DNA of 64,000 nt from an uncultured Prevotellaceae bacterium (lineage in GTDB: Bacteria; Bacteroidota; Bacteroidia; Bacteroidales; Bacteroidaceae): the NCBI GenBank assembly GCA_900315095.1, contig OMXS01000014.1:1-64000 (forward strand), read 5' to 3'. This document shows, piece after piece, positions 1 to 64,000 of the stretch. Each line of letters starts with the position of its first letter. Position 1 is the first letter of the stretch. The position numbers and the translations under genes are program-made. The notes under the pieces were generated by a model that saw only the letters and a list, made by a program, of their open reading frames with translations, searched no databases and was not told where the DNA came from.

Positions 1-2708
1 GCAGCCTGCGCGGCGGCAAGACGTGCGATAGGCACGCGGAATGGAGAGCAAGAAGCGTAGTTCATGCCAATCTTAGCACAGAACTTAACGCTTGAAGGCT
101 CACCACCATGCTCACCGCAGATACCGCAACGGAGGTCAGGACGAACCTCGCGGCCCTCCTTAACGGCAAACTTGATGAGACGGCCTACACCCTTCTGGTC
201 GAGTACCTGGAATGGGTCAACCTTCAGAATCTTCTTGTCGAGATATACAGGCAAGAACGAAGCGATGTCGTCACGAGAGTAACCGAAGGTCATCTGTGTG
301 AGGTCGTTGGTTCCGAATGAGAAGTACTGAGCCTCTGAAGCAATCAGGTCTGCAGTCAGGGCAGCACGTGGAATCTCAATCATCGTACCAATCTCGAACT
401 CTACCTCAACACCCTCAGCTGCGAAGGTTTCCTTGGCAGCATACTGGATAACTTCCTTCTGCTGCTTCAACTCGTTGATAGAACCAATCAGAGGAACCAT
501 GATTTCTGGCATTGGGTTCTTGCCTTCCTTCTTCAGTTCGCACGCAGCGCTCAAGATAGCCTTTGTCTGCATAGCGGTAATCTCAGGGAATGTGATACCC
601 AGACGGCAACCACGATGTCCGAGCATTGGGTTGTTCTCTGCGAGAGAGTCAACACGACGCTGGATGGTAGCCAGGTCAACGCCCATTTCCTTAGCCATGA
701 TTTCCTGTCCAGCAAGATCGTGTGGAACGAACTCGTGGAGTGGTGGGTCGAGCAGACGGATGTTTACTGGCAGTCCGTCCATAGCCTCGAGGATACCCTT
801 GAAGTCAGCCTTCTGATAAGGCAGCAGCTTGGCGAGAGCTTTCTCACGTCCTGCAACGCTGTCGGCGAGAATCATCTCACGCATAGCAATAATCTTCTTG
901 TCCTCGAAGAACATGTGCTCTGTACGAGTAAGACCGATACCCTTTGCGCCGAAAGCGCGTGCCACCTGTGCATCGTGTGGAGTATCAGCATTGGTGCGAA
1001 CCTGCAGCTTGGTGTACTTGTCGCAGAGGTCCATCAGTTCCTTGAAGTCGCCGCTCAGTTCAGCAGCCTTTGTTGGAACTTCGCCTGCATATACCTGACC
1101 TGTTGTACCATTCAGAGAGATGTAGTCACCCTCCTTATAAACAACGCCGTCAATCTCTACGGTTCTGTCCTTATAGCTTACATTCAACGAACCTACACCG
1201 CTGACGCAGCACTTACCCATACCACGTGCCACAACGGCAGCGTGAGATGTCATACCGCCACGTGCAGTAAGGATACCCTCTGCAGCTGACATACCTGCAA
1301 GGTCCTCAGGTGATGTCTCGATACGAACGAGAACTACCTTATGACCGTCAGCATGCCATGCTTGAGCGTCGTCAGCATGGAATACAATCTGTCCGCATGC
1401 AGCACCAGGAGATGCTGGCAGACCCTGTGCGATAACCTTAGCGGTGGTCAAGGCCTTCTTGTCGAAAATCGGGTGGAGCAGTTCGTCGAGCTTCTGTGGC
1501 TCGCAACGCTGGATGGCTGTCTTCTCGTCAATCATACCCTCGTGGAGAAGGTCGATAGCTATCTTAACCATAGCGGCACCTGTACGCTTGCCGTTACGTG
1601 TCTGGAGGAACCAAAGCTTGCCTTCCTGAACTGTGAACTCCATATCCTGCATGTCATGATAGTGGTGCTCCAGCTTGTCCTGAATACCGTTCAGTTCTGC
1701 ATAAATCTCTGGCATTGCCTCTTCCATAGAAGGATACTTTGCAACGCGCTCTTCCTCAGAGATACCTGCGCGCTCTGCCCAACGCTGTGAACCCAGCTTG
1801 GTGATCTGCTGTGGTGTGCGGATACCTGCAACCACGTCCTCGCCCTGAGCATTAACGAGATACTCGCCGTTGAACACGTTCTCGCCATTAGCGGCATCAC
1901 GGCTGAAGCATACACCTGTAGCAGATGTGTCGCCCATGTTACCGAATACCATTGCCATCACGCTAACTGCAGTTCCCCACTCATCAGGAATGCCTTCCAT
2001 CTTACGATAGAGGATAGCGCGCTCGTTCATCCAGCTGCGGAACACGGCGCAGATAGCACCCCAGAGCTGCTCGATTGGGTCGTCTGGGAAGTCCTTGCCT
2101 GTGCGCTCCTTGATGGCAGCCTTGAAGAGCTGAACCAAGTCTTTCAGTTCGTCTACGCTGAGGTCCTTGTCGAGCTTAACGCCGCGGCGCTCTTTCACTT
2201 TCTCGATAATCTCCTCGAACGGGTCGATGTCTTCCTTGTTTACAGGTTTCATTTCAAGCACCACGTCACCATACATCTGCACGAAACGACGATATGAGTC
2301 GTATACGAAGTGTGGGTTGTTGGTCTTCTTTGCCATTCCCTCAGCAACTTCGTCGTTAAGACCAAGGTTCAGGATGGTATCCATCATACCAGGCATTGAA
2401 GCGCGTGCACCTGAGCGAACGCTGACGAGCAGCGGGTTTACTGCATCTCCGAACTTGGAGTTCATCAACGTCTCAATGTGCTTTACTGCTGCCATAACGT
2501 CATCGTTAAGCAGTTCCATAATCTTCTCCTGCCCAACTTCATAATATTCATTACAGCAATCGGTGGTGATTGTAAAACCTGGAGGAACTGGAACACCGAT
2601 AAGATTCATTTCAGCAAGGTTGGCACCCTTGCCACCGAGTTCCTCTCTCATTTTTGCATTACCCTCGGCTTTGCCATTGCCGAAAAGGTAAACTCTTTTT
2701 TCGCTCAT
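1..2708 (-). CDS. ppdK: pyruvate, phosphate dikinase (3' end cut by window edge)
   Basis: Interconverts pyruvate + ATP + Pi and PEP + AMP + PPi in the cytosol; in anaerobic Bacteroidota it links PEP and pyruvate metabolism and is often paired with a pyrophosphatase, and one lies 3 kb away (hppA). About 902 codons are visible and the family is near 900-910 residues, so only a few C-terminal codons are missing. The N-terminal ATP-grasp part opens with GNGKAEGNAKMREELGGKGA. The phosphohistidine motif GGMTSHAAVVARGMG has its His at about residue 489, and the C-terminal pyruvate/PEP TIM-barrel carries LRCGICGEHGG with the catalytic Cys near 864. The start is the ATG at 2708, preceded by a promoter reading leftwards. 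Confident identification. Confidence 0.97.
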   Translation of the reverse strand, partial: MSEKRVYLFGNGKAEGNAKMREELGGKGANLAEMNLIGVPVPPGFTITTDCCNEYYEVGQEKIMELLNDDVMAAVKHIETLMNSKFGDAVNPLLVSVRSGARASMPGMMDTILNLGLNDEVAEGMAKKTNNPHFVYDSYRRFVQMYGDVVLEMKPVNKEDIDPFEEIIEKVKERRGVKLDKDLSVDELKDLVQLFKAAIKERTGKDFPDDPIEQLWGAICAVFRSWMNERAILYRKMEGIPDEWGTAVSVMAMVFGNMGDTSATGVCFSRDAANGENVFNGEYLVNAQGEDVVAGIRTPQQITKLGSQRWAERAGISEEERVAKYPSMEEAMPEIYAELNGIQDKLEHHYHDMQDMEFTVQEGKLWFLQTRNGKRTGAAMVKIAIDLLHEGMIDEKTAIQRCEPQKLDELLHPIFDKKALTTAKVIAQGLPASPGAACGQIVFHADDAQAWHADGHKVVLVRIETSPEDLAGMSAAEGILTARGGMTSHAAVVARGMGKCCVSGVGSLNVSYKDRTVEIDGVVYKEGDYISLNGTTGQVYAGEVPTKAAELSGDFKELMDLCDKYTKLQVRTNADTPHDAQVARAFGAKGIGLTRTEHMFFEDKKIIAMREMILADSVAGREKALAKLLPYQKADFKGILEAMDGLPVNIRLLDPPLHEFVPHDLAGQEIMAKEMGVDLATIQRRVDSLAENNPMLGHRGCRLGITFPEITAMQTKAILSAACELKKEGKNPMPEIMVPLIGSINELKQQKEVIQYAAKETFAAEGVEVEFEIGTMIEIPRAALTADLIASEAQYFSFGTNDLTQMTFGYSRDDIASFLPVYLDKKILKVDPFQVLDQKGVGRLIKFAVKEGREVRPDLRCGICGEHGGEPSSVKFCAKIGMNYASCSPFRVPIARLAAAQA

Positions 2709-2748
2709 AGTTATTGTTTTGAATTTCTCTTAGTATTTAAATATTGTG

Positions 2749-2780
2749 CAAATATACAGATTTTTAATCAACCTCGCAAG
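2749..2780 (-). promoter_or_regulatory. promoter of ppdK
   Basis: On the minus strand TATATTTG (2756-2749) is preceded after 20 bases by CTTG (2780-2777), close to the Bacteroidota -33 TTTG / -7 TAnnTTTG consensus. It lies 41 bases before the ppdK start. Confidence 0.6.
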
Positions 2781-2892
2781 AAAATATTGGAAAAAATGCT
2801 ACCTTTATCTTACATTTCTACTTTTTTAAAGATAATGATAAGAAGGTCGGCACAAGTTAAAAGCTTACATCGATAATGACACATTATTATAA

Positions 2893-3003
2893 TACACGCG
2901 CATGAGATATACATCTGAGTTTCTCACTTGTATCTCCTGACACCCTCAGGAGTGTCTCCTGACATTGCCACATGCCACAACTGGTGTGCTAAAGTTGTGT
3001 TGT
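2893..3003. repeat. phased 22-bp degenerate repeat array, locus 1
   Basis: In the 415-base spacer between the divergent ppdK and rlmD, CTGA/CTGG anchors fall at 2915, 2937, 2959 and 2981, exactly 22 bases apart. The units are degenerate, sharing CTCCTGAC-like blocks and small palindromes such as AGATATACATCT. The phase and vocabulary match the arrays at 10.2, 23.3, 43.1 and 52.7 kb. Nothing else apart from the two promoters is seen in this spacer. Confidence 0.65.
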
Positions 3004-3027
3004 TTAGGAGAAAAAGTCACAAAAATA

Positions 3028-3058
3028 TTTGATTATTAAACATTTTTAATTATCTTTG
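3028..3058 (+). promoter_or_regulatory. promoter of rlmD
   Basis: TTTG at 3028-3031, 19 bases, TATCTTTG at 3051-3058: a full match to the Bacteroidota sigma-70 promoter form, 65 bases before the rlmD start. Confidence 0.75.
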
Positions 3059-3123
3059 CAAACAATAAGTGACGCAGGTTAATACTATTTGAGAAGCAAC
3101 CCTAATTAGCATTTAGCAATATC

Positions 3124-4596
3124 ATGTCTAGAAAGAAGAAACCTTTACCACTACTGGAAAACGTTACAATCGCAGACTGTGCTGCCGAAGGTAAAGCCTT
3201 GGCGCGTGTTGACGACTTGGTTGTATTCGTGCCTTTTTGTGTTCCAGGCGATGTGGTCGATATACAGCTAAGGAAGAAAAAGCACAGCTATGCGGAAGGA
3301 GAAGTGGTGCGATTCATAAAGAAAAGCGATGTAAGGCAAGAGCCTATGTGCCAGCACTTTGGAATATGTGGCGGATGTAAATGGCAGATACTGCCTTACT
3401 CGGAACAATTAAAGATGAAGCAGAAACAGGTGGTTGACCAGCTGCGCAGAATAGGGAAGATAGAGTTGCCGGAAATAAGCCCGATATTGGGAAGCAAGCA
3501 AACAAGAGAATACAGAAATAAACTGGAGTTCGGATGCTCAAACAAGAAATGGCGCACGCGCGAGGAATTTGCAAAGCTTAGCGAAGAGGAGCTCCAGGAG
3601 CAGGAGGGTGCTATCGGTTTCCATATTACTGGCGCTTTTGACAAGATTCTTCCTATAGAGAAATGTCACCTTATGCACCCTTTGCACAACGAGATACGCA
3701 ATTCCATTCGCGACTTCGCTTACTCCACGGGTATGACGTTCTTTGACCTTCGCAATCAACATGGATTGTTGCGCGACATAATGATAAGGAACTCTAACAC
3801 CGAGGAGTGGATGGTGCTGGTGCAGTTCCATTTTGACGAGCAAGGCGATGAGGAAAAGGCGATGGCGCTGATGCAGCATATTGCTGACACATTCCCTCAG
3901 ATTTCGTCATTACTATGGGTTGACAACCAAAAGTGCAACGACACATTTGGAGACCTCGAACTGAATCTTTACAAGGGTAATGACCACATATACGAGCTGA
4001 TGGAAGACCTGAAGTTCAAGGTTGGGCCAAAGAGTTTCTATCAGACAAATACCGAGCAGGCATACGAACTATATAAGGTGGCCCGCAACTTCGCATTTAT
4101 GGGGAGTGGGGCAGGGTCGGAGTCAGAACGTCCAGACATTCCTAAGCCTCTTGTCTATGACTTGTATACAGGTACAGGCACAATAGCCAATTTCGTGGCT
4201 CGCAAGGCAAGCAAGGTAATAGGCATCGAATATGTTCCAGAAGCCATTGAGGACGCAAAGGTGAACTCGCAAATCAACGGTATAGAGAACACTCTGTTCT
4301 TTGCTGGCGACATGAAGGACATCCTCACCGACGACTTCATACAGCAGCACGGGCGTCCAGATGTCATCATTACCGACCCTCCTCGTGCAGGCATGCATCC
4401 CGATGTGGTGCAAACCATATTGCGAGCAAGGCCAAAGCGCATCGTATATGTGAGTTGCAATCCTGCTACCCAGGCGCGCGACTTGGCAAGTCTCGATGTG
4501 GCATATCGGGTAGAGCGCGTGCAGCCCGTGGACATGTTCCCGCATACTCCACATGTTGAGAACGTGGTCCTGCTTACGGAAAAAGAATTAATTTGA
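3124..4596 (+). CDS. rlmD: 23S rRNA (uracil-C5)-methyltransferase, RlmD/TrmA family
   Basis: SAM-dependent enzyme that makes 5-methyluridine in RNA, most likely 23S rRNA. The 490 residues show an N-terminal TRAM RNA-binding domain (about 8-66), four cysteines for a [4Fe-4S] cluster (76, 82, 85 in MCQHFGICGGCKW and 179 in IEKCH), the SAM-binding motif LYTGTGTIANFV near 345, the DPPRAG motif, and the catalytic Cys445 in VYVSCNPATQARD. All key residues are present. It has its own promoter and is followed after 9 bases by the porin gene, so the two may be co-transcribed. The family is certain; the exact target base (U1939 or U747/U54-type) is not decided by sequence alone. Confidence 0.93.
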   Translation: MSRKKKPLPLLENVTIADCAAEGKALARVDDLVVFVPFCVPGDVVDIQLRKKKHSYAEGEVVRFIKKSDVRQEPMCQHFGICGGCKWQILPYSEQLKMKQKQVVDQLRRIGKIELPEISPILGSKQTREYRNKLEFGCSNKKWRTREEFAKLSEEELQEQEGAIGFHITGAFDKILPIEKCHLMHPLHNEIRNSIRDFAYSTGMTFFDLRNQHGLLRDIMIRNSNTEEWMVLVQFHFDEQGDEEKAMALMQHIADTFPQISSLLWVDNQKCNDTFGDLELNLYKGNDHIYELMEDLKFKVGPKSFYQTNTEQAYELYKVARNFAFMGSGAGSESERPDIPKPLVYDLYTGTGTIANFVARKASKVIGIEYVPEAIEDAKVNSQINGIENTLFFAGDMKDILTDDFIQQHGRPDVIITDPPRAGMHPDVVQTILRARPKRIVYVSCNPATQARDLASLDVAYRVERVQPVDMFPHTPHVENVVLLTEKELI

Positions 4597-4605
4597 AATT
4601 ATAAA

Positions 4606-5739
4606 ATGTTTAACCCACTAATGAACTACACTATGAAAATGAGATTATTAACTACCTGCTTGCTGGCTATGGCCGTGATGAGCATGAGTGCCCAAGAGCA
4701 GAAACCTAAGAAATGGTACGACAACATCAAGTTCAGCGGATACGGCATGCTGCAGTATCAGTATCAGGACAGGGATGAAAAAGAGACCAACACGTTCAAT
4801 CTGCGCTTGCTCCGTTTGATTCTCGACGGAAAGATTGGCGACTGGGATTGGCGAGCACAAATTCAGGGCACCAATGCAAAGGGTCCTGGCGAACCTACAG
4901 TTCAGTTGGTTGACCTCTATGCAGAATGGGTGAAGTATAAGGAGGCTCGTGTAAGAATTGGACAGTTTAAGCGTGCTTTCACATTTGAAAATCCTACCCA
5001 CCCAATCACTCAGGGATGGTATGCCTATGCAGACGTAATCAACCGACTCTCAGGTTTTGGCGACCGTGCAGGAGAGAAATCATCTGGCGGACGTGACATC
5101 GGTATCCAATTGCAAGGAGATGTACTCCCCAACAGTTCTGGCCGTGCCTTGCTCCACTATCAGATTGGCGTATATAATGGTGAGGGTATCAACCGTAGCG
5201 ATAAAGACAACCGCAAAGACATTATCGGAGGTATTTGGGTGATGCCTATCAAGGGCCTGCGCATCGGTGCCTTCGGATGGACAGGAAGTCATGGCGACAT
5301 GATTACAGGTACAACTACTGATGAATTTGGCGTGACTACTAACGTTACTGGTAGCGTTTCACTTCACCGCTACGCTCTCTCAGCTGAGTACGACAAGGAC
5401 GAATACACCTTCCGCGCTGAGTATCTGCACTCTCATGGTTGGGGAGCAACAGCCATTGGCAGCAATGTGATTGACTATTCAAAGGGTGACAAGGCCGACG
5501 GTTGGTATGTGTTTGGCATCGTTCCTGTTATTAAGTCAAAGTTGCATGCAAAGGCTCGTTACCAATGCTATCGTCAGTCAAAGGACATGGCTTCATCTAA
5601 GACGATGTATGAGATTGGTGCAAACTACTTCATCAACAAGAATATGGAGATTACGGCTGAGTATGCTCGCGTTAATGACCGCACTCTGAACAACCACAAC
5701 TACAACTTTGTTGATGTTGAGTTCGATTTCCGCTTCTAA
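4606..5739 (+). CDS. phosphate-selective porin O/P-like outer membrane protein
   Basis: Predicted outer membrane beta-barrel of the OprP/OprO-like group, 377 residues. After a signal peptide ending near SMSAQ the mature part begins KKWYDNIKFSGYGMLQYQYQ, followed by the family's conserved barrel segments (LRLLRLILDGKIGDWDWRAQIQ, VRIGQFKRAFTFENP) and alternating aromatic/polar strands to a C-terminal Phe (EFDFRF), typical for BAM-inserted barrels. The start is uncertain: 4606 is the first ATG after rlmD, but the ATG at 4633 gives the more classical signal peptide MKMRLLTTCLLAMAVMSMSAQ. Substrate unknown; phosphate or pyrophosphate would fit the neighbouring pyrophosphatase but this is guesswork. 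Confidence 0.8.
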   Translation: MFNPLMNYTMKMRLLTTCLLAMAVMSMSAQEQKPKKWYDNIKFSGYGMLQYQYQDRDEKETNTFNLRLLRLILDGKIGDWDWRAQIQGTNAKGPGEPTVQLVDLYAEWVKYKEARVRIGQFKRAFTFENPTHPITQGWYAYADVINRLSGFGDRAGEKSSGGRDIGIQLQGDVLPNSSGRALLHYQIGVYNGEGINRSDKDNRKDIIGGIWVMPIKGLRIGAFGWTGSHGDMITGTTTDEFGVTTNVTGSVSLHRYALSAEYDKDEYTFRAEYLHSHGWGATAIGSNVIDYSKGDKADGWYVFGIVPVIKSKLHAKARYQCYRQSKDMASSKTMYEIGANYFINKNMEITAEYARVNDRTLNNHNYNFVDVEFDFRF

Positions 5740-5832
5740 GACGTCTCCGGACTACTATGACATTTATTTCGATAATATCACAATAGAATATATTACCGGT
5801 TAGCAATATCAGTTTTTTTAAAGTACTAAACT

Positions 5833-8022
5833 ATGAATATTCCCGCAGTATTTTGGCTCGTGCCATTCGCATCGATAGTGGCACTCTGCATGGCCTGGTA
5901 CTTCTTCTCGCAAATGATGAAGGAGAGTGAAGGCACCCCTCGTATGGCAGAGATTGCCAGTCATGTTCGTAAAGGCGCTATGGCTTATCTTAAGCAGCAG
6001 TACAAGGTTGTGCTCTATGTGTTTATTGTGTTGGCAGTTATTTTTGCCTTTATGGCTTATGTGCTTCACGTTCAGAACCCTTGGGTGCCGTTTGCATTCC
6101 TTACGGGTGGATTCTTCTCTGGTTTGGCAGGATTCTTCGGAATGAAGACAGCCACCTATGCTTCGGCTCGTACCGCTAATGCTGCTCGCAAGAGTCTTGA
6201 CGGAGGCTTGAAAGTAGCGTTCCGCTCAGGTGCTGTTATGGGACTCACGGTGGTGGGACTTGGCTTGCTCGACATCGCCATTTGGTTTGTTGTGCTTAAC
6301 GGGCTTACCGATGAGTCGCTGATAGCGATTACCACAACTATGCTTACGTTCGGAATGGGTGCCTCAACACAGGCTTTGTTTGCGCGTGTTGGTGGTGGTA
6401 TCTATACTAAGGCGGCCGATGTTGGTGCCGATATCGTGGGCAAGGTTGAAGCAGATATTCCCGAGGACGATCCACGCAACCCTGCTACCATTGCCGACAA
6501 CGTTGGAGATAACGTTGGTGACGTGGCTGGTATGGGAGCCGACCTTTATGAGAGCTATTGCGGGTCGATTCTTTCTACTGCCGCCTTGGGTGCTGCTGCT
6601 TTCGCTATGTCGGGATTTGAGGTTCAGCTTAAGGCAGTCATAGCCCCAATGCTTATTGCTGCTGTTGGCGTGTTCCTTTCATTGCTGGGCATATTCCTTG
6701 TTAGGACAAAAGAGGGTGCTTCCATGCATGACCTGCTTAAATCGTTGTCGTTAGGAACTAATGTCTCTGCTGTGCTCATAGCAGTTGCCACATTCGCTAT
6801 CCTTTATCTGCTTGGCGTTGAAAACTGGTTAGGTCTTTCGTTCTCGGTAATCTCAGGACTTGCTGCAGGTGTTATTATCGGACAGGCTACAGAGTACTAC
6901 ACTTCTCACAGTTACAAGCCGACGCAGAAGATTTCGGAAGCAGGTCTCACAGGTTCTGCTACCGTTATTATTAAAGGTATAGGTACAGGAATGATTTCAA
7001 CATGCATACCTGTTATCACTATTGGTGTCGCTATTCTGATGAGTTACTTGTGTGCTAACGGTTTTGACTTGTCTATGTCTTCACAAAGTCTTGCTAATGG
7101 TCTTTATGGTGTTGGTATCGCAGCCGTAGGTATGCTCTCCACGCTGGGCATCACGCTTGCTACCGATGCATATGGTCCTATTGCCGACAATGCCGGCGGT
7201 AATGCAGAGATGAGTGAATTGGGCGAGGAAGTTCGTCATCGTACCGATGCGCTCGATGCTCTCGGCAACACCACAGCTGCTACAGGCAAGGGTTTCGCCA
7301 TTGGTTCTGCTGCACTTACCGCTCTTGCTCTGCTGGCTTCTTATATAGAGGAAATCAAGATAGCTATGGACCGCGCAGATGTCATGATGACAAACGTGAA
7401 AGGTGAAATCATAAATGCTGCTCAGGCAACCATTCCTGATTTCATGAACTACTTCCAGGTGAACCTTATGAACCCGAAAGTGCTTGTAGGTGCCTTTATT
7501 GGTGCTATGGCTGCGTTCTTGTTCTGTGGTCTTACTATGGAGGCTGTAGGTCGTGCTGCCCAGAAGATGGTTGAGGAAGTGCGTCGTCAGTTCCGTGAGA
7601 TTGCGGGTATCCTTGAAGGAAAGGCAACTCCAGATTATAGTTCTTGCGTTGAGATTTCCACCCGTGCTGCCCAGCATGAGATGATATTCCCTAGTATTTT
7701 GGCCATCATCATCCCTATCGTTGTTGGTTGCTTGCTTGGTGTTGCAGGTGTTCTTGGCTTGCTTGTAGGCGGTTTGTCTTGTGGCTTCACCTTGGCTGTA
7801 TTCATGGCCAATGCCGGTGGCGCATGGGATAACGCTAAGAAGAATGTCGAGGAAGGCAACTTCGGAGGCAAAGGCTCGTTTGCTCATAAAGCCACCATCG
7901 TTGGTGATACTGTTGGTGACCCGTTTAAGGATACAAGTGGTCCTTCGCTTAACATCCTTATAAAGCTGATGTCTATGGTAAGCATCGTAATGGCTGGACT
8001 CACAGTTGCCTGCATAATATAA
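5833..8022 (+). CDS. hppA: K+-dependent membrane-bound ion-pumping pyrophosphatase
   Basis: Integral inner-membrane enzyme that hydrolyses PPi and pumps Na+ and/or H+ outward. 729 residues with about 16 membrane helices. The PPi/Mg site is complete: DVGADIVGKVEADIPEDDPR near residue 196, then NPATIADNVGDNVGD, the second acidic loop DAYGPIADNAGGNAEMSE, and the C-terminal GDTVGDPFKDTSGPS. The motif GNTTAATGKGFAIGSAAL (about 478-495) has Ala where K+-independent enzymes have Lys, placing it in the K+-dependent class, which in anaerobes is usually Na+-pumping (family knowledge). It would recover energy from PPi made by ppdK and biosynthesis. No promoter was recognised in the 93-base gap upstream. 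Confidence 0.95.
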   Translation: MNIPAVFWLVPFASIVALCMAWYFFSQMMKESEGTPRMAEIASHVRKGAMAYLKQQYKVVLYVFIVLAVIFAFMAYVLHVQNPWVPFAFLTGGFFSGLAGFFGMKTATYASARTANAARKSLDGGLKVAFRSGAVMGLTVVGLGLLDIAIWFVVLNGLTDESLIAITTTMLTFGMGASTQALFARVGGGIYTKAADVGADIVGKVEADIPEDDPRNPATIADNVGDNVGDVAGMGADLYESYCGSILSTAALGAAAFAMSGFEVQLKAVIAPMLIAAVGVFLSLLGIFLVRTKEGASMHDLLKSLSLGTNVSAVLIAVATFAILYLLGVENWLGLSFSVISGLAAGVIIGQATEYYTSHSYKPTQKISEAGLTGSATVIIKGIGTGMISTCIPVITIGVAILMSYLCANGFDLSMSSQSLANGLYGVGIAAVGMLSTLGITLATDAYGPIADNAGGNAEMSELGEEVRHRTDALDALGNTTAATGKGFAIGSAALTALALLASYIEEIKIAMDRADVMMTNVKGEIINAAQATIPDFMNYFQVNLMNPKVLVGAFIGAMAAFLFCGLTMEAVGRAAQKMVEEVRRQFREIAGILEGKATPDYSSCVEISTRAAQHEMIFPSILAIIIPIVVGCLLGVAGVLGLLVGGLSCGFTLAVFMANAGGAWDNAKKNVEEGNFGGKGSFAHKATIVGDTVGDPFKDTSGPSLNILIKLMSMVSIVMAGLTVACII

Positions 8023-8035
8023 AAAAATGATAATA

Positions 8036-8067
8036 TTTGCATTTATAAATAATAAATGCTATATTTG
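8036..8067 (+). promoter_or_regulatory. promoter of the His-rich small gene
   Basis: TTTG at 8036-8039, 20 bases, TATATTTG at 8060-8067. This full consensus match between hppA and the 91-codon gene supports that small gene as real and separately transcribed. Confidence 0.75.
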
Positions 8068-8102
8068 CAGGCGAAAACGAAATAACATAATCAACAACTT
8101 AG

Positions 8103-8378
8103 ATGGATAATAAAGAAAAAGACATTGTGCAAGACTCTAAAACAGAGGAGCAACAACATCATCATAGCCATCATCACCATGAGCATCATCATGAACATCA
8201 CCATCATCATGAGCATCATGGAGGCAAGCATGTAGACGGCAGCGAACGCTTCAAGTTACATAACTTGTCAGCAGCTAAGCGTCGCAAGTTGATGGAAAAA
8301 TGGATTTTCAGACTTCTATGCATACTGGCGATTGCTGTTACCTTGCTATGCATTTATATCTATCATATTGATAATTAA
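8103..8378 (+). CDS. small histidine-rich protein with C-terminal membrane helix
   Basis: 91 residues, function unknown. Residues about 19-43 hold 17 histidines in runs separated by Glu and Ser (HHHSHHHHEHHHEHH and onward), followed by a short basic segment (SAAKRRKLMEKW) and one hydrophobic helix (about 69-87, IFRLLCILAIAVTLLCIYIY) ending 4 residues before the stop. There is no signal peptide. The layout is that of a tail-anchored protein with its His-rich part in the cytosol, where it could bind Zn, Ni, Co or Fe (inference). It has its own promoter and a strong terminator. A coding origin is supported by these signals rather than by homology I can name. Confidence 0.75.
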   Translation: MDNKEKDIVQDSKTEEQQHHHSHHHHEHHHEHHHHHEHHGGKHVDGSERFKLHNLSAAKRRKLMEKWIFRLLCILAIAVTLLCIYIYHIDN

Positions 8379-8402
8379 TTATGTTATTACGATATAATAA
8401 AA

Positions 8403-8437
8403 GGACTTGCAACGTAAGAAGTTGCAAGTCCCTTTTT
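8403..8437. terminator. bidirectional terminator between the His-rich gene and GH43
   Basis: Perfect 11-bp stem GGACTTGCAAC / GTTGCAAGTCC (8403-8413 and 8421-8431) with a 7-base loop, followed by CTTTTTATTT on the plus strand and by T-rich sequence on the minus strand. It serves the two convergent genes. Confidence 0.85.
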
Positions 8438-8450
8438 ATTTAGCACATTA

Positions 8451-10115
8451 TTACTTTGTTACATGGAACCAGTCGATGTCTATCCATCCTCTGTCAGTCT
8501 TGCCTGCAGGTTCCTCGCAGACGAATCCCATCTTTGCGCCTATCCATTTTCCTTCTTTCATGTTGAACGTGTCACCACAGTCTTTGAACCGTTTGCCGTC
8601 GGTGCTGTATGAGAAGGTGAGCAAAGCGCCTTTCTTAACAGTCATACGAAGATATATTCTCTCGTAAATGGCAGGCTTATAGTCAACTTCGTCGCGTGAT
8701 GTGGGTTTCAACATCGCCAATGTTTTCACATCTTCTGTTCCTCCTTTGTCTGCCTTGTGGCATGTGCGTTGTTGCAACTCGAACATGTCTCCTGTGCGTT
8801 TCACCACCAGAGAAGAGTAGTCTAATCCCATCATCATTACGCCACCATATTGCCCGTCAGCCTTTGAGGCGAACTCTATCTTGGCAGTTGCCGTGAACTC
8901 ATCTGCCGGAGCCTTCTGCAACAGCAGGCTTGGCGACTCCCAAAGGTTTACGAAATGCTCACTTTGCTTGCGCGTAAACATGCGGAAGAAACCGTCTGGC
9001 GTGGGCATCCCGTATTCTTCATCGTAGTTAGCGTGCCATTGCCATTGCTTTCCTAAGGCAGGATTGTTGAACTCATCGCTTTCTTGTGGATTAACCACAG
9101 TTGAATAGTTAGACTTCGGTTTCTTGTATTTCGCCACAGGCTCTCCACAACCGTCGCCATCCTTATCATTTCCTATTACGGGCCAATCGTCAACCCATTT
9201 CATAGGATTGAGATGAACCACGCGGCCGTATGCATCCTTGTCTTGGAAATTGAGGAACCAATGCTCGCCCTGTGCTGTCTCCACCCATCCACCTTGATGT
9301 GGCCCGTTTATTCCGCTATTGCCCTTGTCCATCACCTTACGGTACTCATAAGGACCATACACGTTTTTGCTTCTGGCTGCCATCTGCCAACCGTCAACCA
9401 CTCCGCCAGCAGGCCACATTATATAATAATAACCATTCCGCTTATAGAATTTTGGTCCTTCGCTGACGTAGTTGCCGTTTTTATTTCCATCGAAAACTAT
9501 AACGGGATTGCTTATTGCTTTGGTGCCGTCTGCAGATAACTCGCGCACCATTAGCACAGAGTTGATATGCTTGCGGCTGGCAGCATAAGCATTAACAAGA
9601 TAGCACCGTCCGTCATCATCCCATAGTGGGGTAGTGTCGATGTAGCCTTTACCCCTAAGCACACATACAGGCGCCTCCCATTTGCCGGCAGGGTCTTTTG
9701 TCTTAACCATATAAATGCCGTTGTCGGGGTCGCCCCAATAAATATAGAACTCACCATTATGATATCTTATCGATGGAGCCCATACTCCGTTGCCATGTTG
9801 TGGAATGTTGAAGTCGAGTACTGACTGGTTGTCATTCTCATAAAGAGAAGTCAGAGCATGACCTATAATCTCCCAGTTCACAAGGTCGCGAGAGTGGAGT
9901 ATAGGCAAGCCCGGAACGCAGTTGAAGGAACTAGCAGTCATGTAATAGTCGTCGCCGACGGCACACACATCAGGGTCGGAATAATCCGCGTTTATCACGG
10001 GGTTGGTGTATGTCCCGTCGCCGTTGTCAGGGCACCATACTTCTGAAACATACTGCGCATGTGCCGATAACGACATGCCAAGCAACGCTAAACACACGAA
10101 AGATTTGATGTACAT
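8451..10115 (-). CDS. glycoside hydrolase family 43, secreted (xylosidase/arabinofuranosidase type)
   Basis: Exported enzyme predicted to cleave beta-xylosyl or alpha-arabinofuranosyl residues of plant hemicellulose. 554 residues: signal peptide MYIKSFVCLALLGMSLSAHA, a five-bladed propeller with the three GH43 acids (general base Asp47 in YSDPDVCAVGDDYY, Asp160 in YIDTTPLWDDDGR, general acid Glu219 in YVSEGPKFYKRNGYYY), and a C-terminal beta-sandwich from about residue 345 (the DEFNNPALGKQWQWHANYDE start is typical of the GH43_C2/DUF1349-like domain). The catalytic set is complete. It stands alone with no SusC/SusD pair beside it, and no TAnnTTTG box was found between it and the upstream repeat array. 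The exact subfamily and substrate are not decided. Confidence 0.9.
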   Translation of the reverse strand: MYIKSFVCLALLGMSLSAHAQYVSEVWCPDNGDGTYTNPVINADYSDPDVCAVGDDYYMTASSFNCVPGLPILHSRDLVNWEIIGHALTSLYENDNQSVLDFNIPQHGNGVWAPSIRYHNGEFYIYWGDPDNGIYMVKTKDPAGKWEAPVCVLRGKGYIDTTPLWDDDGRCYLVNAYAASRKHINSVLMVRELSADGTKAISNPVIVFDGNKNGNYVSEGPKFYKRNGYYYIMWPAGGVVDGWQMAARSKNVYGPYEYRKVMDKGNSGINGPHQGGWVETAQGEHWFLNFQDKDAYGRVVHLNPMKWVDDWPVIGNDKDGDGCGEPVAKYKKPKSNYSTVVNPQESDEFNNPALGKQWQWHANYDEEYGMPTPDGFFRMFTRKQSEHFVNLWESPSLLLQKAPADEFTATAKIEFASKADGQYGGVMMMGLDYSSLVVKRTGDMFELQQRTCHKADKGGTEDVKTLAMLKPTSRDEVDYKPAIYERIYLRMTVKKGALLTFSYSTDGKRFKDCGDTFNMKEGKWIGAKMGFVCEEPAGKTDRGWIDIDWFHVTK

Positions 10116-10164
10116 TATTGTTAGTTTTTAGTAGTTCTGTTTTCATTTATATCGTTTCGAGTCC

Positions 10165-10258
10165 TAAAAGTATACCTCTGGCATCCTCAAAAGCCATCTC
10201 TGGCATCCTCAGAAGCCATCTCTGACCACCTCAAAGATATACCTTTGGCAACTCGTTG
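10165..10258. repeat. phased 22-bp degenerate repeat array, locus 2
   Basis: Units beginning CTCTGGCATCCTC or CTCTGACCACCTC start at 10176, 10198, 10220 and 10243: spacings 22, 22 and 23. The 23-base step belongs to the unit containing AAAGATATACCTTTG, the same rule seen at loci 3 and 5. The array lies directly upstream of GH43 and reaches the stop codon of the ATP-grasp gene. Confidence 0.8.
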
Positions 10259-10261
10259 GTT

Positions 10262-11341
10262 TCATATCACTTTGACAAAGGGATTCTCAATAGGAGAGAC
10301 ACGCATGAGATAGTTCACCTCGTGGTCGATATGCATCAGGCGATGAGGCGATGCTACTTCTGGCGTTAATGCCAAAGCGACATGTCCCATAGTTCTTCTG
10401 AGGTTAATCTCAACGCAAGGATGTAGCAGGAATCCATTGCTCTCGTCGCCAGATGCCACAATCATCATGTCCACTCCGAATGGTCCTTGGTAAATCCCCT
10501 TGAACCTGTTGGCGAAATAGCGGCATGCTCTTGTCTTTATCTCTTCTATGAGTTGCGGGGCGACGTATCGCGAAAGCATCTCCGCCTTTTCGTCCTCGTG
10601 GGCGAGAAGATTGCCGGTATAGGCTCCGTTGTGGGTCAAGAACAAAGACAGTCCTCGATAAGCAACGCTGCCGTCTGACATCGCCTCAAACTCCATTCCG
10701 AAGTCTTTCACCTTATTATAATATGGCTCCACCATCACTTCGCCCTGCTCGTGTATCACGTTTCTTATGAACCCTTTCACCGATGGTGTTATGCTACGCT
10801 CCACATAACGCACGCCTCTGCCGCTACTGCTCCAAGGAGACTTTATCACGATATGGTTTCCGCTGGCCACGGAATCCTTTATTAGGGAAATGTCGTTTGT
10901 GGAAAATGCCTCTCCACAAGTGCCTTCCAATCCTTCTCTCAAATGCTTTAGCGCACTCTTGGTTTGCACTCGGCTCGAAAGCAGGCGCAGATGCTCCATC
11001 ACATTGTCTGAAGGCATCAGTTCTGCAGGCACTCCATCATCAACAAGGCGAGTCTTTACGGCTCTGTCCCATCCCCAAGGCATGACGCAATCGAATCTAA
11101 TGCCGCTAAGGTCAGCATCGCTCACGAAGAGCACTTCAGCCTTCTTCTCCTTGCATTTGGCAGCGGCCTTAATGGCAAAAGCCACATCATCAACCAGAAC
11201 CATATCGCCGTCGGATGCCCACAACGCAGGAATCCAGCCAATGCTCATGCGCAATTCTTGTGCCGCATGTGGCGCCGTGAAGCGCTTCTTGTTACATGCT
11301 AGAGCGATGTCATGTTCAGGGTTAAATATGTGTAAATTCAT
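10262..11341 (-). CDS. uncharacterised ATP-grasp-like protein
   Basis: 359 residues, no function known to me. It opens with MNLHIFNPEHDIALACNKK, a start I associate with a hypothetical family conserved in Bacteroidota. Residues 163-180 (HIVIKSPWSSSGRGVRYV) look like the glycine-rich ATP-binding loop of ATP-grasp enzymes, and GPFGVDMMIV followed by HPCVEINLRRTMGH (about 289-325) looks like the catalytic metal-binding strand (Glu and Asn ligands) of that fold. This suggests an enzyme joining a carboxylate to an amine or thiol through an acylphosphate (inference). No signal peptide or membrane segment. It is divergent from the AAA ATPase gene. A minus-strand TAATTTTG at 11380-11373 may be its -7 box. 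Confidence 0.75.
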   Translation of the reverse strand: MNLHIFNPEHDIALACNKKRFTAPHAAQELRMSIGWIPALWASDGDMVLVDDVAFAIKAAAKCKEKKAEVLFVSDADLSGIRFDCVMPWGWDRAVKTRLVDDGVPAELMPSDNVMEHLRLLSSRVQTKSALKHLREGLEGTCGEAFSTNDISLIKDSVASGNHIVIKSPWSSSGRGVRYVERSITPSVKGFIRNVIHEQGEVMVEPYYNKVKDFGMEFEAMSDGSVAYRGLSLFLTHNGAYTGNLLAHEDEKAEMLSRYVAPQLIEEIKTRACRYFANRFKGIYQGPFGVDMMIVASGDESNGFLLHPCVEINLRRTMGHVALALTPEVASPHRLMHIDHEVNYLMRVSPIENPFVKVI

Positions 11342-11411
11342 TGTTTATGCCCAATATATTCATATCTGAGTGCAAAATTAATAAAAATTATCGAGTTTTT
11401 GCCAACTTGAC

Positions 11412-11442
11412 TTTGCAAATTAATAATAAATTAGTAACTTTG
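11412..11442 (+). promoter_or_regulatory. promoter of the AAA ATPase gene
   Basis: TTTG at 11412-11415, 19 bases, TAACTTTG at 11435-11442: full consensus match, 28 bases before the start codon. Confidence 0.75.
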
Positions 11443-11470
11443 CAATTTGAAAACAAACACTTAGATAGAG

Positions 11471-12658
11471 ATGGAAGCTTTCTTTCGCACGCATACCTAC
11501 CTGGTAGAACATGTGAACGCCCCTGTTCGTCGATTGCTAATGGACGAAATAAACTGGGACGACCGCATGATAGGCATCAAGGGTACTCGCGGCGTTGGCA
11601 AGACTACATTCCTTCTTCAATATGCTAAGGAGAACTTCGGAACGCGTGACCGCAAGTGCCTTTATGTCAACATGAACAACTTCTTCTTTCAGAGGCACGG
11701 CATAGCAGACTTCGCTCATGAGTTCTACCAGCAAGGTGGCAAGGTGCTTCTTATCGACCAAGTGTTCAAAGAGACCGACTGGAGCACGCAACTCAGGCGA
11801 TGTTACGACGAGAACCCTGGCTTGAAGATTGTATTCACAGGCTCCAGCGTTATGCGTCTGAAAGAAGAGAACCCCGAGCTCAACGGTATTGTGAAGAGTT
11901 ACAACCTCAGGGGCTTCTCGTTCAGAGAGTTTCTCAATCTGCAGACGGGAAATAACATGAAACCGTTCACGCTCGACGAGATTCTCCAAAACCATGAGCG
12001 CATAGTCAGGCAGATACTGCCCAAGGTGTCGCCGATGAAGTATTTTCAGGATTATGTTCATCATGGTTACTATCCGTTCTTCCTAGAGCATCGCAACTAT
12101 TCAGAGAATCTGCTCAAGACGATGAACATGATGACAGAGGTGGACATACTGCTAATAAAACAAATCGAACTGAAATACTTAACCAAAATAAAGAAATTGT
12201 TCTACCAACTGGCAGTTGAGGGGCCCAAAGCTCCAAACATCAGCATGCTGGCACATGATATCGAGACAAGTCGCGCAACGGTCATGAACTACATAAAGTA
12301 TCTAACTGACGCGAGATTGCTGAACATGATTTACCCGGTAGGGCAGGACTTCCCCAAGAAGCCATCAAAGGTTATGGTGCACAACTCAAACCTTATGTAC
12401 ACCATTTATCCCATACAGGTTGAGAAACAGGATGTTATGGAAACATTCTTTGTCAACTCTCTTTGGAAAGACCATCTGGTGAATGACGGAGGAAAACACA
12501 ACTACTATGTTGTGGACGGAACAAAGCGGTTCCGCATCTGCGACGCCACCAAGAGCGGAAAGATGCGCATCAATCCTGAAGTAATCTATGCCAGATATAA
12601 CACAGAAGTGGGATTTGACAACCAGATTCCATTGTGGCTTTTCGGATTCTTATATTAA
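11471..12658 (+). CDS. AAA-family ATPase (AAA_14/DUF4143 type)
   Basis: 395-residue cytosolic ATP-binding protein. Walker A is GTRGVGKTTFLLQYAK (about 37-52), the Walker B-like strand is KVLLIDQVFKE, and the sensor-like strand is KIVFTGSSVMRL; a C-terminal winged-helix/nuclease-like DUF4143 part follows (SMLAHDIETSRATVMNYIKYL then a region ending IPLWLFGFLY). Proteins of this type are widespread singletons of unclear role in Bacteroidota. It has its own promoter. A 33-base gap separates it from nifJ and no promoter box is visible there, so read-through into nifJ is possible. Confidence 0.88.
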   Translation: MEAFFRTHTYLVEHVNAPVRRLLMDEINWDDRMIGIKGTRGVGKTTFLLQYAKENFGTRDRKCLYVNMNNFFFQRHGIADFAHEFYQQGGKVLLIDQVFKETDWSTQLRRCYDENPGLKIVFTGSSVMRLKEENPELNGIVKSYNLRGFSFREFLNLQTGNNMKPFTLDEILQNHERIVRQILPKVSPMKYFQDYVHHGYYPFFLEHRNYSENLLKTMNMMTEVDILLIKQIELKYLTKIKKLFYQLAVEGPKAPNISMLAHDIETSRATVMNYIKYLTDARLLNMIYPVGQDFPKKPSKVMVHNSNLMYTIYPIQVEKQDVMETFFVNSLWKDHLVNDGGKHNYYVVDGTKRFRICDATKSGKMRINPEVIYARYNTEVGFDNQIPLWLFGFLY

Positions 12659-12691
12659 ATATAGTTACATTAACATTATAATTTAAACATT

Positions 12692-15300
<2,609 letters not shown>

Positions 15301-15325
<25 letters not shown>

Positions 15326-16203
15326 AGGAGCGCGTGGCCAAGCTGCTCAAGGAAGCTGAGGCAAATGCTCCCGCCGAGTTCACAGCTCTTGCTGAGGAGT
15401 GGATTGCCAACATGGAAGATGCCGACAAGACCAAGGAGATTGCTCCGAAGTTGCGTGAGGCTATCGCTGCTGGCGCAGAGGCTGGTTGCGAGTTCTGCAA
15501 GGAACTGAAGACTCTCGATCACTATCTCGTTAAGCGTAGCCAGTGGATCATCGGTGGTGACGGCGCTTCTTACGACATCGGTTACGGCGGTCTCGACCAC
15601 GTGATTGCTTCTGGTGAAGATGTGAATATCCTCGTGCTTGATACTGAGGTTTACTCTAACACCGGTGGTCAGGCTTCTAAGGCTACTCCTCTTGGTGCTA
15701 TCGCTCAGTTCGCTGCTCAGGGCAAGCGCATCCGCAAGAAGGATCTCGGTATGATTGCCACAACTTACGGCTATGTATATGTTGCTCAGATTGCAATGGG
15801 CGCTGACCACAACCAGACTCTCAAGGCTATCCGCGAGGCTGAGGCATGGCACGGACCATCAATTGTCATTGCTTATGCTCCATGTATCAACCACGGTCTG
15901 AAGGCTAAGGGCGGCATGGGTAAGAGCCAGGCTGAGGAGAAGAAGGCTGTTGAGTGCGGTTACTGGCACCTGTGGCGTTACAACCCAGCACTTGCTGAGG
16001 AAGGCAAGAACCCATTCTCTCTCGACTCTAAGGAGCCTAACTGGGAGAACTTCCACGACTTCCTGCTCGGTGAGGTTCGTTACCTGTCAGTTAAGAAGGC
16101 TTATCCTAACGAGGCAGAAGAACTCTTCGCTGAGGCACAGAAGATGGCACAGCTCCGCTACAAGACCTACATCCGCAAGGCTGCAGAGAATTGGGAGGAC
16201 TAA
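15301..16203 (+). CDS. nifJ: pyruvate:ferredoxin oxidoreductase, 3' part (thiamine pyrophosphate domain)
   Basis: Continuation of nifJ in frame +1. Homology begins upstream of the first ATG, at about 15205 (SIPSTPYTKNEKGQGP), so 15301 is an internal Met and not a true start. It holds the TPP-binding GDGASYDIGYGGLDHV and VLDTEVYSNTGGQASKATP motifs and the last proximal-cluster Cys in IAYAPCINHGL. Summed with the 5' part the gene would be about 1,190 residues, normal for one-chain PFOR. Coding quality is high on both sides of the break, so any damage is very recent or an artefact. A terminator follows after 45 bases. Confidence 0.93.
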
Positions 16204-16247
16204 AAACTACGAATTTCGCAATTCAATCGAATTCAATCTATCACAAA

Positions 16248-16275
16248 AGAGCATCCGAAACGGGTGCTCTTTTTT
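16248..16275 (+). terminator. terminator of nifJ
   Basis: Ten-base stem AGAGCATCCG / CGGGTGCTCT (16248-16257, 16261-16270, one G-T pair), AAA loop, then TTTTT. Confidence 0.85.
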
Positions 16276-16342
16276 AATTATGTCAATCATATATTTTTAA
16301 ACCTCATCGGCCCTTGTAGAGGAAAGTGAGTGAACAACGTAC

Positions 16343-16506
16343 ATTTCAGTTATTTCAATTTCAGTTATTTCAGTTCGTTTTTTGCGTTATCGTTATTCTT
16401 CAAAACCCTATTATAATATATAACTAATTAATTATTAATAAGTTACATAAATAGAGAGGAAAATCACAACCCCTCGAAAAACAACTGAAATAACTGAAAT
16501 TGAAAT
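16343..16506. repeat. 24-bp perfect inverted repeat with 107-base AT-rich interior
   Basis: 16352-16375 and 16483-16506 are exact reverse complements (24 bases, motif TTTCAGTTATTTCAGTT). The left arm itself is built of two perfect 15-base direct repeats, ATTTCAGTTATTTCA at 16343 and 16358. The interior is very AT-rich (TTATAATATATAACTAATTAA). It sits in a 620-base gene-free stretch (16204-16824); beyond this element and the nifJ terminator I see no gene there. It could be a MITE-like remnant or a recombination/regulatory site. Confidence 0.8.
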
Positions 16507-16824
16507 GCAAGTCATTTAACTATTTATCTAAAAAGCTGATTTACAATGAAATACGATTTATTTACTGCATGGCACCAGCAATGCCTAAGTCTTCAGAAGT
16601 CACATATAACTGCATTTTTCTTCCCTAAAAGGCCTCAAAAGACATGCAAGAGACGCTTTTCCGATGACAAATCCTACACTTGCTGCCCATTTAACCAAAT
16701 TTAAATTCTTATAATCTGATAACAAATGCCATGAATTATCGGCCAAATGAGGCTTACATTACTCCGTAGAACCTATCAAATGCACCTATTCACATCACAA
16801 TCTCTTATATTATTAAACAGCAAA

Positions 16825-17526
16825 TTATATTCTTCGATGTCCACCGCTGTATAATGGCTGAGATAACTGGAAGTCTTCTATATGCTCAATTTCTGGGGTG
16901 CAGTTATCGGACGTGCAGATGACTGTGATGACATCAAAGCGATGGGCAGAGGTAATGTGTTTGTATTGCAAGTAATGGTTAATGGCAGCCAGGAGATTGC
17001 GCTGCTTCTGGCGGTTTACGGCTGTGACAGGGGCTGCATAGTCGTGGCTGCTACGTGTTTTCACCTCAACGAACACAATAGTGCCCTCGTGCATAGCTAT
17101 TATATCAATGTCGCGATGGCCAGAACGCCAGTCTCTCTCTAAGATGATGTAGCCTTTTTCCCGTAAGTAGGCCGAAGCAATCTCTTCACCCTTGATGCCT
17201 GTCTGCAAATGTTCTGGTCCTTCTTCTCTCTGCCTATTGCTGTTTTCACTTGCGGCTAATAGTTCTTGGCATCTTTTAAATGCTTTGCTTGTCATTCCCT
17301 CCTTATCGGGCACGTTTGGCAACATACGTTCTAGCGCGGCAAATATCTTCTTTGCTTCGTCAATTCTGTTTTCGCTTAATCTCTTTTTTAAGATATCTGT
17401 AGCTGTCCAAAACATTGCCGACGACGTGTAAGGCCCCTTGTCCGTTGCGTATAGAGGTCGAATGGCATCGTAAGCCTCCTCTATGCGTCCCTGCTTTAGT
17501 AGCTCAAAAACATCCTTAGCAGTCAT
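16825..17526 (-). CDS. UPF0102/YraN-family nuclease-fold protein with N-terminal helical extension
   Basis: 233 residues. From about 109 (LQTGIKGEEIASAYLREKGY) it is a YraN domain with the restriction-endonuclease-like core Asp and Glu-x-Lys (HRDIDIIAMHEGTIVFVEVKTRS). Normal YraN proteins are about 120 residues; here about 105 extra residues precede the domain (MTAKDVFELLKQGRIEEAYD..., helical, TPR-like look: ALERMLPNVPDKEGMTSKAFKRCQELL). Function of YraN is not settled; an involvement with DNA is presumed from the fold. The start ATG overlaps the TAA of an upstream reading frame (TAATG), hinting at translational coupling. It lies at the end of a minus-strand run after the ABC ATPase gene. 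Confidence 0.85.
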   Translation of the reverse strand: MTAKDVFELLKQGRIEEAYDAIRPLYATDKGPYTSSAMFWTATDILKKRLSENRIDEAKKIFAALERMLPNVPDKEGMTSKAFKRCQELLAASENSNRQREEGPEHLQTGIKGEEIASAYLREKGYIILERDWRSGHRDIDIIAMHEGTIVFVEVKTRSSHDYAAPVTAVNRQKQRNLLAAINHYLQYKHITSAHRFDVITVICTSDNCTPEIEHIEDFQLSQPLYSGGHRRI

Positions 17527-17597
17527 TATGCTTTGGCTTTGTCAAGATTATAATAGCGTGCGAACAGCGGAGAGAGTAATTGATAGGGTGTGATTAC
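17526..17597 (-). pseudogene. possible C-terminal remnant of a lost cistron between the ABC ATPase and YraN genes
   Basis: In the frame ending at the TAA at 17528-17526, the 24 codons after the ABC gene read VITPYQLLSPLFARYYN then LDKAKA, which looks like a protein C-terminus. The TAA overlaps the ATG of the YraN gene, as coupled cistrons do. No start codon is available: the frame is open only a little into the ABC gene's 3' end. One reading is that a downstream permease gene was deleted except for its tail; it may also be chance. Confidence 0.35.
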
Positions 17598-18322
17598 CTC
17601 TCGAAATACTGTTCGAGGAGAGCTGTAGCAGAACCTTCGTGGTTCTCAAGGTCGTTGATAATCACTCCGTGCTCGAGCAAGGCGATGCGAGTGCAGATGT
17701 CTACTGTGTGGGCAAGGTTGTGGCTCGACAACAATATCGTTGCGCCAGTCTCTTTGTTGTATTCTGTGAGCAAGTGTTTCAATACGTTTTGACTCGTAGG
17801 GTCGAGGAAGTTGAATGGTTCGTCGAGAATAACCAATTGTGGAGACGCCATTAGTGCTGCCATGATACCTACCTTGTGCTTGTTGCCAGCCGACAGGTTT
17901 CTTATCAGTTTCTTTTGTCCGAGTATCTCTCCGCCCATGAATGTCTCGAATTTCTCCATGTGCTGTTTCACGACATCATTGCTAAGATTGTTGACGTTTG
18001 CTACAAATTGGAAATACTCTTCAGGCGTGAGGAAATCAATAAGGAACCCCTCATCGATGTACGCTCCAGTATGGCTCTTCCAGTCCTCGCTCTCAGCAGG
18101 GTTGATGGATGTGAGTTGGTTTTCGCTATTGAGATATGACAGCGTGATTCCGCCGTCATCTGCCTTCACCAAGTCAACAATTAGGCGGAAGAGCGTTGTC
18201 TTGCCCGCTCCGTTGTTTCCCACAAGACCGAGGAAGTCGCCATCGGCGATGTTGAAAGACTCGATATTGACAACGGTATTCTTACCGTATATCTTTTTTA
18301 GGTTGCTTATTGATATCTGCAT
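17594..18322 (-). CDS. ABC transporter ATP-binding protein
   Basis: 242-residue nucleotide-binding subunit. Walker A GLVGNNGAGKTTLFRL (about 33-48), signature LSAGNKHKVGIMAALM (a variant of LSGGQ), Walker B LVILDEPFNFLDP, and H-loop LLSSHNLAHTV. The C-terminus is that of a stand-alone ATPase as used by ABC-2-type exporters. No membrane subunit gene is next to it; the following reading frame is only a short tail (17526-17597). It comes after the secA terminator, so it needs its own promoter, which I could not find in the 71-base gap. Substrate unknown. Confidence 0.9.
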   Translation of the reverse strand: MQISISNLKKIYGKNTVVNIESFNIADGDFLGLVGNNGAGKTTLFRLIVDLVKADDGGITLSYLNSENQLTSINPAESEDWKSHTGAYIDEGFLIDFLTPEEYFQFVANVNNLSNDVVKQHMEKFETFMGGEILGQKKLIRNLSAGNKHKVGIMAALMASPQLVILDEPFNFLDPTSQNVLKHLLTEYNKETGATILLSSHNLAHTVDICTRIALLEHGVIINDLENHEGSATALLEQYFER

Positions 18323-18344
18323 TTCTTTTATTTATTATGAAAAA

Positions 18345-18381
18345 GGTTTAAGTATTGAAGGTCGATTCCAATACTTAAACC
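18345..18381 (-). terminator. terminator of secA
   Basis: Perfect 13-base stem GGTTTAAGTATTG / CAATACTTAAACC (18345-18357, 18369-18381) with an 11-base loop; on the minus strand TTTTT follows directly. Confidence 0.9.
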
Positions 18382-18393
18382 CTACATTGTTAT

Positions 18394-21300
18394 TTATACG
18401 AGACCACGTCCGTGGCAGTTTTTAAATTTCTTTCCGCTTCCGCAAGGGCATGGATCATTACGTCCTGGCAGTTTCTCGCGTGTTATTGGCATGCGTCGTT
18501 GAGGAGCAGCACTCTCTCGTGTGTCATGTTGGGCAGCTGCTTGCTGGTTTTGGTCAACAAGGTCGTTACCCTTTTGCTCGTTATATCGTTGTGAACGTTG
18601 CTCTGGTGCAGCCTCATGAACCTCATCTTGTTGTAGTTCAGGAATCTGACCGCGCATGAGAATACTCAGTATTCGGTTGTTGTTCTGGTCAACCATGTTC
18701 TCCTTGAAGAGTTCTGCACTTTCGAGTTTGAATATCACCAGCGGGTCTTTCTGCTCGTAACTTGCGTTCTGCACGCTATGGCGAAGTTCGTCAAGCTGGC
18801 GCAGGTTCTCTTTCCAGCAGTCGTCGATGACATGAAGCATGATAGACTTCTCGAACTGTTTAACCACGCTCTTTGCCTCTGTCTCGTATGCTTCCTTAAG
18901 GTCGCAAGGTATCTGATACATCCTCTTGCCGTCGGTTACAGGCACCACGATGCGCTCATACATACTTCCTTGGTTCTCGTAAACCTGCTTTATCACAGGC
19001 CATGCAACGGTCTGAATGCGCTCGGTCTTGCGGTTGAACGAACTGATGGCTGCTTGATATGAGTCCTCAAGCAACTTTTCGGTTACGCCTTCTCTGAACT
19101 GCTCTTCTGTAAACGGACATTCCATTGCCAGCACCTTGATGAACTGCTCCTTGCATCCCTCGTAGTCGTTTGTGGTTATGATGTTTTCCACGCGGTTCCA
19201 GATGAGGTTCGCGATGTCCATTCCTATTCGTTCACCTATAAGGGCGTGACGACGGTTCTTGTAAACGATGGTTCGTTGTGTGTTCATAACATCGTCGTAC
19301 TCGAGCAGATGCTTACGAATACCGAAGTGGTTCTCTTCAACCTTCTTCTGAGCGCGCTCGATACTGTTTGAAATCATCGAGTGTTCGAGACGCTCTCCTT
19401 CATCGAAGTGGAGACGGTCCATGATCTTTGCGATACGCTCAGATGCGAACAGACGCATCAACTTGTCCTCAAGTGAAACATAGAATACAGAAGAACCCGG
19501 GTCACCCTGTCGACCTGCACGACCACGCAACTGTCTGTCAACGCGGCGGCTCTCATGTCTCTCTGTACCAATGATTGCAAGTCCGCCTGCCTCTTTCACC
19601 TCTTTTGAAAGCTTAATATCGGTACCACGACCAGCCATGTTGGTCGCTATGGTAACGGCACCAAGTCCGTTGATGCTTTGTCCGGCATTAGCCACGATGT
19701 CAGCCTCACGTTGGTGGAGCTTAGCATTAAGCACCTGATGAGGAATCTTGCGCAAGGTAAGCATGCGGCTGAGCAACTCTGAAATCTCCACACTTGTTGT
19801 ACCAACCAGCGTAGGACGGCCAGCGTTTCTCATTTCCTGTATCTCCTCGATAACGGCGTTATATTTCTCGCGTGCAGTCTTATACACGCGGTCGTTCATA
19901 TCGTTACGAATAACAGGCTTGTTGGTAGGAATCTCAACAACATCAAGCTTGTAGATATCCCAGAACTCACCTGCTTCGGTGCTTGCCGTACCGGTCATAC
20001 CAGCCAGCTTGTGATACATACGGAAGTAGTTCTGCAGGGTAATGGTTGCAAATGTTTGTGTAGCTTCCTTCACCTTCACATGTTCCTTCGCCTCGATAGC
20101 CTGATGCAAGCCGTCACTCCATTGGCGACCTTCCATGATACGTCCTGTCTGCTCGTCCACAATCTTCACCTCGCCGTCCATAACAACATATTCGTCGTCC
20201 TTGTTGAACATGGTGTAAGCCTTGAGCAGCTGCTGCAGGGTGTGAACGCGCTCGCTCTGCACGCCGTAATGGCTGAGCAGTTCGTCTTTCTTTGTCACTT
20301 TCTCCTCGTCGCTCATCTGCTGCGCTTCCAGCTCAGACATCTCTGTCGTGATGTCAGGAAGCACGAACAGCTCGCGGTCGTTAACCTGCTTAGCCAGCCA
20401 GTCGGTACCTTTATCGGTAAGGTCAACGCTGTTCAGCTTCTCGTCAACAACGAAGTAGAGCGGCTCAATAGCCTCCGGCATGTGGCGGTTGTTGTTCTCC
20501 ATGTAGTACTCTTCGGTCTTCAGCATACCTGTCTTGATGCCTTCTTCCGAAAGATACTTGATGAGCGGCTTGCTCTTTGGCAGCGCCTTGTGAGAGCGAT
20601 AGAGTGCAAGGAATCCCTCGTCGAGTTTCTTTTGTCCCTCCTTGTTGCCCTCTTCAACCATCTTTGTACCTTCTGTAATGAGTCTCTTGGCATCTGCAAG
20701 ATACTGCGAAGCCAGTTTTCGCTGAACATCTACAAGGCGTTCAACGAGCGGCTGGTATTCCTCAAACATCTGGTCGCCGCCGTTTGGAACAGGACCTGAT
20801 ATGATAAGAGGTGTACGGGCATCGTCAATAAGCACCGAGTCGACCTCGTCGACGATGGCGTAGTTGTGACTTCTCTGCACAAGGTCAGCCGGGCTGATGG
20901 CCATATTGTCGCGAAGGTAGTCGAAACCGAACTCGTTGTTCGTTCCGAATGTGATGTCTGCCTGATAAGCCTTGCGTCTTTCTGGAGAGTTAGGCTTATG
21001 CTTGTCGATGCAGTCTACCGAAAGTCCGTTGAACATATAGAGAGGTCCCATCCACTCAGAGTCACGTTTTGCAAGGTAGTCGTTCACAGTTACGACGTGA
21101 ACACCATTGCCTGTGAGGGCGTTAAGGAATACTGGCAGGGTAGCGACAAGCGTCTTTCCTTCACCAGTTGCCATCTCCGCAATCTTTCCTTGATGGAGAA
21201 CGATACCTCCAAAGAGCTGCACATCATAGTGCACCATATCCCATTTGAGGTCGTTACCACCTGCTACCCAATGGTTCTGGTATATCGCCTTGTCGTCCTC

Positions 21301-21741
21301 TATGCGCACAAAGTCTTTTGTGGCGGCAAGTTCGCGGTCGAAATCTGTGGCAGTCACCACCACCTCTTCGTTCTCTGCGAAGCGGCGTGCGGTTTCTTTC
21401 ACGATGCTGAAGGCCACCGGCATCACGTCGTTAAGTGCTTTCTCGTAAATCTCAAGCACATCTTTCTCCAGTTTGTCTATCTGGTCGAATATTGCTGCAC
21501 GCTCGTCAATAGGCGTTGACTCAATCTTAGACTTGAGTTCAGCAATCTTTGCTTTCTCGTCTTTTGCTGAGTCTTGAACGTATGACTGTATCTCTTTTGT
21601 CTTAGCACGGAGAGCGTCGTTGTCAAGTTTTTCTATTTCCGGATATGCTTGCTTCACCTTTTCTACAAGCGGTTTTACAAGTTTCATATCTCTCGTTGAC
21701 TTGTTTCCAAATAACGAAGTCAAGATTTTGTTGAAATTCAT
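18394..21741 (-). CDS. secA: preprotein translocase ATPase SecA
   Basis: Motor of the general secretion pathway, pushing unfolded preproteins through SecYEG. 1,115 residues, the long form usual in Bacteroidota (about 900 in E. coli). Walker A ATGEGKT at 191-197, [19 protein letters not shown] for the helicase II/preprotein-crosslinking part, [12 protein letters not shown] and [16 protein letters not shown] for nucleotide-binding domain 2, and a C-terminal zinc site [17 protein letters not shown] (Cys1098, Cys1100, Cys1109, His1110) that in other bacteria contacts SecB and ribosomes. The ATG at 21741 gives the standard [12 protein letters not shown] start. Minus-strand TACCTTTG at 21789-21782 is a likely -7 box. 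Confidence 0.98.
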
Positions 21742-21850
21742 ATTTATATCTTGTTTTATTGTTACATGTAAAATTGAGCGACAAAGGTACGAAAAATAAT
21801 CGTTATTTGCGCATAAAATAATGATAAAATGAGGTTTGTGGCTGTAAAAA

Positions 21851-23269
21851 TCATCTCAAAGGAGCAGCCGTGCAGGCGTTAGGCGCCCTTATTCTGATGG
21901 CCTTTGAGATTGTGGGTGCTATGTTTACGGCCGACACGGGAGTGCTGATGCGCTCTGCCTTTGTGCCTGCTCCCCATACGATGATAGGGAACTGTGCCGA
22001 TGCATTTTGTGTTGTTATGTCTTGTCTTGTGTTCTCGTTCACCAGATTCCATCCTGGCAGCGTCTCTATAATAAGGTCGCCGCAGGTGTTGCTGTTGAAA
22101 GAATTGCGTATCGGAGCAAGCATGTCAGAGCTTGCTGTCATCAACTGACGGCTCGAATAGACGTTGCTGACGCCCGAAGTCTCAAGCAAGAACACTTGAG
22201 AGCGTGCCAGCAGCTCGTCCATATCAATCTTCTTCTGCTCTGAAAGTTTAGAGTTGAGGTATATGTGGTTGTTAACGCTTCCGTCAACGTATTTGCCCTG
22301 ACCGTAGACAGCATTCAGATAAAGGTCGAGAAGCTTGGCGGTGCGGTCGATACTGAATGTTCCATGAGGGATGCGAAGCAACTCGTAATCCACCTTCTGA
22401 CGTGGAGCGACGCCTGTTCCTGTGGCAACTACGAGCAGATTGCTTTCGCCTACAGCATCCTTGGCAGACTTCAGCAACCTGCCGAGGTCGTTGTTGAGTT
22501 GCTTGTATGTATTTAAATCGTCTGCGACTTCAAATGTTAGTGCCAATATGTCACTATTGTCGTCTTTTCCAAGAGATGCATTTGCAATGCAACTTATGGC
22601 TGCGTTAGCGACTCTGTTGTTGTCTTCTGCTTCAGTAGTATAGGCAGATTGTTTCTCAAAGGAATCCAGCCAGTTAGGCAATCCGCCTAAATAATAAGTT
22701 GAAGTGTTCCATCTGCCAGTTTTATTGTCCACCCATAGCGCTCCGTTTGCTGAGTGTGATGCTGACAAAATGGCTGCCTCGCGGTTGATGGCGATGGAGT
22801 AAACCAAGCCCAGATTTGATGTCTTGGCCTTCAGTTCGTCTCCAATCATCGACGACATCACGTTGGCTGCCGAGCCGCCTTCGTATGAACCCGTGCCGCG
22901 ATACTTGCTGTCGTCGACGCAGGACACCACTTTTAGCGAGTTGCGGTCGAGCCACGAAGCGCTGGCAATGCCGTTATAATAAGGTGTGGTGCCTGTGTAT
23001 ATCGTTGTGATTGCCGATGCCGCGTCTGTTGGGGGAAAAGGCATTGTGGCAGAAGAATATACCTTTCCTGATGCGAGAAGTTGCTTCAAGCCTCCGTCTT
23101 CTAATGCTTCGGAATACTCTTCGAGGCACTCGCTCGTCAGTTGGTTGATGACAATGCTTATCACAAGCCTTGGTTTCGAGGCTTGCTGAGCCTGAAGGCC
23201 TGTGGAAATGAGGGCAAGCAGCGTTGCCGTCAGGTATCGTCTGTTCAACTTAAATATATTGTTCTGCAT
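21851..23269 (-). CDS. alkaline-phosphatase-fold protein lacking catalytic residues (predicted pseudoenzyme)
   Basis: About 472 residues, exported ([27 protein letters not shown]). The fold is recognisable from [51 protein letters not shown] and the C-terminal [15 protein letters not shown], which parallel the phosphodiesterase/alkaline phosphatase family common in Bacteroidota. Active relatives read VVDQ, PTxTAxGHTSIYTG, STDxxGH and TADHG; here these are [26 protein letters not shown] and VATGTG, so the nucleophilic Thr and the metal-binding Asp/His residues appear lost. The first Met (23296) would add nine residues before the signal peptide; the ATG at 23269 fits better. It lies upstream of secA on the same strand, 110 bases away. 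Confidence 0.75.
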
Positions 23270-23300
23270 ATCGTTTCTATCTGTTTGATTTCCCAAAGGG

Positions 23301-23490
23301 CATCTTTCGCATCCTCAGAAGACATCTTTGACCTCCTCAGAAGACATCTTTGACCTCCTCAGAAGACATCTTTGACCTCCTCAGATGTATACCTTTGACC
23401 TCCTCAGATGTATACCTTTGGCATCGTCAAAAGGCATCTTTTACTTTTTCAAAGGACATCTCTTGCAATGCAAAAGGATACCTTTCACGT
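23301..23490. repeat. phased 22/23-bp degenerate repeat array, locus 3 (longest)
   Basis: Nine units, each with a CATCTTTG/TACCTTTG core, start at 23301, 23323, 23345, 23367, 23390, 23413, 23435, 23457 and 23479. Spacings are 22 except 23 where the preceding unit carries GATGTATACC. Four consecutive units share TTTGACCTCCTCAGA almost exactly; the outer ones are decayed. Many cores are small palindromes (AAGACATCTT). The array runs into the 3' end of the DUF4105 gene, whose stop codon (23441) is inside it. Confidence 0.9.
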
Positions 23491-24631
23491 TTCTTATCAG
23501 CAAAGATGATGCCAAAAGATACATTCCCTCGGCGTACGACTGGATAAATCCTCCTGCAAAGAAGAGCAGAATCAGCACCGTCCACATTATGTACTGGCAG
23601 TCTTTTGTGCCGTTTTTCTGTCTTTTAAGCAGCCTTCTTATGAAGAAAAGGGGTAGGGGATTGACCAGCAGAATCTGAAGGTTTACCCTAACCGTCGGGT
23701 GCTCTGAGAACAGCATCAGGAAGAGCACGATGCCCATTACCGATGCTCCCACCATCAGAAGTGCGTCGAAATATCTCAGGTTCTTTTTCTTTTTGATTTC
23801 GAAGGCGGTAAGAATGGCGGTTACGATGAGCAACTCCCATCCGCATTGAGTAGGCGTGAGCGGGAACTCCTCTTCAATAACCTGTGCCCGAGCGGGGAGA
23901 ATAACCATCGTCGTATCTACCAACGGGCGCTGGTTGTCGTTTCTTGTGGCATTCTCGAAGTCAATCATCAGGTTGTCCGGAAGAAACTGTCTTTGCTCTT
24001 GGGTTGTGGCATAGTCAGCGCCGACTCCAAGCAAGAGGTCATTTCCGAAGCGCGCCCAAGGATGGCCTTCGTTCTTATCATGAATAATCTCGCGGTAACT
24101 CTTGCCGTCGCGAGGTTGGTAAGTAACACCTCCCTTTATGTTGTTCACAAGAATATCTCGTGCTCTTGTGGTGCAGTTGTCATAGAAATAGTTGTATCTG
24201 TAGTATTTGTTCTCAGGCAGGTTGTTCACTCTTATCGCCTCGAAAATAATCATCTTCTCCTCCGGGGTGAGGTTAAGCACCTGCTGGGTTATGCTGCTTC
24301 CATAGTAGGCATACTCGGAAATAAAGTATTTGAAGGGGATTATGCCAATCTCATATTCGGCGATTCCGAAGACGAAACGCGGTATGAACAGAGGCTTGTT
24401 GAAAGAGAAAACTCCATAGTTGACGGCCACGTCAAGTCCCGCCCGCTGGTCACGCATTCTTATTGCCGTATGACCATAGAGGCTGTACACCTGCTGATGG
24501 GGCGAGCAGGTGAGCAAGCTGATTTCTAATGAGTCGGGATTCAGCCCTTCTTCTTGAGCGAATGAAAGTGTTGAACTCAGCATCATCATTGCCAAGAGAA
24601 ACGCCTTCAAAATGTTATTTCTATGTTTCAC
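23441..24631 (-). CDS. DUF4105 domain-containing membrane protein
   Basis: 396 residues. Signal peptide (MKHRNNILKAFLLAMMMLSSTLSFA), then a periplasmic DUF4105 domain, related to the Lnb N-terminal domain, with conserved TCSPHQQVYSLYGHTAIRM and the Cys/Asn motif YFYDNCTTRARD, followed by four or five membrane helices from about residue 262. The presence of His, Cys and Asn motifs suggests a thiol hydrolase-like site, but the role is unknown. The last residues (from about VKGILLHCKRCPLKK) are read from repeat array 3, so the native C-terminus has probably been altered or extended. Divergent from coaX. Confidence 0.85.
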   Translation of the reverse strand: MKHRNNILKAFLLAMMMLSSTLSFAQEEGLNPDSLEISLLTCSPHQQVYSLYGHTAIRMRDQRAGLDVAVNYGVFSFNKPLFIPRFVFGIAEYEIGIIPFKYFISEYAYYGSSITQQVLNLTPEEKMIIFEAIRVNNLPENKYYRYNYFYDNCTTRARDILVNNIKGGVTYQPRDGKSYREIIHDKNEGHPWARFGNDLLLGVGADYATTQEQRQFLPDNLMIDFENATRNDNQRPLVDTTMVILPARAQVIEEEFPLTPTQCGWELLIVTAILTAFEIKKKKNLRYFDALLMVGASVMGIVLFLMLFSEHPTVRVNLQILLVNPLPLFFIRRLLKRQKNGTKDCQYIMWTVLILLFFAGGFIQSYAEGMYLLASSLLIRNVKGILLHCKRCPLKK

Positions 24632-24741
24632 GATGCAAAATTACTTTATATTTTCCACTTAGCGTGCTTTTATTTCGAAAAATTTCAATAATTTTGCACC
24701 CGATAAAGTAAAAAGTAACAACTCAGAACGCATTTCCAGTC

Positions 24742-25524
24742 GTGAGAAGTGATTTAAGTCTCGTTATCGACGTGGGCAATACATCCACCAAGATGGTATG
24801 TTTCGACGGCAAAGAGAAAGTCGTCGAGGGCGTACGCGTCAAGGACATCTTCTGCGACGAGGCATCTGCGTTTGTCTCAAAGTATAGTTTCCGCGACGGT
24901 ATCTATTGCTCGACGGTGGCCATCGATGATGCCTTCAGAGGCAGGATAGAGTCTTTCGGAGTGCCGATGCTGCATTTCCAGCCGGGCGTGACGCCCATTC
25001 CGATAAAGAATCTCTATGCCACTCCGCTCACGTTAGGTGCCGACCGGCTTGCCGCTTCCATAGGGGCATGGTCGAAAAACAAGGGCAGGAACATACTTGT
25101 TATTGATGTCGGGACATGCATAACCTACGACTTCGTGAACGCAAACGAAGAATATGAGGGCGGCAACATTTCGCCTGGAGTGGACATGAGGTTAAAGGCT
25201 TTGAACGCCTTCACATCGAAACTGCCCCTCGTCGATGCCCAAGGGGAGACTCCAGAGATGGGAGTTTCTACCGAAACGGCAATCAGAAGCGGAGTGATTT
25301 CTGGCATCTTGCACGAAATAAATGGCTATATTAGTGCTTTTAGTCATAAATATTCCCAACTTTACGTTTATTTAACGGGGGGAGGGCAACTAAATTTGCA
25401 TTTCTCAGAAAAAATGCCCACCTTTGCACTTGCAAATAAAAAAGGAGCGAAAATAAGTCTCGTTGAAGACCGGTATTTAGTGCCTGAGGGGCTTAACGCA
25501 ATTCTTGAATACAATAAAAGATAA
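24742..25524 (+). CDS. coaX: type III pantothenate kinase
   Basis: Phosphorylates pantothenate, first step of CoA synthesis. 260 residues with the ASKHA-fold motifs of CoaX: IDVGNTSTKM (phosphate 1, about 9-18), TLGADRLAASIGAW, VIDVGTCITYDFV (phosphate 2) and GGNISPGVDMRLKALNAFTSKLP. The start is a GTG at 24742; no in-frame ATG lies before the first motif. A likely -7 box TAATTTTG is at 24689-24696. The stop overlaps the next ATG by one base (TAATG), so the barrel gene is translationally coupled to it. Confidence 0.93.
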   Translation: MRSDLSLVIDVGNTSTKMVCFDGKEKVVEGVRVKDIFCDEASAFVSKYSFRDGIYCSTVAIDDAFRGRIESFGVPMLHFQPGVTPIPIKNLYATPLTLGADRLAASIGAWSKNKGRNILVIDVGTCITYDFVNANEEYEGGNISPGVDMRLKALNAFTSKLPLVDAQGETPEMGVSTETAIRSGVISGILHEINGYISAFSHKYSQLYVYLTGGGQLNLHFSEKMPTFALANKKGAKISLVEDRYLVPEGLNAILEYNKR

Positions 25525-26819
25525 TGAAGAAGATATCGATTGCCATCGTTATGATGGTCTTTACTACACTAACCGCTATGGCACAGAGCGGCACCAACTC
25601 TCCATATAGTCAGTATGGCTTTGGCGTTTTGGCTGACCAGACAAGCGGTTTCAATCGTGGTATGAATGGTTTAGGAATAGGTTTCAGAGAGTCGAACCAG
25701 GTGAATTTCATTAACCCTGCCTCTTATTCGTCAATCGACTCGCTGACTTTCATATTCGATGTTGGCGTTAGCGGACAACTAACTAACTTCTCTGAGAACG
25801 GCGTTAAGAGGAATGCGAAGAACGCAAGCTTTGAATATGCCGTTGCATCATTCAGACTTTTCAAGCACGTCGGATTGAGCTTCGGTATTGTGCCGTTCAC
25901 GAACGTAGGGTATAACTACAGCACTTCGGGCTACGTTAGTAACGATAAGACCAATGCCTACATCAATACATATAAAGGAGACGGCGGTTTGCGTCAGGTG
26001 TTCCTTGGCTTTGGTGTTGAGCCTATTAAGAACGTGTCTTTCGGTGTTAATGGTTCTTACATGTGGGGAGATTACAATCGCTCGATAGGAAACTCCTATA
26101 CAGACGGTTATGTCAATAACCTGGCGAAATATTATAGAGCCGACATCAGAACATACCGTGTGGATTTCGGTTTGCAACTGACAATTCCGTTCAATAAGAA
26201 CAATAGCGTAACGCTCGGAGCTACTTATGGTTTGGGCCATAAGATTAACGATAATGCCGAGTGCACCATACTTTCTACTAACACGCAGACAGGTGTTAAA
26301 GACAGTACCACCTTCGTTTTGGAGAATGCTTTCAAGCTTCCGCAAACCATAGGTGCAGGATTGATGTATAATCATCGCAACAAGTTGAAACTTGGAGTCG
26401 ACTATACGTTGCAGAAGTGGGCAAGCACGCCGTTCCCAGTATATAGAGACAACAACGGAAGTGCTACTTATTCGCTCAGCGAGGAATATTTCAAGGACAG
26501 ACATAAGTTCACCTTTGGCGGTGAGTTCTGTCCAGGACAATATAGCAGGAAGTTCCTTAACAGAATTCACTATAGGTTCGGTGTTTCCTATGCTACACCT
26601 TATTTAATTATAAACGGACAGGACGGACCTAAAGAATTGTCTGTAAGCGCTGGCTTCGGAATACCTATAATGAACTCTTATAACAACAGGTCGATTCTCA
26701 ATATCTCTGCTCAATGGGTAAGAACCGACTCAAAGAGTTTCATTACAGAGAATACCTTCAGAATCAATATAGGACTGACGTTCAACGAACGATGGTTCAT
26801 GAAGTGGAAGGTTGAATAA
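25524..26819 (+). CDS. outer membrane beta-barrel protein, unknown role
   Basis: 431 residues with a signal peptide (MKKISIAIVMMVFTTLTAMA) and a mature start SGTNSPYSQYGFGVLADQTSGFNRGMNGLG, then many amphipathic beta strands (GVNGSYMWGDYNRS, VTLGATYGLGHK, KLGVDYTLQKW, FRFGVSY). The glycine-rich opening and NPASYSSIDSLTFIFD segment recall FadL/OmpP1-like barrels, but the match is loose. In Bacteroidota this gene commonly sits between coaX and lptC, as here, which suggests a part in envelope biogenesis (inference). The start ATG overlaps the coaX stop. Confidence 0.8.
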   Translation: MKKISIAIVMMVFTTLTAMAQSGTNSPYSQYGFGVLADQTSGFNRGMNGLGIGFRESNQVNFINPASYSSIDSLTFIFDVGVSGQLTNFSENGVKRNAKNASFEYAVASFRLFKHVGLSFGIVPFTNVGYNYSTSGYVSNDKTNAYINTYKGDGGLRQVFLGFGVEPIKNVSFGVNGSYMWGDYNRSIGNSYTDGYVNNLAKYYRADIRTYRVDFGLQLTIPFNKNNSVTLGATYGLGHKINDNAECTILSTNTQTGVKDSTTFVLENAFKLPQTIGAGLMYNHRNKLKLGVDYTLQKWASTPFPVYRDNNGSATYSLSEEYFKDRHKFTFGGEFCPGQYSRKFLNRIHYRFGVSYATPYLIINGQDGPKELSVSAGFGIPIMNSYNNRSILNISAQWVRTDSKSFITENTFRINIGLTFNERWFMKWKVE

Positions 26820-26833
26820 CACTAAGACCTGAA

Positions 26834-27583
26834 ATGGGCATAGACATTAAGGCTTTTTCTATAATACATCGCTTTGCTGTAGCTCTGCTGAAGAGGTACA
26901 GCATGATGTATTTATTGCCCTTTGCCTTGCCCATGATGATTGTTTCGTGTGAGGAAGCGGTGGAACACACGGCACCCGCCATTTACGATAGAGACTCGGT
27001 GGCGTTGATGATTAGCTATGGTGTGAACACGTTGATAAGCGACTCTGGCGTAATGAAATACAGAATAGTGACAGAGGAGTGGGAGATTAACCAGAACAGG
27101 AACCCCTCTCGATGGATATTCAGAAATGGATTGTTCCTTGAGGAGTTTGACAAGAACTTCCACGTGGAGGCTTATCTGCAGGCAGATACCGCCTACTATT
27201 ACGACGTGAAGCGACTTTGGGAGTTGCGCGGAAGGGTAAGCGTGAGGACAAAAGACGGCTTGCGATTCAATAGTGAGGAACTTTTCTGGGACCAGAACAG
27301 TCATGAGTTGTATAGCAATAAATTCTCTCGTATAGTAACACCTACAAGAGAACTTGAAGGCACTCATTTCTTGAGTAATGAGCAACTCACACATTACACC
27401 ATTACTAATTCTAAAGGTTCGTTTGTCAGAGGCGAGGACGGATTCGGCAGTTCCAAAGGTGACACAATATTGTCGGCACCAGATACTGCTAAGGCTAAGC
27501 TGAGAACGCCAGCTAATCCCAAAGCAAAGACAACGGTAAACATTCCTACAAATAACAATAATACAAATCATGCAAGACATTAG
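26834..27583 (+). CDS. lptC: LPS export lipoprotein LptC
   Basis: Periplasmic bridge component passing LPS from LptBFG to LptA. 249 residues. A hydrophobic N-terminus ends in a lipobox-like PMMIVSC (Cys39), unlike the membrane-anchored E. coli protein but usual in Bacteroidota. The LptC/OstA-like beta-jellyroll follows: SGVMKYRIVTEEWEINQN, FLEEFDKNFHVEAYLQADTAYYYD, LWELRGRVSVRTKDGLRFNSEELFWDQN, and HYTITNSKGSFVRGEDGFG. The last 40 residues are Asn/Thr/Ala-rich linker. The 3' end overlaps the next gene by 14 bases, consistent with one operon coaX-barrel-lptC-CNNM. Confidence 0.85.
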   Translation: MGIDIKAFSIIHRFAVALLKRYSMMYLLPFALPMMIVSCEEAVEHTAPAIYDRDSVALMISYGVNTLISDSGVMKYRIVTEEWEINQNRNPSRWIFRNGLFLEEFDKNFHVEAYLQADTAYYYDVKRLWELRGRVSVRTKDGLRFNSEELFWDQNSHELYSNKFSRIVTPTRELEGTHFLSNEQLTHYTITNSKGSFVRGEDGFGSSKGDTILSAPDTAKAKLRTPANPKAKTTVNIPTNNNNTNHARH

Positions 27584-28838
27584 CCTGCTGTTAATAATTG
27601 GCATTCTCATAACAATGCTGCTCTCTGCATTCTTTTCCGGGATGGAGATAGCATTCGTTTCGAGCAACCGCATGCTAGCCGAAATGGACAAAGACAAGCT
27701 TGGTCTTGCACGCCTTCCTTTGCAGGTGTTCTATAAGCATCCTAATAATTTCGTCAGCACGATGCTAGTTGGCAATAATATTGTGCTGGTCGTTTATGGT
27801 ATTCTCATAGCACGCTTCTTCGACAAGACGATATTTGCGGGGCTCGATCCAGGCATAACGGTACCCGCAGACACTATTCTTTCCACCTTGATAGTGCTTT
27901 TTACCGGCGAGTTTCTTCCGAAGTCGATATTCAAAAGCAATGCAAACAGGTTGCTGACAATATTCGCTTTCCCTGCCTATATATTCTATATCGTGCTGTG
28001 GCCTATATCCCGTTTCTCCACGATGTTGTCTCATTTGCTTATGCGGATTATGGGAATCAAGGTGGAAAAGGAAAGCGAGGATGAGGAATTCTCAAAGGTT
28101 GATCTCGATTACCTTGTACAGTCGAGCATCGCAAAGGCCAAAGATGACTCTCAGATAGATGACGAGGTGAAGATATTCCAGAATGCTCTGGAATTCTCGG
28201 ACACGAAGGTTCGTGATTGTATGGTGCCTCGTACGGAGATTTGTGCCGTCGAGTATGACTGTTCTGTGAACGACCTTAAGAACATATTCGTCGAGAGTGG
28301 CAAGTCGAAAATCATCGTCTACCGCGAAGATATCGACCATATTATAGGCTACATCCATTCCTCTGAGATGTTCCGCGACGCCAAGAACTGGCACAAGGGC
28401 ATACAGAACATGCCTTATGTGCCTGAGACCATGCCTGCGCAGAAGTTGATGCAGACGTTCATGCAGCAGAAAAAGACACTCGGAGTGGTCATCGATGAGT
28501 TCGGCGGAACAAGCGGAATAGTTAGTCTTGAGGATATAGTGGAGGAGATATTCGGCGATATCGAGGATGAGCATGATAACTCTAACTATGTGGCAAAGCA
28601 AGTGGGAGAAAAGGATTATGTGCTTTCTGCCCGTCTTGAAATTGACAAGGTGAACGAGAAATTCAATCTTGACCTTCCCGAAAGTGAAGACTATATGACA
28701 GTTGGAGGTTTGATTTTGCATTACTATCAGAGTTTCCCAAAACTCAACGAGATAGTTACTATAGGCGACTTTGAGTTCAAGATAATGAAGAATACAATGA
28801 CAAAAATAGAGCTGGTAAAGTTGAAAGTGCTAAAATAA
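27570..28838 (+). CDS. hemolysin-family/CNNM-type membrane protein with CBS domains
   Basis: 422 residues: three or four membrane helices in an N-terminal DUF21/CNNM domain (SAFFSGMEIAFVSSNRMLAEMDK through about 190), a CBS pair (about 205-325, with VRDCMVPRTEICAVEYD and GVVIDEFGGTSGIVSLEDIVEEIFGDI) and a C-terminal CorC/HlyC domain (ARLEIDKVNEKFNLDLPESEDYMTVGGLIL). Such proteins are linked to Mg2+/Co2+ homeostasis and older names call them hemolysins; substrate not decided here. The start lies inside the end of lptC. It is the last gene before a 173-base gap holding the ppiD promoter. Confidence 0.92.
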   Translation: MQDISLLLIIGILITMLLSAFFSGMEIAFVSSNRMLAEMDKDKLGLARLPLQVFYKHPNNFVSTMLVGNNIVLVVYGILIARFFDKTIFAGLDPGITVPADTILSTLIVLFTGEFLPKSIFKSNANRLLTIFAFPAYIFYIVLWPISRFSTMLSHLLMRIMGIKVEKESEDEEFSKVDLDYLVQSSIAKAKDDSQIDDEVKIFQNALEFSDTKVRDCMVPRTEICAVEYDCSVNDLKNIFVESGKSKIIVYREDIDHIIGYIHSSEMFRDAKNWHKGIQNMPYVPETMPAQKLMQTFMQQKKTLGVVIDEFGGTSGIVSLEDIVEEIFGDIEDEHDNSNYVAKQVGEKDYVLSARLEIDKVNEKFNLDLPESEDYMTVGGLILHYYQSFPKLNEIVTIGDFEFKIMKNTMTKIELVKLKVLK

Positions 28839-28857
28839 ATAAACTTTTTCCAGATAA

Positions 28858-28891
28858 TTTGCCGATAATTATCATCTTTTTTGTAATTTTG
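28858..28891 (+). promoter_or_regulatory. promoter of the ppiD-like gene
   Basis: TAATTTTG at 28884-28891 is a clear -7 box; a TTTG at 28858-28861 is 22 bases upstream, slightly longer than the usual 19-21. It lies 120 bases before the start codon, leaving a long 5' untranslated region in which no structure was recognised. Confidence 0.5.
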
Positions 28892-29011
28892 CGCCTTGAA
28901 ACTTAATTTTCAGGAATTTGTGTCTCGTGACTATTCAAAAACCGAATGCATGGACATGGGTTCGCAACAAAGTAAAGAATAAAAACAATAAAATAAAAAT
29001 TAAAAAACAAA

Positions 29012-31144
29012 ATGGCAGCAATTGGAAAAATCAGAAGCTGGGGACCTGCGCTGATAATAGTCATTGGCTTGGGTCTTTTCGCATTCATTGCTGAAGACTG
29101 GAGCAAGATTGTAGACGCTCTCTTCGGCAAGAGAAATCAGGTTGGTACCGTTCTTGGCAAGACGGTTGACATCAACGATTTCAACGAGAAGGTTAACGAA
29201 TTCACAGAGTATGTAAAGGTGGCTCGTGGAATGGATAACCTTAACGATGAGCAGACATCGGCTCTTCGTGATCAGGTATGGCAGACAATGGTTCAGAACA
29301 GCATCATTGAGAAAGAAGCTGGCGAACTTGGTCTTACCGTTACCGATGAAGAGTTGCAGAACATAATGAAGGAGGGAACAAATCCGATGCTCCTTCAGAC
29401 TCCGTTTGTTAACCAGCAGACAGGACGCTTCGACTATACTATGGTTCAGAAGTTCCTCAACGACAAGTCTGCTCTTAACAATCCTCAGGTGGCAGAGCAG
29501 TATGAGGCAATCAAGAAGTCCTGGAATTACACAGAAAAGAACCTCCGCACTCAACTTCTCGCACAGAAGTATCAGGGCCTTTTCGCTCGTTGTATGATGG
29601 TTACCAATAACGTTTCTGCAAAGGCGGCATTTGCTGCTGAGAACGAGGAAAGCACCATTGAACTTGCAGCTATTCCATATTCTTCAATCAACGACAATAA
29701 GGTTACTGTTACAGAAAGTGACTTGAAGGCTAAGTATGATGAGCTGAAGCCGATGTTCAATCAGTATGTTGAGACACGCGACATCAAGTATGTTAGCGTT
29801 AAGGTTTCTGCTTCTGATGCTGACCGCAATGCTCTCAATGCTCAGATGAAGAAATTCGCAGAGGAGCTTCAGAGTTCTGACAACCCGGGAAATGTTGTAA
29901 GCAAGAGTTCTTCACTCGTTCCTTTCAATGGTGTTCCTGTTGGCAAGGAGGCATTCCCTATGGCTATTGCATCAAAACTCGATTCTATGTCTGTTGGTCA
30001 GACATTAGGTCCTGTTGAGGGAGCTGACAACACAACTAACATTATTCGTCTTATTGCTAAGGAGCAGCTTCCTGATTCTGTTCAGGTACGTATCATCCAG
30101 GTTGCTGACCAGAACAATGATGTTGCTTCAAAGCGTGCAGACAGCATTTACAATGCCCTTCAGGGTGGCGGCGATTTTGAGGCACTTGCTAAGAAATATG
30201 GTCAGACAGGCGAGAAAATTTGGGTTACCACTCGTCAGTATCAGAATGCTACAGGCATCGATGCAGACTTCCGTTCTTATATCAAGGCCATCAATACCAT
30301 GTCTGCAAATGAGACAAAGAATCTCCAGCTTTCTGCTGGCAATATGATTGTTCAGGTTGTTGACCGTCGTGCAATGGTTACCAAGTACACCGCAGCTGTT
30401 ATTTCTAAGAGCATAGATTTCTCTAAGGACACATACAATGCTGCTTATAATAAGTTCAGTCAGTATGTTAGCGAGAGTCAGACCATCGAGGCATTGGAGA
30501 AGAATGCTGCTAAGTACGGTTATAAGGTAGAGGAGCGCAAAGATCTCTCAAGCGCAGAGCATTATGTTGCAAATGTACCTAACACCCGCGATGCTATGAA
30601 GTGGATCTATGGTGCAAAGCAAAATGAGGTTTCTCCACTTTATGAGTGCGGTAACAACGATAATCTCCTTGTGGTTGCACTTACAGGTGTTCATGAGGAA
30701 GGTGTTCGCAGTCTTGACGATGCAGCCGTTAAAGAGTATGTAAAGAATGCTGTTCTTCGTGATAAGAAGGCAGAACAGATAATTGCAAACGTAAAAGACG
30801 TGAAGTCTGTTGATGCTGCAAAGGCAAAGGGTGCACAGGTGAGCGAGGTTGCTCAGGTTACATTCGCAGCTCCTGTATTTGTTCAGGCAACAGGTGCAAG
30901 CGAGCCAGCACTTAGCGGTGCTGTTGCTGCTACTGCTAAGGGTAAGTTCTCTGCTGCTCCTGTAAAGGGTAATGCAGGTGTTTATCTCTTCCAAGTAAAG
31001 GACAAGACTCAGCGTCCTGGCAAGTTCGATGAGAAGACTTATGCTCAGCGTCTTGGCCAGCGTGCAGCTCAGGCAGCCCAGCAAGCAATGCAAGAGTATT
31101 TCGTTAAGGCTGATGTTAAGGACAATCGTTACCTGTTCTTCTAA
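29012..31144 (+). CDS. ppiD: SurA N-terminal domain peptidyl-prolyl isomerase, PpiD-like
   Basis: Periplasmic folding helper anchored in the inner membrane near the Sec exit. 710 residues: short cytosolic start (MAAIGKIRSWG), one membrane helix (about 11-29, PALIIVIGLGLFAFIA), a SurA_N-type helical region (QTSALRDQVWQTMVQNSIIEKEAGELGLTVTDEELQNIM), and a parvulin-like domain at about 350-450 (VQVRIIQVADQNNDVASKRADSIYNALQGGGDFEALAKKYG). The parvulin part is diverged, so isomerase activity is doubtful and chaperone action more likely. Its position downstream of lptC and the CNNM gene is a common Bacteroidota arrangement. Confidence 0.88.
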   Translation: MAAIGKIRSWGPALIIVIGLGLFAFIAEDWSKIVDALFGKRNQVGTVLGKTVDINDFNEKVNEFTEYVKVARGMDNLNDEQTSALRDQVWQTMVQNSIIEKEAGELGLTVTDEELQNIMKEGTNPMLLQTPFVNQQTGRFDYTMVQKFLNDKSALNNPQVAEQYEAIKKSWNYTEKNLRTQLLAQKYQGLFARCMMVTNNVSAKAAFAAENEESTIELAAIPYSSINDNKVTVTESDLKAKYDELKPMFNQYVETRDIKYVSVKVSASDADRNALNAQMKKFAEELQSSDNPGNVVSKSSSLVPFNGVPVGKEAFPMAIASKLDSMSVGQTLGPVEGADNTTNIIRLIAKEQLPDSVQVRIIQVADQNNDVASKRADSIYNALQGGGDFEALAKKYGQTGEKIWVTTRQYQNATGIDADFRSYIKAINTMSANETKNLQLSAGNMIVQVVDRRAMVTKYTAAVISKSIDFSKDTYNAAYNKFSQYVSESQTIEALEKNAAKYGYKVEERKDLSSAEHYVANVPNTRDAMKWIYGAKQNEVSPLYECGNNDNLLVVALTGVHEEGVRSLDDAAVKEYVKNAVLRDKKAEQIIANVKDVKSVDAAKAKGAQVSEVAQVTFAAPVFVQATGASEPALSGAVAATAKGKFSAAPVKGNAGVYLFQVKDKTQRPGKFDEKTYAQRLGQRAAQAAQQAMQEYFVKADVKDNRYLFF

Positions 31145-31167
31145 GCACATTAGTTTTAATCACATAT

Positions 31168-31208
31168 ATAACGACCATGACTTGTCTAAGGCATGGTCGT
31201 TATTATTA
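31168..31208 (+). terminator. terminator of the ppiD-like gene
   Basis: Twelve-base perfect stem ATAACGACCATG / CATGGTCGTTAT (31168-31179, 31192-31203) with a 12-base loop, followed by TATTATTA. Confidence 0.8.
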
Positions 31209-31258
31209 TATATTAATGTGTACGTAATTTAATGTATTACCAAATACTTTATGTTTTT

Positions 31259-31290
31259 TTTGCAAATATCAAAAAATAAGATTAAATTTG
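31259..31290 (+). promoter_or_regulatory. promoter of the Wza-like gene
   Basis: TTTG at 31259-31262, 20 bases, TAAATTTG at 31283-31290. The TTG at 31288, which opens the longest reading frame, is the end of this -7 box; the true start must be the ATG at 31324. Confidence 0.8.
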
Positions 31291-31323
31291 CAACCAAATA
31301 ATAAACTAAACGAAAATACAATA

Positions 31324-32103
31324 ATGAAAAAGTTAATTCTCCCTGTAGTCATTATGGCTCTTATGGTAATCTTCGGCAGTTGCGGAAGTTCCAAGAAGAT
31401 TGTTTACTTTCAAGGTGCAGACACAGCAGATTTGTCTCGTTCTCGTTGGTTGTATGATGCACGCATCATGCCTAAAGACCTTATCAATATTAGGGTGAAC
31501 ACATCTGACCAGGATGCTGCAAAACCATTCAACCTTAATATGAATGAGGGTACCACTGGTAACCAGCAGGGACGTATTTATGGTTATCTCGTAGATAATC
31601 AGGGCAATATTAATTTCCCAATGGTTGGTTCTTTGCATGTTGAGGGACTTACAACTCGTGAGTGTGAGAATCTGATTCTTACAAAGATCAAACCCTATAT
31701 GGCTGCAAATGAGAATCCTATTGTTACTGTTCGTATGGCAAGTTATCATGTGACGATTATCGGTGAGACAGGCTCACGCATTGTTCCTGTTACTACAGAG
31801 AAGATGAGCATCGTTGAGGCAATAGCTTCTGCTGGTGACCTTACAATGTACGGACGTCGTGATAACATTCTGCTCATTCGTGAAGACAAGACAGGTCAGA
31901 AGAGCACTCATCGCTTGGACATCAGTCAGGCTGAGATTCTGAACTCTCCTTACTATTATCTTCAGCAGAATGACATTATTTATATAGAGCCTAACAAGTC
32001 TAGAATTAACCGTCAGACTATCAGCAACAACACTTGGTTCTTATCAACAGCTGCAAGTGTGATATCTTTCGGTACATTGCTCTATACAATTATTAAGAAG
32101 TAA
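31324..32103 (+). CDS. polysaccharide export outer membrane lipoprotein (Wza/SLBB type)
   Basis: 259 residues. A lipoprotein signal (MKKLILPVVIMALMVIFGSCGSSKK, Cys21) precedes a Poly_export domain (IMPKDLINIRVNT... GYLVDNQGNINFPMVGSLHVEGLTTRECENLI) and an SLBB domain (VTIIGETGSRIVPVTTEKMSIVEAIASAGDLTMYGRRDNILLIRE). The C-terminus has one hydrophobic stretch (TAASVISFGTLLYTII), like the Wza membrane helix. It would form the outer membrane pore for capsule or exopolysaccharide, but no Wzc, polymerase or glycosyltransferase gene is nearby; it has its own promoter and terminator. The start at 31324 is fixed by the promoter position. Confidence 0.9.
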   Translation: MKKLILPVVIMALMVIFGSCGSSKKIVYFQGADTADLSRSRWLYDARIMPKDLINIRVNTSDQDAAKPFNLNMNEGTTGNQQGRIYGYLVDNQGNINFPMVGSLHVEGLTTRECENLILTKIKPYMAANENPIVTVRMASYHVTIIGETGSRIVPVTTEKMSIVEAIASAGDLTMYGRRDNILLIREDKTGQKSTHRLDISQAEILNSPYYYLQQNDIIYIEPNKSRINRQTISNNTWFLSTAASVISFGTLLYTIIKK

Positions 32104-32130
32104 TGGCATAACGCCATATAAAATATATAA

Positions 32131-32164
32131 CAGGGACGTGTATGCTTTTACATGTCCCTGTTTT
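32131..32164 (+). terminator. terminator of the Wza-like gene
   Basis: Twelve-base stem CAGGGACGTGTA / TACATGTCCCTG (32131-32142, 32149-32160, one G-T pair), then TTTT. The ATG at 32152 lies in the stem and so is not the comM start. Confidence 0.8.
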
Positions 32165-32187
32165 CAACTAAAGCCTTTTTGCTAACT

Positions 32188-33729
32188 ATGCTTACCAAAA
32201 CCTATTCCGCCGAAGTGACAGGTATGAATGTTGTCACAGTTACCATTGAAACTCACATGTCAAAGGGTGTTTTGCTACATGTGTCTGGTCTTGCTGACGC
32301 TGCAGTTAAAGAGAGTTTCGATCGTATAAAGGCGGCTATATCAAATATCGGTGGAAAGATGCCAGTTGCAGACCTAACGGTGAATCTGTCGCCAGCCGAT
32401 ATAAAGAAAGAGGGTAGTGGATATGACCTTCCTATGGCTATTGGGATATTGGGCGCATCAGAGAAAATCCGTACAGATATGCTCGGACAGTATATGATGG
32501 TAGGCGAGTTAGGTCTTGATGGCAGTTTGCGTCCTGTTCGAGGCGTGTTGCCGTTGGCCATAAAGGCACGTGCTGACAAGTTCAAAGGTCTTATTGTTCC
32601 AGCTGTAAATGGACGTGAAGCGGCAGTAGTTAACAATCTTGATGTGTACGGTATGGAATCTCTTGTTGATGTCATCAAATTCTTCAATGGAGAGAAATAC
32701 GAACCGATAATTGTTGATACACGCAAGGAGTTTTATGAGAACCAGTCTCATTATGACCTAGACTATGCCGATGTGCGCGGACAGGAGAATGTGAAGCGTG
32801 CTCTAGAGATTGCTGCAGCTGGAGGACATAATATGATTATGATAGGCCCTCCTGGTTCTGGAAAGTCCATGATGGCTAAACGTTTGCCGTCAATTCTCCC
32901 CCCGTTGACATTATCCGAGAGTCTTGAAACCACTAAGGTATATTCTGTTGCCGGGAAATTGAGTCAAGGTACATCTCTTTTATATCAGCGCCCGTTCAGA
33001 AGTCCGCATCATAGCATATCCCAAGTTGCACTTGTTGGTGGTGGGGTTAATCCTCGCCCAGGTGAAATCTCACTTGCGCATAATGGAGTGCTCTTTTGTG
33101 ACGAGTTGCCAGAGTTCTCGCGAAGCGTGCTTGAGGTTATGCGCCAACCGCTTGAAGACCGCACCATTACCATCAGTCGTGCGAAGTATTCAATTGAGTT
33201 CCCTTGCTCTTTCATGTTCGTGGCATCAATGAATCCCTGCCCATGTGGGTATTATGGCGACCCCACACATCATTGCGTATGCACTCCAGGACAAATACAG
33301 AGATATCTAAACAAGATTTCTGGTCCTTTACTCGACCGTATCGACATTCAATGTGAAATACAGGCTGTGCCATTTGCTCAATTATCTCAGATGAAACCTG
33401 GCGAGTCTTCTGCAACTATACGTGAGCGTGTGATTGCCGCGCGCAAGATTCAGGAGGCGCGTTTCAAAGAACATAAAGGCATCCATTGTAACGCTATGAT
33501 GACTGAAAATATGCTTCACAAGTATGCAGAGCCTGATGAGTCTTCGCTTAATATGCTCCGTATGGCGATGGAACGTTTGAAACTCTCTGCCCGTGCATAT
33601 AGTCGTATCCTAAAGGTTGCCCGTACTATCGCCGACCTTGCTGGCAGCGAGAAGGTTGAAACCCCACATATTGCAGAAGCAATCGGTTACCGCAATCTAG
33701 ATAGAGGTGACTGGGCGGAAAGAGGATGA
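32188..33729 (+). CDS. comM: YifB/ComM-family Mg-chelatase-like AAA+ ATPase
   Basis: 513 residues from the ATG at 32188 (MLTKTYSAEVTGMNVVTVTIE), chosen because the earlier ATG is in a terminator stem. An N-terminal Lon-protease-like ChlI domain (about 20-140) precedes the AAA+ module with Walker A MIGPPGSGKSMMAKRLP, Walker B VLFCDELPEF, sensor region MFVASMNPCPCGY, and a C-terminal Mg_chelatase_C domain (ARAYSRILKVARTIADL). In naturally transformable bacteria ComM is a hexameric helicase driving branch migration of incoming DNA; in Bacteroidota the role is untested here. Complete by length. Convergent with fmt. Confidence 0.93.
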   Translation: MLTKTYSAEVTGMNVVTVTIETHMSKGVLLHVSGLADAAVKESFDRIKAAISNIGGKMPVADLTVNLSPADIKKEGSGYDLPMAIGILGASEKIRTDMLGQYMMVGELGLDGSLRPVRGVLPLAIKARADKFKGLIVPAVNGREAAVVNNLDVYGMESLVDVIKFFNGEKYEPIIVDTRKEFYENQSHYDLDYADVRGQENVKRALEIAAAGGHNMIMIGPPGSGKSMMAKRLPSILPPLTLSESLETTKVYSVAGKLSQGTSLLYQRPFRSPHHSISQVALVGGGVNPRPGEISLAHNGVLFCDELPEFSRSVLEVMRQPLEDRTITISRAKYSIEFPCSFMFVASMNPCPCGYYGDPTHHCVCTPGQIQRYLNKISGPLLDRIDIQCEIQAVPFAQLSQMKPGESSATIRERVIAARKIQEARFKEHKGIHCNAMMTENMLHKYAEPDESSLNMLRMAMERLKLSARAYSRILKVARTIADLAGSEKVETPHIAEAIGYRNLDRGDWAERG

Positions 33730-33743
33730 TATCTTTTCGTTTG

Positions 33744-33889
33744 TTACAAATGGTTTGTAATGTTGTTACAAACCGCTTGTAATGGTATTACAGATGGCTT
33801 GTAATTGTGTTACAAACGGCTTGTAATAGTATTCCAAAAATGTTGGAATAGCTTGTAAAAAGATTCCAGAGATTTCAAAATCTCTGGAA
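33744..33889. repeat. phased 22-bp array of palindromes, locus 4 (TTACAA..TTGTAA type)
   Basis: Five 17-base palindromes start exactly 22 bases apart at 33744, 33766, 33788, 33810 and 33832: TTACAAATGGTTTGTAA, TTACAAACCGCTTGTAA, TTACAGATGGCTTGTAA, TTACAAACGGCTTGTAA, TTCCAAAAATGTTGGAA. A further larger hairpin (TTCCAGAGATTT ... AAATCTCTGGAA, 33864-33889) breaks the phase and may terminate fmt or comM transcripts. The sequence differs from the other arrays but the pitch is the same. It fills the convergent comM/fmt spacer. Confidence 0.9.
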
Positions 33890-33917
33890 TGACTTTATAT
33901 AAAGGGATTTGAAGGGT

Positions 33918-34868
33918 TTACAACTTTCTCCCGTTGAGGAAGTCCTTGGCACTCATTCTTTTCTTGCCACTCAGTTGTACGGACTTCAGTTCAAGCATTT
34001 CGCCGCCAGCTGATGCCATGAGGCGGCCTTCGTGCTGGAAGAATCTTCCGGCATGTTTGTCTGTTGCAAGGCCCGTAAGTCGCGAGTCGTATATTTTTAT
34101 TGTCTGTTTGCCGTCAGTTCCAAAGGGCGTCCATGCACCAGGAATAGGGGAGAGGCCTCTGATGAAGTCGTGCACCTGCTTAGCACTTTTGTTCCAGTCG
34201 ATAATGCAGTTCTCTTTGAACAGTTTGGGAGCGTTATGCAGTTCTTCACCACTTGTGGTCAGTTGCTCTTGCGGCATGCTTTCCACATGGCCGTTACCTT
34301 CAATAATCTTGTCGATGGTCTCAATGGCAATTTCCGCTCCTTTTTCCATCAAGGCATCGTATACGGTTTCCACGTTGTCTTCAGGACCTATTGCTATTTC
34401 GTGTTGCATGATGATGCGTCCTGTGTCTATCTCGTGGTCGAGGAAGAATGTTGTCACTCCAGTTCTTGTCTCTCCGTTTATTATTGCCCAGTTGATAGGG
34501 GCAGCACCTCTATATTGTGGCAGCAAAGCAGCATGCACGTTGAAAGTTCCGAAACGTGGCATAGCCCACACTATTTCTGGAAGCATACGGAAAGCCACCA
34601 CTACTTGCAAGTCGGCATGGTATGACCTGAGTTGCTCAACGAATACCTCGTCCTTCATCTTAACGGGTTGCAGGACAGGTATTCCATGCTCTTGTGCATA
34701 TACCTTCACCTGTGGCGGTTGAAGAGTGTCTTGGTGTCTACCAACGGGCTTATCTGGTTGCGTTACCACGCATACCACATTATATCCGCCATCGACAAGA
34801 GCCTTCAGAGTGCCTACAGCAAACTCTGGTGTTCCCATGAAAACAATTCTAAGGTCTTCTTTCTTCAT
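33918..34868 (-). CDS. fmt: methionyl-tRNA formyltransferase
   Basis: Adds the formyl group to initiator Met-tRNA. 316 residues with the Rossmann-like formyltransferase domain (RIVFMGTPEFAVGTLKALVDGGY), catalytic Asn110, His112 and Asp148 in FNVHAALLPQYRGAAPINWA and DHEIDTG, and a C-terminal OB-fold domain from about 205. All key residues are intact. It lies 38 bases downstream of uvrA on the same strand and is probably the last gene of a transcript starting before the CHU_C gene; array 4 follows. Confidence 0.96.
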   Translation of the reverse strand: MKKEDLRIVFMGTPEFAVGTLKALVDGGYNVVCVVTQPDKPVGRHQDTLQPPQVKVYAQEHGIPVLQPVKMKDEVFVEQLRSYHADLQVVVAFRMLPEIVWAMPRFGTFNVHAALLPQYRGAAPINWAIINGETRTGVTTFFLDHEIDTGRIIMQHEIAIGPEDNVETVYDALMEKGAEIAIETIDKIIEGNGHVESMPQEQLTTSGEELHNAPKLFKENCIIDWNKSAKQVHDFIRGLSPIPGAWTPFGTDGKQTIKIYDSRLTGLATDKHAGRFFQHEGRLMASAGGEMLELKSVQLSGKKRMSAKDFLNGRKL

Positions 34869-34906
34869 AATTATTATCTTTCGTTAGTGCTGCCATGCAG
34901 CATCGT

Positions 34907-37768
34907 TTAATGTTGACTGAGTTCTTTTTCAAGGAAATGTGCTGTGTAACCAACACCACTCTTTGCCACTTCCTCAGGCGTTCCGCATGCTACTAATTGT
35001 CCCCCGCGTCTTCCACCTTCAGGTCCCATATCTATGATATGGTCAGCAAGCTTTATCACGTCAAGGTTATGCTCGATTATGATTACCGTGTTTCCCTTGC
35101 TTACAAGGCGCTGCAGCACTTCCATCAGTATGCGTATGTCTTCGAAGTGTAGTCCTGTTGTTGGCTCGTCGAGGATGTATAAAGTCTTGCCTGTGTCCTT
35201 CTTGCTCAGTTCGGTTGCAAGTTTCACGCGCTGGCTCTCGCCGCCACTAAGTGTTGTTGACGGCTGACCAAGTTTTATGTAGCCCAATCCTACATCTTGA
35301 ATTGTCTTTATCTTCCGCAGAATGTCAGGCACATTCTCAAAGAACTCTACCGCTTGATTGATTGTCATGTCAAGGACATCGGCGATAGACTTGCCTTTAT
35401 ATCTCACTTCGAGAGTCTCTCGGTTGTATCGTTTGCCGTGACACACTTCACATGGCACCATGACATCGGGCAAGAAATTCATCTCGATGCTCTTGTATCC
35501 ATTACCGCCACATGCCTCGCATCGTCCTCCCTTCACATTGAATGAAAACCTTCCAGGTTTATAACCACGTATTTTAGCCTCAGGAAGATTAACAAAAAGC
35601 GAGCGTATGTCGCTGAAGACGCCTGTATATGTAGCAGGATTGCTGCGTGGAGTGCGCCCTAATGGCGTTTGGTCAACACTTACTACCTTGTCAACATTCT
35701 CAAGTCCCTCGATTGTATCATAGGACAGCGGCTTCTTAAGCGAACGGTAAAACTTCTGGCTAAGTATCGGTTGCAAGGTCTCGTTGACAAGAGTGGATTT
35801 GCCAGAGCCTGAAACTCCTGTAACAACGATGAGTTTGCCGAGCGGGAACTCTATAGTGACATTTTTCAGGTTGTTGCCCCTTGCACCAGTTATCTTTAGT
35901 GTTTTGCCGTTGCCGACACGTCGTTCTGCAGGTACTTCAATCTTTTTCTCACCTTCAAGATACTGGGCCGTAAGTGTTGCTTTCTCGCTAAGCATACGTT
36001 CTGGAGTACCTTGGAACACAACTTCCCCTCCTTTTCGTCCTGCCTTAGGACCTATATCAATTATATAGTCGGCAGCAAGCATCATATCGCGGTCGTGCTC
36101 AACCACGATGACGGTATTGCCTAAGTCGCGCAGTTCCTTAAGAGATGTTATGAGCCTTTCATTATCTCTTTGATGCAATCCAATGCTTGGCTCGTCAAGA
36201 ATATACAACACGTTGACAAGTTGAGAACCAATTTGTGTGGCAAGACGTATGCGCTGGCTCTCTCCGCCTGACAACGAAGCCGATTGACGGTCAAGAGACA
36301 GGTAGTCAAGTCCTACTTCAAGCATGAAACTTAGTCGCGTTTGTATCTCCTTAATGATTTCATCGGCTATTTGTTTTTGTTGGGTATCGAGATGCTTTTG
36401 TGCTTCGGTAAGCCAGTCTCTCAGTTCATTGATGTCCATTCTCGATACCTCGCTGATGTTCTTGTCCCATATCTTGTATGAAAGACTCTCGCGATTCAGT
36501 CGTTGACCATGACATTCAGGACACTCACATGTGGCAAGAAACTGATCTGCCCATTTCTGTCCGCTTGTGCTGTCGTCGTTCTCAATCACATTTCGCAGAT
36601 ATTTTATCACGCCATTATATTCTACGAAATAATCGCTTGACGTGTGAACAAGTTCCTTTTCTATCCTCACATTCTCGAGAGAACCATAAAGCACTTCGCT
36701 CATGGCTTCTTGCGGTATGTCTTTGATAGGTGTCTTGAGGTCGCACTCATACTTTTTAAGTATAGCTTCTATTTGCCAGAATATCATCTGGTTTTTGTAC
36801 TTGCCAAGCGGAACTATTGCGCCATCATATATTGAAATCGTTTCGTCGGGTATAACCTTCTTGTTGTCTATCTGATTGATGACTCCCAAGCCTTTGCATA
36901 CAGGGCATGCGCCTTCTGGAGAGTTAAATGAGAACTTGTTAGGAGCAGGGTCTCCATAACTGATACCTGAGGTGGGGCACATAAGCCTGCGGCTGAAATA
37001 CTTAGCCTCTCCGCTGTCCTTGTCCATTATCATTATGAGACCATCACCTTGCTTCATAGCAGTTGCAACGCTTTTCTTTAACCGTTCGTCGGTAATTGGT
37101 TGTCCGTCAGCATCTTTCTGTGGCTCTTTAACAGCCATTTTATCGATTACTACCTCGATGTTATGGTTCTTGTAGCGGTCAACTTTCATGCCCCGAGTCA
37201 CTTCAACAATCTCTCCGTCGACGCGCATATATAGATAACCTTTCTTGCGCATAGACTCAAAGAGTTCGCGATAATGTCCCTTGCGGTTTCTAACCAAAGG
37301 AGCGAGAATGTAGATGCGATGACCGGAGTAGTCGGTATTTATCATGTCAAGCACGCGCTCCTCGGTGTATCTCACCATCTTCTCGCCTGTCATATAACTA
37401 TATGCTGTTCCGGCACGAGCGTAAAGCAATCTCAAGAAGTCGTAAACTTCAGTTGTTGTTCCCACAGTCGAGCGAGGGTTCTTGTTGGTTGTTTTCTGCT
37501 CGATGCTGATTACAGGGCTTAGGCCAGTTATCTTGTCAACATCAGGGCGCTCCATGCCACCAAGAAAGTTGCGTGCATATGCTGAGAAAGTCTCTATATA
37601 TCGGCGTTGTCCCTCTGCGAATATAGTGTCGAATGCCAATGACGATTTGCCAGAACCACTCAGTCCTGTAATTACAGTAAGGCTGTCTCTTGGTATTTCG
37701 ACGTTTATATTCTTTAAATTATGAACGCGAGCGCCCCAGACACTTATCTTTTCAGATTCTTTATTCAT
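34907..37768 (-). CDS. uvrA: excinuclease ABC subunit A
   Basis: DNA damage sensor of nucleotide excision repair, acting with UvrB. 953 residues with two ABC modules: Walker [10 protein letters not shown] at about 35-43 and [13 protein letters not shown] near 645; signatures [19 protein letters not shown] and [17 protein letters not shown]; Walker [13 protein letters not shown] and [14 protein letters not shown]; zinc-binding cysteine pairs in [16 protein letters not shown], and in [11 protein letters not shown] with [12 protein letters not shown]. Length and motifs are normal. The start is 9 bases after the CHU_C gene stop. Confidence 0.98.
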
Positions 37769-37776
37769 ATGAACAA

Positions 37777-38505
37777 TTAGTTTTCGGTGGTGTTACTGCC
37801 ACCGTTAGTATAATATCCACGCAGCAAGTTAACATCGCGTCGGATACTATACTTTCTGCCGTCGGAACCTTTTGCCCTTACCGACACATAGTATACGCCA
37901 TCTTTAACAGGCTTCCCATTGAACGTTCCGTCCCATCCGCCTTCAGGATCATTCCATTCGTAAAGTTTCTGTCCCCATCGGTTGAATATGATGGCGTGGA
38001 ATTCAACAAGGCTTTTAAACTTCTTCGCCTTGTAAATCTCGTTATCTCCATCGCCATTGGGCGAGAAGGCATTTGGCATTTCGAGCATGCTCTCGCTGAC
38101 GATCACCTTTATTGGCGTTTTTTCTTCTTTCCAATACTCCTCCGTGTATTCATGCCTGTCGCTTCCATTGGTGAACACCGCATAACACACTATGCTGTGT
38201 GTGCCAGCCTCGGTAAAGGTGTAGTCGGTGTCTTCTTCATACCTTATAAGATATGGTTCGGTAGAACCCTCTTTGGTGAAGCGCCATTCGTAGTGTGCGT
38301 TATATGCCCCTTGGTTTTGTGGATTGGCTCGAAAATGAACTTCAAAGGGTGCATCACCAGAGAAAGAAGTACTGTCCACCTCTTCTCCATCCTTGTTAAT
38401 GATGGAGGCAGTTGGCTCTATCGTTGGAATGTCACTTTGTGAGAAAACACTTATGTGGATTAACAACAGAAGACCTAAAACGGCTATAAAACGTTGAGTT
38501 TTCAT
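37777..38505 (-). CDS. small type IX secretion cargo with CHU_C (type B) sorting domain
   Basis: 242 residues from the ATG at 38505; the longer frame begins with a TTG that is part of the -7 box (38534-38527). Signal peptide MKTQRFIAVLGLLLLIHISVFS, a PKD/immunoglobulin-like central part (FSGDAPFEVHFRANPQNQG, YTFTEAGTHSIVCYAVFTNGSDRHEY), then a C-terminal gliding-motility-associated domain: MPNAFSPNGDGDNEIYK, FNRWGQKLYEWNDPEGGWDGTFNGK, DGVYYVSVRAKGSDGRKYS. Family knowledge: this domain directs export by the type IX system. With so little besides the sorting domain the product may be an adaptor or surface anchor. First gene of a likely operon with uvrA and fmt. Confidence 0.85.
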   Translation of the reverse strand: MKTQRFIAVLGLLLLIHISVFSQSDIPTIEPTASIINKDGEEVDSTSFSGDAPFEVHFRANPQNQGAYNAHYEWRFTKEGSTEPYLIRYEEDTDYTFTEAGTHSIVCYAVFTNGSDRHEYTEEYWKEEKTPIKVIVSESMLEMPNAFSPNGDGDNEIYKAKKFKSLVEFHAIIFNRWGQKLYEWNDPEGGWDGTFNGKPVKDGVYYVSVRAKGSDGRKYSIRRDVNLLRGYYTNGGSNTTEN

Positions 38506-38526
38506 TTTCTTTTCTTTTAATAGATG

Positions 38527-38575
38527 CAAAATTACAAAAAAACAGCGGTTAAATCAACTTTATTGCTTATTTTTG
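38527..38575. promoter_or_regulatory. divergent promoters of the CHU_C and LysM genes
   Basis: Minus strand: TAATTTTG at 38534-38527 with GTTG 20 bases upstream (38558-38555). Plus strand: TATTTTTG at 38568-38575, without a clear -33 box. They serve the two divergent genes. Confidence 0.6.
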
Positions 38576-38612
38576 CAAAAAATTTAGGGAAGTAAATAAG
38601 ATTAAACAGATT

Positions 38613-39965
38613 ATGAGACATTTTTTTAGATATTCGTTGGTGTTGGCTTTCTTCTTCGTATGTGCTTCTGCAAATGCGCAGATGAACAAATGGAGGGAGA
38701 TGCATAAGGTGGCAAAAGGTGAGACCATATACGGCATATCGCGTGAATATGGCATCACAGAAGAGCAGTTGCGGGCTGCAAACCCCGACATGAATCAGCC
38801 TGGATACAAACTAAAGAAGGGCGATTTCATCTTCATTCCGTATGCTTCAGAGGCTGAGGCCATCGCTGCTGCCGATAAGGTAGTGACTCGTGGTGACGAG
38901 AAGTCGGATGTTCGCAAGCGTGCCATTCGTATGGGAGTGATGCTTCCTTTACATAATGTAGATGGTGACGGCAAGCGCATGGTGGAGTATTACCGTGGTT
39001 TGCTTTTGGCATGCGACCAGATGAAACGTGAAGGTATATCTGTTGATGTCTATGCTTGGAATGTTGACATAAATGCCGACATACGCATGACTTTGCTTAA
39101 CAAGGGCGCCGATAAGTGTGACATTATCTTTGGTCCGTTATATACTAAGCAAGTAAAGGCGCTTGCTGACTTCGCTTCCATTTATGGAATTAAGATTGTA
39201 ATACCGTTCTCTATCGAGAGCGACGCTGTGAACAGCAATCCTAACGTGTTCCAGGTGTATCAGAATCCAGTTTTCTTCAATCAGGAAGTTGTTGCTCAGT
39301 TTGTCAGCCGTTTCGGCTCTGCTCATCCTGTATTCATTGATTGTAATGATGAAAAGAGCACAAAGGGCAATTTCACAACTCAGTTGCGTAAGGAACTCGA
39401 GACACGCAACGTTGCTTACAGCATTACTAACGTGAACTCTGAATGGCAGAACTTTGCACGCTCGTTCCTCGCAAACAAACAGAATGTAGTTGTGCTGAAC
39501 TCTGAGAAATCGCCCTGTCTTAACCGCGTAATATCACGCCTTGACTCTCTGCGCGCAGCAAATCCGCAGTTGCAGTTGACTCTCTTCGGTTATACCGAGT
39601 GGCTGATGTATGCTAAGTATAATGTAGAGAAGTATTGCATGTTCGACACATACATTCCATCTCATTTCTATTATAACTCACTCTCATCTGCAACAACATC
39701 GTTGGAGAGAAGTTACAAGCAATGGTTCCGTACCGAGATGCAGGACTATCTCCCACGTTTTGCCATAACAGGTTATGACCATGGCACCTATTTCCTTCGC
39801 GGACTCCACCGAGAAGGGGCAAAGTTTGCTGGCGCAGAGTCTGACAAGACCGCCTTGCAGACGCGCCTTCATTTTAAGAAAGTAGGCAAGGGAGGTTATC
39901 AGAACACAGGATTCCTTTTTGTTCACTACAACAAGGATCATTCCATCTCAACCATTAATTTCTAA
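38613..39965 (+). CDS. LysM domain protein with periplasmic-binding-protein-like domain
   Basis: 450 residues, exported (MRHFFRYSLVLAFFFVCASANA). A LysM peptidoglycan-binding motif spans about 31-78 (HKVAKGETIYGISREYGITEEQLRAANPD ... KLKKGDFIFIPYA). The rest has the type I periplasmic-binding (amino-acid/LivJ-like) fold: IRMGVMLPLHNVDGDGKRMVEYYRGLLLACDQMKREG, DIIFGPLYTKQVKALADFASIYGIKIVIPF. The combination is common in Bacteroidota and may sense or scaffold in the periplasm; no transporter partner is present. The next gene starts 6 bases on, so the pair is likely an operon. Confidence 0.9.
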   Translation: MRHFFRYSLVLAFFFVCASANAQMNKWREMHKVAKGETIYGISREYGITEEQLRAANPDMNQPGYKLKKGDFIFIPYASEAEAIAAADKVVTRGDEKSDVRKRAIRMGVMLPLHNVDGDGKRMVEYYRGLLLACDQMKREGISVDVYAWNVDINADIRMTLLNKGADKCDIIFGPLYTKQVKALADFASIYGIKIVIPFSIESDAVNSNPNVFQVYQNPVFFNQEVVAQFVSRFGSAHPVFIDCNDEKSTKGNFTTQLRKELETRNVAYSITNVNSEWQNFARSFLANKQNVVVLNSEKSPCLNRVISRLDSLRAANPQLQLTLFGYTEWLMYAKYNVEKYCMFDTYIPSHFYYNSLSSATTSLERSYKQWFRTEMQDYLPRFAITGYDHGTYFLRGLHREGAKFAGAESDKTALQTRLHFKKVGKGGYQNTGFLFVHYNKDHSISTINF

Positions 39966-39971
39966 TTCTCT

Positions 39972-40724
39972 ATGAAAGTAAGGCAGAGAATTGTGTTCCT
40001 CATGCTTTGTCTGGGCATGGCGATGACATCTCACGCACAAGTGGGAGAGCATCGTAATGACCTTAGCGTGGGTTTCAATGCAGGTTATGTTCTCAGTAAT
40101 GTCTCGTTCCAGCCAAAGGTGGGACAGACGATGCATGGAGGAATAACAGGTGGTTTCACTTTCAAGTATGTCTGTGAGAAGTACTTCAAGACAATATGTG
40201 CCATTCAGGCTGAAGTGAATTATGCAAGCATTGGATGGAAAGAGGAAATTCTTAATATTCATGACGCGCCTGTAATAAATACAGTTACAGGGCTGCCAGA
40301 GGAATACCAGCGTACGATAAACTACATTCAGGTTCCTGTCTTTGCACACCTTGGATGGGGTAAGGAGCAGAAAGGTCTGCAGTTCTTCTTTCAGGCAGGT
40401 CCGCAGTTTGGTTATTTCCTAAGTGAAAGCACCAAGACAAACTTCAAAGTGGAGGAGCGGAACGCCGAGGAACGTGTAAATAATAATGTTGCACAAGACA
40501 CTATGGTTGTGGAGCATAAGTTTGACTATGGTATCGCAGCGGGTGTCGGAATGGAGTACAGTCATCCCAAGATAGGAAGAATGATGCTTGAGGCACGCTA
40601 CTATTATGGTTTAGGCAATATCTACGGCGACTCCAAGCGTGACTACTTTGGAAGGAGTAATTTCGGCAACATCGTTGTGAAGTTCACCTACCTTTTCGAC
40701 CTGATAAGAACCAAGCGTAAATAA
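39972..40724 (+). CDS. porin-family outer membrane beta-barrel protein
   Basis: 250 residues with a signal peptide (MKVRQRIVFLMLCLGMAMTSHA) and an eight-strand-like barrel: VGFNAGYVLSNVSFQPK, GGITGGFTFKYVCEKYF, CAIQAEVNYASIGWKEE, IQVPVFAHLGWG, FFFQAGPQFGYFLSE, YGIAAGVGMEYSHP, LEARYYYGLGNI, FGNIVVKFTYLF. It fits the PorT/OMP_b-brl_2 type of barrel; a PorT role in type IX secretion is possible but not shown by any motif I can name. Close to the LysM gene and 21 bases before the peptide transporter gene. Confidence 0.82.
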   Translation: MKVRQRIVFLMLCLGMAMTSHAQVGEHRNDLSVGFNAGYVLSNVSFQPKVGQTMHGGITGGFTFKYVCEKYFKTICAIQAEVNYASIGWKEEILNIHDAPVINTVTGLPEEYQRTINYIQVPVFAHLGWGKEQKGLQFFFQAGPQFGYFLSESTKTNFKVEERNAEERVNNNVAQDTMVVEHKFDYGIAAGVGMEYSHPKIGRMMLEARYYYGLGNIYGDSKRDYFGRSNFGNIVVKFTYLFDLIRTKRK

Positions 40725-40745
40725 ATCAATCAAAATAACAGTACT

Positions 40746-42305
40746 ATGTTTAAAAACCATCCTAAAGGGCTGCTACAGGCAGCATTAAGCAACATGGGAG
40801 AGCGCTTCGGCTACTACATCATGAATGCGGTGCTCGTGCTTTTCCTTTGTTCAAAGTTCGGACTCTCTGATGAGACAAGTGGATTAATAGCGGCTTTCTT
40901 CCTCGCTGCTATTTATGTGTTAAGTCTTGTAGGCGGTATCATCGCCGATCGTACACGAAATTACAAGTCAACAATAGAGTGGGGACTCGTAATTATGGCT
41001 ATCGGCTATGTAATACTTGCCATTCCAATACTTGCAACGCCAAACAACAGTTCATGGCTTCTCACTTTAACGATTTTTGCTTTGACTCTTATTGCTTGCG
41101 GTAATGGTCTTTTCAAAGGAAACTTGCAGGCGATTGTTGGTCAGATGTATGATGACTTCGAGGCGGATGCAGCAAAGCAAGGACCTGAGAGACTAAAGTG
41201 GGCACAGGGACAGCGTGATGCTGGTTTCCAAATTTTCTATGTGTTCATTAACATTGGCGCTCTTGCCGCTCCTTTTATAGCTCCTTTGCTTAGAAGTTGG
41301 TGGTTGAAGAGTAACGGTTTTACATATAATTCAGACCTTCCTAAGCTCTGTCATGAATATATTAATAAAGGCGGAAGCATAGCTGCCGACCAGATGCAGA
41401 ACCTGACAGAACTTGTGGAAAAGGTAGGAGGCAGTACCGCCGACCTTTCTGCTTTCTGCACGAAGTATCTCGACATATTTAATACAGGTATCCATTACTC
41501 TTTCATAGCGTCAGTTGTAATGATGATTATCTCACTCATCATCTTTGTGTCTTCAAAGAAACTATTCCCGACACCGGGAAAGAAAGAGGCTGCAGTAAAT
41601 GTAGAGTACACAGAAGAGGAGAAGAAACAGCAGGCAACGGAGATTCGCCAGCGCCTTTATGCACTCTTTGCTGTACTTGGCATCGCCGTGTTCTTCTGGT
41701 TCTCGTTCCATCAGAATGGTCAGTCGTTGTCGTTCTTCGCCCGTGACTTCGTGCGTACAGATACCATTGCTCCAGAAATATGGCAGGCCGTTAATCCGTT
41801 CTTCGTCATTTTCCTGACACCAATTATAATGTGGATATTCAGTTCGCTCACAGCTCGCGGTCGCGCTATAAGCACACCACGCAAGATTGCATATGGTATG
41901 GGCATCGCTGGTATAGCATATCTGTTCCTTATGATATACTCTATGTCTCAGAATTATCCTTCGGCAGAGACATTCACAGCTATGGGCGACGCTTCAAAGG
42001 CTGCGTTGAAAGCAGGTCCTTGGGTGTTGATTCTCACTTATTTCTTCCTTACAGTTGCCGAGCTGTTCATCTCTCCGCTCGGACTATCGTTCGTATCAAA
42101 GGTAGCACCTAAGCATCTGCAGGGATTGTGCCAGGGCTTGTGGCTCGGAGCGACAGCCGTAGGAAACCTTCTGCTTTGGATTGGTCCGCTGATGTATAAC
42201 AAGTGGCCCATCTGGATATGCTGGGCAGTCTTCCTTGCCGTATGTCTCATCTCGATGGGCGTGATGTTCGGCATGGTGAAGTGGCTCGAAAGAGTGACTA
42301 AATAG
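40746..42305 (+). CDS. POT/PTR-family proton-coupled peptide transporter
   Basis: 519 residues, about 14 membrane helices, inner-membrane importer of di- and tripeptides. The opening FKNHPKGLLQAALSNMGERFGYYIMNAVLVLFL contains the POT helix-1 region, where the usual E-x-x-E-R-F-x-Y-Y motif reads NMGERFGYY, so the first Glu is Asn. GGIIADRTRNYKSTIEWG (cytoplasmic loop 2-3), GLFKGNLQAIVGQMYDD, and FYVFINIGALAAPFIAPLL are typical. A large loop at about 190-245 links the two halves. A strong terminator follows. Confidence 0.9.
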   Translation: MFKNHPKGLLQAALSNMGERFGYYIMNAVLVLFLCSKFGLSDETSGLIAAFFLAAIYVLSLVGGIIADRTRNYKSTIEWGLVIMAIGYVILAIPILATPNNSSWLLTLTIFALTLIACGNGLFKGNLQAIVGQMYDDFEADAAKQGPERLKWAQGQRDAGFQIFYVFINIGALAAPFIAPLLRSWWLKSNGFTYNSDLPKLCHEYINKGGSIAADQMQNLTELVEKVGGSTADLSAFCTKYLDIFNTGIHYSFIASVVMMIISLIIFVSSKKLFPTPGKKEAAVNVEYTEEEKKQQATEIRQRLYALFAVLGIAVFFWFSFHQNGQSLSFFARDFVRTDTIAPEIWQAVNPFFVIFLTPIIMWIFSSLTARGRAISTPRKIAYGMGIAGIAYLFLMIYSMSQNYPSAETFTAMGDASKAALKAGPWVLILTYFFLTVAELFISPLGLSFVSKVAPKHLQGLCQGLWLGATAVGNLLLWIGPLMYNKWPIWICWAVFLAVCLISMGVMFGMVKWLERVTK

Positions 42306-42328
42306 TCCTCAGACATCAATCATATAAA

Positions 42329-42396
42329 GAGTAAAGGAATTAAGTAAACTGCCTTCTTTTATACATTATTTGGCAACTTGATTCCTTTACTTTTTT
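42329..42396 (+). terminator. terminator of the POT transporter gene
   Basis: Stem 42329-42345 (GAGTAAAGGAATTAAGT) pairs with 42376-42392 (ACTTGATTCCTTTACTT) with two imperfect positions and a 30-base loop; a run of T follows. Confidence 0.75.
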
Positions 42397-42463
42397 CTTT
42401 TTAATCTTACACAACTTTCGTTAACTCAACGAAACTTTTACTTTGTTAATTCCGATTAAATAC

Positions 42464-42495
42464 TTTGGCGCAAACATAGTATAAGTTTACCTTTG
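42464..42495 (+). promoter_or_regulatory. promoter of the 158-residue exported protein gene
   Basis: TTTG at 42464-42467, 20 bases, TACCTTTG at 42488-42495; 27 bases before the start codon. Confidence 0.75.
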
Positions 42496-42522
42496 CAGCG
42501 GTGATTTAACACGTAATCATAG

Positions 42523-42999
42523 ATGCAACGAACCATTGTATTTATAACTGTCTTGCTGACGGCATTGTATGCGAGTGCGCAACGAAAAATAGTCGTTGTG
42601 GATATGGAAACGCATATTCCTATTGCAGGCGTGAGCGTCAAGACAGATTCCGCACATGCAGTTATGACAGACATTAACGGTATTGCTAATATCGCAGAAC
42701 GGTTCGACAGCATCAGTTTCAACCATATGAAATATCTCTCGGACAAGGTTACGTTTGAGGAAATGAAAGATACCATGTTTCTCGTTCCGAAGAACCTGAT
42801 GCTTCCAGATGTGGTTATTACGGGACTAAATCCCGACCTTAAGAAGGCATTAAAGAAGAACCACGAGCGCATGTTGCAGCAACCTACATGGAAAGGTCTT
42901 ACTTTCGACTTCGCAAACATGATTGACCGCCGCGCCCGTCGTGACCGCAAGCACTACAAGAAGGCAAAAAAGATACTTGAAGAGTGGGATGCAAAATGA
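42523..42999 (+). CDS. exported protein with carboxypeptidase-regulatory-like domain
   Basis: 158 residues. A signal peptide (MQRTIVFITVLLTALYASA) is followed by a small beta-sandwich like the CarboxypepD_reg-like domain at the front of TonB-dependent receptors (RKIVVVDMETHIPIAGVSVKTDSAHAVMTDINGIANI ... PDVVITGLNPDL). The remainder is strongly basic (KKALKKNHERMLQQ, MIDRRARRDRKHYKKAKKILEEW). No enzyme motif. Role unknown; possibly a periplasmic or surface accessory protein. It has its own promoter, and repeat array 5 begins at its stop codon. Confidence 0.8.
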   Translation: MQRTIVFITVLLTALYASAQRKIVVVDMETHIPIAGVSVKTDSAHAVMTDINGIANIAERFDSISFNHMKYLSDKVTFEEMKDTMFLVPKNLMLPDVVITGLNPDLKKALKKNHERMLQQPTWKGLTFDFANMIDRRARRDRKHYKKAKKILEEWDAK

Positions 43000-43000
43000 C

Positions 43001-43217
43001 GAGTGAGTATTGCCTTGTTTCCCACTTATGTCTTTTTGCTATGCCACTTGTGCTTCCTGAGGTTGTCACTTGTGCTTCCTGAGGTTGTCACTTGTGCCTT
43101 TTGACCACCTCACTTATATACATCTGACAGTCTCACTTATATACATTTGACCACCTCACTTGTGCCTCCTGACGGCATCACTTGTGGCATGTGACTTGCT
43201 CAGATGCATGGAAGCGC
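43001..43217. repeat. phased 22/23-bp degenerate repeat array, locus 5
   Basis: CACTT anchors at 43023, 43045, 43067, 43089, 43111, 43134, 43157 and 43179, then a decayed unit near 43201. Spacings: 22, 22, 22, 22, 23, 23, 22, 22. The two 23-base units are those with CACTTATATACAT. Shared blocks are CACTTGTGCTTCCTGAGG and TTTTGACCACCT. The array fills the whole 218-base spacer between two convergent genes, from stop codon to stop codon. Confidence 0.9.
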
Positions 43218-44129
43218 TTATTCATTGGTATGTTTTGACGATTTTCTTCGCTTCTGCTTAATCTTGTCGAAGCCTAAACCATAAACACCGATAACGGCAC
43301 TTTGCGATACAAAAGCATTAGGGTCTATCTCGTTGATGAGAGAGAATATGCGGCCCGACTCGCTTTTCTTCGCCAGTACAAACAACATTTTAACCTCTTC
43401 GCCAGAGTAGAAACCGCTGCCGTTTATTACGGTACATCCTCGTTGTGCAACCTCGTTAATCTGATGACCAATCTCTTCATGCTTCTTTGAAATGATGAAG
43501 AACTGCACCGAACTACGCGTGAGGTTTACCACTTGGTCAATCATGAATGTGGAGATGTATAGCACAACATAACCGTAAATCACCTGTTCCCAACTTCGGA
43601 ACACCAGATAGCCGGACGTGATGATGAGCAAGTCGGTTATAAGAAGCGCATGTCCCAAAGATATGTCACGATATTTGTTTATCATGGCTGCCACGATGTC
43701 GGTGCCGCCAGTACTGCCGTTTACGCTCAGGGCCATGCCGATGCCTGCTCCCCAGAAGCATCCTCCCAGCACGGCGGCAAGGAACAACTGGTCGTGAAGC
43801 ATCTGTATGTCGCTCGTAAGTTTCTGTCCGTAATGCATGAAAATAGTTATAATGACGATTGCATACATCGTTTTGACGCAGAACTTGAAGCCCAGCACCT
43901 TAAGGGCAATAAGCAGCAGTATGCCATTGATAATAACATAGGTTATTTCAACAGGAATGCCAGTACCCCAGAAAATAACAGAGGCGAGACCAGCTGTGCC
44001 TCCTGTAGTTATATGGTTAGGCAACATGAACACGGTCCATCCCACAGTACAAAGGAACAGACCAACAGCAATCATAAGATAGTCGTGCAACTCTTTCCAC
44101 ACGACTTTCCCGTTAATAGACTTTTCCAT
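43218..44129 (-). CDS. YitT-family (DUF161/DUF2179) membrane protein
   Basis: 303 residues from the ATG at 44129 (MEKSINGKVVWKELHDYLMIAVG); an upstream TTG in frame is part of the promoter's -7 box. Five or six membrane helices with the conserved PNHITTGGTAGLASVIFWGTG and GGCFWGAGIGMALSVNGSTGGTDIVAAMINKY, followed by a C-terminal soluble DUF2179 domain (FFIISKKHEEIGHQINEVAQRGCTVING... KMLFVLAKKSESGRIFSLINEIDPNAFVS). Function of the family is not established. It is transcribed towards array 5. Confidence 0.9.
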   Translation of the reverse strand: MEKSINGKVVWKELHDYLMIAVGLFLCTVGWTVFMLPNHITTGGTAGLASVIFWGTGIPVEITYVIINGILLLIALKVLGFKFCVKTMYAIVIITIFMHYGQKLTSDIQMLHDQLFLAAVLGGCFWGAGIGMALSVNGSTGGTDIVAAMINKYRDISLGHALLITDLLIITSGYLVFRSWEQVIYGYVVLYISTFMIDQVVNLTRSSVQFFIISKKHEEIGHQINEVAQRGCTVINGSGFYSGEEVKMLFVLAKKSESGRIFSLINEIDPNAFVSQSAVIGVYGLGFDKIKQKRRKSSKHTNE

Positions 44130-44153
44130 ATAGAGTGTGTAGTTTTTCGGGTG

Positions 44154-44185
44154 CAAATTTATGCGAATAATTTTAATCTCGCAAG
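44154..44185 (-). promoter_or_regulatory. promoter of the YitT gene
   Basis: Minus strand TAAATTTG at 44161-44154 with CTTG 20 bases upstream (44185-44182), 24 bases before the start. Confidence 0.65.
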
Positions 44186-44230
44186 AAAAACAATGATAAA
44201 TAACGTGCGGGTGATGACACTTATAAAAAA

Positions 44231-44287
44231 ACTATTTCACAATTCCGCTACTCGTAATAAAGAGTGATGACGGAATTGTGAAATAGT
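44231..44287 (-). terminator. terminator of the MFS transporter gene
   Basis: Perfect 17-base stem (44231-44247 with 44271-44287, ACTATTTCACAATTCCG and its complement) with a 23-base loop; on the minus strand TTTTTTTAT follows. Confidence 0.85.
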
Positions 44288-44311
44288 GAAGTGTGTGTAA
44301 TGATGATATGC

Positions 44312-45931
44312 TTACTTGATGTTTGGCTCTTCAAGGCCGAGACCTTTCTTGCGGTCGACAACCTTAAGCACCAATCCAAGCACAAGTGCTGCAACGCCAA
44401 GGAAAGCCAACATGACTAATGGCGCAGTATAGTTCAACTTGTTCGGGTCGTCTACACCAGGATTTGTCTGGTCGAGAACTTTACCTATGAGTAGCGGGAA
44501 GAGCCACAATCCGATGTTCTGAATCCAGAAGATAAGTGCATAGGCAGAACCGATGACTTTGGCATCAACGAGCTTTGGAACACTTGGCCACAGCGATGCG
44601 GGCACGAGTGAGAACGATGCTCCAAGGATAAGAATGGTTACGTATGCTGTTACGATGCCGCCAATGTTGTTGCCCCTGAATGCTGGCAGGACAAATGCAA
44701 ATGTCAGGTGACATGCAATGAGCAGCAGCGAACCGAGTACAAGCATGGATGCTGCCTTTCCCTTGTGGTCAACATAACTGCCAAGAATTGGGGTGATGAG
44801 CACGGCAAGCAATGGGAATACCGCGAAGATACTCTCTGCCGACTGGCGCATGTAACCCATGTAGCAGTATGTGATGAGTGAAGCAATGGAGATTCCCAGC
44901 AGAGTGTATTTCATGCCTTTGTTCTTCTGGAAGTTGCTTGCGAAACCTGCTGCAGCCACAACGAGCATGATTACATACTGTATGATAGTAACCGAACTGC
45001 CTGCCCAGAAAGAGTCGGCAGCGGGTTGTGTGAGGTCAAGGTTGCATTGCAGCATGTTGACGGCATACTTCTGGAATGGGAAGATAGCCGAATAGTAAAG
45101 CACGCACAGAAGAGCTACAATCCAGAAGCCGCTGTCGGTGAGAATCTTTCCAAGGTCGGAAATCTTGAATGGGTCGTCTTTTTCTTCGGCCTCGCCTGTC
45201 TGGGCATCGAGTTTCTTGTCCATGAAGAAATAAACGATTGTCATAATGAGGGCGATACACATGAGAACAACGCCGAAAGCAACTGAACGTGACACGCTTA
45301 CAGCACCGCCAAGACGTGCGAAGTATGGCGAGAAAATCATACATGTTGCAACTCCAAGACGAGCAAGTGCCATCTCAGAACCCATCGCTAGTGCCATCTC
45401 GCGTCCCTTGAACCACTTAACAATACCGCGGCTCACGGTGATACCGGCCATCTCACAACCGCAACCGAATATCATGAAACCGCATGCGGCGAACTTCGCA
45501 GATGCTGGCATCCCCTCATAGAATGGAGAAACACCTAGTTCATCAAACAAAGGAATGTAGTTAAGGTTGTTGGTGAACCATGTCTCAAGGCCGCTTCCTG
45601 CAAAAGCATCGCTAACAGCATACCATTTGATGATTGCTCCGATGAGCATGACTGCTGCTGAAAGAACTGCCGTGAAACGGACACCCATCTTATCAAGAAT
45701 GATACCTGCGAAGATGAGGAAGAAAGCGAAGACGTTGAGGAACACCTCAGAGCCCTGCATTGTGCCGAAGGCTAATGAGTCCCAACCGCGTGTTTCCTGC
45801 ATGAGGTCCTTGATAGGGGAGAGAATGTCCATAAAGATATAACTGCAGAACATCGCTAATGCCAGCAGCAGGAGGGCAGTCCATCGCATGCCCGCCGAGT
45901 CTCTAAGTGTTTTCTTGATAACTTGTGTCAT
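44312..45931 (-). CDS. major facilitator superfamily transporter
   Basis: 539 residues, about 12 membrane helices with a charged central loop (MDKKLDAQTGEAEEKDDPFKISDLGKIL). Helix 1-2 region MFCSYIFMDILSPIKDLMQETRGWDS and the loop motif IVKWFKGREMALAMGSEMALARLG resemble the organic-anion/nitrate-like MFS groups, in which WFKGRE-type motifs occur. A second-half motif KGAASMLVLGSLL matches MFS symmetry. Substrate unknown. The gene stands alone; its upstream 82 bases show no clear TAnnTTTG box. Confidence 0.88.
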   Translation of the reverse strand: MTQVIKKTLRDSAGMRWTALLLLALAMFCSYIFMDILSPIKDLMQETRGWDSLAFGTMQGSEVFLNVFAFFLIFAGIILDKMGVRFTAVLSAAVMLIGAIIKWYAVSDAFAGSGLETWFTNNLNYIPLFDELGVSPFYEGMPASAKFAACGFMIFGCGCEMAGITVSRGIVKWFKGREMALAMGSEMALARLGVATCMIFSPYFARLGGAVSVSRSVAFGVVLMCIALIMTIVYFFMDKKLDAQTGEAEEKDDPFKISDLGKILTDSGFWIVALLCVLYYSAIFPFQKYAVNMLQCNLDLTQPAADSFWAGSSVTIIQYVIMLVVAAAGFASNFQKNKGMKYTLLGISIASLITYCYMGYMRQSAESIFAVFPLLAVLITPILGSYVDHKGKAASMLVLGSLLLIACHLTFAFVLPAFRGNNIGGIVTAYVTILILGASFSLVPASLWPSVPKLVDAKVIGSAYALIFWIQNIGLWLFPLLIGKVLDQTNPGVDDPNKLNYTAPLVMLAFLGVAALVLGLVLKVVDRKKGLGLEEPNIK

Positions 45932-46013
45932 TGTATTTTTTGATTAATTGTTTTTCTTTGTTTCGTTATGACGGCGTTACGTTATTCCGTTACAACGACA
46001 TGTTATGGTTTTA

Positions 46014-48227
46014 TTATTTCAACCACCTGTCTAACCAGTTGAAGAATGTGCGCTGCCAGAGTATTCCGTTCTGTGGTTTCAGCACCCAATGGTTCTCATC
46101 GGGGAAGATAAGCAGTTCGGCTGGGATACCGCGGAGGCGTGCTGCATTAAACGCTCCCATGCCTTGGTTGTAGTTGATGCGATAATCCTTCTCTCCATGA
46201 ATGCAGAGTATAGGCGTATCCCATTTATCTACAAACTTGTGAGGTGAGTTGTCGTATGTCTTCTTTGCATTTGCTGTCTGGTCTTTGTTCCAGAATGCAT
46301 CGTCATATTCCCAGTTTGAGAACCACACCTCTTCGGTATCTGTGTACATCGACTCAAGGTTGAAAGCGCCATCGTGGGCAATGAAACACTTGAAACGCTT
46401 GTCGTGATGACCTGCCAAATAGTAAACCGAGAAACCGCCGAATGATGCGCCAACCGCGCCAAGACGGTCTTTGTCAACGTATGGCAAGTTGTTGGCGGCG
46501 TCATCGATAGCTGTAAGATAGTCATCCATGCATTGTCCTGTCCAGTCACCTGATATTTGCTCACACCATTCGCTGCCAAATCCAGGAAGTCCGTGGCGGT
46601 TAGGTGCTACAACAACATATCCCTGAGAAGCCATAATCATAAAGTTCCAACGATAACTCCAGAACTGGCTAACGGGACTTTGTGGTCCTCCTTCACAGAA
46701 TAGTAATGTAGGATACTTCTTGTTCTCGTCAAAGTTAGGAGGCAGAATTACCCAATAGAGCATTTGCTTGCCATCAGTTGTGTTTACCCAACGCTGTTGT
46801 ACTTTTGGCTTTCCGAGTTGTGAAAGGATATGCTCATTCTCCTGAGTGATTTGTTTTATGTTTGAGGAAACCATTGGAAATGCATTATCGCTTTTCTTTG
46901 CTTTCCCAGGAGTAATCACGTAGAGGTCAGCGGGAGTCGTATAGGAATGACGTTCAGCGAGAATCTGCTTGCCGTTGTTCATCATTTGCAGGCTACCAAA
47001 GTCGGCCCAGTCAGAAGAAAGCTGTTTGATTTCACCCTTCCAGTTGATGGAGTATAAGTTTTCTGTAGCGTGCCATACTCCGATGAAATATATCATTGCA
47101 TCTTTGGTGTCGCTCCAGCAGAATTCATCAACGTTAGAGTCAAATGATTCGGTCATGTATTTCTTGCTTCCTGTCTCGAAGTCATATACACAAAGTCTTT
47201 GGCGGTCACTTTCGTAACCGTTGCGAGCCATTGACAACCAAGCAATATGCTTTCCGTCGGGAGAGAACTGCGGGTTCTGGTCGTATCCCGGGTTGTTCTT
47301 CATGTTCTCAGGTGCGTTGACACTCTGATACTTCATTGTCTTTGTGGCGTCTATCTTTGGCTCAACATAACCTTCAGTCTTACAAAGATTAGTTGTTTCG
47401 CGCGTACCTATATTATATAAATATATGTCGGTGTCGGTGGAAATCATATATTCCACACCCACTTTCTTTCTGCTTGTATAGGCAATGCACTTTGAGTCAG
47501 GACTCCAGTCGATTTGCTCGATACCTCCGAAAGGCTTAACCGGGCACTCGAATGGTTCGTCCTTCATGATGTCTATGCCTTCAGAAATCTTGCCGTTTGC
47601 CACATCTGCCAAGAAAGGATGGGGTATAGTTTCCACATATTCGTCCCAATGGCGATAGTTAAGGTCGGTAACCAGTCGTCCTGTTGCTTTCGGCAGGTCC
47701 TCAGGATTCTCCTTGATGCTTTCGTGGAAAGGTATTTGTTTCACAAGCACCACATGCTTTCCGTCGGGTGAGAACTTAAAAGCATCGATGCCAGTTTCAT
47801 CATTAGTCATTTGCTGGCGGTCGGTTCCGTCGGGCAACATGCTCCATATCTGACCACCTGTGATGAATGCTATTCGCTTTCCTCCCTCTATCCAAGCAGC
47901 ATCGGTTTCACTCTTGGCAGAAGCGGTGAGCAGCTTTTGACCAGAGCCATCAGCATTCATAATGTACAAAACATGGTGACTCTTGTTTTCCTTAACGCTA
48001 TAGTACGCCACGTTGTATACTATCTGCTTTCCGTCTGGCGATGAAGCATAGCCTCCTATGCGTCCCATAGCCCACAACGCCTCTGGTGTCATGCGGTCGC
48101 TTGCCAGTTTGATGTTGCTTTTAAGAATCGGTCGTGCCATCTCTTGTTGAGCATTAATCGTTGCTGCACTTGCTATTAGCATGGCGGCAGCCAAAGTCAG
48201 AGCCTTTTTCATATTATAGATTATCAT
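46014..48227 (-). CDS. S9-family prolyl oligopeptidase/dipeptidyl peptidase, exported
   Basis: Serine peptidase, probably periplasmic. 737 residues from the ATG at 48227, which overlaps the yidC stop (ATGA); the Met at 48212 (MKKALTLAAAMLIASAATINA) gives the neater signal peptide. The N-terminal two thirds form a seven-bladed propeller of WD40-like/TolB-type repeats (FSPDGKHVVLV, WSPDSKCIAY, FSPDGKHIAWLS). The alpha/beta hydrolase domain has the catalytic triad Ser595 (GAVGASFGGFSVY), Asp681 (HGEKDYRINYNQG) and His713 (FPDENHWVL). It is likely to cleave peptides with Pro or Ala at P1. Translational coupling to yidC is possible. Confidence 0.92.
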   Translation of the reverse strand: MIIYNMKKALTLAAAMLIASAATINAQQEMARPILKSNIKLASDRMTPEALWAMGRIGGYASSPDGKQIVYNVAYYSVKENKSHHVLYIMNADGSGQKLLTASAKSETDAAWIEGGKRIAFITGGQIWSMLPDGTDRQQMTNDETGIDAFKFSPDGKHVVLVKQIPFHESIKENPEDLPKATGRLVTDLNYRHWDEYVETIPHPFLADVANGKISEGIDIMKDEPFECPVKPFGGIEQIDWSPDSKCIAYTSRKKVGVEYMISTDTDIYLYNIGTRETTNLCKTEGYVEPKIDATKTMKYQSVNAPENMKNNPGYDQNPQFSPDGKHIAWLSMARNGYESDRQRLCVYDFETGSKKYMTESFDSNVDEFCWSDTKDAMIYFIGVWHATENLYSINWKGEIKQLSSDWADFGSLQMMNNGKQILAERHSYTTPADLYVITPGKAKKSDNAFPMVSSNIKQITQENEHILSQLGKPKVQQRWVNTTDGKQMLYWVILPPNFDENKKYPTLLFCEGGPQSPVSQFWSYRWNFMIMASQGYVVVAPNRHGLPGFGSEWCEQISGDWTGQCMDDYLTAIDDAANNLPYVDKDRLGAVGASFGGFSVYYLAGHHDKRFKCFIAHDGAFNLESMYTDTEEVWFSNWEYDDAFWNKDQTANAKKTYDNSPHKFVDKWDTPILCIHGEKDYRINYNQGMGAFNAARLRGIPAELLIFPDENHWVLKPQNGILWQRTFFNWLDRWLK

Positions 48228-50119
48228 TTCTTTTGCTGTTGTTCGCGCATGCGCCTCATCTCTTCAGCCTGCTTTTGCATCTGCTCTAAGCGGGCAGCAA
48301 ATCCGCTCTGTTTCTTCGGATTGTTCTTGTTCTCCTTATAGCGAGCCTCCAAAATCGCAAGAAGTTTTTCGTCATTGGTTGTCTTGCGCAATGTCCACAT
48401 GATGGCGGCACTAAAGAAGAGCGAGATGAAATAGTAGAAGTTAAGACCTGATGAATAGTCGTTGAACATGAAGAAGAACATTACCGGCATAAGGTACATC
48501 ATCCATTGCATCATCTTCATCTGCTCAGCCTGCTGGCCAACCATCTGGTCGCGCTGCTGGCGCATTGTCATCCATGAATAGAGAACGTTGGCAATACAGA
48601 AGAGAATACATGTGAGTGACAGGTGGTCTCCAATGAGCCAGAGATTCTTTCCCCATTCAATGATAGGGTCGTATGTAGAAAGGTCGTCAATCCAGAGGAA
48701 GCTCTCGCGACGCAATTGAATTGCGTTAGGCACGAAATTGAACATCGCAATCCAGATAGGCATTTGAATAAGCATAGGCAGACATCCGCTCAGAGGCGAC
48801 ACTCCATAACGAGAGTACATCTGCATCATAGCCTGTTGCTTCATCATCTGGTCCTCCGGTTTGTCGTACTGCTTTGTTGCCTCGTCGAGTTTCGGCTTCA
48901 GTACACGCATCTTTGCTGATGACATGTAGCTCTTCTTGACCATTGGGAACGTTATAACCTTAAGAAGCAGCGTTATAAGGATAAGCACGATGCCCATTGG
49001 AAGTCCCAGTTTGGTGAGCCAGTCGAAAACATAAAGCGTGAACCATCTGTTTATGATGCGGAAGAGAGGCCATCCGAGATATACCAAACGCTCAAGATCG
49101 AGGTCCTTGCCAAATGTGCTTTGCTTCTCTACAGCCTGCAAGAGACGGAAGTCGTTAGGACCGAAATAGAACTCAAGTTCTGTTGGTGTGGCACCCTTCG
49201 GGTCGAATGTGGTCTTTACTTTAGCACCATATTGCTTAAGATAGTTTGACCCTTTCTCTTGCGGAAGTGATGTCATGAGCGAGTTGTTGGCAAAACCGTC
49301 CTTTGAAATCATCACAGCTGAGAAGAACTGATTTTTGAAAGCCACCCAGTCGAGGGCCTCTTCTATCTTCTCGTCAGCATACTCCTTAGTTTCGTTAAGA
49401 TAGTCGGTGCTGCCGCCTTTTTCTTTATAGGTGAGTGTAGAGTAGCGGTTCTCGAATGTAAAACCTCTCTCTTGTTGTTTGCAACGCTCGTCCCATTGGA
49501 TGTCAACGCTGTTCATTGTCGGTGGGAAGAGTCCTTCCATACCCTTGGCAACAATTGACATGTGTAGCATATAGTCCTTTCCGAGCAGGTATTTCATTTC
49601 GAGTGTCTTGCCGTTTGCTGCTTGTGCGGTCAGCGTTACGGTAGTGTCTGTTTGCTCGGAAGGGGTGAAATACATGTCGGCGGTATTGATGTTAATGTCC
49701 TTTCCGGCAAGCATGAACTTCAGTTGCTGGTCGTTTTTATCGAAAAGAATGAGGTCCTTGTTGTTCTCTCGGTCCTCAAAGTCTTTGATGACGGCCTTGT
49801 TTACTGTTCCGCCCTTTGTTCCCAAGGTCAGTTCCACCTTTGAGTTCTTAAGAACAATAGGAGCATCTGTGCCGCTAAGTGCATTGTGGAATAGGGCAGA
49901 AGTGTCCTTCAAGGCTTCCTTTATCTTGTCGTTTTCTTTCTCTTTTTCCGACTTTGCCTTGTCAGCCAGTTCCTTTTCTGCCTTTTCTTTGTTCACCTGT
50001 GCTATTGAGTCCTGTATCATCTGCTGCCTTATCTGCTCCTCTGACGGGCGATTCCACCAGCTGAATCCGATGAACACAAGTGCTATGAGCACAAATCCAA
50101 TGATAGTTTTCTTGTCCAT
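48224..50119 (-). CDS. yidC: membrane protein insertase YidC
   Basis: Inserts proteins into the inner membrane, alone or with SecYEG. 631 residues from the ATG at 50119 (MDKKTIIGFVLIALVFIGFSWWNRP); the longer upstream frame runs through the promoter and is not coding. An N-terminal helix, a Lys/Glu-rich linker, the large periplasmic beta-sandwich (about 90-370), then the conserved five-helix core: TLYVFDWLTKLGLPMGIVLILITLLLKVITFPMVKKSYMSS, YGVSPLSGCLPMLIQMPIWIAMFNFVPNAIQLR, and FNDYSSGLNFYYFIS. The C-terminal tail is basic and Gln-rich (MRRMREQQQKK), which may contact ribosomes. Confidence 0.97.
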   Translation of the reverse strand: MDKKTIIGFVLIALVFIGFSWWNRPSEEQIRQQMIQDSIAQVNKEKAEKELADKAKSEKEKENDKIKEALKDTSALFHNALSGTDAPIVLKNSKVELTLGTKGGTVNKAVIKDFEDRENNKDLILFDKNDQQLKFMLAGKDININTADMYFTPSEQTDTTVTLTAQAANGKTLEMKYLLGKDYMLHMSIVAKGMEGLFPPTMNSVDIQWDERCKQQERGFTFENRYSTLTYKEKGGSTDYLNETKEYADEKIEEALDWVAFKNQFFSAVMISKDGFANNSLMTSLPQEKGSNYLKQYGAKVKTTFDPKGATPTELEFYFGPNDFRLLQAVEKQSTFGKDLDLERLVYLGWPLFRIINRWFTLYVFDWLTKLGLPMGIVLILITLLLKVITFPMVKKSYMSSAKMRVLKPKLDEATKQYDKPEDQMMKQQAMMQMYSRYGVSPLSGCLPMLIQMPIWIAMFNFVPNAIQLRRESFLWIDDLSTYDPIIEWGKNLWLIGDHLSLTCILFCIANVLYSWMTMRQQRDQMVGQQAEQMKMMQWMMYLMPVMFFFMFNDYSSGLNFYYFISLFFSAAIMWTLRKTTNDEKLLAILEARYKENKNNPKKQSGFAARLEQMQKQAEEMRRMREQQQKK

Positions 50120-50196
50120 TTCTTTATTTTGTTTTTTCTTTTTCGATATTATTAGTCGTTTACATTCAACAAAGTTGAATTTTGCAATACAAAGTG

Positions 50197-50227
50197 CAAA
50201 ATTACAAATTTTCTCTAACATGACAAA
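50197..50227 (-). promoter_or_regulatory. promoter of yidC
   Basis: Minus strand TTTG (50227-50224), 19 bases, TAATTTTG (50204-50197): full consensus, 77 bases before the yidC start at 50119. It excludes the earlier in-frame start codon. Confidence 0.75.
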
Positions 50228-50400
50228 ACTTAAACATATGTTTTGGCAAAATAATTTTCCATTGCCAGGCAAAGAGATAGTTGACAGCAACATATTTTGA
50301 CATGCTTAGCATGCCATTTACTTATATTTTCCATTTTATTTTCCTATTACAAAATATTATTTGTATCTTTGCAGGGTCATAAATTAAAAACATTGTGCAA

Positions 50401-51390
50401 ATGAAAACAAGGTATTCAATATTCCGGTATTTATTATTGTTCGCATTCTTTGTCTGCGGAAGTGTTGCGAATGCACAGTTGCCTAATGAGAAGTTTGGTA
50501 AGCCATCAAGTATGGAATGGGAATTTTCAGGTTGGGGAGATGCTGTTGGCGCTGACGCCATCGTCTTGTGCAAGACGATGAATGTGACTTATCAGCTTTT
50601 AGACCAAGTATCTAACTACAATCAGTCGGACTCTGAACTTGGCTCTGATAATATTACGGATTTCAGCAAGAATCAGATTGACGACAGCAGTATCCTTGTT
50701 AAATATGAGTTCAGGTTACGCACAAAGATATTGAAGCCAGAAGGCGCCAAGCATGCAAATATTGACATCGTTTACTTTAATATCGATGATAAAAGGATTA
50801 TCAGCGCAGATGAAATCACGGACATGAAAGTTCGGGTCTTCACCAAGAACGAGAAGGGAAAGGTGGAGAAAAGAAACGTAGATGTAACCTCATTTGAGAG
50901 TGAGCGTGTTGATGAAAACTACATGGTGATTCACGTGAACGTGCCTGATGTTCAGGCTGGAAGCATCATCGAATACCAGTATAACATCACGAGCTCCCGT
51001 CCGTCTTTCCTTTACGATTGGGTATTCCAGGAGTGCATACCAACGTTACATACTAAATGTGATATAGACATCCCTGCTATGTTGCAGTTCAATATGAATG
51101 CTCCTATCAACAAACTTATAAAGTCGAACGTTGTGGTGGGACAGCTGGCATATGACGTAAACAGGTCTGACTTGAAGCGAGCCAAGACTTGCTGGACCAA
51201 CCACTATACAATTGTTGGTGACTATATTCTTCCTGAAGGCATGCAGATGGGACGCAATCAGAATGGTGCTGGCGGCGAGAAGGAAGTGACGGCAGAGAAA
51301 ATTGCCAACTTCACAAGCAAGATAACCAATCCTAACGTCACGCTTCCTGCCTATATACCTGAAGGCAGTACACACCTGAAAATCAAATAA
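50401..51390 (+). CDS. DUF3857-type exported protein
   Basis: 329 residues. A signal peptide (MKTRYSIFRYLLLFAFFVCGSVANA) precedes a beta-rich domain resembling the DUF3857 N-terminal part of Bacteroidota transglutaminase-like proteins (AIVLCKTMNVTYQL, LVKYEFRLRTKILKPEGAKHANIDIVYFN, VIHVNVPDVQAGSIIEYQYNITSSRP). There is no transglutaminase Cys-His-Asp domain, so this looks like the domain alone. It starts at the ATG at 50401 rather than the GTG at 50395. A TATCTTTG -7 box lies at 50364-50371. The next gene begins 15 bases later, so the two are probably one operon. Confidence 0.78.
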   Translation: MKTRYSIFRYLLLFAFFVCGSVANAQLPNEKFGKPSSMEWEFSGWGDAVGADAIVLCKTMNVTYQLLDQVSNYNQSDSELGSDNITDFSKNQIDDSSILVKYEFRLRTKILKPEGAKHANIDIVYFNIDDKRIISADEITDMKVRVFTKNEKGKVEKRNVDVTSFESERVDENYMVIHVNVPDVQAGSIIEYQYNITSSRPSFLYDWVFQECIPTLHTKCDIDIPAMLQFNMNAPINKLIKSNVVVGQLAYDVNRSDLKRAKTCWTNHYTIVGDYILPEGMQMGRNQNGAGGEKEVTAEKIANFTSKITNPNVTLPAYIPEGSTHLKIK

Positions 51391-51404
51391 TTGCTAGTGC
51401 TTTT

Positions 51405-52652
51405 ATGAACAAATTGTTTATCTCTTCTTTGCTTGCTTTGCTGCCTTGCGTTTCGTTTGGAGCGCCGTCTGACTCGTTAATAGTCAAGCAGTACATGGAT
51501 TCCTTATACAAGTGTAAGGAGGTAATTGACAATACCGATTATCCAGATGTTGATGCAAGATATTACCGACTCTTTGCGCCGCCAACGTTCTATCATTCTC
51601 CTGCAAGTAAGGGATTGAGTTTCAGAGGCGCGTCACTCAGCGGCGACGAGGTAGACAATGCTATCGACAAGGCTCTGCTCTCGATGTATCTTAGGCGTCC
51701 AGATTTGCTTGAAAATAGCGAGAACCATCTGACGGCTTCTGGCGGAGTAGACGGGAACCTCGTACAACCTATAAAGCAAGATGTGGTGTTGGCCGACAAG
51801 GTTGACCCCATTATAGAAGACCCTGTGACTGAACCGGTTGAAGTGTTGGTTACAAAACCTAACTTCTGGGTGTTCAAGGGCGACTATTCGTTGCAGTTCC
51901 TTCAGAACTACATTTCAAGCAACTGGTATAAGGGTGGTGAGAGTAACTACTCTATGCTTGGTATTGTGACGATGGAAGCCAATTACAACAACAAGCAGAA
52001 GGTGAAGTGGGACAACAAGCTTGAGCTGAAAATGGGCTTCATGACATCGCGAAGTGACTCTCTGCACAGGTTTAAGACATCAGAAGACCTCATCCGTCTT
52101 ACGTCAAAACTTGGTTTGCAGGCCTCAAAGAGGTGGTACTATACATTGCAGATGATTGCTGAAACGCAGTTCACGAAGGGTTACAAGAGCAACGACCCGA
52201 TGGTTTATAGCGACTTCCTCTCGCCTTTCAAGCTCAACCTCTCTCTCGGTATGGCTTATAACGTGGAGTGGTTTAAGAAGAAGCTGACGGGAAATATCAA
52301 CATTTCTCCTATCGCCTACAACTTCCGATATGTTGACCGCGTGGCGCTTGCACCATATTTTGGTTTAAAGGAAGGCCGTCATGTGCTTCACGACATCGGT
52401 TCTTCGTTGACGGCAGACCTCACTTGGCAAATAGCGGAGAACATAAAATGGAAGACTCGTCTCTATGCCTTCACGTCATACAAACGTGCCGAAATAGAGT
52501 GGGAGAACACGTTCTCGTTCATGTTCAACAAGTATATCTCGGCCAATCTCTTTGTTTATCCACGCTTCGACGATGGCGTTACGCGTGACGGCCATCATGG
52601 ATACTTCCAGCTGAAGGAATACTTCTCGCTCGGATTTAATTATTCCTTCTAG
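51405..52652 (+). CDS. DUF3078 outer membrane beta-barrel protein
   Basis: 415 residues with a signal peptide (MNKLFISSLLALLPCVSFG). The conserved DUF3078 barrel begins at about residue 150 (NFWVFKGDYSLQFLQNYISSNWYKGGESNYS) and continues with regular strands (KLELKMGFMTSR, LGLQASKRWYYTLQMIAETQF) to a C-terminal Phe (FSLGFNYSF). The linker just before it reads DPVTEPVEVLVTK, encoded around 51825-51843 by GACTGAACCGGTTGAAGT, which resembles protein segments made when REP-like palindromic elements insert into genes. Role unknown; co-transcribed with the DUF3857 gene. Confidence 0.85.
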   Translation: MNKLFISSLLALLPCVSFGAPSDSLIVKQYMDSLYKCKEVIDNTDYPDVDARYYRLFAPPTFYHSPASKGLSFRGASLSGDEVDNAIDKALLSMYLRRPDLLENSENHLTASGGVDGNLVQPIKQDVVLADKVDPIIEDPVTEPVEVLVTKPNFWVFKGDYSLQFLQNYISSNWYKGGESNYSMLGIVTMEANYNNKQKVKWDNKLELKMGFMTSRSDSLHRFKTSEDLIRLTSKLGLQASKRWYYTLQMIAETQFTKGYKSNDPMVYSDFLSPFKLNLSLGMAYNVEWFKKKLTGNINISPIAYNFRYVDRVALAPYFGLKEGRHVLHDIGSSLTADLTWQIAENIKWKTRLYAFTSYKRAEIEWENTFSFMFNKYISANLFVYPRFDDGVTRDGHHGYFQLKEYFSLGFNYSF

Positions 52653-52659
52653 TCTCACT

Positions 52660-52785
52660 TGTGTCCTTTGGCATTCTCAGAGATGCCCTTTTGCATTGTC
52701 AAAGATGTCCTTTCGCATTGCCAAAAGGCATCTCTTGGAACATGAAAGATATACCTTTGAGAATTCGGCGATATGCTTTTCGCTA
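52660..52785. repeat. phased 22-bp degenerate repeat array, locus 6
   Basis: Anchors GCATT/GGAAC at 52671, 52693, 52715 and 52737 are each 22 bases apart, with another unit at about 52759. Units read CCTTTGGCATTCTCAGAGA, CCTTTTGCATTGTCAAAGA, CCTTTCGCATTGCCAAAAGG. Same vocabulary (CCTTTG, TCAAAGAT, ATATACC) as loci 2 and 3. It begins 8 bases after the DUF3078 stop codon and ends at the DUF1573 terminator. Confidence 0.85.
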
Positions 52786-52797
52786 GTGAAAACAAAA

Positions 52798-52827
52798 ACA
52801 CCTTTCAGGCAGATGCCCGAAAGGTGT
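52798..52827 (-). terminator. terminator of the DUF1573 gene
   Basis: Stem ACACCTTTC / GAAAGGTGT extended inward by GGC/GCC (52798-52827). On the minus strand TTTTTGTTTT follows; on the plus strand the tail is weaker. Confidence 0.8.
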
Positions 52828-52853
52828 CGTTGTTTTATATCTAACGACGTTGC

Positions 52854-53237
52854 TTATTCTGTCATCTCGCCTTCTATGTAAAGACGAGTCATCTCTACAG
52901 CGCCGTTAGTTCTAACTGTAATATTCTTCTTGAAATGACCAAATGGCTTTCCTGTGCCGTTATATGTAACACTTACTTCTCCCTTCTGACCAGGAGCAAT
53001 AGGTGTCTTGGTATAGGCAGCGACGGTACAACCGCAACTTGCAACTGCCTGATTGATTACCAACGGAGCATTCCCGACATTGGTAAACGTGAACGTGCAT
53101 TTCTGAACTGGAGACTTCTCGGAGAAAGTTCCAAAGTTGTGTGTTGTCTTGTCGAACTTGATGTCTGCCTTGTTTTGAGCTGATGCATAGCCAAAAGTGC
53201 AGAGCATCATCAATGTCATAATGATAATCTTTTTCAT
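52854..53237 (-). CDS. DUF1573 exported protein
   Basis: 127 residues, signal peptide MKKIIIMTLMMLCTFGYASA, then a single immunoglobulin-like DUF1573 domain: IKFDKTTHNFGTFSEKSPVQKCTFTFTNVGNAPLVI, with the conserved cysteine pair SCGCTVAAYTKTPIAPGQKGEVSVTYN. Proteins of this type are periplasmic or surface exposed in Bacteroidota, with unknown binding partners; the fold resembles ASPM-SPD2-Hydin domains. Divergent from aspS. Confidence 0.92.
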   Translation of the reverse strand: MKKIIIMTLMMLCTFGYASAQNKADIKFDKTTHNFGTFSEKSPVQKCTFTFTNVGNAPLVINQAVASCGCTVAAYTKTPIAPGQKGEVSVTYNGTGKPFGHFKKNITVRTNGAVEMTRLYIEGEMTE

Positions 53238-53402
53238 CTTTATAAGTGTTTAATTCGTTTATACTGCTTTGTTGACAATATGACTATTTTGCAAGTCAAT
53301 GGTTTAACGTTTGCAAAAGTAATAATTTATTATGAATGATGTTTCCTCTGGCTCAATTATTATCATTATTTAATATTTAACGGGTATAAAAATGCGGAAA
53401 AT

Positions 53403-53433
53403 TTTGCTCTTTGGGCAGAAATGATTACCTTTG
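53403..53433 (+). promoter_or_regulatory. promoter of aspS
   Basis: TTTG at 53403-53406, 19 bases, TACCTTTG at 53426-53433, 26 bases before the ATG at 53459. The longest reading frame starts at a TTG (53411) between the two boxes and is therefore too long. Confidence 0.8.
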
Positions 53434-53458
53434 CATTCAAATTATTCTAAGATATAAA

Positions 53459-55219
53459 ATGTACAGAACAAACACATGTGGAGAATTGCGCCTGACCGAC
53501 GCTGGCAAGGAGGTTACTCTTGCTGGATGGGTGCAACGCGTGAGAAAGATGGGCGGAATGACATTCGTGGATGTACGCGATCGTTACGGCATCACCCAGA
53601 TAGTTTTCAATGAGTCGGTAGATGCTGACTTGTGCGCTATGGCTAATAAGCTCGGACGCGAGTATTGCATACAGATTAAAGGTGTGGTAAGCGAGCGTCA
53701 GAGCAAGAATCCTAAGATGCCGACTGGTGACATTGAGATTCTTGCAAAGCAACTCAATATTCTCAGCGAGAGCATAACGCCTCCTTTCACTATCGAGGAC
53801 AATACTGATGGCGGCGACGACATTCGCATGAAGTATCGCTATCTTGACCTTCGCCGCTCGGCGGTAAGGAAGAATCTGGAACTTCGCCATAGAATGACTA
53901 TTCTCATCCGTAACTTCCTCGACTCAAAGGAGTTCATTGAGGTGGAAACACCTATTCTTATAGGTTCTACTCCTGAAGGAGCGCGCGATTTCGTTGTGCC
54001 TTCAAGAATGAATCCCGGACAGTTCTATGCTTTGCCGCAAAGTCCGCAGACGTTGAAGCAATTGCTTATGGTGAGTGGTTTCGACCGTTATTTCCAGATT
54101 GCTAAGTGCTTCCGCGACGAGGACCTTCGTGCTGACCGTCAGCCAGAGTTTACTCAAATTGACTGCGAGATGTCATTTGTTGACCAGGACGATGTCATCG
54201 ACCTCTTTGAGGATATGGCTCGTCATCTGTTCAAGGAGGTGCGCGGCGTTGAGCTGCCTGCAAAACTTCAGCAGATGTCTTGGCATGAGGCGATGAAGCG
54301 TTTCGGTTCTGACAAGCCCGATCTTCGCTTCGGAATGGAGTTTGTTGAGCTTATGGACGTGCTTAAAGGTACGGGTTCATTCCCCGTGTTCAATGATGCT
54401 AATTACATAGGTGGCATCTGCGTTCCTGGATGTGCTAACTATACTCGCAAGCAACTCGACCAACTTACCGACTTCGTTAAGTCGCAACAGGTTGGCGCAA
54501 AAGGTCTTGTATACGTTAAGTTCAACGAAGACGGAACCGTAAAGAGCAGCATAGACAAGTTCTATACACCAGAGGTATGGCAGTCGTTGAAGGAAAAAGT
54601 GGGCGCAAATGATGGTGACCTCGTGCTTATACTGAGTGGAGACAATGCTAATAAGACACGCGTTCAACTTTGTGCACTTCGTCTTGAAATGGGTGACAGG
54701 TTAGGATTGCGCGACAAGAACAAGTTTGAGTGCCTGTGGATAATCGACTTCCCGTTGTTCGAGTGGAGTGATGAAGAACAGCGACTCATGGCAACGCACC
54801 ATCCGTTCACGATGCCTAATCCTGATGATATTCCTCTCCTTGAAGAGCATCCAGAGCGAGTGAGGGCCAAGGCGTACGACTTTGTCTGCAACGGCATTGA
54901 AGTGGGTGGCGGTTCTCTGCGTATTCACGACGGCAAACTTCAAGAAAAGATGTTCCAGATATTGGGGTTCACGCCAGAAAAGGCGATGGCTCAGTTTGGA
55001 TTCCTTATAAATGCGTTTAAATATGGAGCTCCGCCACATGCTGGTCTTGCTTTCGGCCTTGATCGCTTCGTAAGCATTATGGCCGGTTTAGACAGCATTC
55101 GCGACTGTATTGCGTTCCCAAAGAACAATAGTGGTCGTGACGTGATGCTCGATGCACCAGGATACCTCGATCCAAAACAATTGGAGGAATTGAATCTCGA
55201 ATTAAAACTCGAAGAATAA
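53459..55219 (+). CDS. aspS: aspartyl-tRNA synthetase
   Basis: Charges tRNA(Asp). 586 residues from ATG 53459 ([11 protein letters not shown]). N-terminal OB-fold anticodon-binding domain ([32 protein letters not shown]), class II catalytic core with motif 2 [23 protein letters not shown] and motif 3 [15 protein letters not shown], and the bacterial GAD insertion (about 285-410, [12 protein letters not shown] ... [13 protein letters not shown] follows). Length and motifs are normal for bacterial AspRS. Whether it also charges tRNA(Asn) cannot be told here. Confidence 0.97.
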
Positions 55220-55377
55220 CTGCACTTCCATCTTTGATGTATGTCAAGAAAATGACGTAAATTGCTGAAAATCTGCTGTTATGTGGTAATAGGATTGAAC
55301 ATTTTTACTACCTTTGCACTCAGAAAATTAAGGTTGAATAAGATTCAATCAGGATTAATAATAATTTCAAAAATAAC

Positions 55378-55677
55378 ATGGCAGAAAAGAAAGCAACAAA
55401 GGCAGCAGCTACAACAACAAAGAAGGCTGCAGCTCCAAAGAAGGAAACAGTAAAGAAAGTAGCAGCAAAGAAGGCTGAACTCGTTATCAACGCTGAGAAC
55501 GTAGGTTTCAAGGCAGGTGATGTTTATCAGGCTCTCGCATCAGAGGCAAAGGCACTTACCGTTGCAGAGATTGCGAAGGTGGCTAAGATCAGCAATGAGG
55601 AGGTTCTCCTCGGTCTTGGATGGCTGCTTAAGGAGGGTAAGGTAAAGGACGAGGCTAACAAGGTTGTTCTTGCCTAA
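55378..55677 (+). CDS. small winged-helix protein with Lys/Ala-rich tail
   Basis: 99 residues. The first 34 are a lysine/alanine/threonine tail (MAEKKATKAAATTTKKAAAP...), like histone H1-type DNA-binding tails. Residues about 40-99 form a winged-helix-like fold (NVGFKAGDVYQALASEAKALTVAEIAKVAKISNEEVLLGLGWLLKEGKVK). A chromosome-binding role is an inference. A -7 box TACCTTTG at 55309-55316 lies upstream and a terminator downstream. Confidence 0.85.
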   Translation: MAEKKATKAAATTTKKAAAPKKETVKKVAAKKAELVINAENVGFKAGDVYQALASEAKALTVAEIAKVAKISNEEVLLGLGWLLKEGKVKDEANKVVLA

Positions 55678-55710
55678 TTACAGAGAAAGAGATTTCATTT
55701 CAAATATGGG

Positions 55711-55752
55711 AAGAACTGGGTGCACAATGCATTCCGGTTCTTCTTTTGTTTT
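55711..55752 (+). terminator. terminator after the Lys/Ala-rich winged-helix gene
   Basis: Stem AAGAACTGG / CCGGTTCTT (55711-55719, 55734-55742, one G-T pair), then CTTTTGTTTTT. It excludes the earlier start codons of the next reading frame. Confidence 0.75.
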
Positions 55753-55759
55753 TAAGACG

Positions 55760-56095
55760 ATGGCTTCAAATTACGATAATACGATACTTAAAGTTCTCGC
55801 AGAGGCAGGAGACACAGGCATGAGCGTGCAGAAAATAGCGCGTCATGTGTTTAATGCTTCTAATTCGTTCTTTGAACCTGTTGCTTACGATGATGTGCGT
55901 CGTTATGTACAGCAATATGTGCTCCGCAATTCTAAAGGAACAGATGCTTTGCTTCTGAATAATGGACAACGGGGAACATATAAGATTAATCCTAATTCAG
56001 CGCAATCTCAGCAATTAATGCTGATGTTCTCAGATGATGAAGATGAAGATACTGGGAAATGTGATGATAAAGATCTCTCGTTGTCTTTGTTCTGA
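55760..56095 (+). CDS. conserved hypothetical protein, helix-turn-helix-like
   Basis: 111 residues from the ATG at 55760 (MASNYDNTILKVLAEAGDTGMSVQKIARHVFNASNSFFEP). The start is chosen because the longer frame passes through the preceding terminator. The helical N-terminal half looks like a winged helix (TILKVLAEAG, VQKIARHVFN, YDDVRRYVQQYVLRN, wing GQRGTYKINPNS), followed by a short acidic tail (FSDDEDEDTGKCDDKDLSL). A DNA-binding role would be parallel to the neighbour but is unproven. No promoter was seen; read-through from the preceding gene is possible. Confidence 0.75.
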   Translation: MASNYDNTILKVLAEAGDTGMSVQKIARHVFNASNSFFEPVAYDDVRRYVQQYVLRNSKGTDALLLNNGQRGTYKINPNSAQSQQLMLMFSDDEDEDTGKCDDKDLSLSLF

Positions 56096-56144
56096 ACTAT
56101 TACCTTAACTCGGAAATAATAATATAACTAAAACTTTAAATACT

Positions 56145-56963
56145 ATGCAAAGAGAATGGAAAACAATAAAGGACTTCAAGGAGATTCTTTTCGAGAAGTA
56201 TAACCACATTGCGAAGATTACAATCAACCGTCCTCGTTATCGTAATGCCTTTACTCCATTGACAACACTTGAGTTGTCGCAGGCTTTCAGTTATTGCCGT
56301 GAATCGTCAGACATTCGTGTAGTTATACTTACAGGAGCAGGAGATAAGGCTTTCTGCTCAGGAGGCGACATGCATGTAAAAGGTCGTGGCGGTTATATTG
56401 ACGAACAAGGAATGCCTCGTTTGAGCGTCCTTGATGTGCAGATGCAGATACGCCGGCTTCCAAAGCCTGTAATTGCAATGGTTAATGGATATGCTATTGG
56501 AGGCGGTCACGTTCTTCATGTTGTTTGTGACCTTACCATAGCATCTGAGAATGCTATCTTCGGACAGACAGGTCCTAAAGTCGGATCTTTTGATGCAGGT
56601 TTCGGCTCAAGTTATCTTGCAAGAATTGTTGGCCAAAAGAAAGCTCGTGAGATATGGTTCCTTTGCAAACAGTATGATGCTCAAGAGGCAGAGCGCATGG
56701 GACTTGTCAATAAAGTGGTTCCTTTTGATCAACTTGAAGACACTTGTGTAGAATGGGCAGAGATTATGATGGAGCGTTCGCCACTTGCATTACGCATGAT
56801 TAAGGCAGGACTTAATGCCGAACTTGATGGTCAGGCAGGCATACAGGAACTTGCGGGTGATGCAACTATGCTTTACTATACTATGGATGAAGCCCAAGAA
56901 GGAGGCAAGGCATTCCTGGAAAAGCGCAAGCCCGATTTCGAGAAGTATCCATATTTCCCATAA
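56145..56963 (+). CDS. menB: 1,4-dihydroxy-2-naphthoyl-CoA synthase
   Basis: Closes the second ring of menaquinone by converting o-succinylbenzoyl-CoA. 272 residues of the crotonase fold with the oxyanion residues in [19 protein letters not shown] and [22 protein letters not shown], and the MenB signature [34 protein letters not shown]. The Gly in GQTGP corresponds to the bicarbonate-binding residue of type I enzymes such as that of E. coli (family knowledge). The C-terminus [12 protein letters not shown] is standard. 31 bases before menC. Confidence 0.97.
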
Positions 56964-56994
56964 GAAGCGTCTTAATCGATTTAATTCAAGTAGT

Positions 56995-58014
56995 ATGCGA
57001 TTTGAGATAAAGGAGAAAACGTTACACTTTAAACAACCAGCAGGCACTTCGCGAGGTGTTTATACTACGCGCCGTTCATGGTTTGTCACGTTGAGAGACG
57101 ATGAGGGAAATCGCGGAGTGGGAGAGTGCGCCCCGTTGCCAAACCTCTCTTGTGACGACATTCCTGAATATTACAATATACTCTATGGTTTTGCCAAGAG
57201 CTTGTGTGATAATGGCGAACTTTCAATAAATGATTTAAGGCATTATCCTTCCATGTTGTTTGGTCTTGAAACGGCATTGATGTCTTTATGCCCTAATAAT
57301 CATCACTTGTTCGACACTCCGTTTGCTAAAGGCAAGGAAGGTATTCCCATTAATGGACTCGTATGGATGGGCAGTTACGAGGAAATGCTGCCACGTATGG
57401 AAGAGAAACTAAGGCTTGGTTTTAGATGTGTGAAGATAAAGATAGGTGCTATTGATTTTGATGATGAGTTAAGGTTGTTGTCCCTCATACGCAAACGTTT
57501 CTCAAAAGAAACTATCGAATTGCGAGTAGATGCAAATGGCGCATTTGCCCCTTCAGAAGCACTTAAGAAGATTGAACAATTGTCACGTTATGATATACAT
57601 TCAATCGAACAACCGATAAAACAAGGTCAATGGGAGGCTATGTCAAGGCTTTGTAAAAGTGCATCCCTGCCTATCGCACTTGACGAGGAACTTATTGGTA
57701 TTAATGATATAGAAAAGAAGGAAGAGCTGCTTGATGTTATACGTCCTCAATATATTGTTCTTAAACCATCCCTTCATGGTGGTATGGTGGGCACGCGAGA
57801 GTGGATAAAGCTTGCAGAACAACGAGGCATTGGCTCATGGATTACAAGCGCACTTGAAAGTAATGTCGGTCTTAATGCTATTGCTCTTCTTTGTGCAGAT
57901 GTTTATGGTCCTAAGATAACATTTCCGCAAGGACTTGGTACAGGACAACTGTTCACCGACAATATTCCGATGCCTTTGAAGATATGCGGCGATGAATTGT
58001 GGATTAGCGAGTGA
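56995..58014 (+). CDS. menC: o-succinylbenzoate synthase
   Basis: Dehydrates SHCHC to o-succinylbenzoate in menaquinone synthesis. 339 residues from ATG 56995 (MRFEIKEKTLHFKQPAGTSRGVYTTRRS); the frame is open further upstream but there overlaps menB. Enolase-superfamily motifs: N-terminal capping domain (NRGVGECAPLPNLSCDDI), general base Lys pair in CVKIKIGA, metal ligands Asp in RVDANGAF, Glu in SIEQPI, Asp in ALDEEL, and second Lys in IVLKPSLHGG. All are present. The order menB-menC with gtrA next, and no menF, menD or menE, is a split men cluster. Confidence 0.94.
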   Translation: MRFEIKEKTLHFKQPAGTSRGVYTTRRSWFVTLRDDEGNRGVGECAPLPNLSCDDIPEYYNILYGFAKSLCDNGELSINDLRHYPSMLFGLETALMSLCPNNHHLFDTPFAKGKEGIPINGLVWMGSYEEMLPRMEEKLRLGFRCVKIKIGAIDFDDELRLLSLIRKRFSKETIELRVDANGAFAPSEALKKIEQLSRYDIHSIEQPIKQGQWEAMSRLCKSASLPIALDEELIGINDIEKKEELLDVIRPQYIVLKPSLHGGMVGTREWIKLAEQRGIGSWITSALESNVGLNAIALLCADVYGPKITFPQGLGTGQLFTDNIPMPLKICGDELWISE

Positions 58015-58033
58015 TAATGTAACATTAGGACAG

Positions 58034-58411
58034 ATGGAGATATTTAACAAGAAACTATTTGGTCAGGCCATCCGATTTTGTATTGTAGGAGTTATGGCCG
58101 TTGCGATTCATTATGCTATTTATCTACTGTTAAAACAGTGGATGGTTCATGTGGTTGCTTTCGCAATAGGATACTTCATTAGTTTTATTGCTAATTTCTT
58201 CATGACCGCAAAGTTCACATTCAAGAAGGATGCGACAACAAAAAAAGGAGTGGGCTTTTTAGGTGCCCATATCATTAATTTCATCCTTCAGACATCTTTG
58301 CTTCAACTGTTCTTGTGGTTAGGAGTTAACGAGAATTTTGCCCCGATACCGGTTTATTGTATTGCTGTTCCCGTTAACTTCATGCTTGTGAGGTTTGTCT
58401 TTAGAAAGTAA
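58034..58411 (+). CDS. GtrA-family membrane protein
   Basis: 125 residues with four predicted membrane helices (IRFCIVGVMAVAIHYAIYLLL, VVAFAIGYFISFIANFFM, GAHIINFILQTSLLQLFLWL, IPVYCIAVPVNFMLVRFVF) and the GtrA motif TAKFTFKK after helix 2. GtrA proteins are thought to help flip lipid-linked sugars across the inner membrane. The start at 58034 is 19 bases after the menC stop; co-transcription with menBC is likely, although a functional tie is not obvious. It ends before a bidirectional hairpin shared with hisB. Confidence 0.88.
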   Translation: MEIFNKKLFGQAIRFCIVGVMAVAIHYAIYLLLKQWMVHVVAFAIGYFISFIANFFMTAKFTFKKDATTKKGVGFLGAHIINFILQTSLLQLFLWLGVNENFAPIPVYCIAVPVNFMLVRFVFRK

Positions 58412-58463
58412 AAGACCATGTTTCGTAGAGTGATTAGGGTATAATCGCTATCTCATAGATGCC

Positions 58464-58502
58464 AAAACGCGTAATGATTAGGCCTTAATCACTACGCGTT
58501 TT
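58464..58502. terminator. bidirectional hairpin between gtrA and hisB
   Basis: Left arm AAAACGCGTAATGATTA (58464-58480) pairs with TAATCACTACGCGTTTT (58486-58502), one G-T pair, 5-base loop. The convergent setting favours termination in both directions; the T-runs are part of the stem. Confidence 0.7.
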
Positions 58503-58527
58503 GATATATATAGCATACCTGCTGGTA

Positions 58528-59595
58528 TTATAGCATGCCTTTAGTTGATGGCAACTGGAAATGATTAACATCACGACGTACCGCCATCTTTAACGCTCTT
58601 GCCAATGCTTTGAATATTCCTTCAATCTTATGATGCTCGTTTGTGCCCTCAGCCTTAATGTTGAGATTCATTCGGGCAGAATCTGAAAGACTCTTGAAGA
58701 AATGTAGGAACATCTCTGTTGGCATTTCGCCAATGCGCTCACGATGGAACTCTGCATCCCACACCAGCCACGGTCGACCGCCGAAATCGAGTGCCACTTG
58801 GCAAAGACAGTCGTCCATAGGCAAACAATATCCATATCTCTCTATTCCTCTTTTGTCTCCCAGCGCTTTGCTTATGCATTCGCCGAGAGCAAGTGCCGTG
58901 TCTTCTATTGTGTGATGTTCATCCACATTCAAATCTCCATTCACTTTAATGTCAAGGTCAATCATTCCGTGACGTGCAATTTGCTCTAGCATGTGGTCAA
59001 AGAATCCTAGACCTGTAGAGATGTTACTCTTTCCATTACCGTCAAGATTCAGCGAGATGTCTATATCCGTCTCGGCGGTTGTGCGTTTCACGCTTGCTTT
59101 GCGTTCGCCAGCAAATACAATCTCTGCAATCTTGTCCCAAGTCATGTTGTCACCAAGAATCAATGACTTGGCGCCAAGGTTTTGTGCTAACTGCCTGTCG
59201 GTTTCTCGGTCGCCAATAACATAGCTTTCTGCCATGTTATATTCAGGATTGTTTATGTAATTGACTAACATTCCGATACCTGGTTTGCGGTTTGGGTGGT
59301 TGTCCTCGGGGAAATGACGGTCAATCAGTTGGTCCGCAAACTTTATTCCTTCGCCTTCAAGCGTCTTAATGATGAAATTATGCACCGGCCAGAATGTGTC
59401 TTCTGGGAACGACGGAGTGCCAAGTCCATCCTGGTTGCTAACCATTATAAGTTCGTAGTCGGTATGTTTGCTTATAAAAGAAAGTGCACCAATAGCGCCT
59501 TCTACAAACTCCAGTTTCTCAAAAGAATCTATTTGCTCGTCGGCAGGTTCCTTGATAAGCGTGCCGTCACGGTCAATCATTAATAGCTTTTTCAT
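58528..59595 (-). CDS. hisB: bifunctional histidinol-phosphatase / imidazoleglycerol-phosphate dehydratase
   Basis: Two steps of histidine synthesis in one polypeptide. 355 residues: an N-terminal HAD phosphatase (DRDGT at 8-12, [13 protein letters not shown], and the zinc-type loop [13 protein letters not shown]) and, from about 168, the IGPD domain with paired histidine metal motifs ([66 protein letters not shown]). Both halves appear complete. No other his genes are in the window. Its start lies 23 bases inside the end of the upstream membrane-protein gene. Confidence 0.95.
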
Positions 59596-60445
59596 ATTCC
59601 TTTATTCTTGTTGTTATAGAACCATATTGATAGTAAATGCAGAAGAACTGCCATAACCATATGAATGAACATGCAATTGTGGCAATAAAGGCGGCGAGGA
59701 ATATTAACAAAGGTTGGGTTGCTGGCATTCCTGAAGGATCGCCAAGGTATATGCCAAGCGCATCTTGCATGCTTGCCATTACAATTACACCGAGAGGAGC
59801 GGCAAGAAGCGATGCCAACAGCATGCTGATAAGCATTACCACGAAGACGGTTAGGAACAAGCGCCAGAAGTGACGCAAGCCAATGAGATAGTTCTTTCCA
59901 AACACACTACCCAGTTTCAAGTCGTCTTCGGCAAGATATCTCATACCGCTGTAGCATACCGGAAGCATAATTATCATTCCGAGCAGCATTAAACCGAAGG
60001 CGATAAGTATGTGTATGTATAGCACTCCAATATTCCAGATTAAAACGAGAGATATGCTGATGGCATAATAAACTATCAAGAAAGCGATGTAAATGAGCGC
60101 AAATAATAATGCAAGGCGCAATGCCCTCATGATGTTTGGTTTTGTCTTCTGTTCTTTCAATGCTGCCATGATGCTGCCGGAAGCACATGCGTAAAGGAAT
60201 ATCTCGGCAATCACAGCCACGAAAGCAATGCCCCATAGCACCAAAGTCGTGGTGGGATTCTTCTCTGACATTATCATCGTGCATGCACTATATACGATGC
60301 CAGATGCCACAGCAAATCCAATGACCCACGGCCACAAGCGTCGCATCCATAGTTTCATGTTCTGGGACAACAACCTATAAGCAGTTGCCGTGATAGCCGA
60401 AAGGCTTCGGCTTTTCATGTGGTTCTCTATTTTCAGTTTGTTCAT
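59573..60445 (-). CDS. hypothetical integral membrane protein
   Basis: 290 residues from ATG 60445 ([26 protein letters not shown]); a TTG at 60481 would extend into feoB and is less likely. About six membrane helices ([131 protein letters not shown]). It ends with a charged tail. No family identified. It follows feoAB by 25 bases and overlaps hisB, so it is in their transcript. Confidence 0.8.
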
Positions 60446-60470
60446 AATGTTTTTGTAATTATTATCTTGT

Positions 60471-62870
60471 TTAGAATCCAATGGCTTTTCCCGCTTGATA
60501 AACTATTGCAGAGACAATCCAAGCCAGTCCAGTAGTGTAACATGCGGTGAAAAGTGCCCATTTCCATGAACCAGTTTCACCTTTTATTGCCGCAATCGTT
60601 GCGATGCACGGGAAATAGATGAGCACGAAGAGCAGATAGGCAAAGGCAATGAGCGGAGTGATGCCGTCTGCCGTCATCTTTTGCCTAAGGTTAGCGTACC
60701 TTTCACTTTGGTCTTCAATAGTGTCGTCGGCAACTTCCTCATCATTGGCATACAGCACTCCCATAGTGGAAGCAACGATTTCCTTAGCGCCAACGCCAGC
60801 AATTAGAGACACATCCAGTTTCCAGTCAAACCCCTGTGGTCTGAACACAGGTTCTATGGTCTTTCCAATCCTTCCTATATAACTTTGCTCTTGTTGCTCC
60901 TGTTGTGGCAGAGAGTCGTCGTGAGGGAAGTATCCCAACGCCCAAACGATGATACTTGCCACGAGGATAATGCCTCCCATCTTCTTCAGGTATTGCTTTC
61001 CTTTTTCCCAGGTATGTCTGCCAATGGCTTTAGCAGTAGGGAAACGGTAGGGCGGCAACTCCATTACAAAGGGCGTGTCTTCACCTTTGATTAGGAATTT
61101 GCTGAACACTCGGCTCATCAGCACAGCCAGAATGATACCTATTGAATATAGCAGAATCATTATAGGTGTCTGATATTTCACGGCGGAGAATGTTCCCACT
61201 ATCATAATATAAATAGGTAAGCGGGCGGAACAACTCATCAATGGAAGCACGAGCATAGTGATCAGCCTTGAGCGTCTGCTTTCAATAGTCCTTGTGGCCA
61301 TAACTGCTGGCACGTTACATCCGAATCCCATAATCAACGGAATGAATGATTTGCCGTGAACGCCCATACTATGCATCAACTTGTCCATAATGAAAGCGGC
61401 GCGCGCCATGTATCCAGAATCCTCCATAAAGGAGATGAACATATAGAGGATAAGTATCTGCGGGAGGAATATAATCACCGACCCTACACCAGCAATAGCG
61501 CCATCAACAATCATCGCACGCAGCGGTCCTTCGGGCATAATGCCGTTAAGCCAGTCGGAAAGTGCGCCGACTCCTGCATCAATCCAGTCCATCGGGTATT
61601 GTCCGATGTTGAATGTCACGAAGAACATGAAGAATATAAGCAGGAAGAATAACGGGAATCCAAGCCACTTATGCGTGACTAAAGCGTCAATCTTGTGTGT
61701 AATCTTGTAGTTGTCGGTATCTTTTCCTGTTGCATATCCAATTTCTTTCAGCGCTCCATGAATGAAACCATATTTAGCATCCATCACGGCCGTTTCAGAA
61801 TCTTCGTGCGTTTCCTCTTTCAATCGCTCTGCCGCATCGTCACGATGCTTTATTATCTCGTCGTAGTCGGGCAGTTTACTAATGGCATTCTCAATCTCCT
61901 TGTCGTGCTCGAGCAATTTTATGGCAAGATAGCGCGTGGAGAATTGACGTCTCACCTCCCTGTATTGCTTAAGGTGCTCCTGCATTTCGGCTATTGCATT
62001 CTCGATGTAGGTGCCGTGATTGATGTGTATATGTCGAACAGGAGTTTTCTTATAGGTTCCCTCATACACCTGAATTATGGTGGTGAATAGCTCTTCAACG
62101 CCGTCGCCCGACTTGAATACAGTAGGCACAAGCGGGAATCCGAGCAACTCACTCAGCTTATTGCTATCGAGCCTGTCGCCTCTTGTTTCAATCTCGTCAT
62201 ACATATTGAGCGCACCCACCATAAGAATGTTCATATCAATGAGTTGCGTTGTCAAGTATAAGTTTCGCTCGAGGTTGCTCGTGTCGATAACATTCAGTAC
62301 GATATCAGGCGTTTTTTCAACTATTTGCTTTCTCACATAAAGTTCCTCTGGGGAATATGCTGAGAGTGAATAAGTGCCTGGCAGGTCAACGAGATTGAAC
62401 TTGTAACCTTTGAAAATGGCAACTCCTTCCTTAGCATCTACGGTTACTCCAGAGTAGTTTCCGACTCTCTCATGCGCTCCGCTGGCAAAGTTGAAAAGCG
62501 AAGTCTTGCCGCAATTCGGGTTGCCTACAAGCGCCACGTTTATCTCACGATGTTTTTCAAGCGCTTGCGAGTGATACTTTACCTTGTCGCTACCTATTGT
62601 CAGGTGTCCTTCTTCTACATCATAATTCTCGTGGGGCATCTCGCTTAAGGTCTTGACCACCTCAACCTGGGCGGCTTCGGTATGTCTCAATGAGATTTCA
62701 TAACCCATAATCTTGTATTTGACTGGGTCTTTTAGAGGGGCATTGACCAACACCTCAACGGTCTTCCCCTTGATGAATCCCATCTCAATGATACGTTTTC
62801 GGAATCCTCCATGTCCGGATACCTTAACGATAATTCCTTTTTCGCCTGTCTTTAACTCTGATAATTGCAT
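60471..62870 (-). CDS. feoB: ferrous iron transporter, FeoA-FeoB fusion
   Basis: Inner-membrane Fe(II) importer. 799 residues. Residues 1-72 are an SH3-like FeoA domain (MQLSELKTGEKGIIVKVSG ... FIKGKTVEVLVNAPLKDPVKYKI), fused as is usual in Bacteroidota. The G domain follows: GNPNCGKTS at 116-124, DLPGTYSLSAYSPEE (G3) and MYDEIETRG-type G4 region, then the GDI helices and about eight membrane helices with the gate motifs GFGCNVPAVMATRTIESRRSRLI and PLMSCSARLPIYIMIVG, the cysteines of which are typical. First gene of the feoAB-membrane protein-hisB run; minus-strand TAACTTTG at 62899-62892 is its probable -7 box. Confidence 0.96.
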   Translation of the reverse strand: MQLSELKTGEKGIIVKVSGHGGFRKRIIEMGFIKGKTVEVLVNAPLKDPVKYKIMGYEISLRHTEAAQVEVVKTLSEMPHENYDVEEGHLTIGSDKVKYHSQALEKHREINVALVGNPNCGKTSLFNFASGAHERVGNYSGVTVDAKEGVAIFKGYKFNLVDLPGTYSLSAYSPEELYVRKQIVEKTPDIVLNVIDTSNLERNLYLTTQLIDMNILMVGALNMYDEIETRGDRLDSNKLSELLGFPLVPTVFKSGDGVEELFTTIIQVYEGTYKKTPVRHIHINHGTYIENAIAEMQEHLKQYREVRRQFSTRYLAIKLLEHDKEIENAISKLPDYDEIIKHRDDAAERLKEETHEDSETAVMDAKYGFIHGALKEIGYATGKDTDNYKITHKIDALVTHKWLGFPLFFLLIFFMFFVTFNIGQYPMDWIDAGVGALSDWLNGIMPEGPLRAMIVDGAIAGVGSVIIFLPQILILYMFISFMEDSGYMARAAFIMDKLMHSMGVHGKSFIPLIMGFGCNVPAVMATRTIESRRSRLITMLVLPLMSCSARLPIYIMIVGTFSAVKYQTPIMILLYSIGIILAVLMSRVFSKFLIKGEDTPFVMELPPYRFPTAKAIGRHTWEKGKQYLKKMGGIILVASIIVWALGYFPHDDSLPQQEQQEQSYIGRIGKTIEPVFRPQGFDWKLDVSLIAGVGAKEIVASTMGVLYANDEEVADDTIEDQSERYANLRQKMTADGITPLIAFAYLLFVLIYFPCIATIAAIKGETGSWKWALFTACYTTGLAWIVSAIVYQAGKAIGF

Positions 62871-62941
62871 AATAATTTGGGTTTAATCATGCAAAGTTAC
62901 GTATTAATAGCGAGATTGCGTTTGTTTCTTTATTAAAATAC

Positions 62942-63697
62942 CTACAAATTATGAGTCGTGAGGAAGGTTTCTGCACGTTTCAAATCATCAGGTGTGTCGA
63001 TGCCTATGGTCTCAGCATCGGTAATGCCAACCTTGATTGTGTAGCCGTTCTGGAGCCACCGCAATTGCTCAAGACTTTCCGCAATTTCGAGTGAAGATTG
63101 TGGAAGTGAGGTTATCTCTTGAAGCACTTCTCTGCGATAGGCATAAAGTCCGATATGCTTAAGGAACGGGAATGATTTCAGCCATTCGGCCTTCTCCTTT
63201 CCTCTAATGAAAGGAATGATGCTTCGGCTGAAGTACATAGCGCGACTATTGTTGTCTACTACAATCTTCGGAGAGTTGGGATTGAGCAGCATTTCGAAGT
63301 CTTGTTCTTCTGTAAAAGGTTTTCCGAGGGTCGCTATTTGTGTGCTCTCGTCGTCGAAACAACGGCATACTGTCTCTATCTGCTCGGGCAGAATGAATGG
63401 CTCGTCGCCCTGAACGTTGATAATAACGTCGGCATCTGTGCCCAGTTTTTCAGCCGCCTCCTTTATTCTGTCGGTACCGCTCTTGTGGTTAGAGGATGTC
63501 ATTACCGCCTTTCCTCCAAAACTTTCGACTGTGCCGAATATGCGCTCGTCGTCTGTGGCGACATAAACCTCGCCGAGAGTCTTGTTCACTTGCTCGTAAA
63601 CTCTTTGTATGATAGGTTTGCCTCCCAGCATAGCGAGCGGCTTGCCTGGGAACCTTGTCGACGCGTAACGTGCCGGTATAATAGCGATAAACTTCAT
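62942..63697 (-). CDS. kdsB: 3-deoxy-manno-octulosonate cytidylyltransferase
   Basis: Activates Kdo as CMP-Kdo for LPS inner core synthesis. 251 residues, nucleotidyltransferase fold with the CTP-binding start IIPARYASTRFPGKPLAMLGGKPIIQRVYEQ, INVQGDEPFILPEQIE for metal binding, YFSRSIIPF, KHIGLYAYRREVL, and the C-terminal GIDTPDDLKRAE. Complete. Minus-strand TATCTTTG at 63743-63736 is a likely -7 box, so the gene has its own promoter. Confidence 0.97.
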   Translation of the reverse strand: MKFIAIIPARYASTRFPGKPLAMLGGKPIIQRVYEQVNKTLGEVYVATDDERIFGTVESFGGKAVMTSSNHKSGTDRIKEAAEKLGTDADVIINVQGDEPFILPEQIETVCRCFDDESTQIATLGKPFTEEQDFEMLLNPNSPKIVVDNNSRAMYFSRSIIPFIRGKEKAEWLKSFPFLKHIGLYAYRREVLQEITSLPQSSLEIAESLEQLRWLQNGYTIKVGITDAETIGIDTPDDLKRAETFLTTHNL

Positions 63698-63793
63698 AAT
63701 GCAGATTTTAAAAGAATGCGTTCAGTTTAATGGTGCAAAGATAATTAAAAAAATAAAATAAGAAAAAAGTATTCTGAATTTACGTCGTTTTCT

Positions 63794-63824
63794 TTTGTTA
63801 TATTATGACATTTTTATAAATTTG
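63794..63824 (+). promoter_or_regulatory. promoter of the MORN-repeat gene
   Basis: TTTG at 63794-63797, 19 bases, TAAATTTG at 63817-63824: full consensus, 28 bases before the ATG. Confidence 0.75.
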
Positions 63825-63852
63825 CGTCTTGAAACAATATATTTAATGCGTA

Positions 63853-64000
63853 ATGAAGAAATTAATACTGGCATTTGCACTTGCTTTACCGCTCGTTTCT
63901 AATGCCCAAAAGATAACACTCGGTTCTTGTACAATGAAAGATGGCGCCATATATAAAGGCGAAATGTCTGGTGGAAAACCTAACGGGAAAGGAACGGCGA
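63853..64000 (+). CDS. exported MORN-repeat protein (5' end only)
   Basis: Only 49 codons are in the window. A signal peptide (MKKLILAFALALPLVSNA) is followed by QKITLGSCTMKDGAIYKGEMSGGKPNGKGTA, whose YKGEMSGGKPNGKGT part is a MORN repeat. More repeats are expected beyond the edge. Function unknown; it is divergent from kdsB and has a clear promoter. Confidence 0.75.
   Translation, partial: MKKLILAFALALPLVSNAQKITLGSCTMKDGAIYKGEMSGGKPNGKGTA

Follow-up and report, generated by a model that had tools for sequence, protein, structure and literature searches.

Intergenic spacers of Prevotella often carry arrays of 22-bp palindromic units that keep their rhythm while their letters change quickly between species

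Six intergenic spacers of the 64-kb window, that is, of the whole stretch of DNA analysed here, had been predicted to be filled with tandem units in a strict 22-base phase. Those at 10.2, 23.3, 33.7, 43.1 and 52.7 kb are such arrays, whereas the spacer at 2.9 kb is only marginal. The arrays are given below without strand; TRF stands for Tandem Repeats Finder.

2902-2990: weak array upstream of rlmD, with about two clear units and degenerate edge units (TRF 2923-2964)
10154-10262: array of about four to five units of the CTCAAAAGCCATCTCTGGCAT type (TRF, lag-22 scan)
23301-23497: array of about six near-identical units (CATCTTTGACCTCCTCAGAAGA) plus degenerate edge units (TRF 23301-23441, 6.3 copies); the end at 23497 reflects a looser scan threshold
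33742-33855: array of about five units of the form TTACAA-N5-TTGTAA, between convergent yifB (+) and fmt (-) (TRF)
43030-43205: array of about eight units of the CACTTGTGCTTCCTGAGGTTGT type with a one-base phase slip (TRF periods 22 and 23)
52655-52775: array of about five to six units, between convergent genes for DUF3078 (+) and DUF1573 (-) (TRF, self-match lag)

TRF reports period 22 at the five clear loci, with an extra period-23 row at 43.1 kb. In self-matching, 22 is the top lag at 10.2, 23.3, 43.1 and 52.7 kb, and at 33.7 kb it ranks second to lag 44. The 2.9-kb spacer gives 1.9 copies by TRF, has lag 22 only in third place and is absent from the strict lag-22 scan; in the sister genome G101 the orthologous spacer holds a longer and clear array. 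The array at 10.2 kb lies directly downstream of the stop codon of a minus-strand gene (10262-11341), and that at 23.3 kb adjoins the stop of lnb (23441-24631, minus strand). Terminator-like hairpins follow the arrays at 33.7 kb (about 33861-33905) and 52.7 kb (about 52796-52830). At 43.1 kb the left and right arms of the units derive from different palindromes, and at 52.7 kb an asymmetric core changes orientation within the array. A vocabulary shared by five loci proved to be overstated, as each word has exact plus-strand matches in only one or two of the six spacers: CATCTTTGACCTCC at 23.3 kb, CTCAGAAG at 10.2 and 23.3 kb, CACTTGTG at 43.1 and 52.7 kb, and ATATACC at 10.2 and 52.7 kb. None of the four has an exact plus-strand match in the 2.9- and 33.7-kb spacers.

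The window is included in a genome sample of 1,443,254 bases (44% of 3.24 Mb), in which the predicted period-22 excess is present and mainly confined to spacers. At lag 22 there are 46 intergenic arrays, about one per 31 kb at the strict threshold, whereas no other lag between 15 and 43 has more than 17, and lag 44 has 19. Randomised spacers do not match these phase scores: 45 of the 484 spacers of at least 100 bp carry a lag-22 array, while 20 first-order Markov resamplings gave 0.1 on average and never more than 1. That the letters change quickly between species under a constant 22-base rhythm points to an undescribed DNA repeat family and not to ordinary filler. Six more matches at lag 22 fall within open frames, so the statement that arrays never interrupt a gene is almost right but not strictly so. 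The rhythm of about 10 kb suggested by the window is an accident, since arrays are randomly placed along the genome (coefficient of variation of spacing 1.03-1.11, against 0.94-0.97 for random spacers, over 744 kb); we therefore reject regular chromosomal spacing, and a chromosome-organising site at regular distances is not supported. Arrays often begin some tens of bases from a stop codon. Of the 47 assigned own arrays, 18 lie in convergent spacers, which are favoured (75 of 368 spacers), and 4 in divergent ones (119 of 495 spacers). Arrays of at least 85% A+T, arrays with N and arrays without an open frame on both sides (5 of 52 own arrays, 3 of 22 from G101 and 7 of 27 from other Prevotella) were left out of the counts.

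The array units are palindromic, with two-fold axes every 11 bp, so that 11-bp half-units of alternating orientation follow one another along each array. Compared with column-permuted arrays, this dyad symmetry reaches z values of 13.4 (52 own arrays), 16.9 (22 from G101) and 11.8 (32 from other Prevotella). Distances between dyads in spacers peak at 11, 22, 33, 44, 55 and 66 bp (25, 24, 13, 10, 9 and 7, against mostly 1-8), and such peaks are lacking in open frames. The half-units also have a loose pattern in common, YnWnTnR, whose strongest column is T in 90% and is followed two bases further by a purine in 96%. Because column permutation also breaks dyads, the pattern was examined again with dyad-keeping shuffles, and it stood: total half-unit information is 3.94 bits in own arrays, where 60 shuffles gave at most 2.08, 3.45 against 2.48 in G101, and 2.76 against 2.16 in other Prevotella. 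Own arrays share words through copying and are thus not independent witnesses of the pattern. A position weight matrix of the own-clade half-site fits 45 of 52 own arrays, which is circular since it was trained on them; only its fits to 12 of 22 arrays in G101 and 12 of 27 in other Prevotella (p <= 0.05 for the latter) count, and three of the clear fits in other Prevotella come from near relatives. Between our genome and G101 the purine column is still purine in 50 of 51 cases, compared with 95 of 112 in two neighbouring columns (Fisher p 0.013, parallel changes uncorrected), as judged from seven alignable array pairs after exclusion of 4 of the 11 ortholog pairs (three unalignable, one unchanged). 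The TNR triplet does not represent stop codons: of 450 half-units, 43% have TGA, TAA or TAG, whereas 29% have TTG or TCG.

Other Prevotella have arrays of equal phase and dyad with different words, and 20 stretches from outside the genus have no arrays. The orthologous spacers of G101 contain arrays with altered units, altered unit number or wholly new words, and 1 of the 11 compared spacers (L199 4051) has no array there. The G101 stretches were picked partly by matches to array queries, so their array density is meaningless. At 10.2 kb the unit number is unchanged, the alignment is gap-free and the arms of all units have changed in parallel, from CTCTGGCA to CTTTCGCA. The 23.3-kb array is about 45 bp shorter in G101, the 33.7-kb spacer (compared in a list that shows 10 of 80 relatives) has five to six units whose stems are unchanged and whose loops differ, followed by the same terminator-like hairpin, and the 43.1-kb spacer has an array of entirely different words that includes inverted copies of arms. 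At 52.7 kb, 121 bases align gap-free at 80% identity. Three aligned arrays (100, 99 and 121 bp) have no gaps at 69-80% identity, whereas 2,953 bp of other spacers, 85% identical, contain 23 gap openings. Arrays diverge more rapidly, with 67% identity compared with 85% in other spacers, and their length changes are unit-sized (L043 -22, L045 +22, L049 -66). Thirty array pairs have exact 24-mers in common, where control spacers give 0.05. The earlier interpretation is supported in part; it had overlooked the palindromic units, the change of words between species and their dispersal and turnover.

We tentatively favour, at somewhat less than an even chance, an explanation at the DNA level in which the arrays are lattices of half-sites, copied as 22-bp units, to which a putative dimeric protein would bind cooperatively. 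Half-units of 11 bp alternating in orientation give a two-fold axis every 11 bp and a direct repeat every 22 bp; this would amount to about one half-site per helical turn, and the dimer could bind cooperatively along the array. It would tolerate many words provided that a loose half-site (YnWnTnR in this clade) recurs in phase. Whole units are gained or lost and words copied between loci, with point changes frequent and frame-breaking indels rare. A half-site recurring in fixed helical phase is found in the 11-bp dyads and the half-unit pattern. The original idea that cores face a single side of the helix, where a putative cooperative binder would sit, agrees with the 11-bp dyad lattice and with the half-unit pattern. 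The protein may serve to insulate transcription-unit ends or to organise them. Words within one genome are so different (TTACAA, ACAAAGTTAATAAC, CTTTCGC, CACTTGTG) that a single sequence-specific binder must be very tolerant. Operator and centromere arrays (iterons, parS/parC-type) likewise set half-sites or dyads in phase, at a distance of about one or two turns of the helix, for cooperative binding, but they are confined to one locus and one sequence, whereas the 22-bp arrays occupy dozens of loci with many words. A wider version, possible but more doubtful, is a genus-wide lattice in which intergenic two-fold axes 11 bp apart would be recognised throughout Prevotella not through a fixed sequence but from their shape and phase together with a loose YnWnTnR contact; words would be swapped wholesale while the lattice, and often its host spacer, persist. 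If so, phase and not sequence would be what such a class of chromosomal protein sites conserves. Besides the diversity of words and their copying between own arrays, points against a binder are the evolution of arrays, more rapid than that of other spacers and not as expected under tight selection, the fit of the own-clade half-site pattern to 12 of 27 other Prevotella arrays, and the array missing from one compared spacer of G101.

Almost as likely as the protein lattice is a functionless, self-propagating palindromic minisatellite, in which fold-back template switching and unequal pairing within short palindromes would copy one arm onto another and add or drop 22-bp units, and which spacers would tolerate because nothing there is selected. 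The unit-sized steps, the parallel change of all units at 10.2 kb, the inverted arm copies in the 43.1-kb spacer of G101, the fast evolution and the 24-mers common to array pairs are all consistent with it, as is the finding that arms match array-wide and not unit by unit. It leaves unexplained why the step is 22 in every sampled Prevotella and in no sampled genome outside the genus, why unrelated words have a pattern in common, and why frame-breaking gaps are scarce. Slippage-generated filler, as originally proposed, would by itself predict no dyad, no single period across species and no half-unit pattern, but its palindrome-driven version survives. Loss of the hairpin nuclease SbcCD was rejected as the cause: sbcD is absent from our genome and above cut-off in 21 of 101 Prevotella, and dyadic 22-bp arrays occur in two of the four sampled genomes that bear it (G114, G165), the others having a low-complexity run only (G174) or no array (G128). 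A more improbable alternative is that the units act as stem-loops which, placed in mRNA 3' regions, would protect or regulate the message. Units do resemble 17-nt hairpins with 5-nt linkers, the nearness to stop codons and the preference for convergent spacers would suit such a role, and at 33.7 and 52.7 kb the array sits between stop codon and terminator-like hairpin. An apparent excess of compensatory change within units (85 against 46, and 23 against 37 at the other axis) came from a register picked by pairing and was gone with a neutral register, for which reason the hairpin reading was dropped; in that register arms of the same unit match no better than those of other units (z -0.17, -0.34 and 0.05), and a second neutral-register test gave a z of about 1.3. 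The absence of covariation within units, the absence of a G-U bias (sense-strand G-U/A-C mismatches 76/54, 16/19 and 17/28, in total 109 against 101) and the mixed position of terminators (15 beyond the array, 16 before, 6 inside, none found for 57) argue against RNA hairpins, and the last gives a mixed picture for a fixed 3'-UTR position. The 64-kb window has no Rfam match at gathering thresholds.

A mobile origin, whether as REP/BIME elements mobilised by a Y1 (RAYT) transposase or as a BrickBuilt-like MITE, seems very unlikely. The arrays are palindromic, intergenic, dispersed and clustered, with words common to several loci, and a RAYT-like gene is present in our genome (contig C26, 61.4 kb). 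The palindrome beside that gene, however, is of another kind, with GTAG at its end, the 20-kb stretch that contains the gene yielded no call of a 22-bp array, and Prevotella G003 has an array (L160) without a match to NF047646; we thus reject the RAYT association. We know of no REPs with a rigid 22-bp phase. The original suggestion of decayed mobile repeats is likewise not supported in the sense of a MITE, given that an all-against-all blastn of the 104 flanks of 52 own arrays found no common leader, tail or terminal repeat and only two short pairs (28 and 19 bp). A phage or plasmid origin gained no support, one array searched in each collection having no match. Nor are the arrays CRISPRs, since their units are contiguous and degenerate and not identical repeats with unique spacers of constant length.

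The nearest published kind is BrickBuilt of Porphyromonas gingivalis, described in PMC4596501 as a 23-nt minisatellite within a MITE. Both occur in Bacteroidales as dispersed, imperfect direct repeats of near-equal length (BrickBuilt in 19 copies), with strain-variable unit number, predicted stem-loops and dyad symmetry; BrickBuilt is exclusively intergenic, and the 22-bp arrays are largely so (46 against 6 in open frames). According to that paper, 23- and 22-nt tandem repeats had been described earlier in P. gingivalis W83 without locations, and BrickBuilt has one repeat sequence, with a leader, tail and small terminal inverted repeats in most copies. The 22-bp arrays differ in their many words, lack of common flanks and density of about one per 31 kb, and they are not one 23-nt family, as period 22 dominates (46 arrays against 10 at lag 23) and words vary by array and species. 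REP/BIME elements with RAYT, of the GTAG and CGTC families (PMC3733652), resemble the arrays in being short, palindromic, intergenic, numerous and sometimes clustered. The arrays differ from these in word turnover and in unit profiles that have no constant terminal tag such as GTAG or CGTC, only YnWnTnR recurring. Among the papers listed by searches that left most subscription journals outside and included PMC4596501, PMC4060949 and PMC3733652, there is no description of 22-bp arrays in Prevotella.

New here are the dyad symmetry with its 11-bp axes, the presence of the same phase and dyad with other words across Prevotella, the turnover in spacers of the sister genome, and YnWnTnR. Prevotella is a dominant gut, rumen and oral genus. 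If a protein keeps the phase, it would belong to an undescribed chromosome-wide binding system in this genus, for which the arrays are ready bait. If a mutational process does so, it would be a fixed-step, two-fold-symmetric minisatellite found genus-wide with different sequences, and palindrome-driven growth could be tested. Either way, the arrays account for spacer sequence of a recurring kind to which annotations at present assign nothing. Heptamer and octamer microsatellites are, like the arrays, tandem and intergenic, and they occur in the same spacers and genomes, but they have periods of 7, 8 and their multiples and simple words. Dyad pairing of arrays at lags 16, 28 and 35 is 0.43-0.53, compared with 0.60 at lag 22.

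The source organism is a Prevotella, because the window encodes a YifB protein with 92% identity to its counterpart in Prevotella sp. UBA4330, and the labels of the 80 related loci kept are nearly all Prevotella, Prevotellaceae or genera split from Prevotella. Its genome (G000) is a 3.24-Mb draft in 58 contigs, with the window at C19:1-64000, and we sampled 1,443,254 bases including the window (44% of the genome). Arrays are present in five of the six window spacers predicted to hold them; the 2.9-kb spacer is marginal. The predicted excess extends beyond the window: the sample has 46 intergenic arrays, scored as a self-match of 36 in 60 at an offset (lag) of 22 bases. Every other lag between 15 and 43 gives 17 places or fewer (the highest being lag 16, from octamer repeats), and lag 44 gives 19. 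Of 484 real spacers of at least 100 bp, 45 contain an array; in 20 resamplings the mean was 0.1 and no run exceeded 1. The expectation that arrays avoid genes is nearly borne out, with only six further lag-22 matches inside open frames. The arrays in G000 do not follow the suggested 10-kb spacing, and the four words thought to be common to five loci are each found in just one or two of the window's six spacers.

In twenty 20-kb stretches from the same genus, lag 22 accounted for 11 arrays between genes and no other lag between 15 and 40 for more than 2; the 80 Prevotellaceae loci also yielded 11 (next lag, 4). No intergenic one was found in 20 stretches sampled more widely, from other families within the order, the class and the phylum. 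The words vary from species to species. One G000 word class occurs 35 times in G000, 37 times in its sister genome G101 and 26 times in another Prevotella genome (G102), and is absent from five other Prevotella. Exact 24-mers are common to 30 pairs of G000 arrays at different loci (0.05 in control spacers), despite which the flanks share next to nothing.

In spacers, the distances between palindrome centres are strongly enriched at 11, 22, 33, 44, 55 and 66 bp relative to other values; in open frames no peak appears at 11-bp steps. Dyad symmetry exceeds that of shuffled unit columns in 52 own arrays (z 13.4), 22 arrays of G101 (z 16.9) and 32 of other Prevotella (z 11.8). Therefore, an array is a chain of 11-bp half-units of alternating orientation. 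Individually, 26/52, 19/22 and 20/32 arrays, respectively, have a dyad at p<=0.05, and thus about half of the own arrays show none by themselves. The 43.1-kb array has unit arms from different palindromes, and in the 52.7-kb array an asymmetric core flips while the phase is kept. EM alignment of G000 half-units gave the pattern YnWnTnR, which an independent run on G101 recovered in reverse reading. Total information is 3.94 bits in G000, 3.45 in G101 and 2.76 in other Prevotella, versus <=2.08, 2.48 and 2.16 in 60 shuffles preserving each array's dyad. Scored with the G000 matrix, 12 of 22 arrays from G101 and 12 of 27 from other Prevotella fit at p<=0.05, and several distant Prevotella arrays have no fit at all.

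Genes of G000 and G101 are about 87% identical. By eye, the orthologous G101 spacers of all six window loci have arrays; a strict scan lists five, omitting the 23.3-kb one. Array identity is 67% (634 aligned bases), compared with 85% for other spacers (2,953 aligned bases). Word replacement is complete in the 43.1-kb array and at position 12,022 of locus L049, and in the 10.2-kb array three units have the same letters altered in parallel. Among 11 own arrays with an ortholog on sampled G101 stretches, length differs by 0, 0, -22, +22 and -66 in five pairs and by near-multiples of 22 (-45, -111) in two; one, classed as not near a multiple, differs by -43, its ortholog lacking an array, and three are lengthened by N runs, additional units or other sequence (+108, +117, +144). 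Three arrays (100, 99 and 121 bp) align without gaps. Across the seven pairs that could be aligned, 50 of 51 half-units retain a purine in the purine column, and the two adjoining columns keep their base class in 95 of 112.

An RNA hairpin is argued against by the absence of within-unit covariation, by G-U and A-C mismatches of 109 and 101 over three array sets, and by terminators about equally often on both sides. Flanks without common sequence and a RAYT-like gene accompanied by a different palindrome speak against a classical mobile element. Loss of SbcCD fails as the cause, with arrays in two of four sampled sbcD-bearing genomes; sbcD exceeds the family cut-off in 21/101 Prevotella and 8/16 other Bacteroidales genomes, and in G000 none does. 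What remains is a DNA-level feature. A protein lattice on the DNA is favoured by the fixed 11-bp axis, the common half-unit pattern, the kept purine column and the rarity of gaps. A length of 11 bp is close to the helical repeat of underwound cellular DNA. A palindromic minisatellite is favoured by the fast change of the arrays, units altering in parallel and length steps of unit size. Both may apply, with a repeat growing by copying and filtered by a binder.

The closest known kind is BrickBuilt of P. gingivalis, a minisatellite inside a MITE. As described in PMC4596501, it is excluded as a class for the Prevotella arrays by its 23-nt period, its single repeat sequence, unlike their many words, and its leader and tail, unlike arrays without common flanks. 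Given this mismatch, and since a literature search listed no description of 22-bp arrays in Prevotella, we file them as intergenic palindromic minisatellites, unusual in keeping phase while words turn over.

In other spacers of the same genomes lie microsatellites of heptamer and octamer units (lags 14, 16, 28 and 35), many-worded and with weaker dyad pairing.

Other repeats in sampled loci (the microsatellites are examples; others exist)
L021:18764-18885, heptamer/octamer microsatellite
L022:8778-8895, heptamer/octamer microsatellite
L093:8-130, heptamer/octamer microsatellite
L016:19117-19207, heptamer/octamer microsatellite
L199:4051-4170, ACAAAGTTAATAAC-class array enclosed by the inverted repeat CAAAACCGC...GCGGTTTG
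L192:1200-1350 (G000:C26), long imperfect palindrome with a GTAG-like end, on one side of the RAYT-like gene at about 61.4 kb
L025:18210-18294, TATATTATAATATATA-type A+T-rich element
L037:15457-15546, TATATTATAATATATA-type A+T-rich element
L041:1394-1504, TATATTATAATATATA-type A+T-rich element
L058:3720-3808, TATATTATAATATATA-type A+T-rich element
L011:294-396, TATATTATAATATATA-type A+T-rich element

The placement of the L199 array resembles that of an array in a hairpin loop; the orthologous G101 spacer has neither array nor inverted repeat. Sequence similar to the L192 palindrome adjoins the heptamer arrays at L021 and L022, and this palindrome is a candidate REP family of the clade, separate from the 22-bp arrays. 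The very A+T-rich, dispersed palindromic element of TATATTATAATATATA type, with flanks alike in at least five G000 loci, is perhaps a small MITE.
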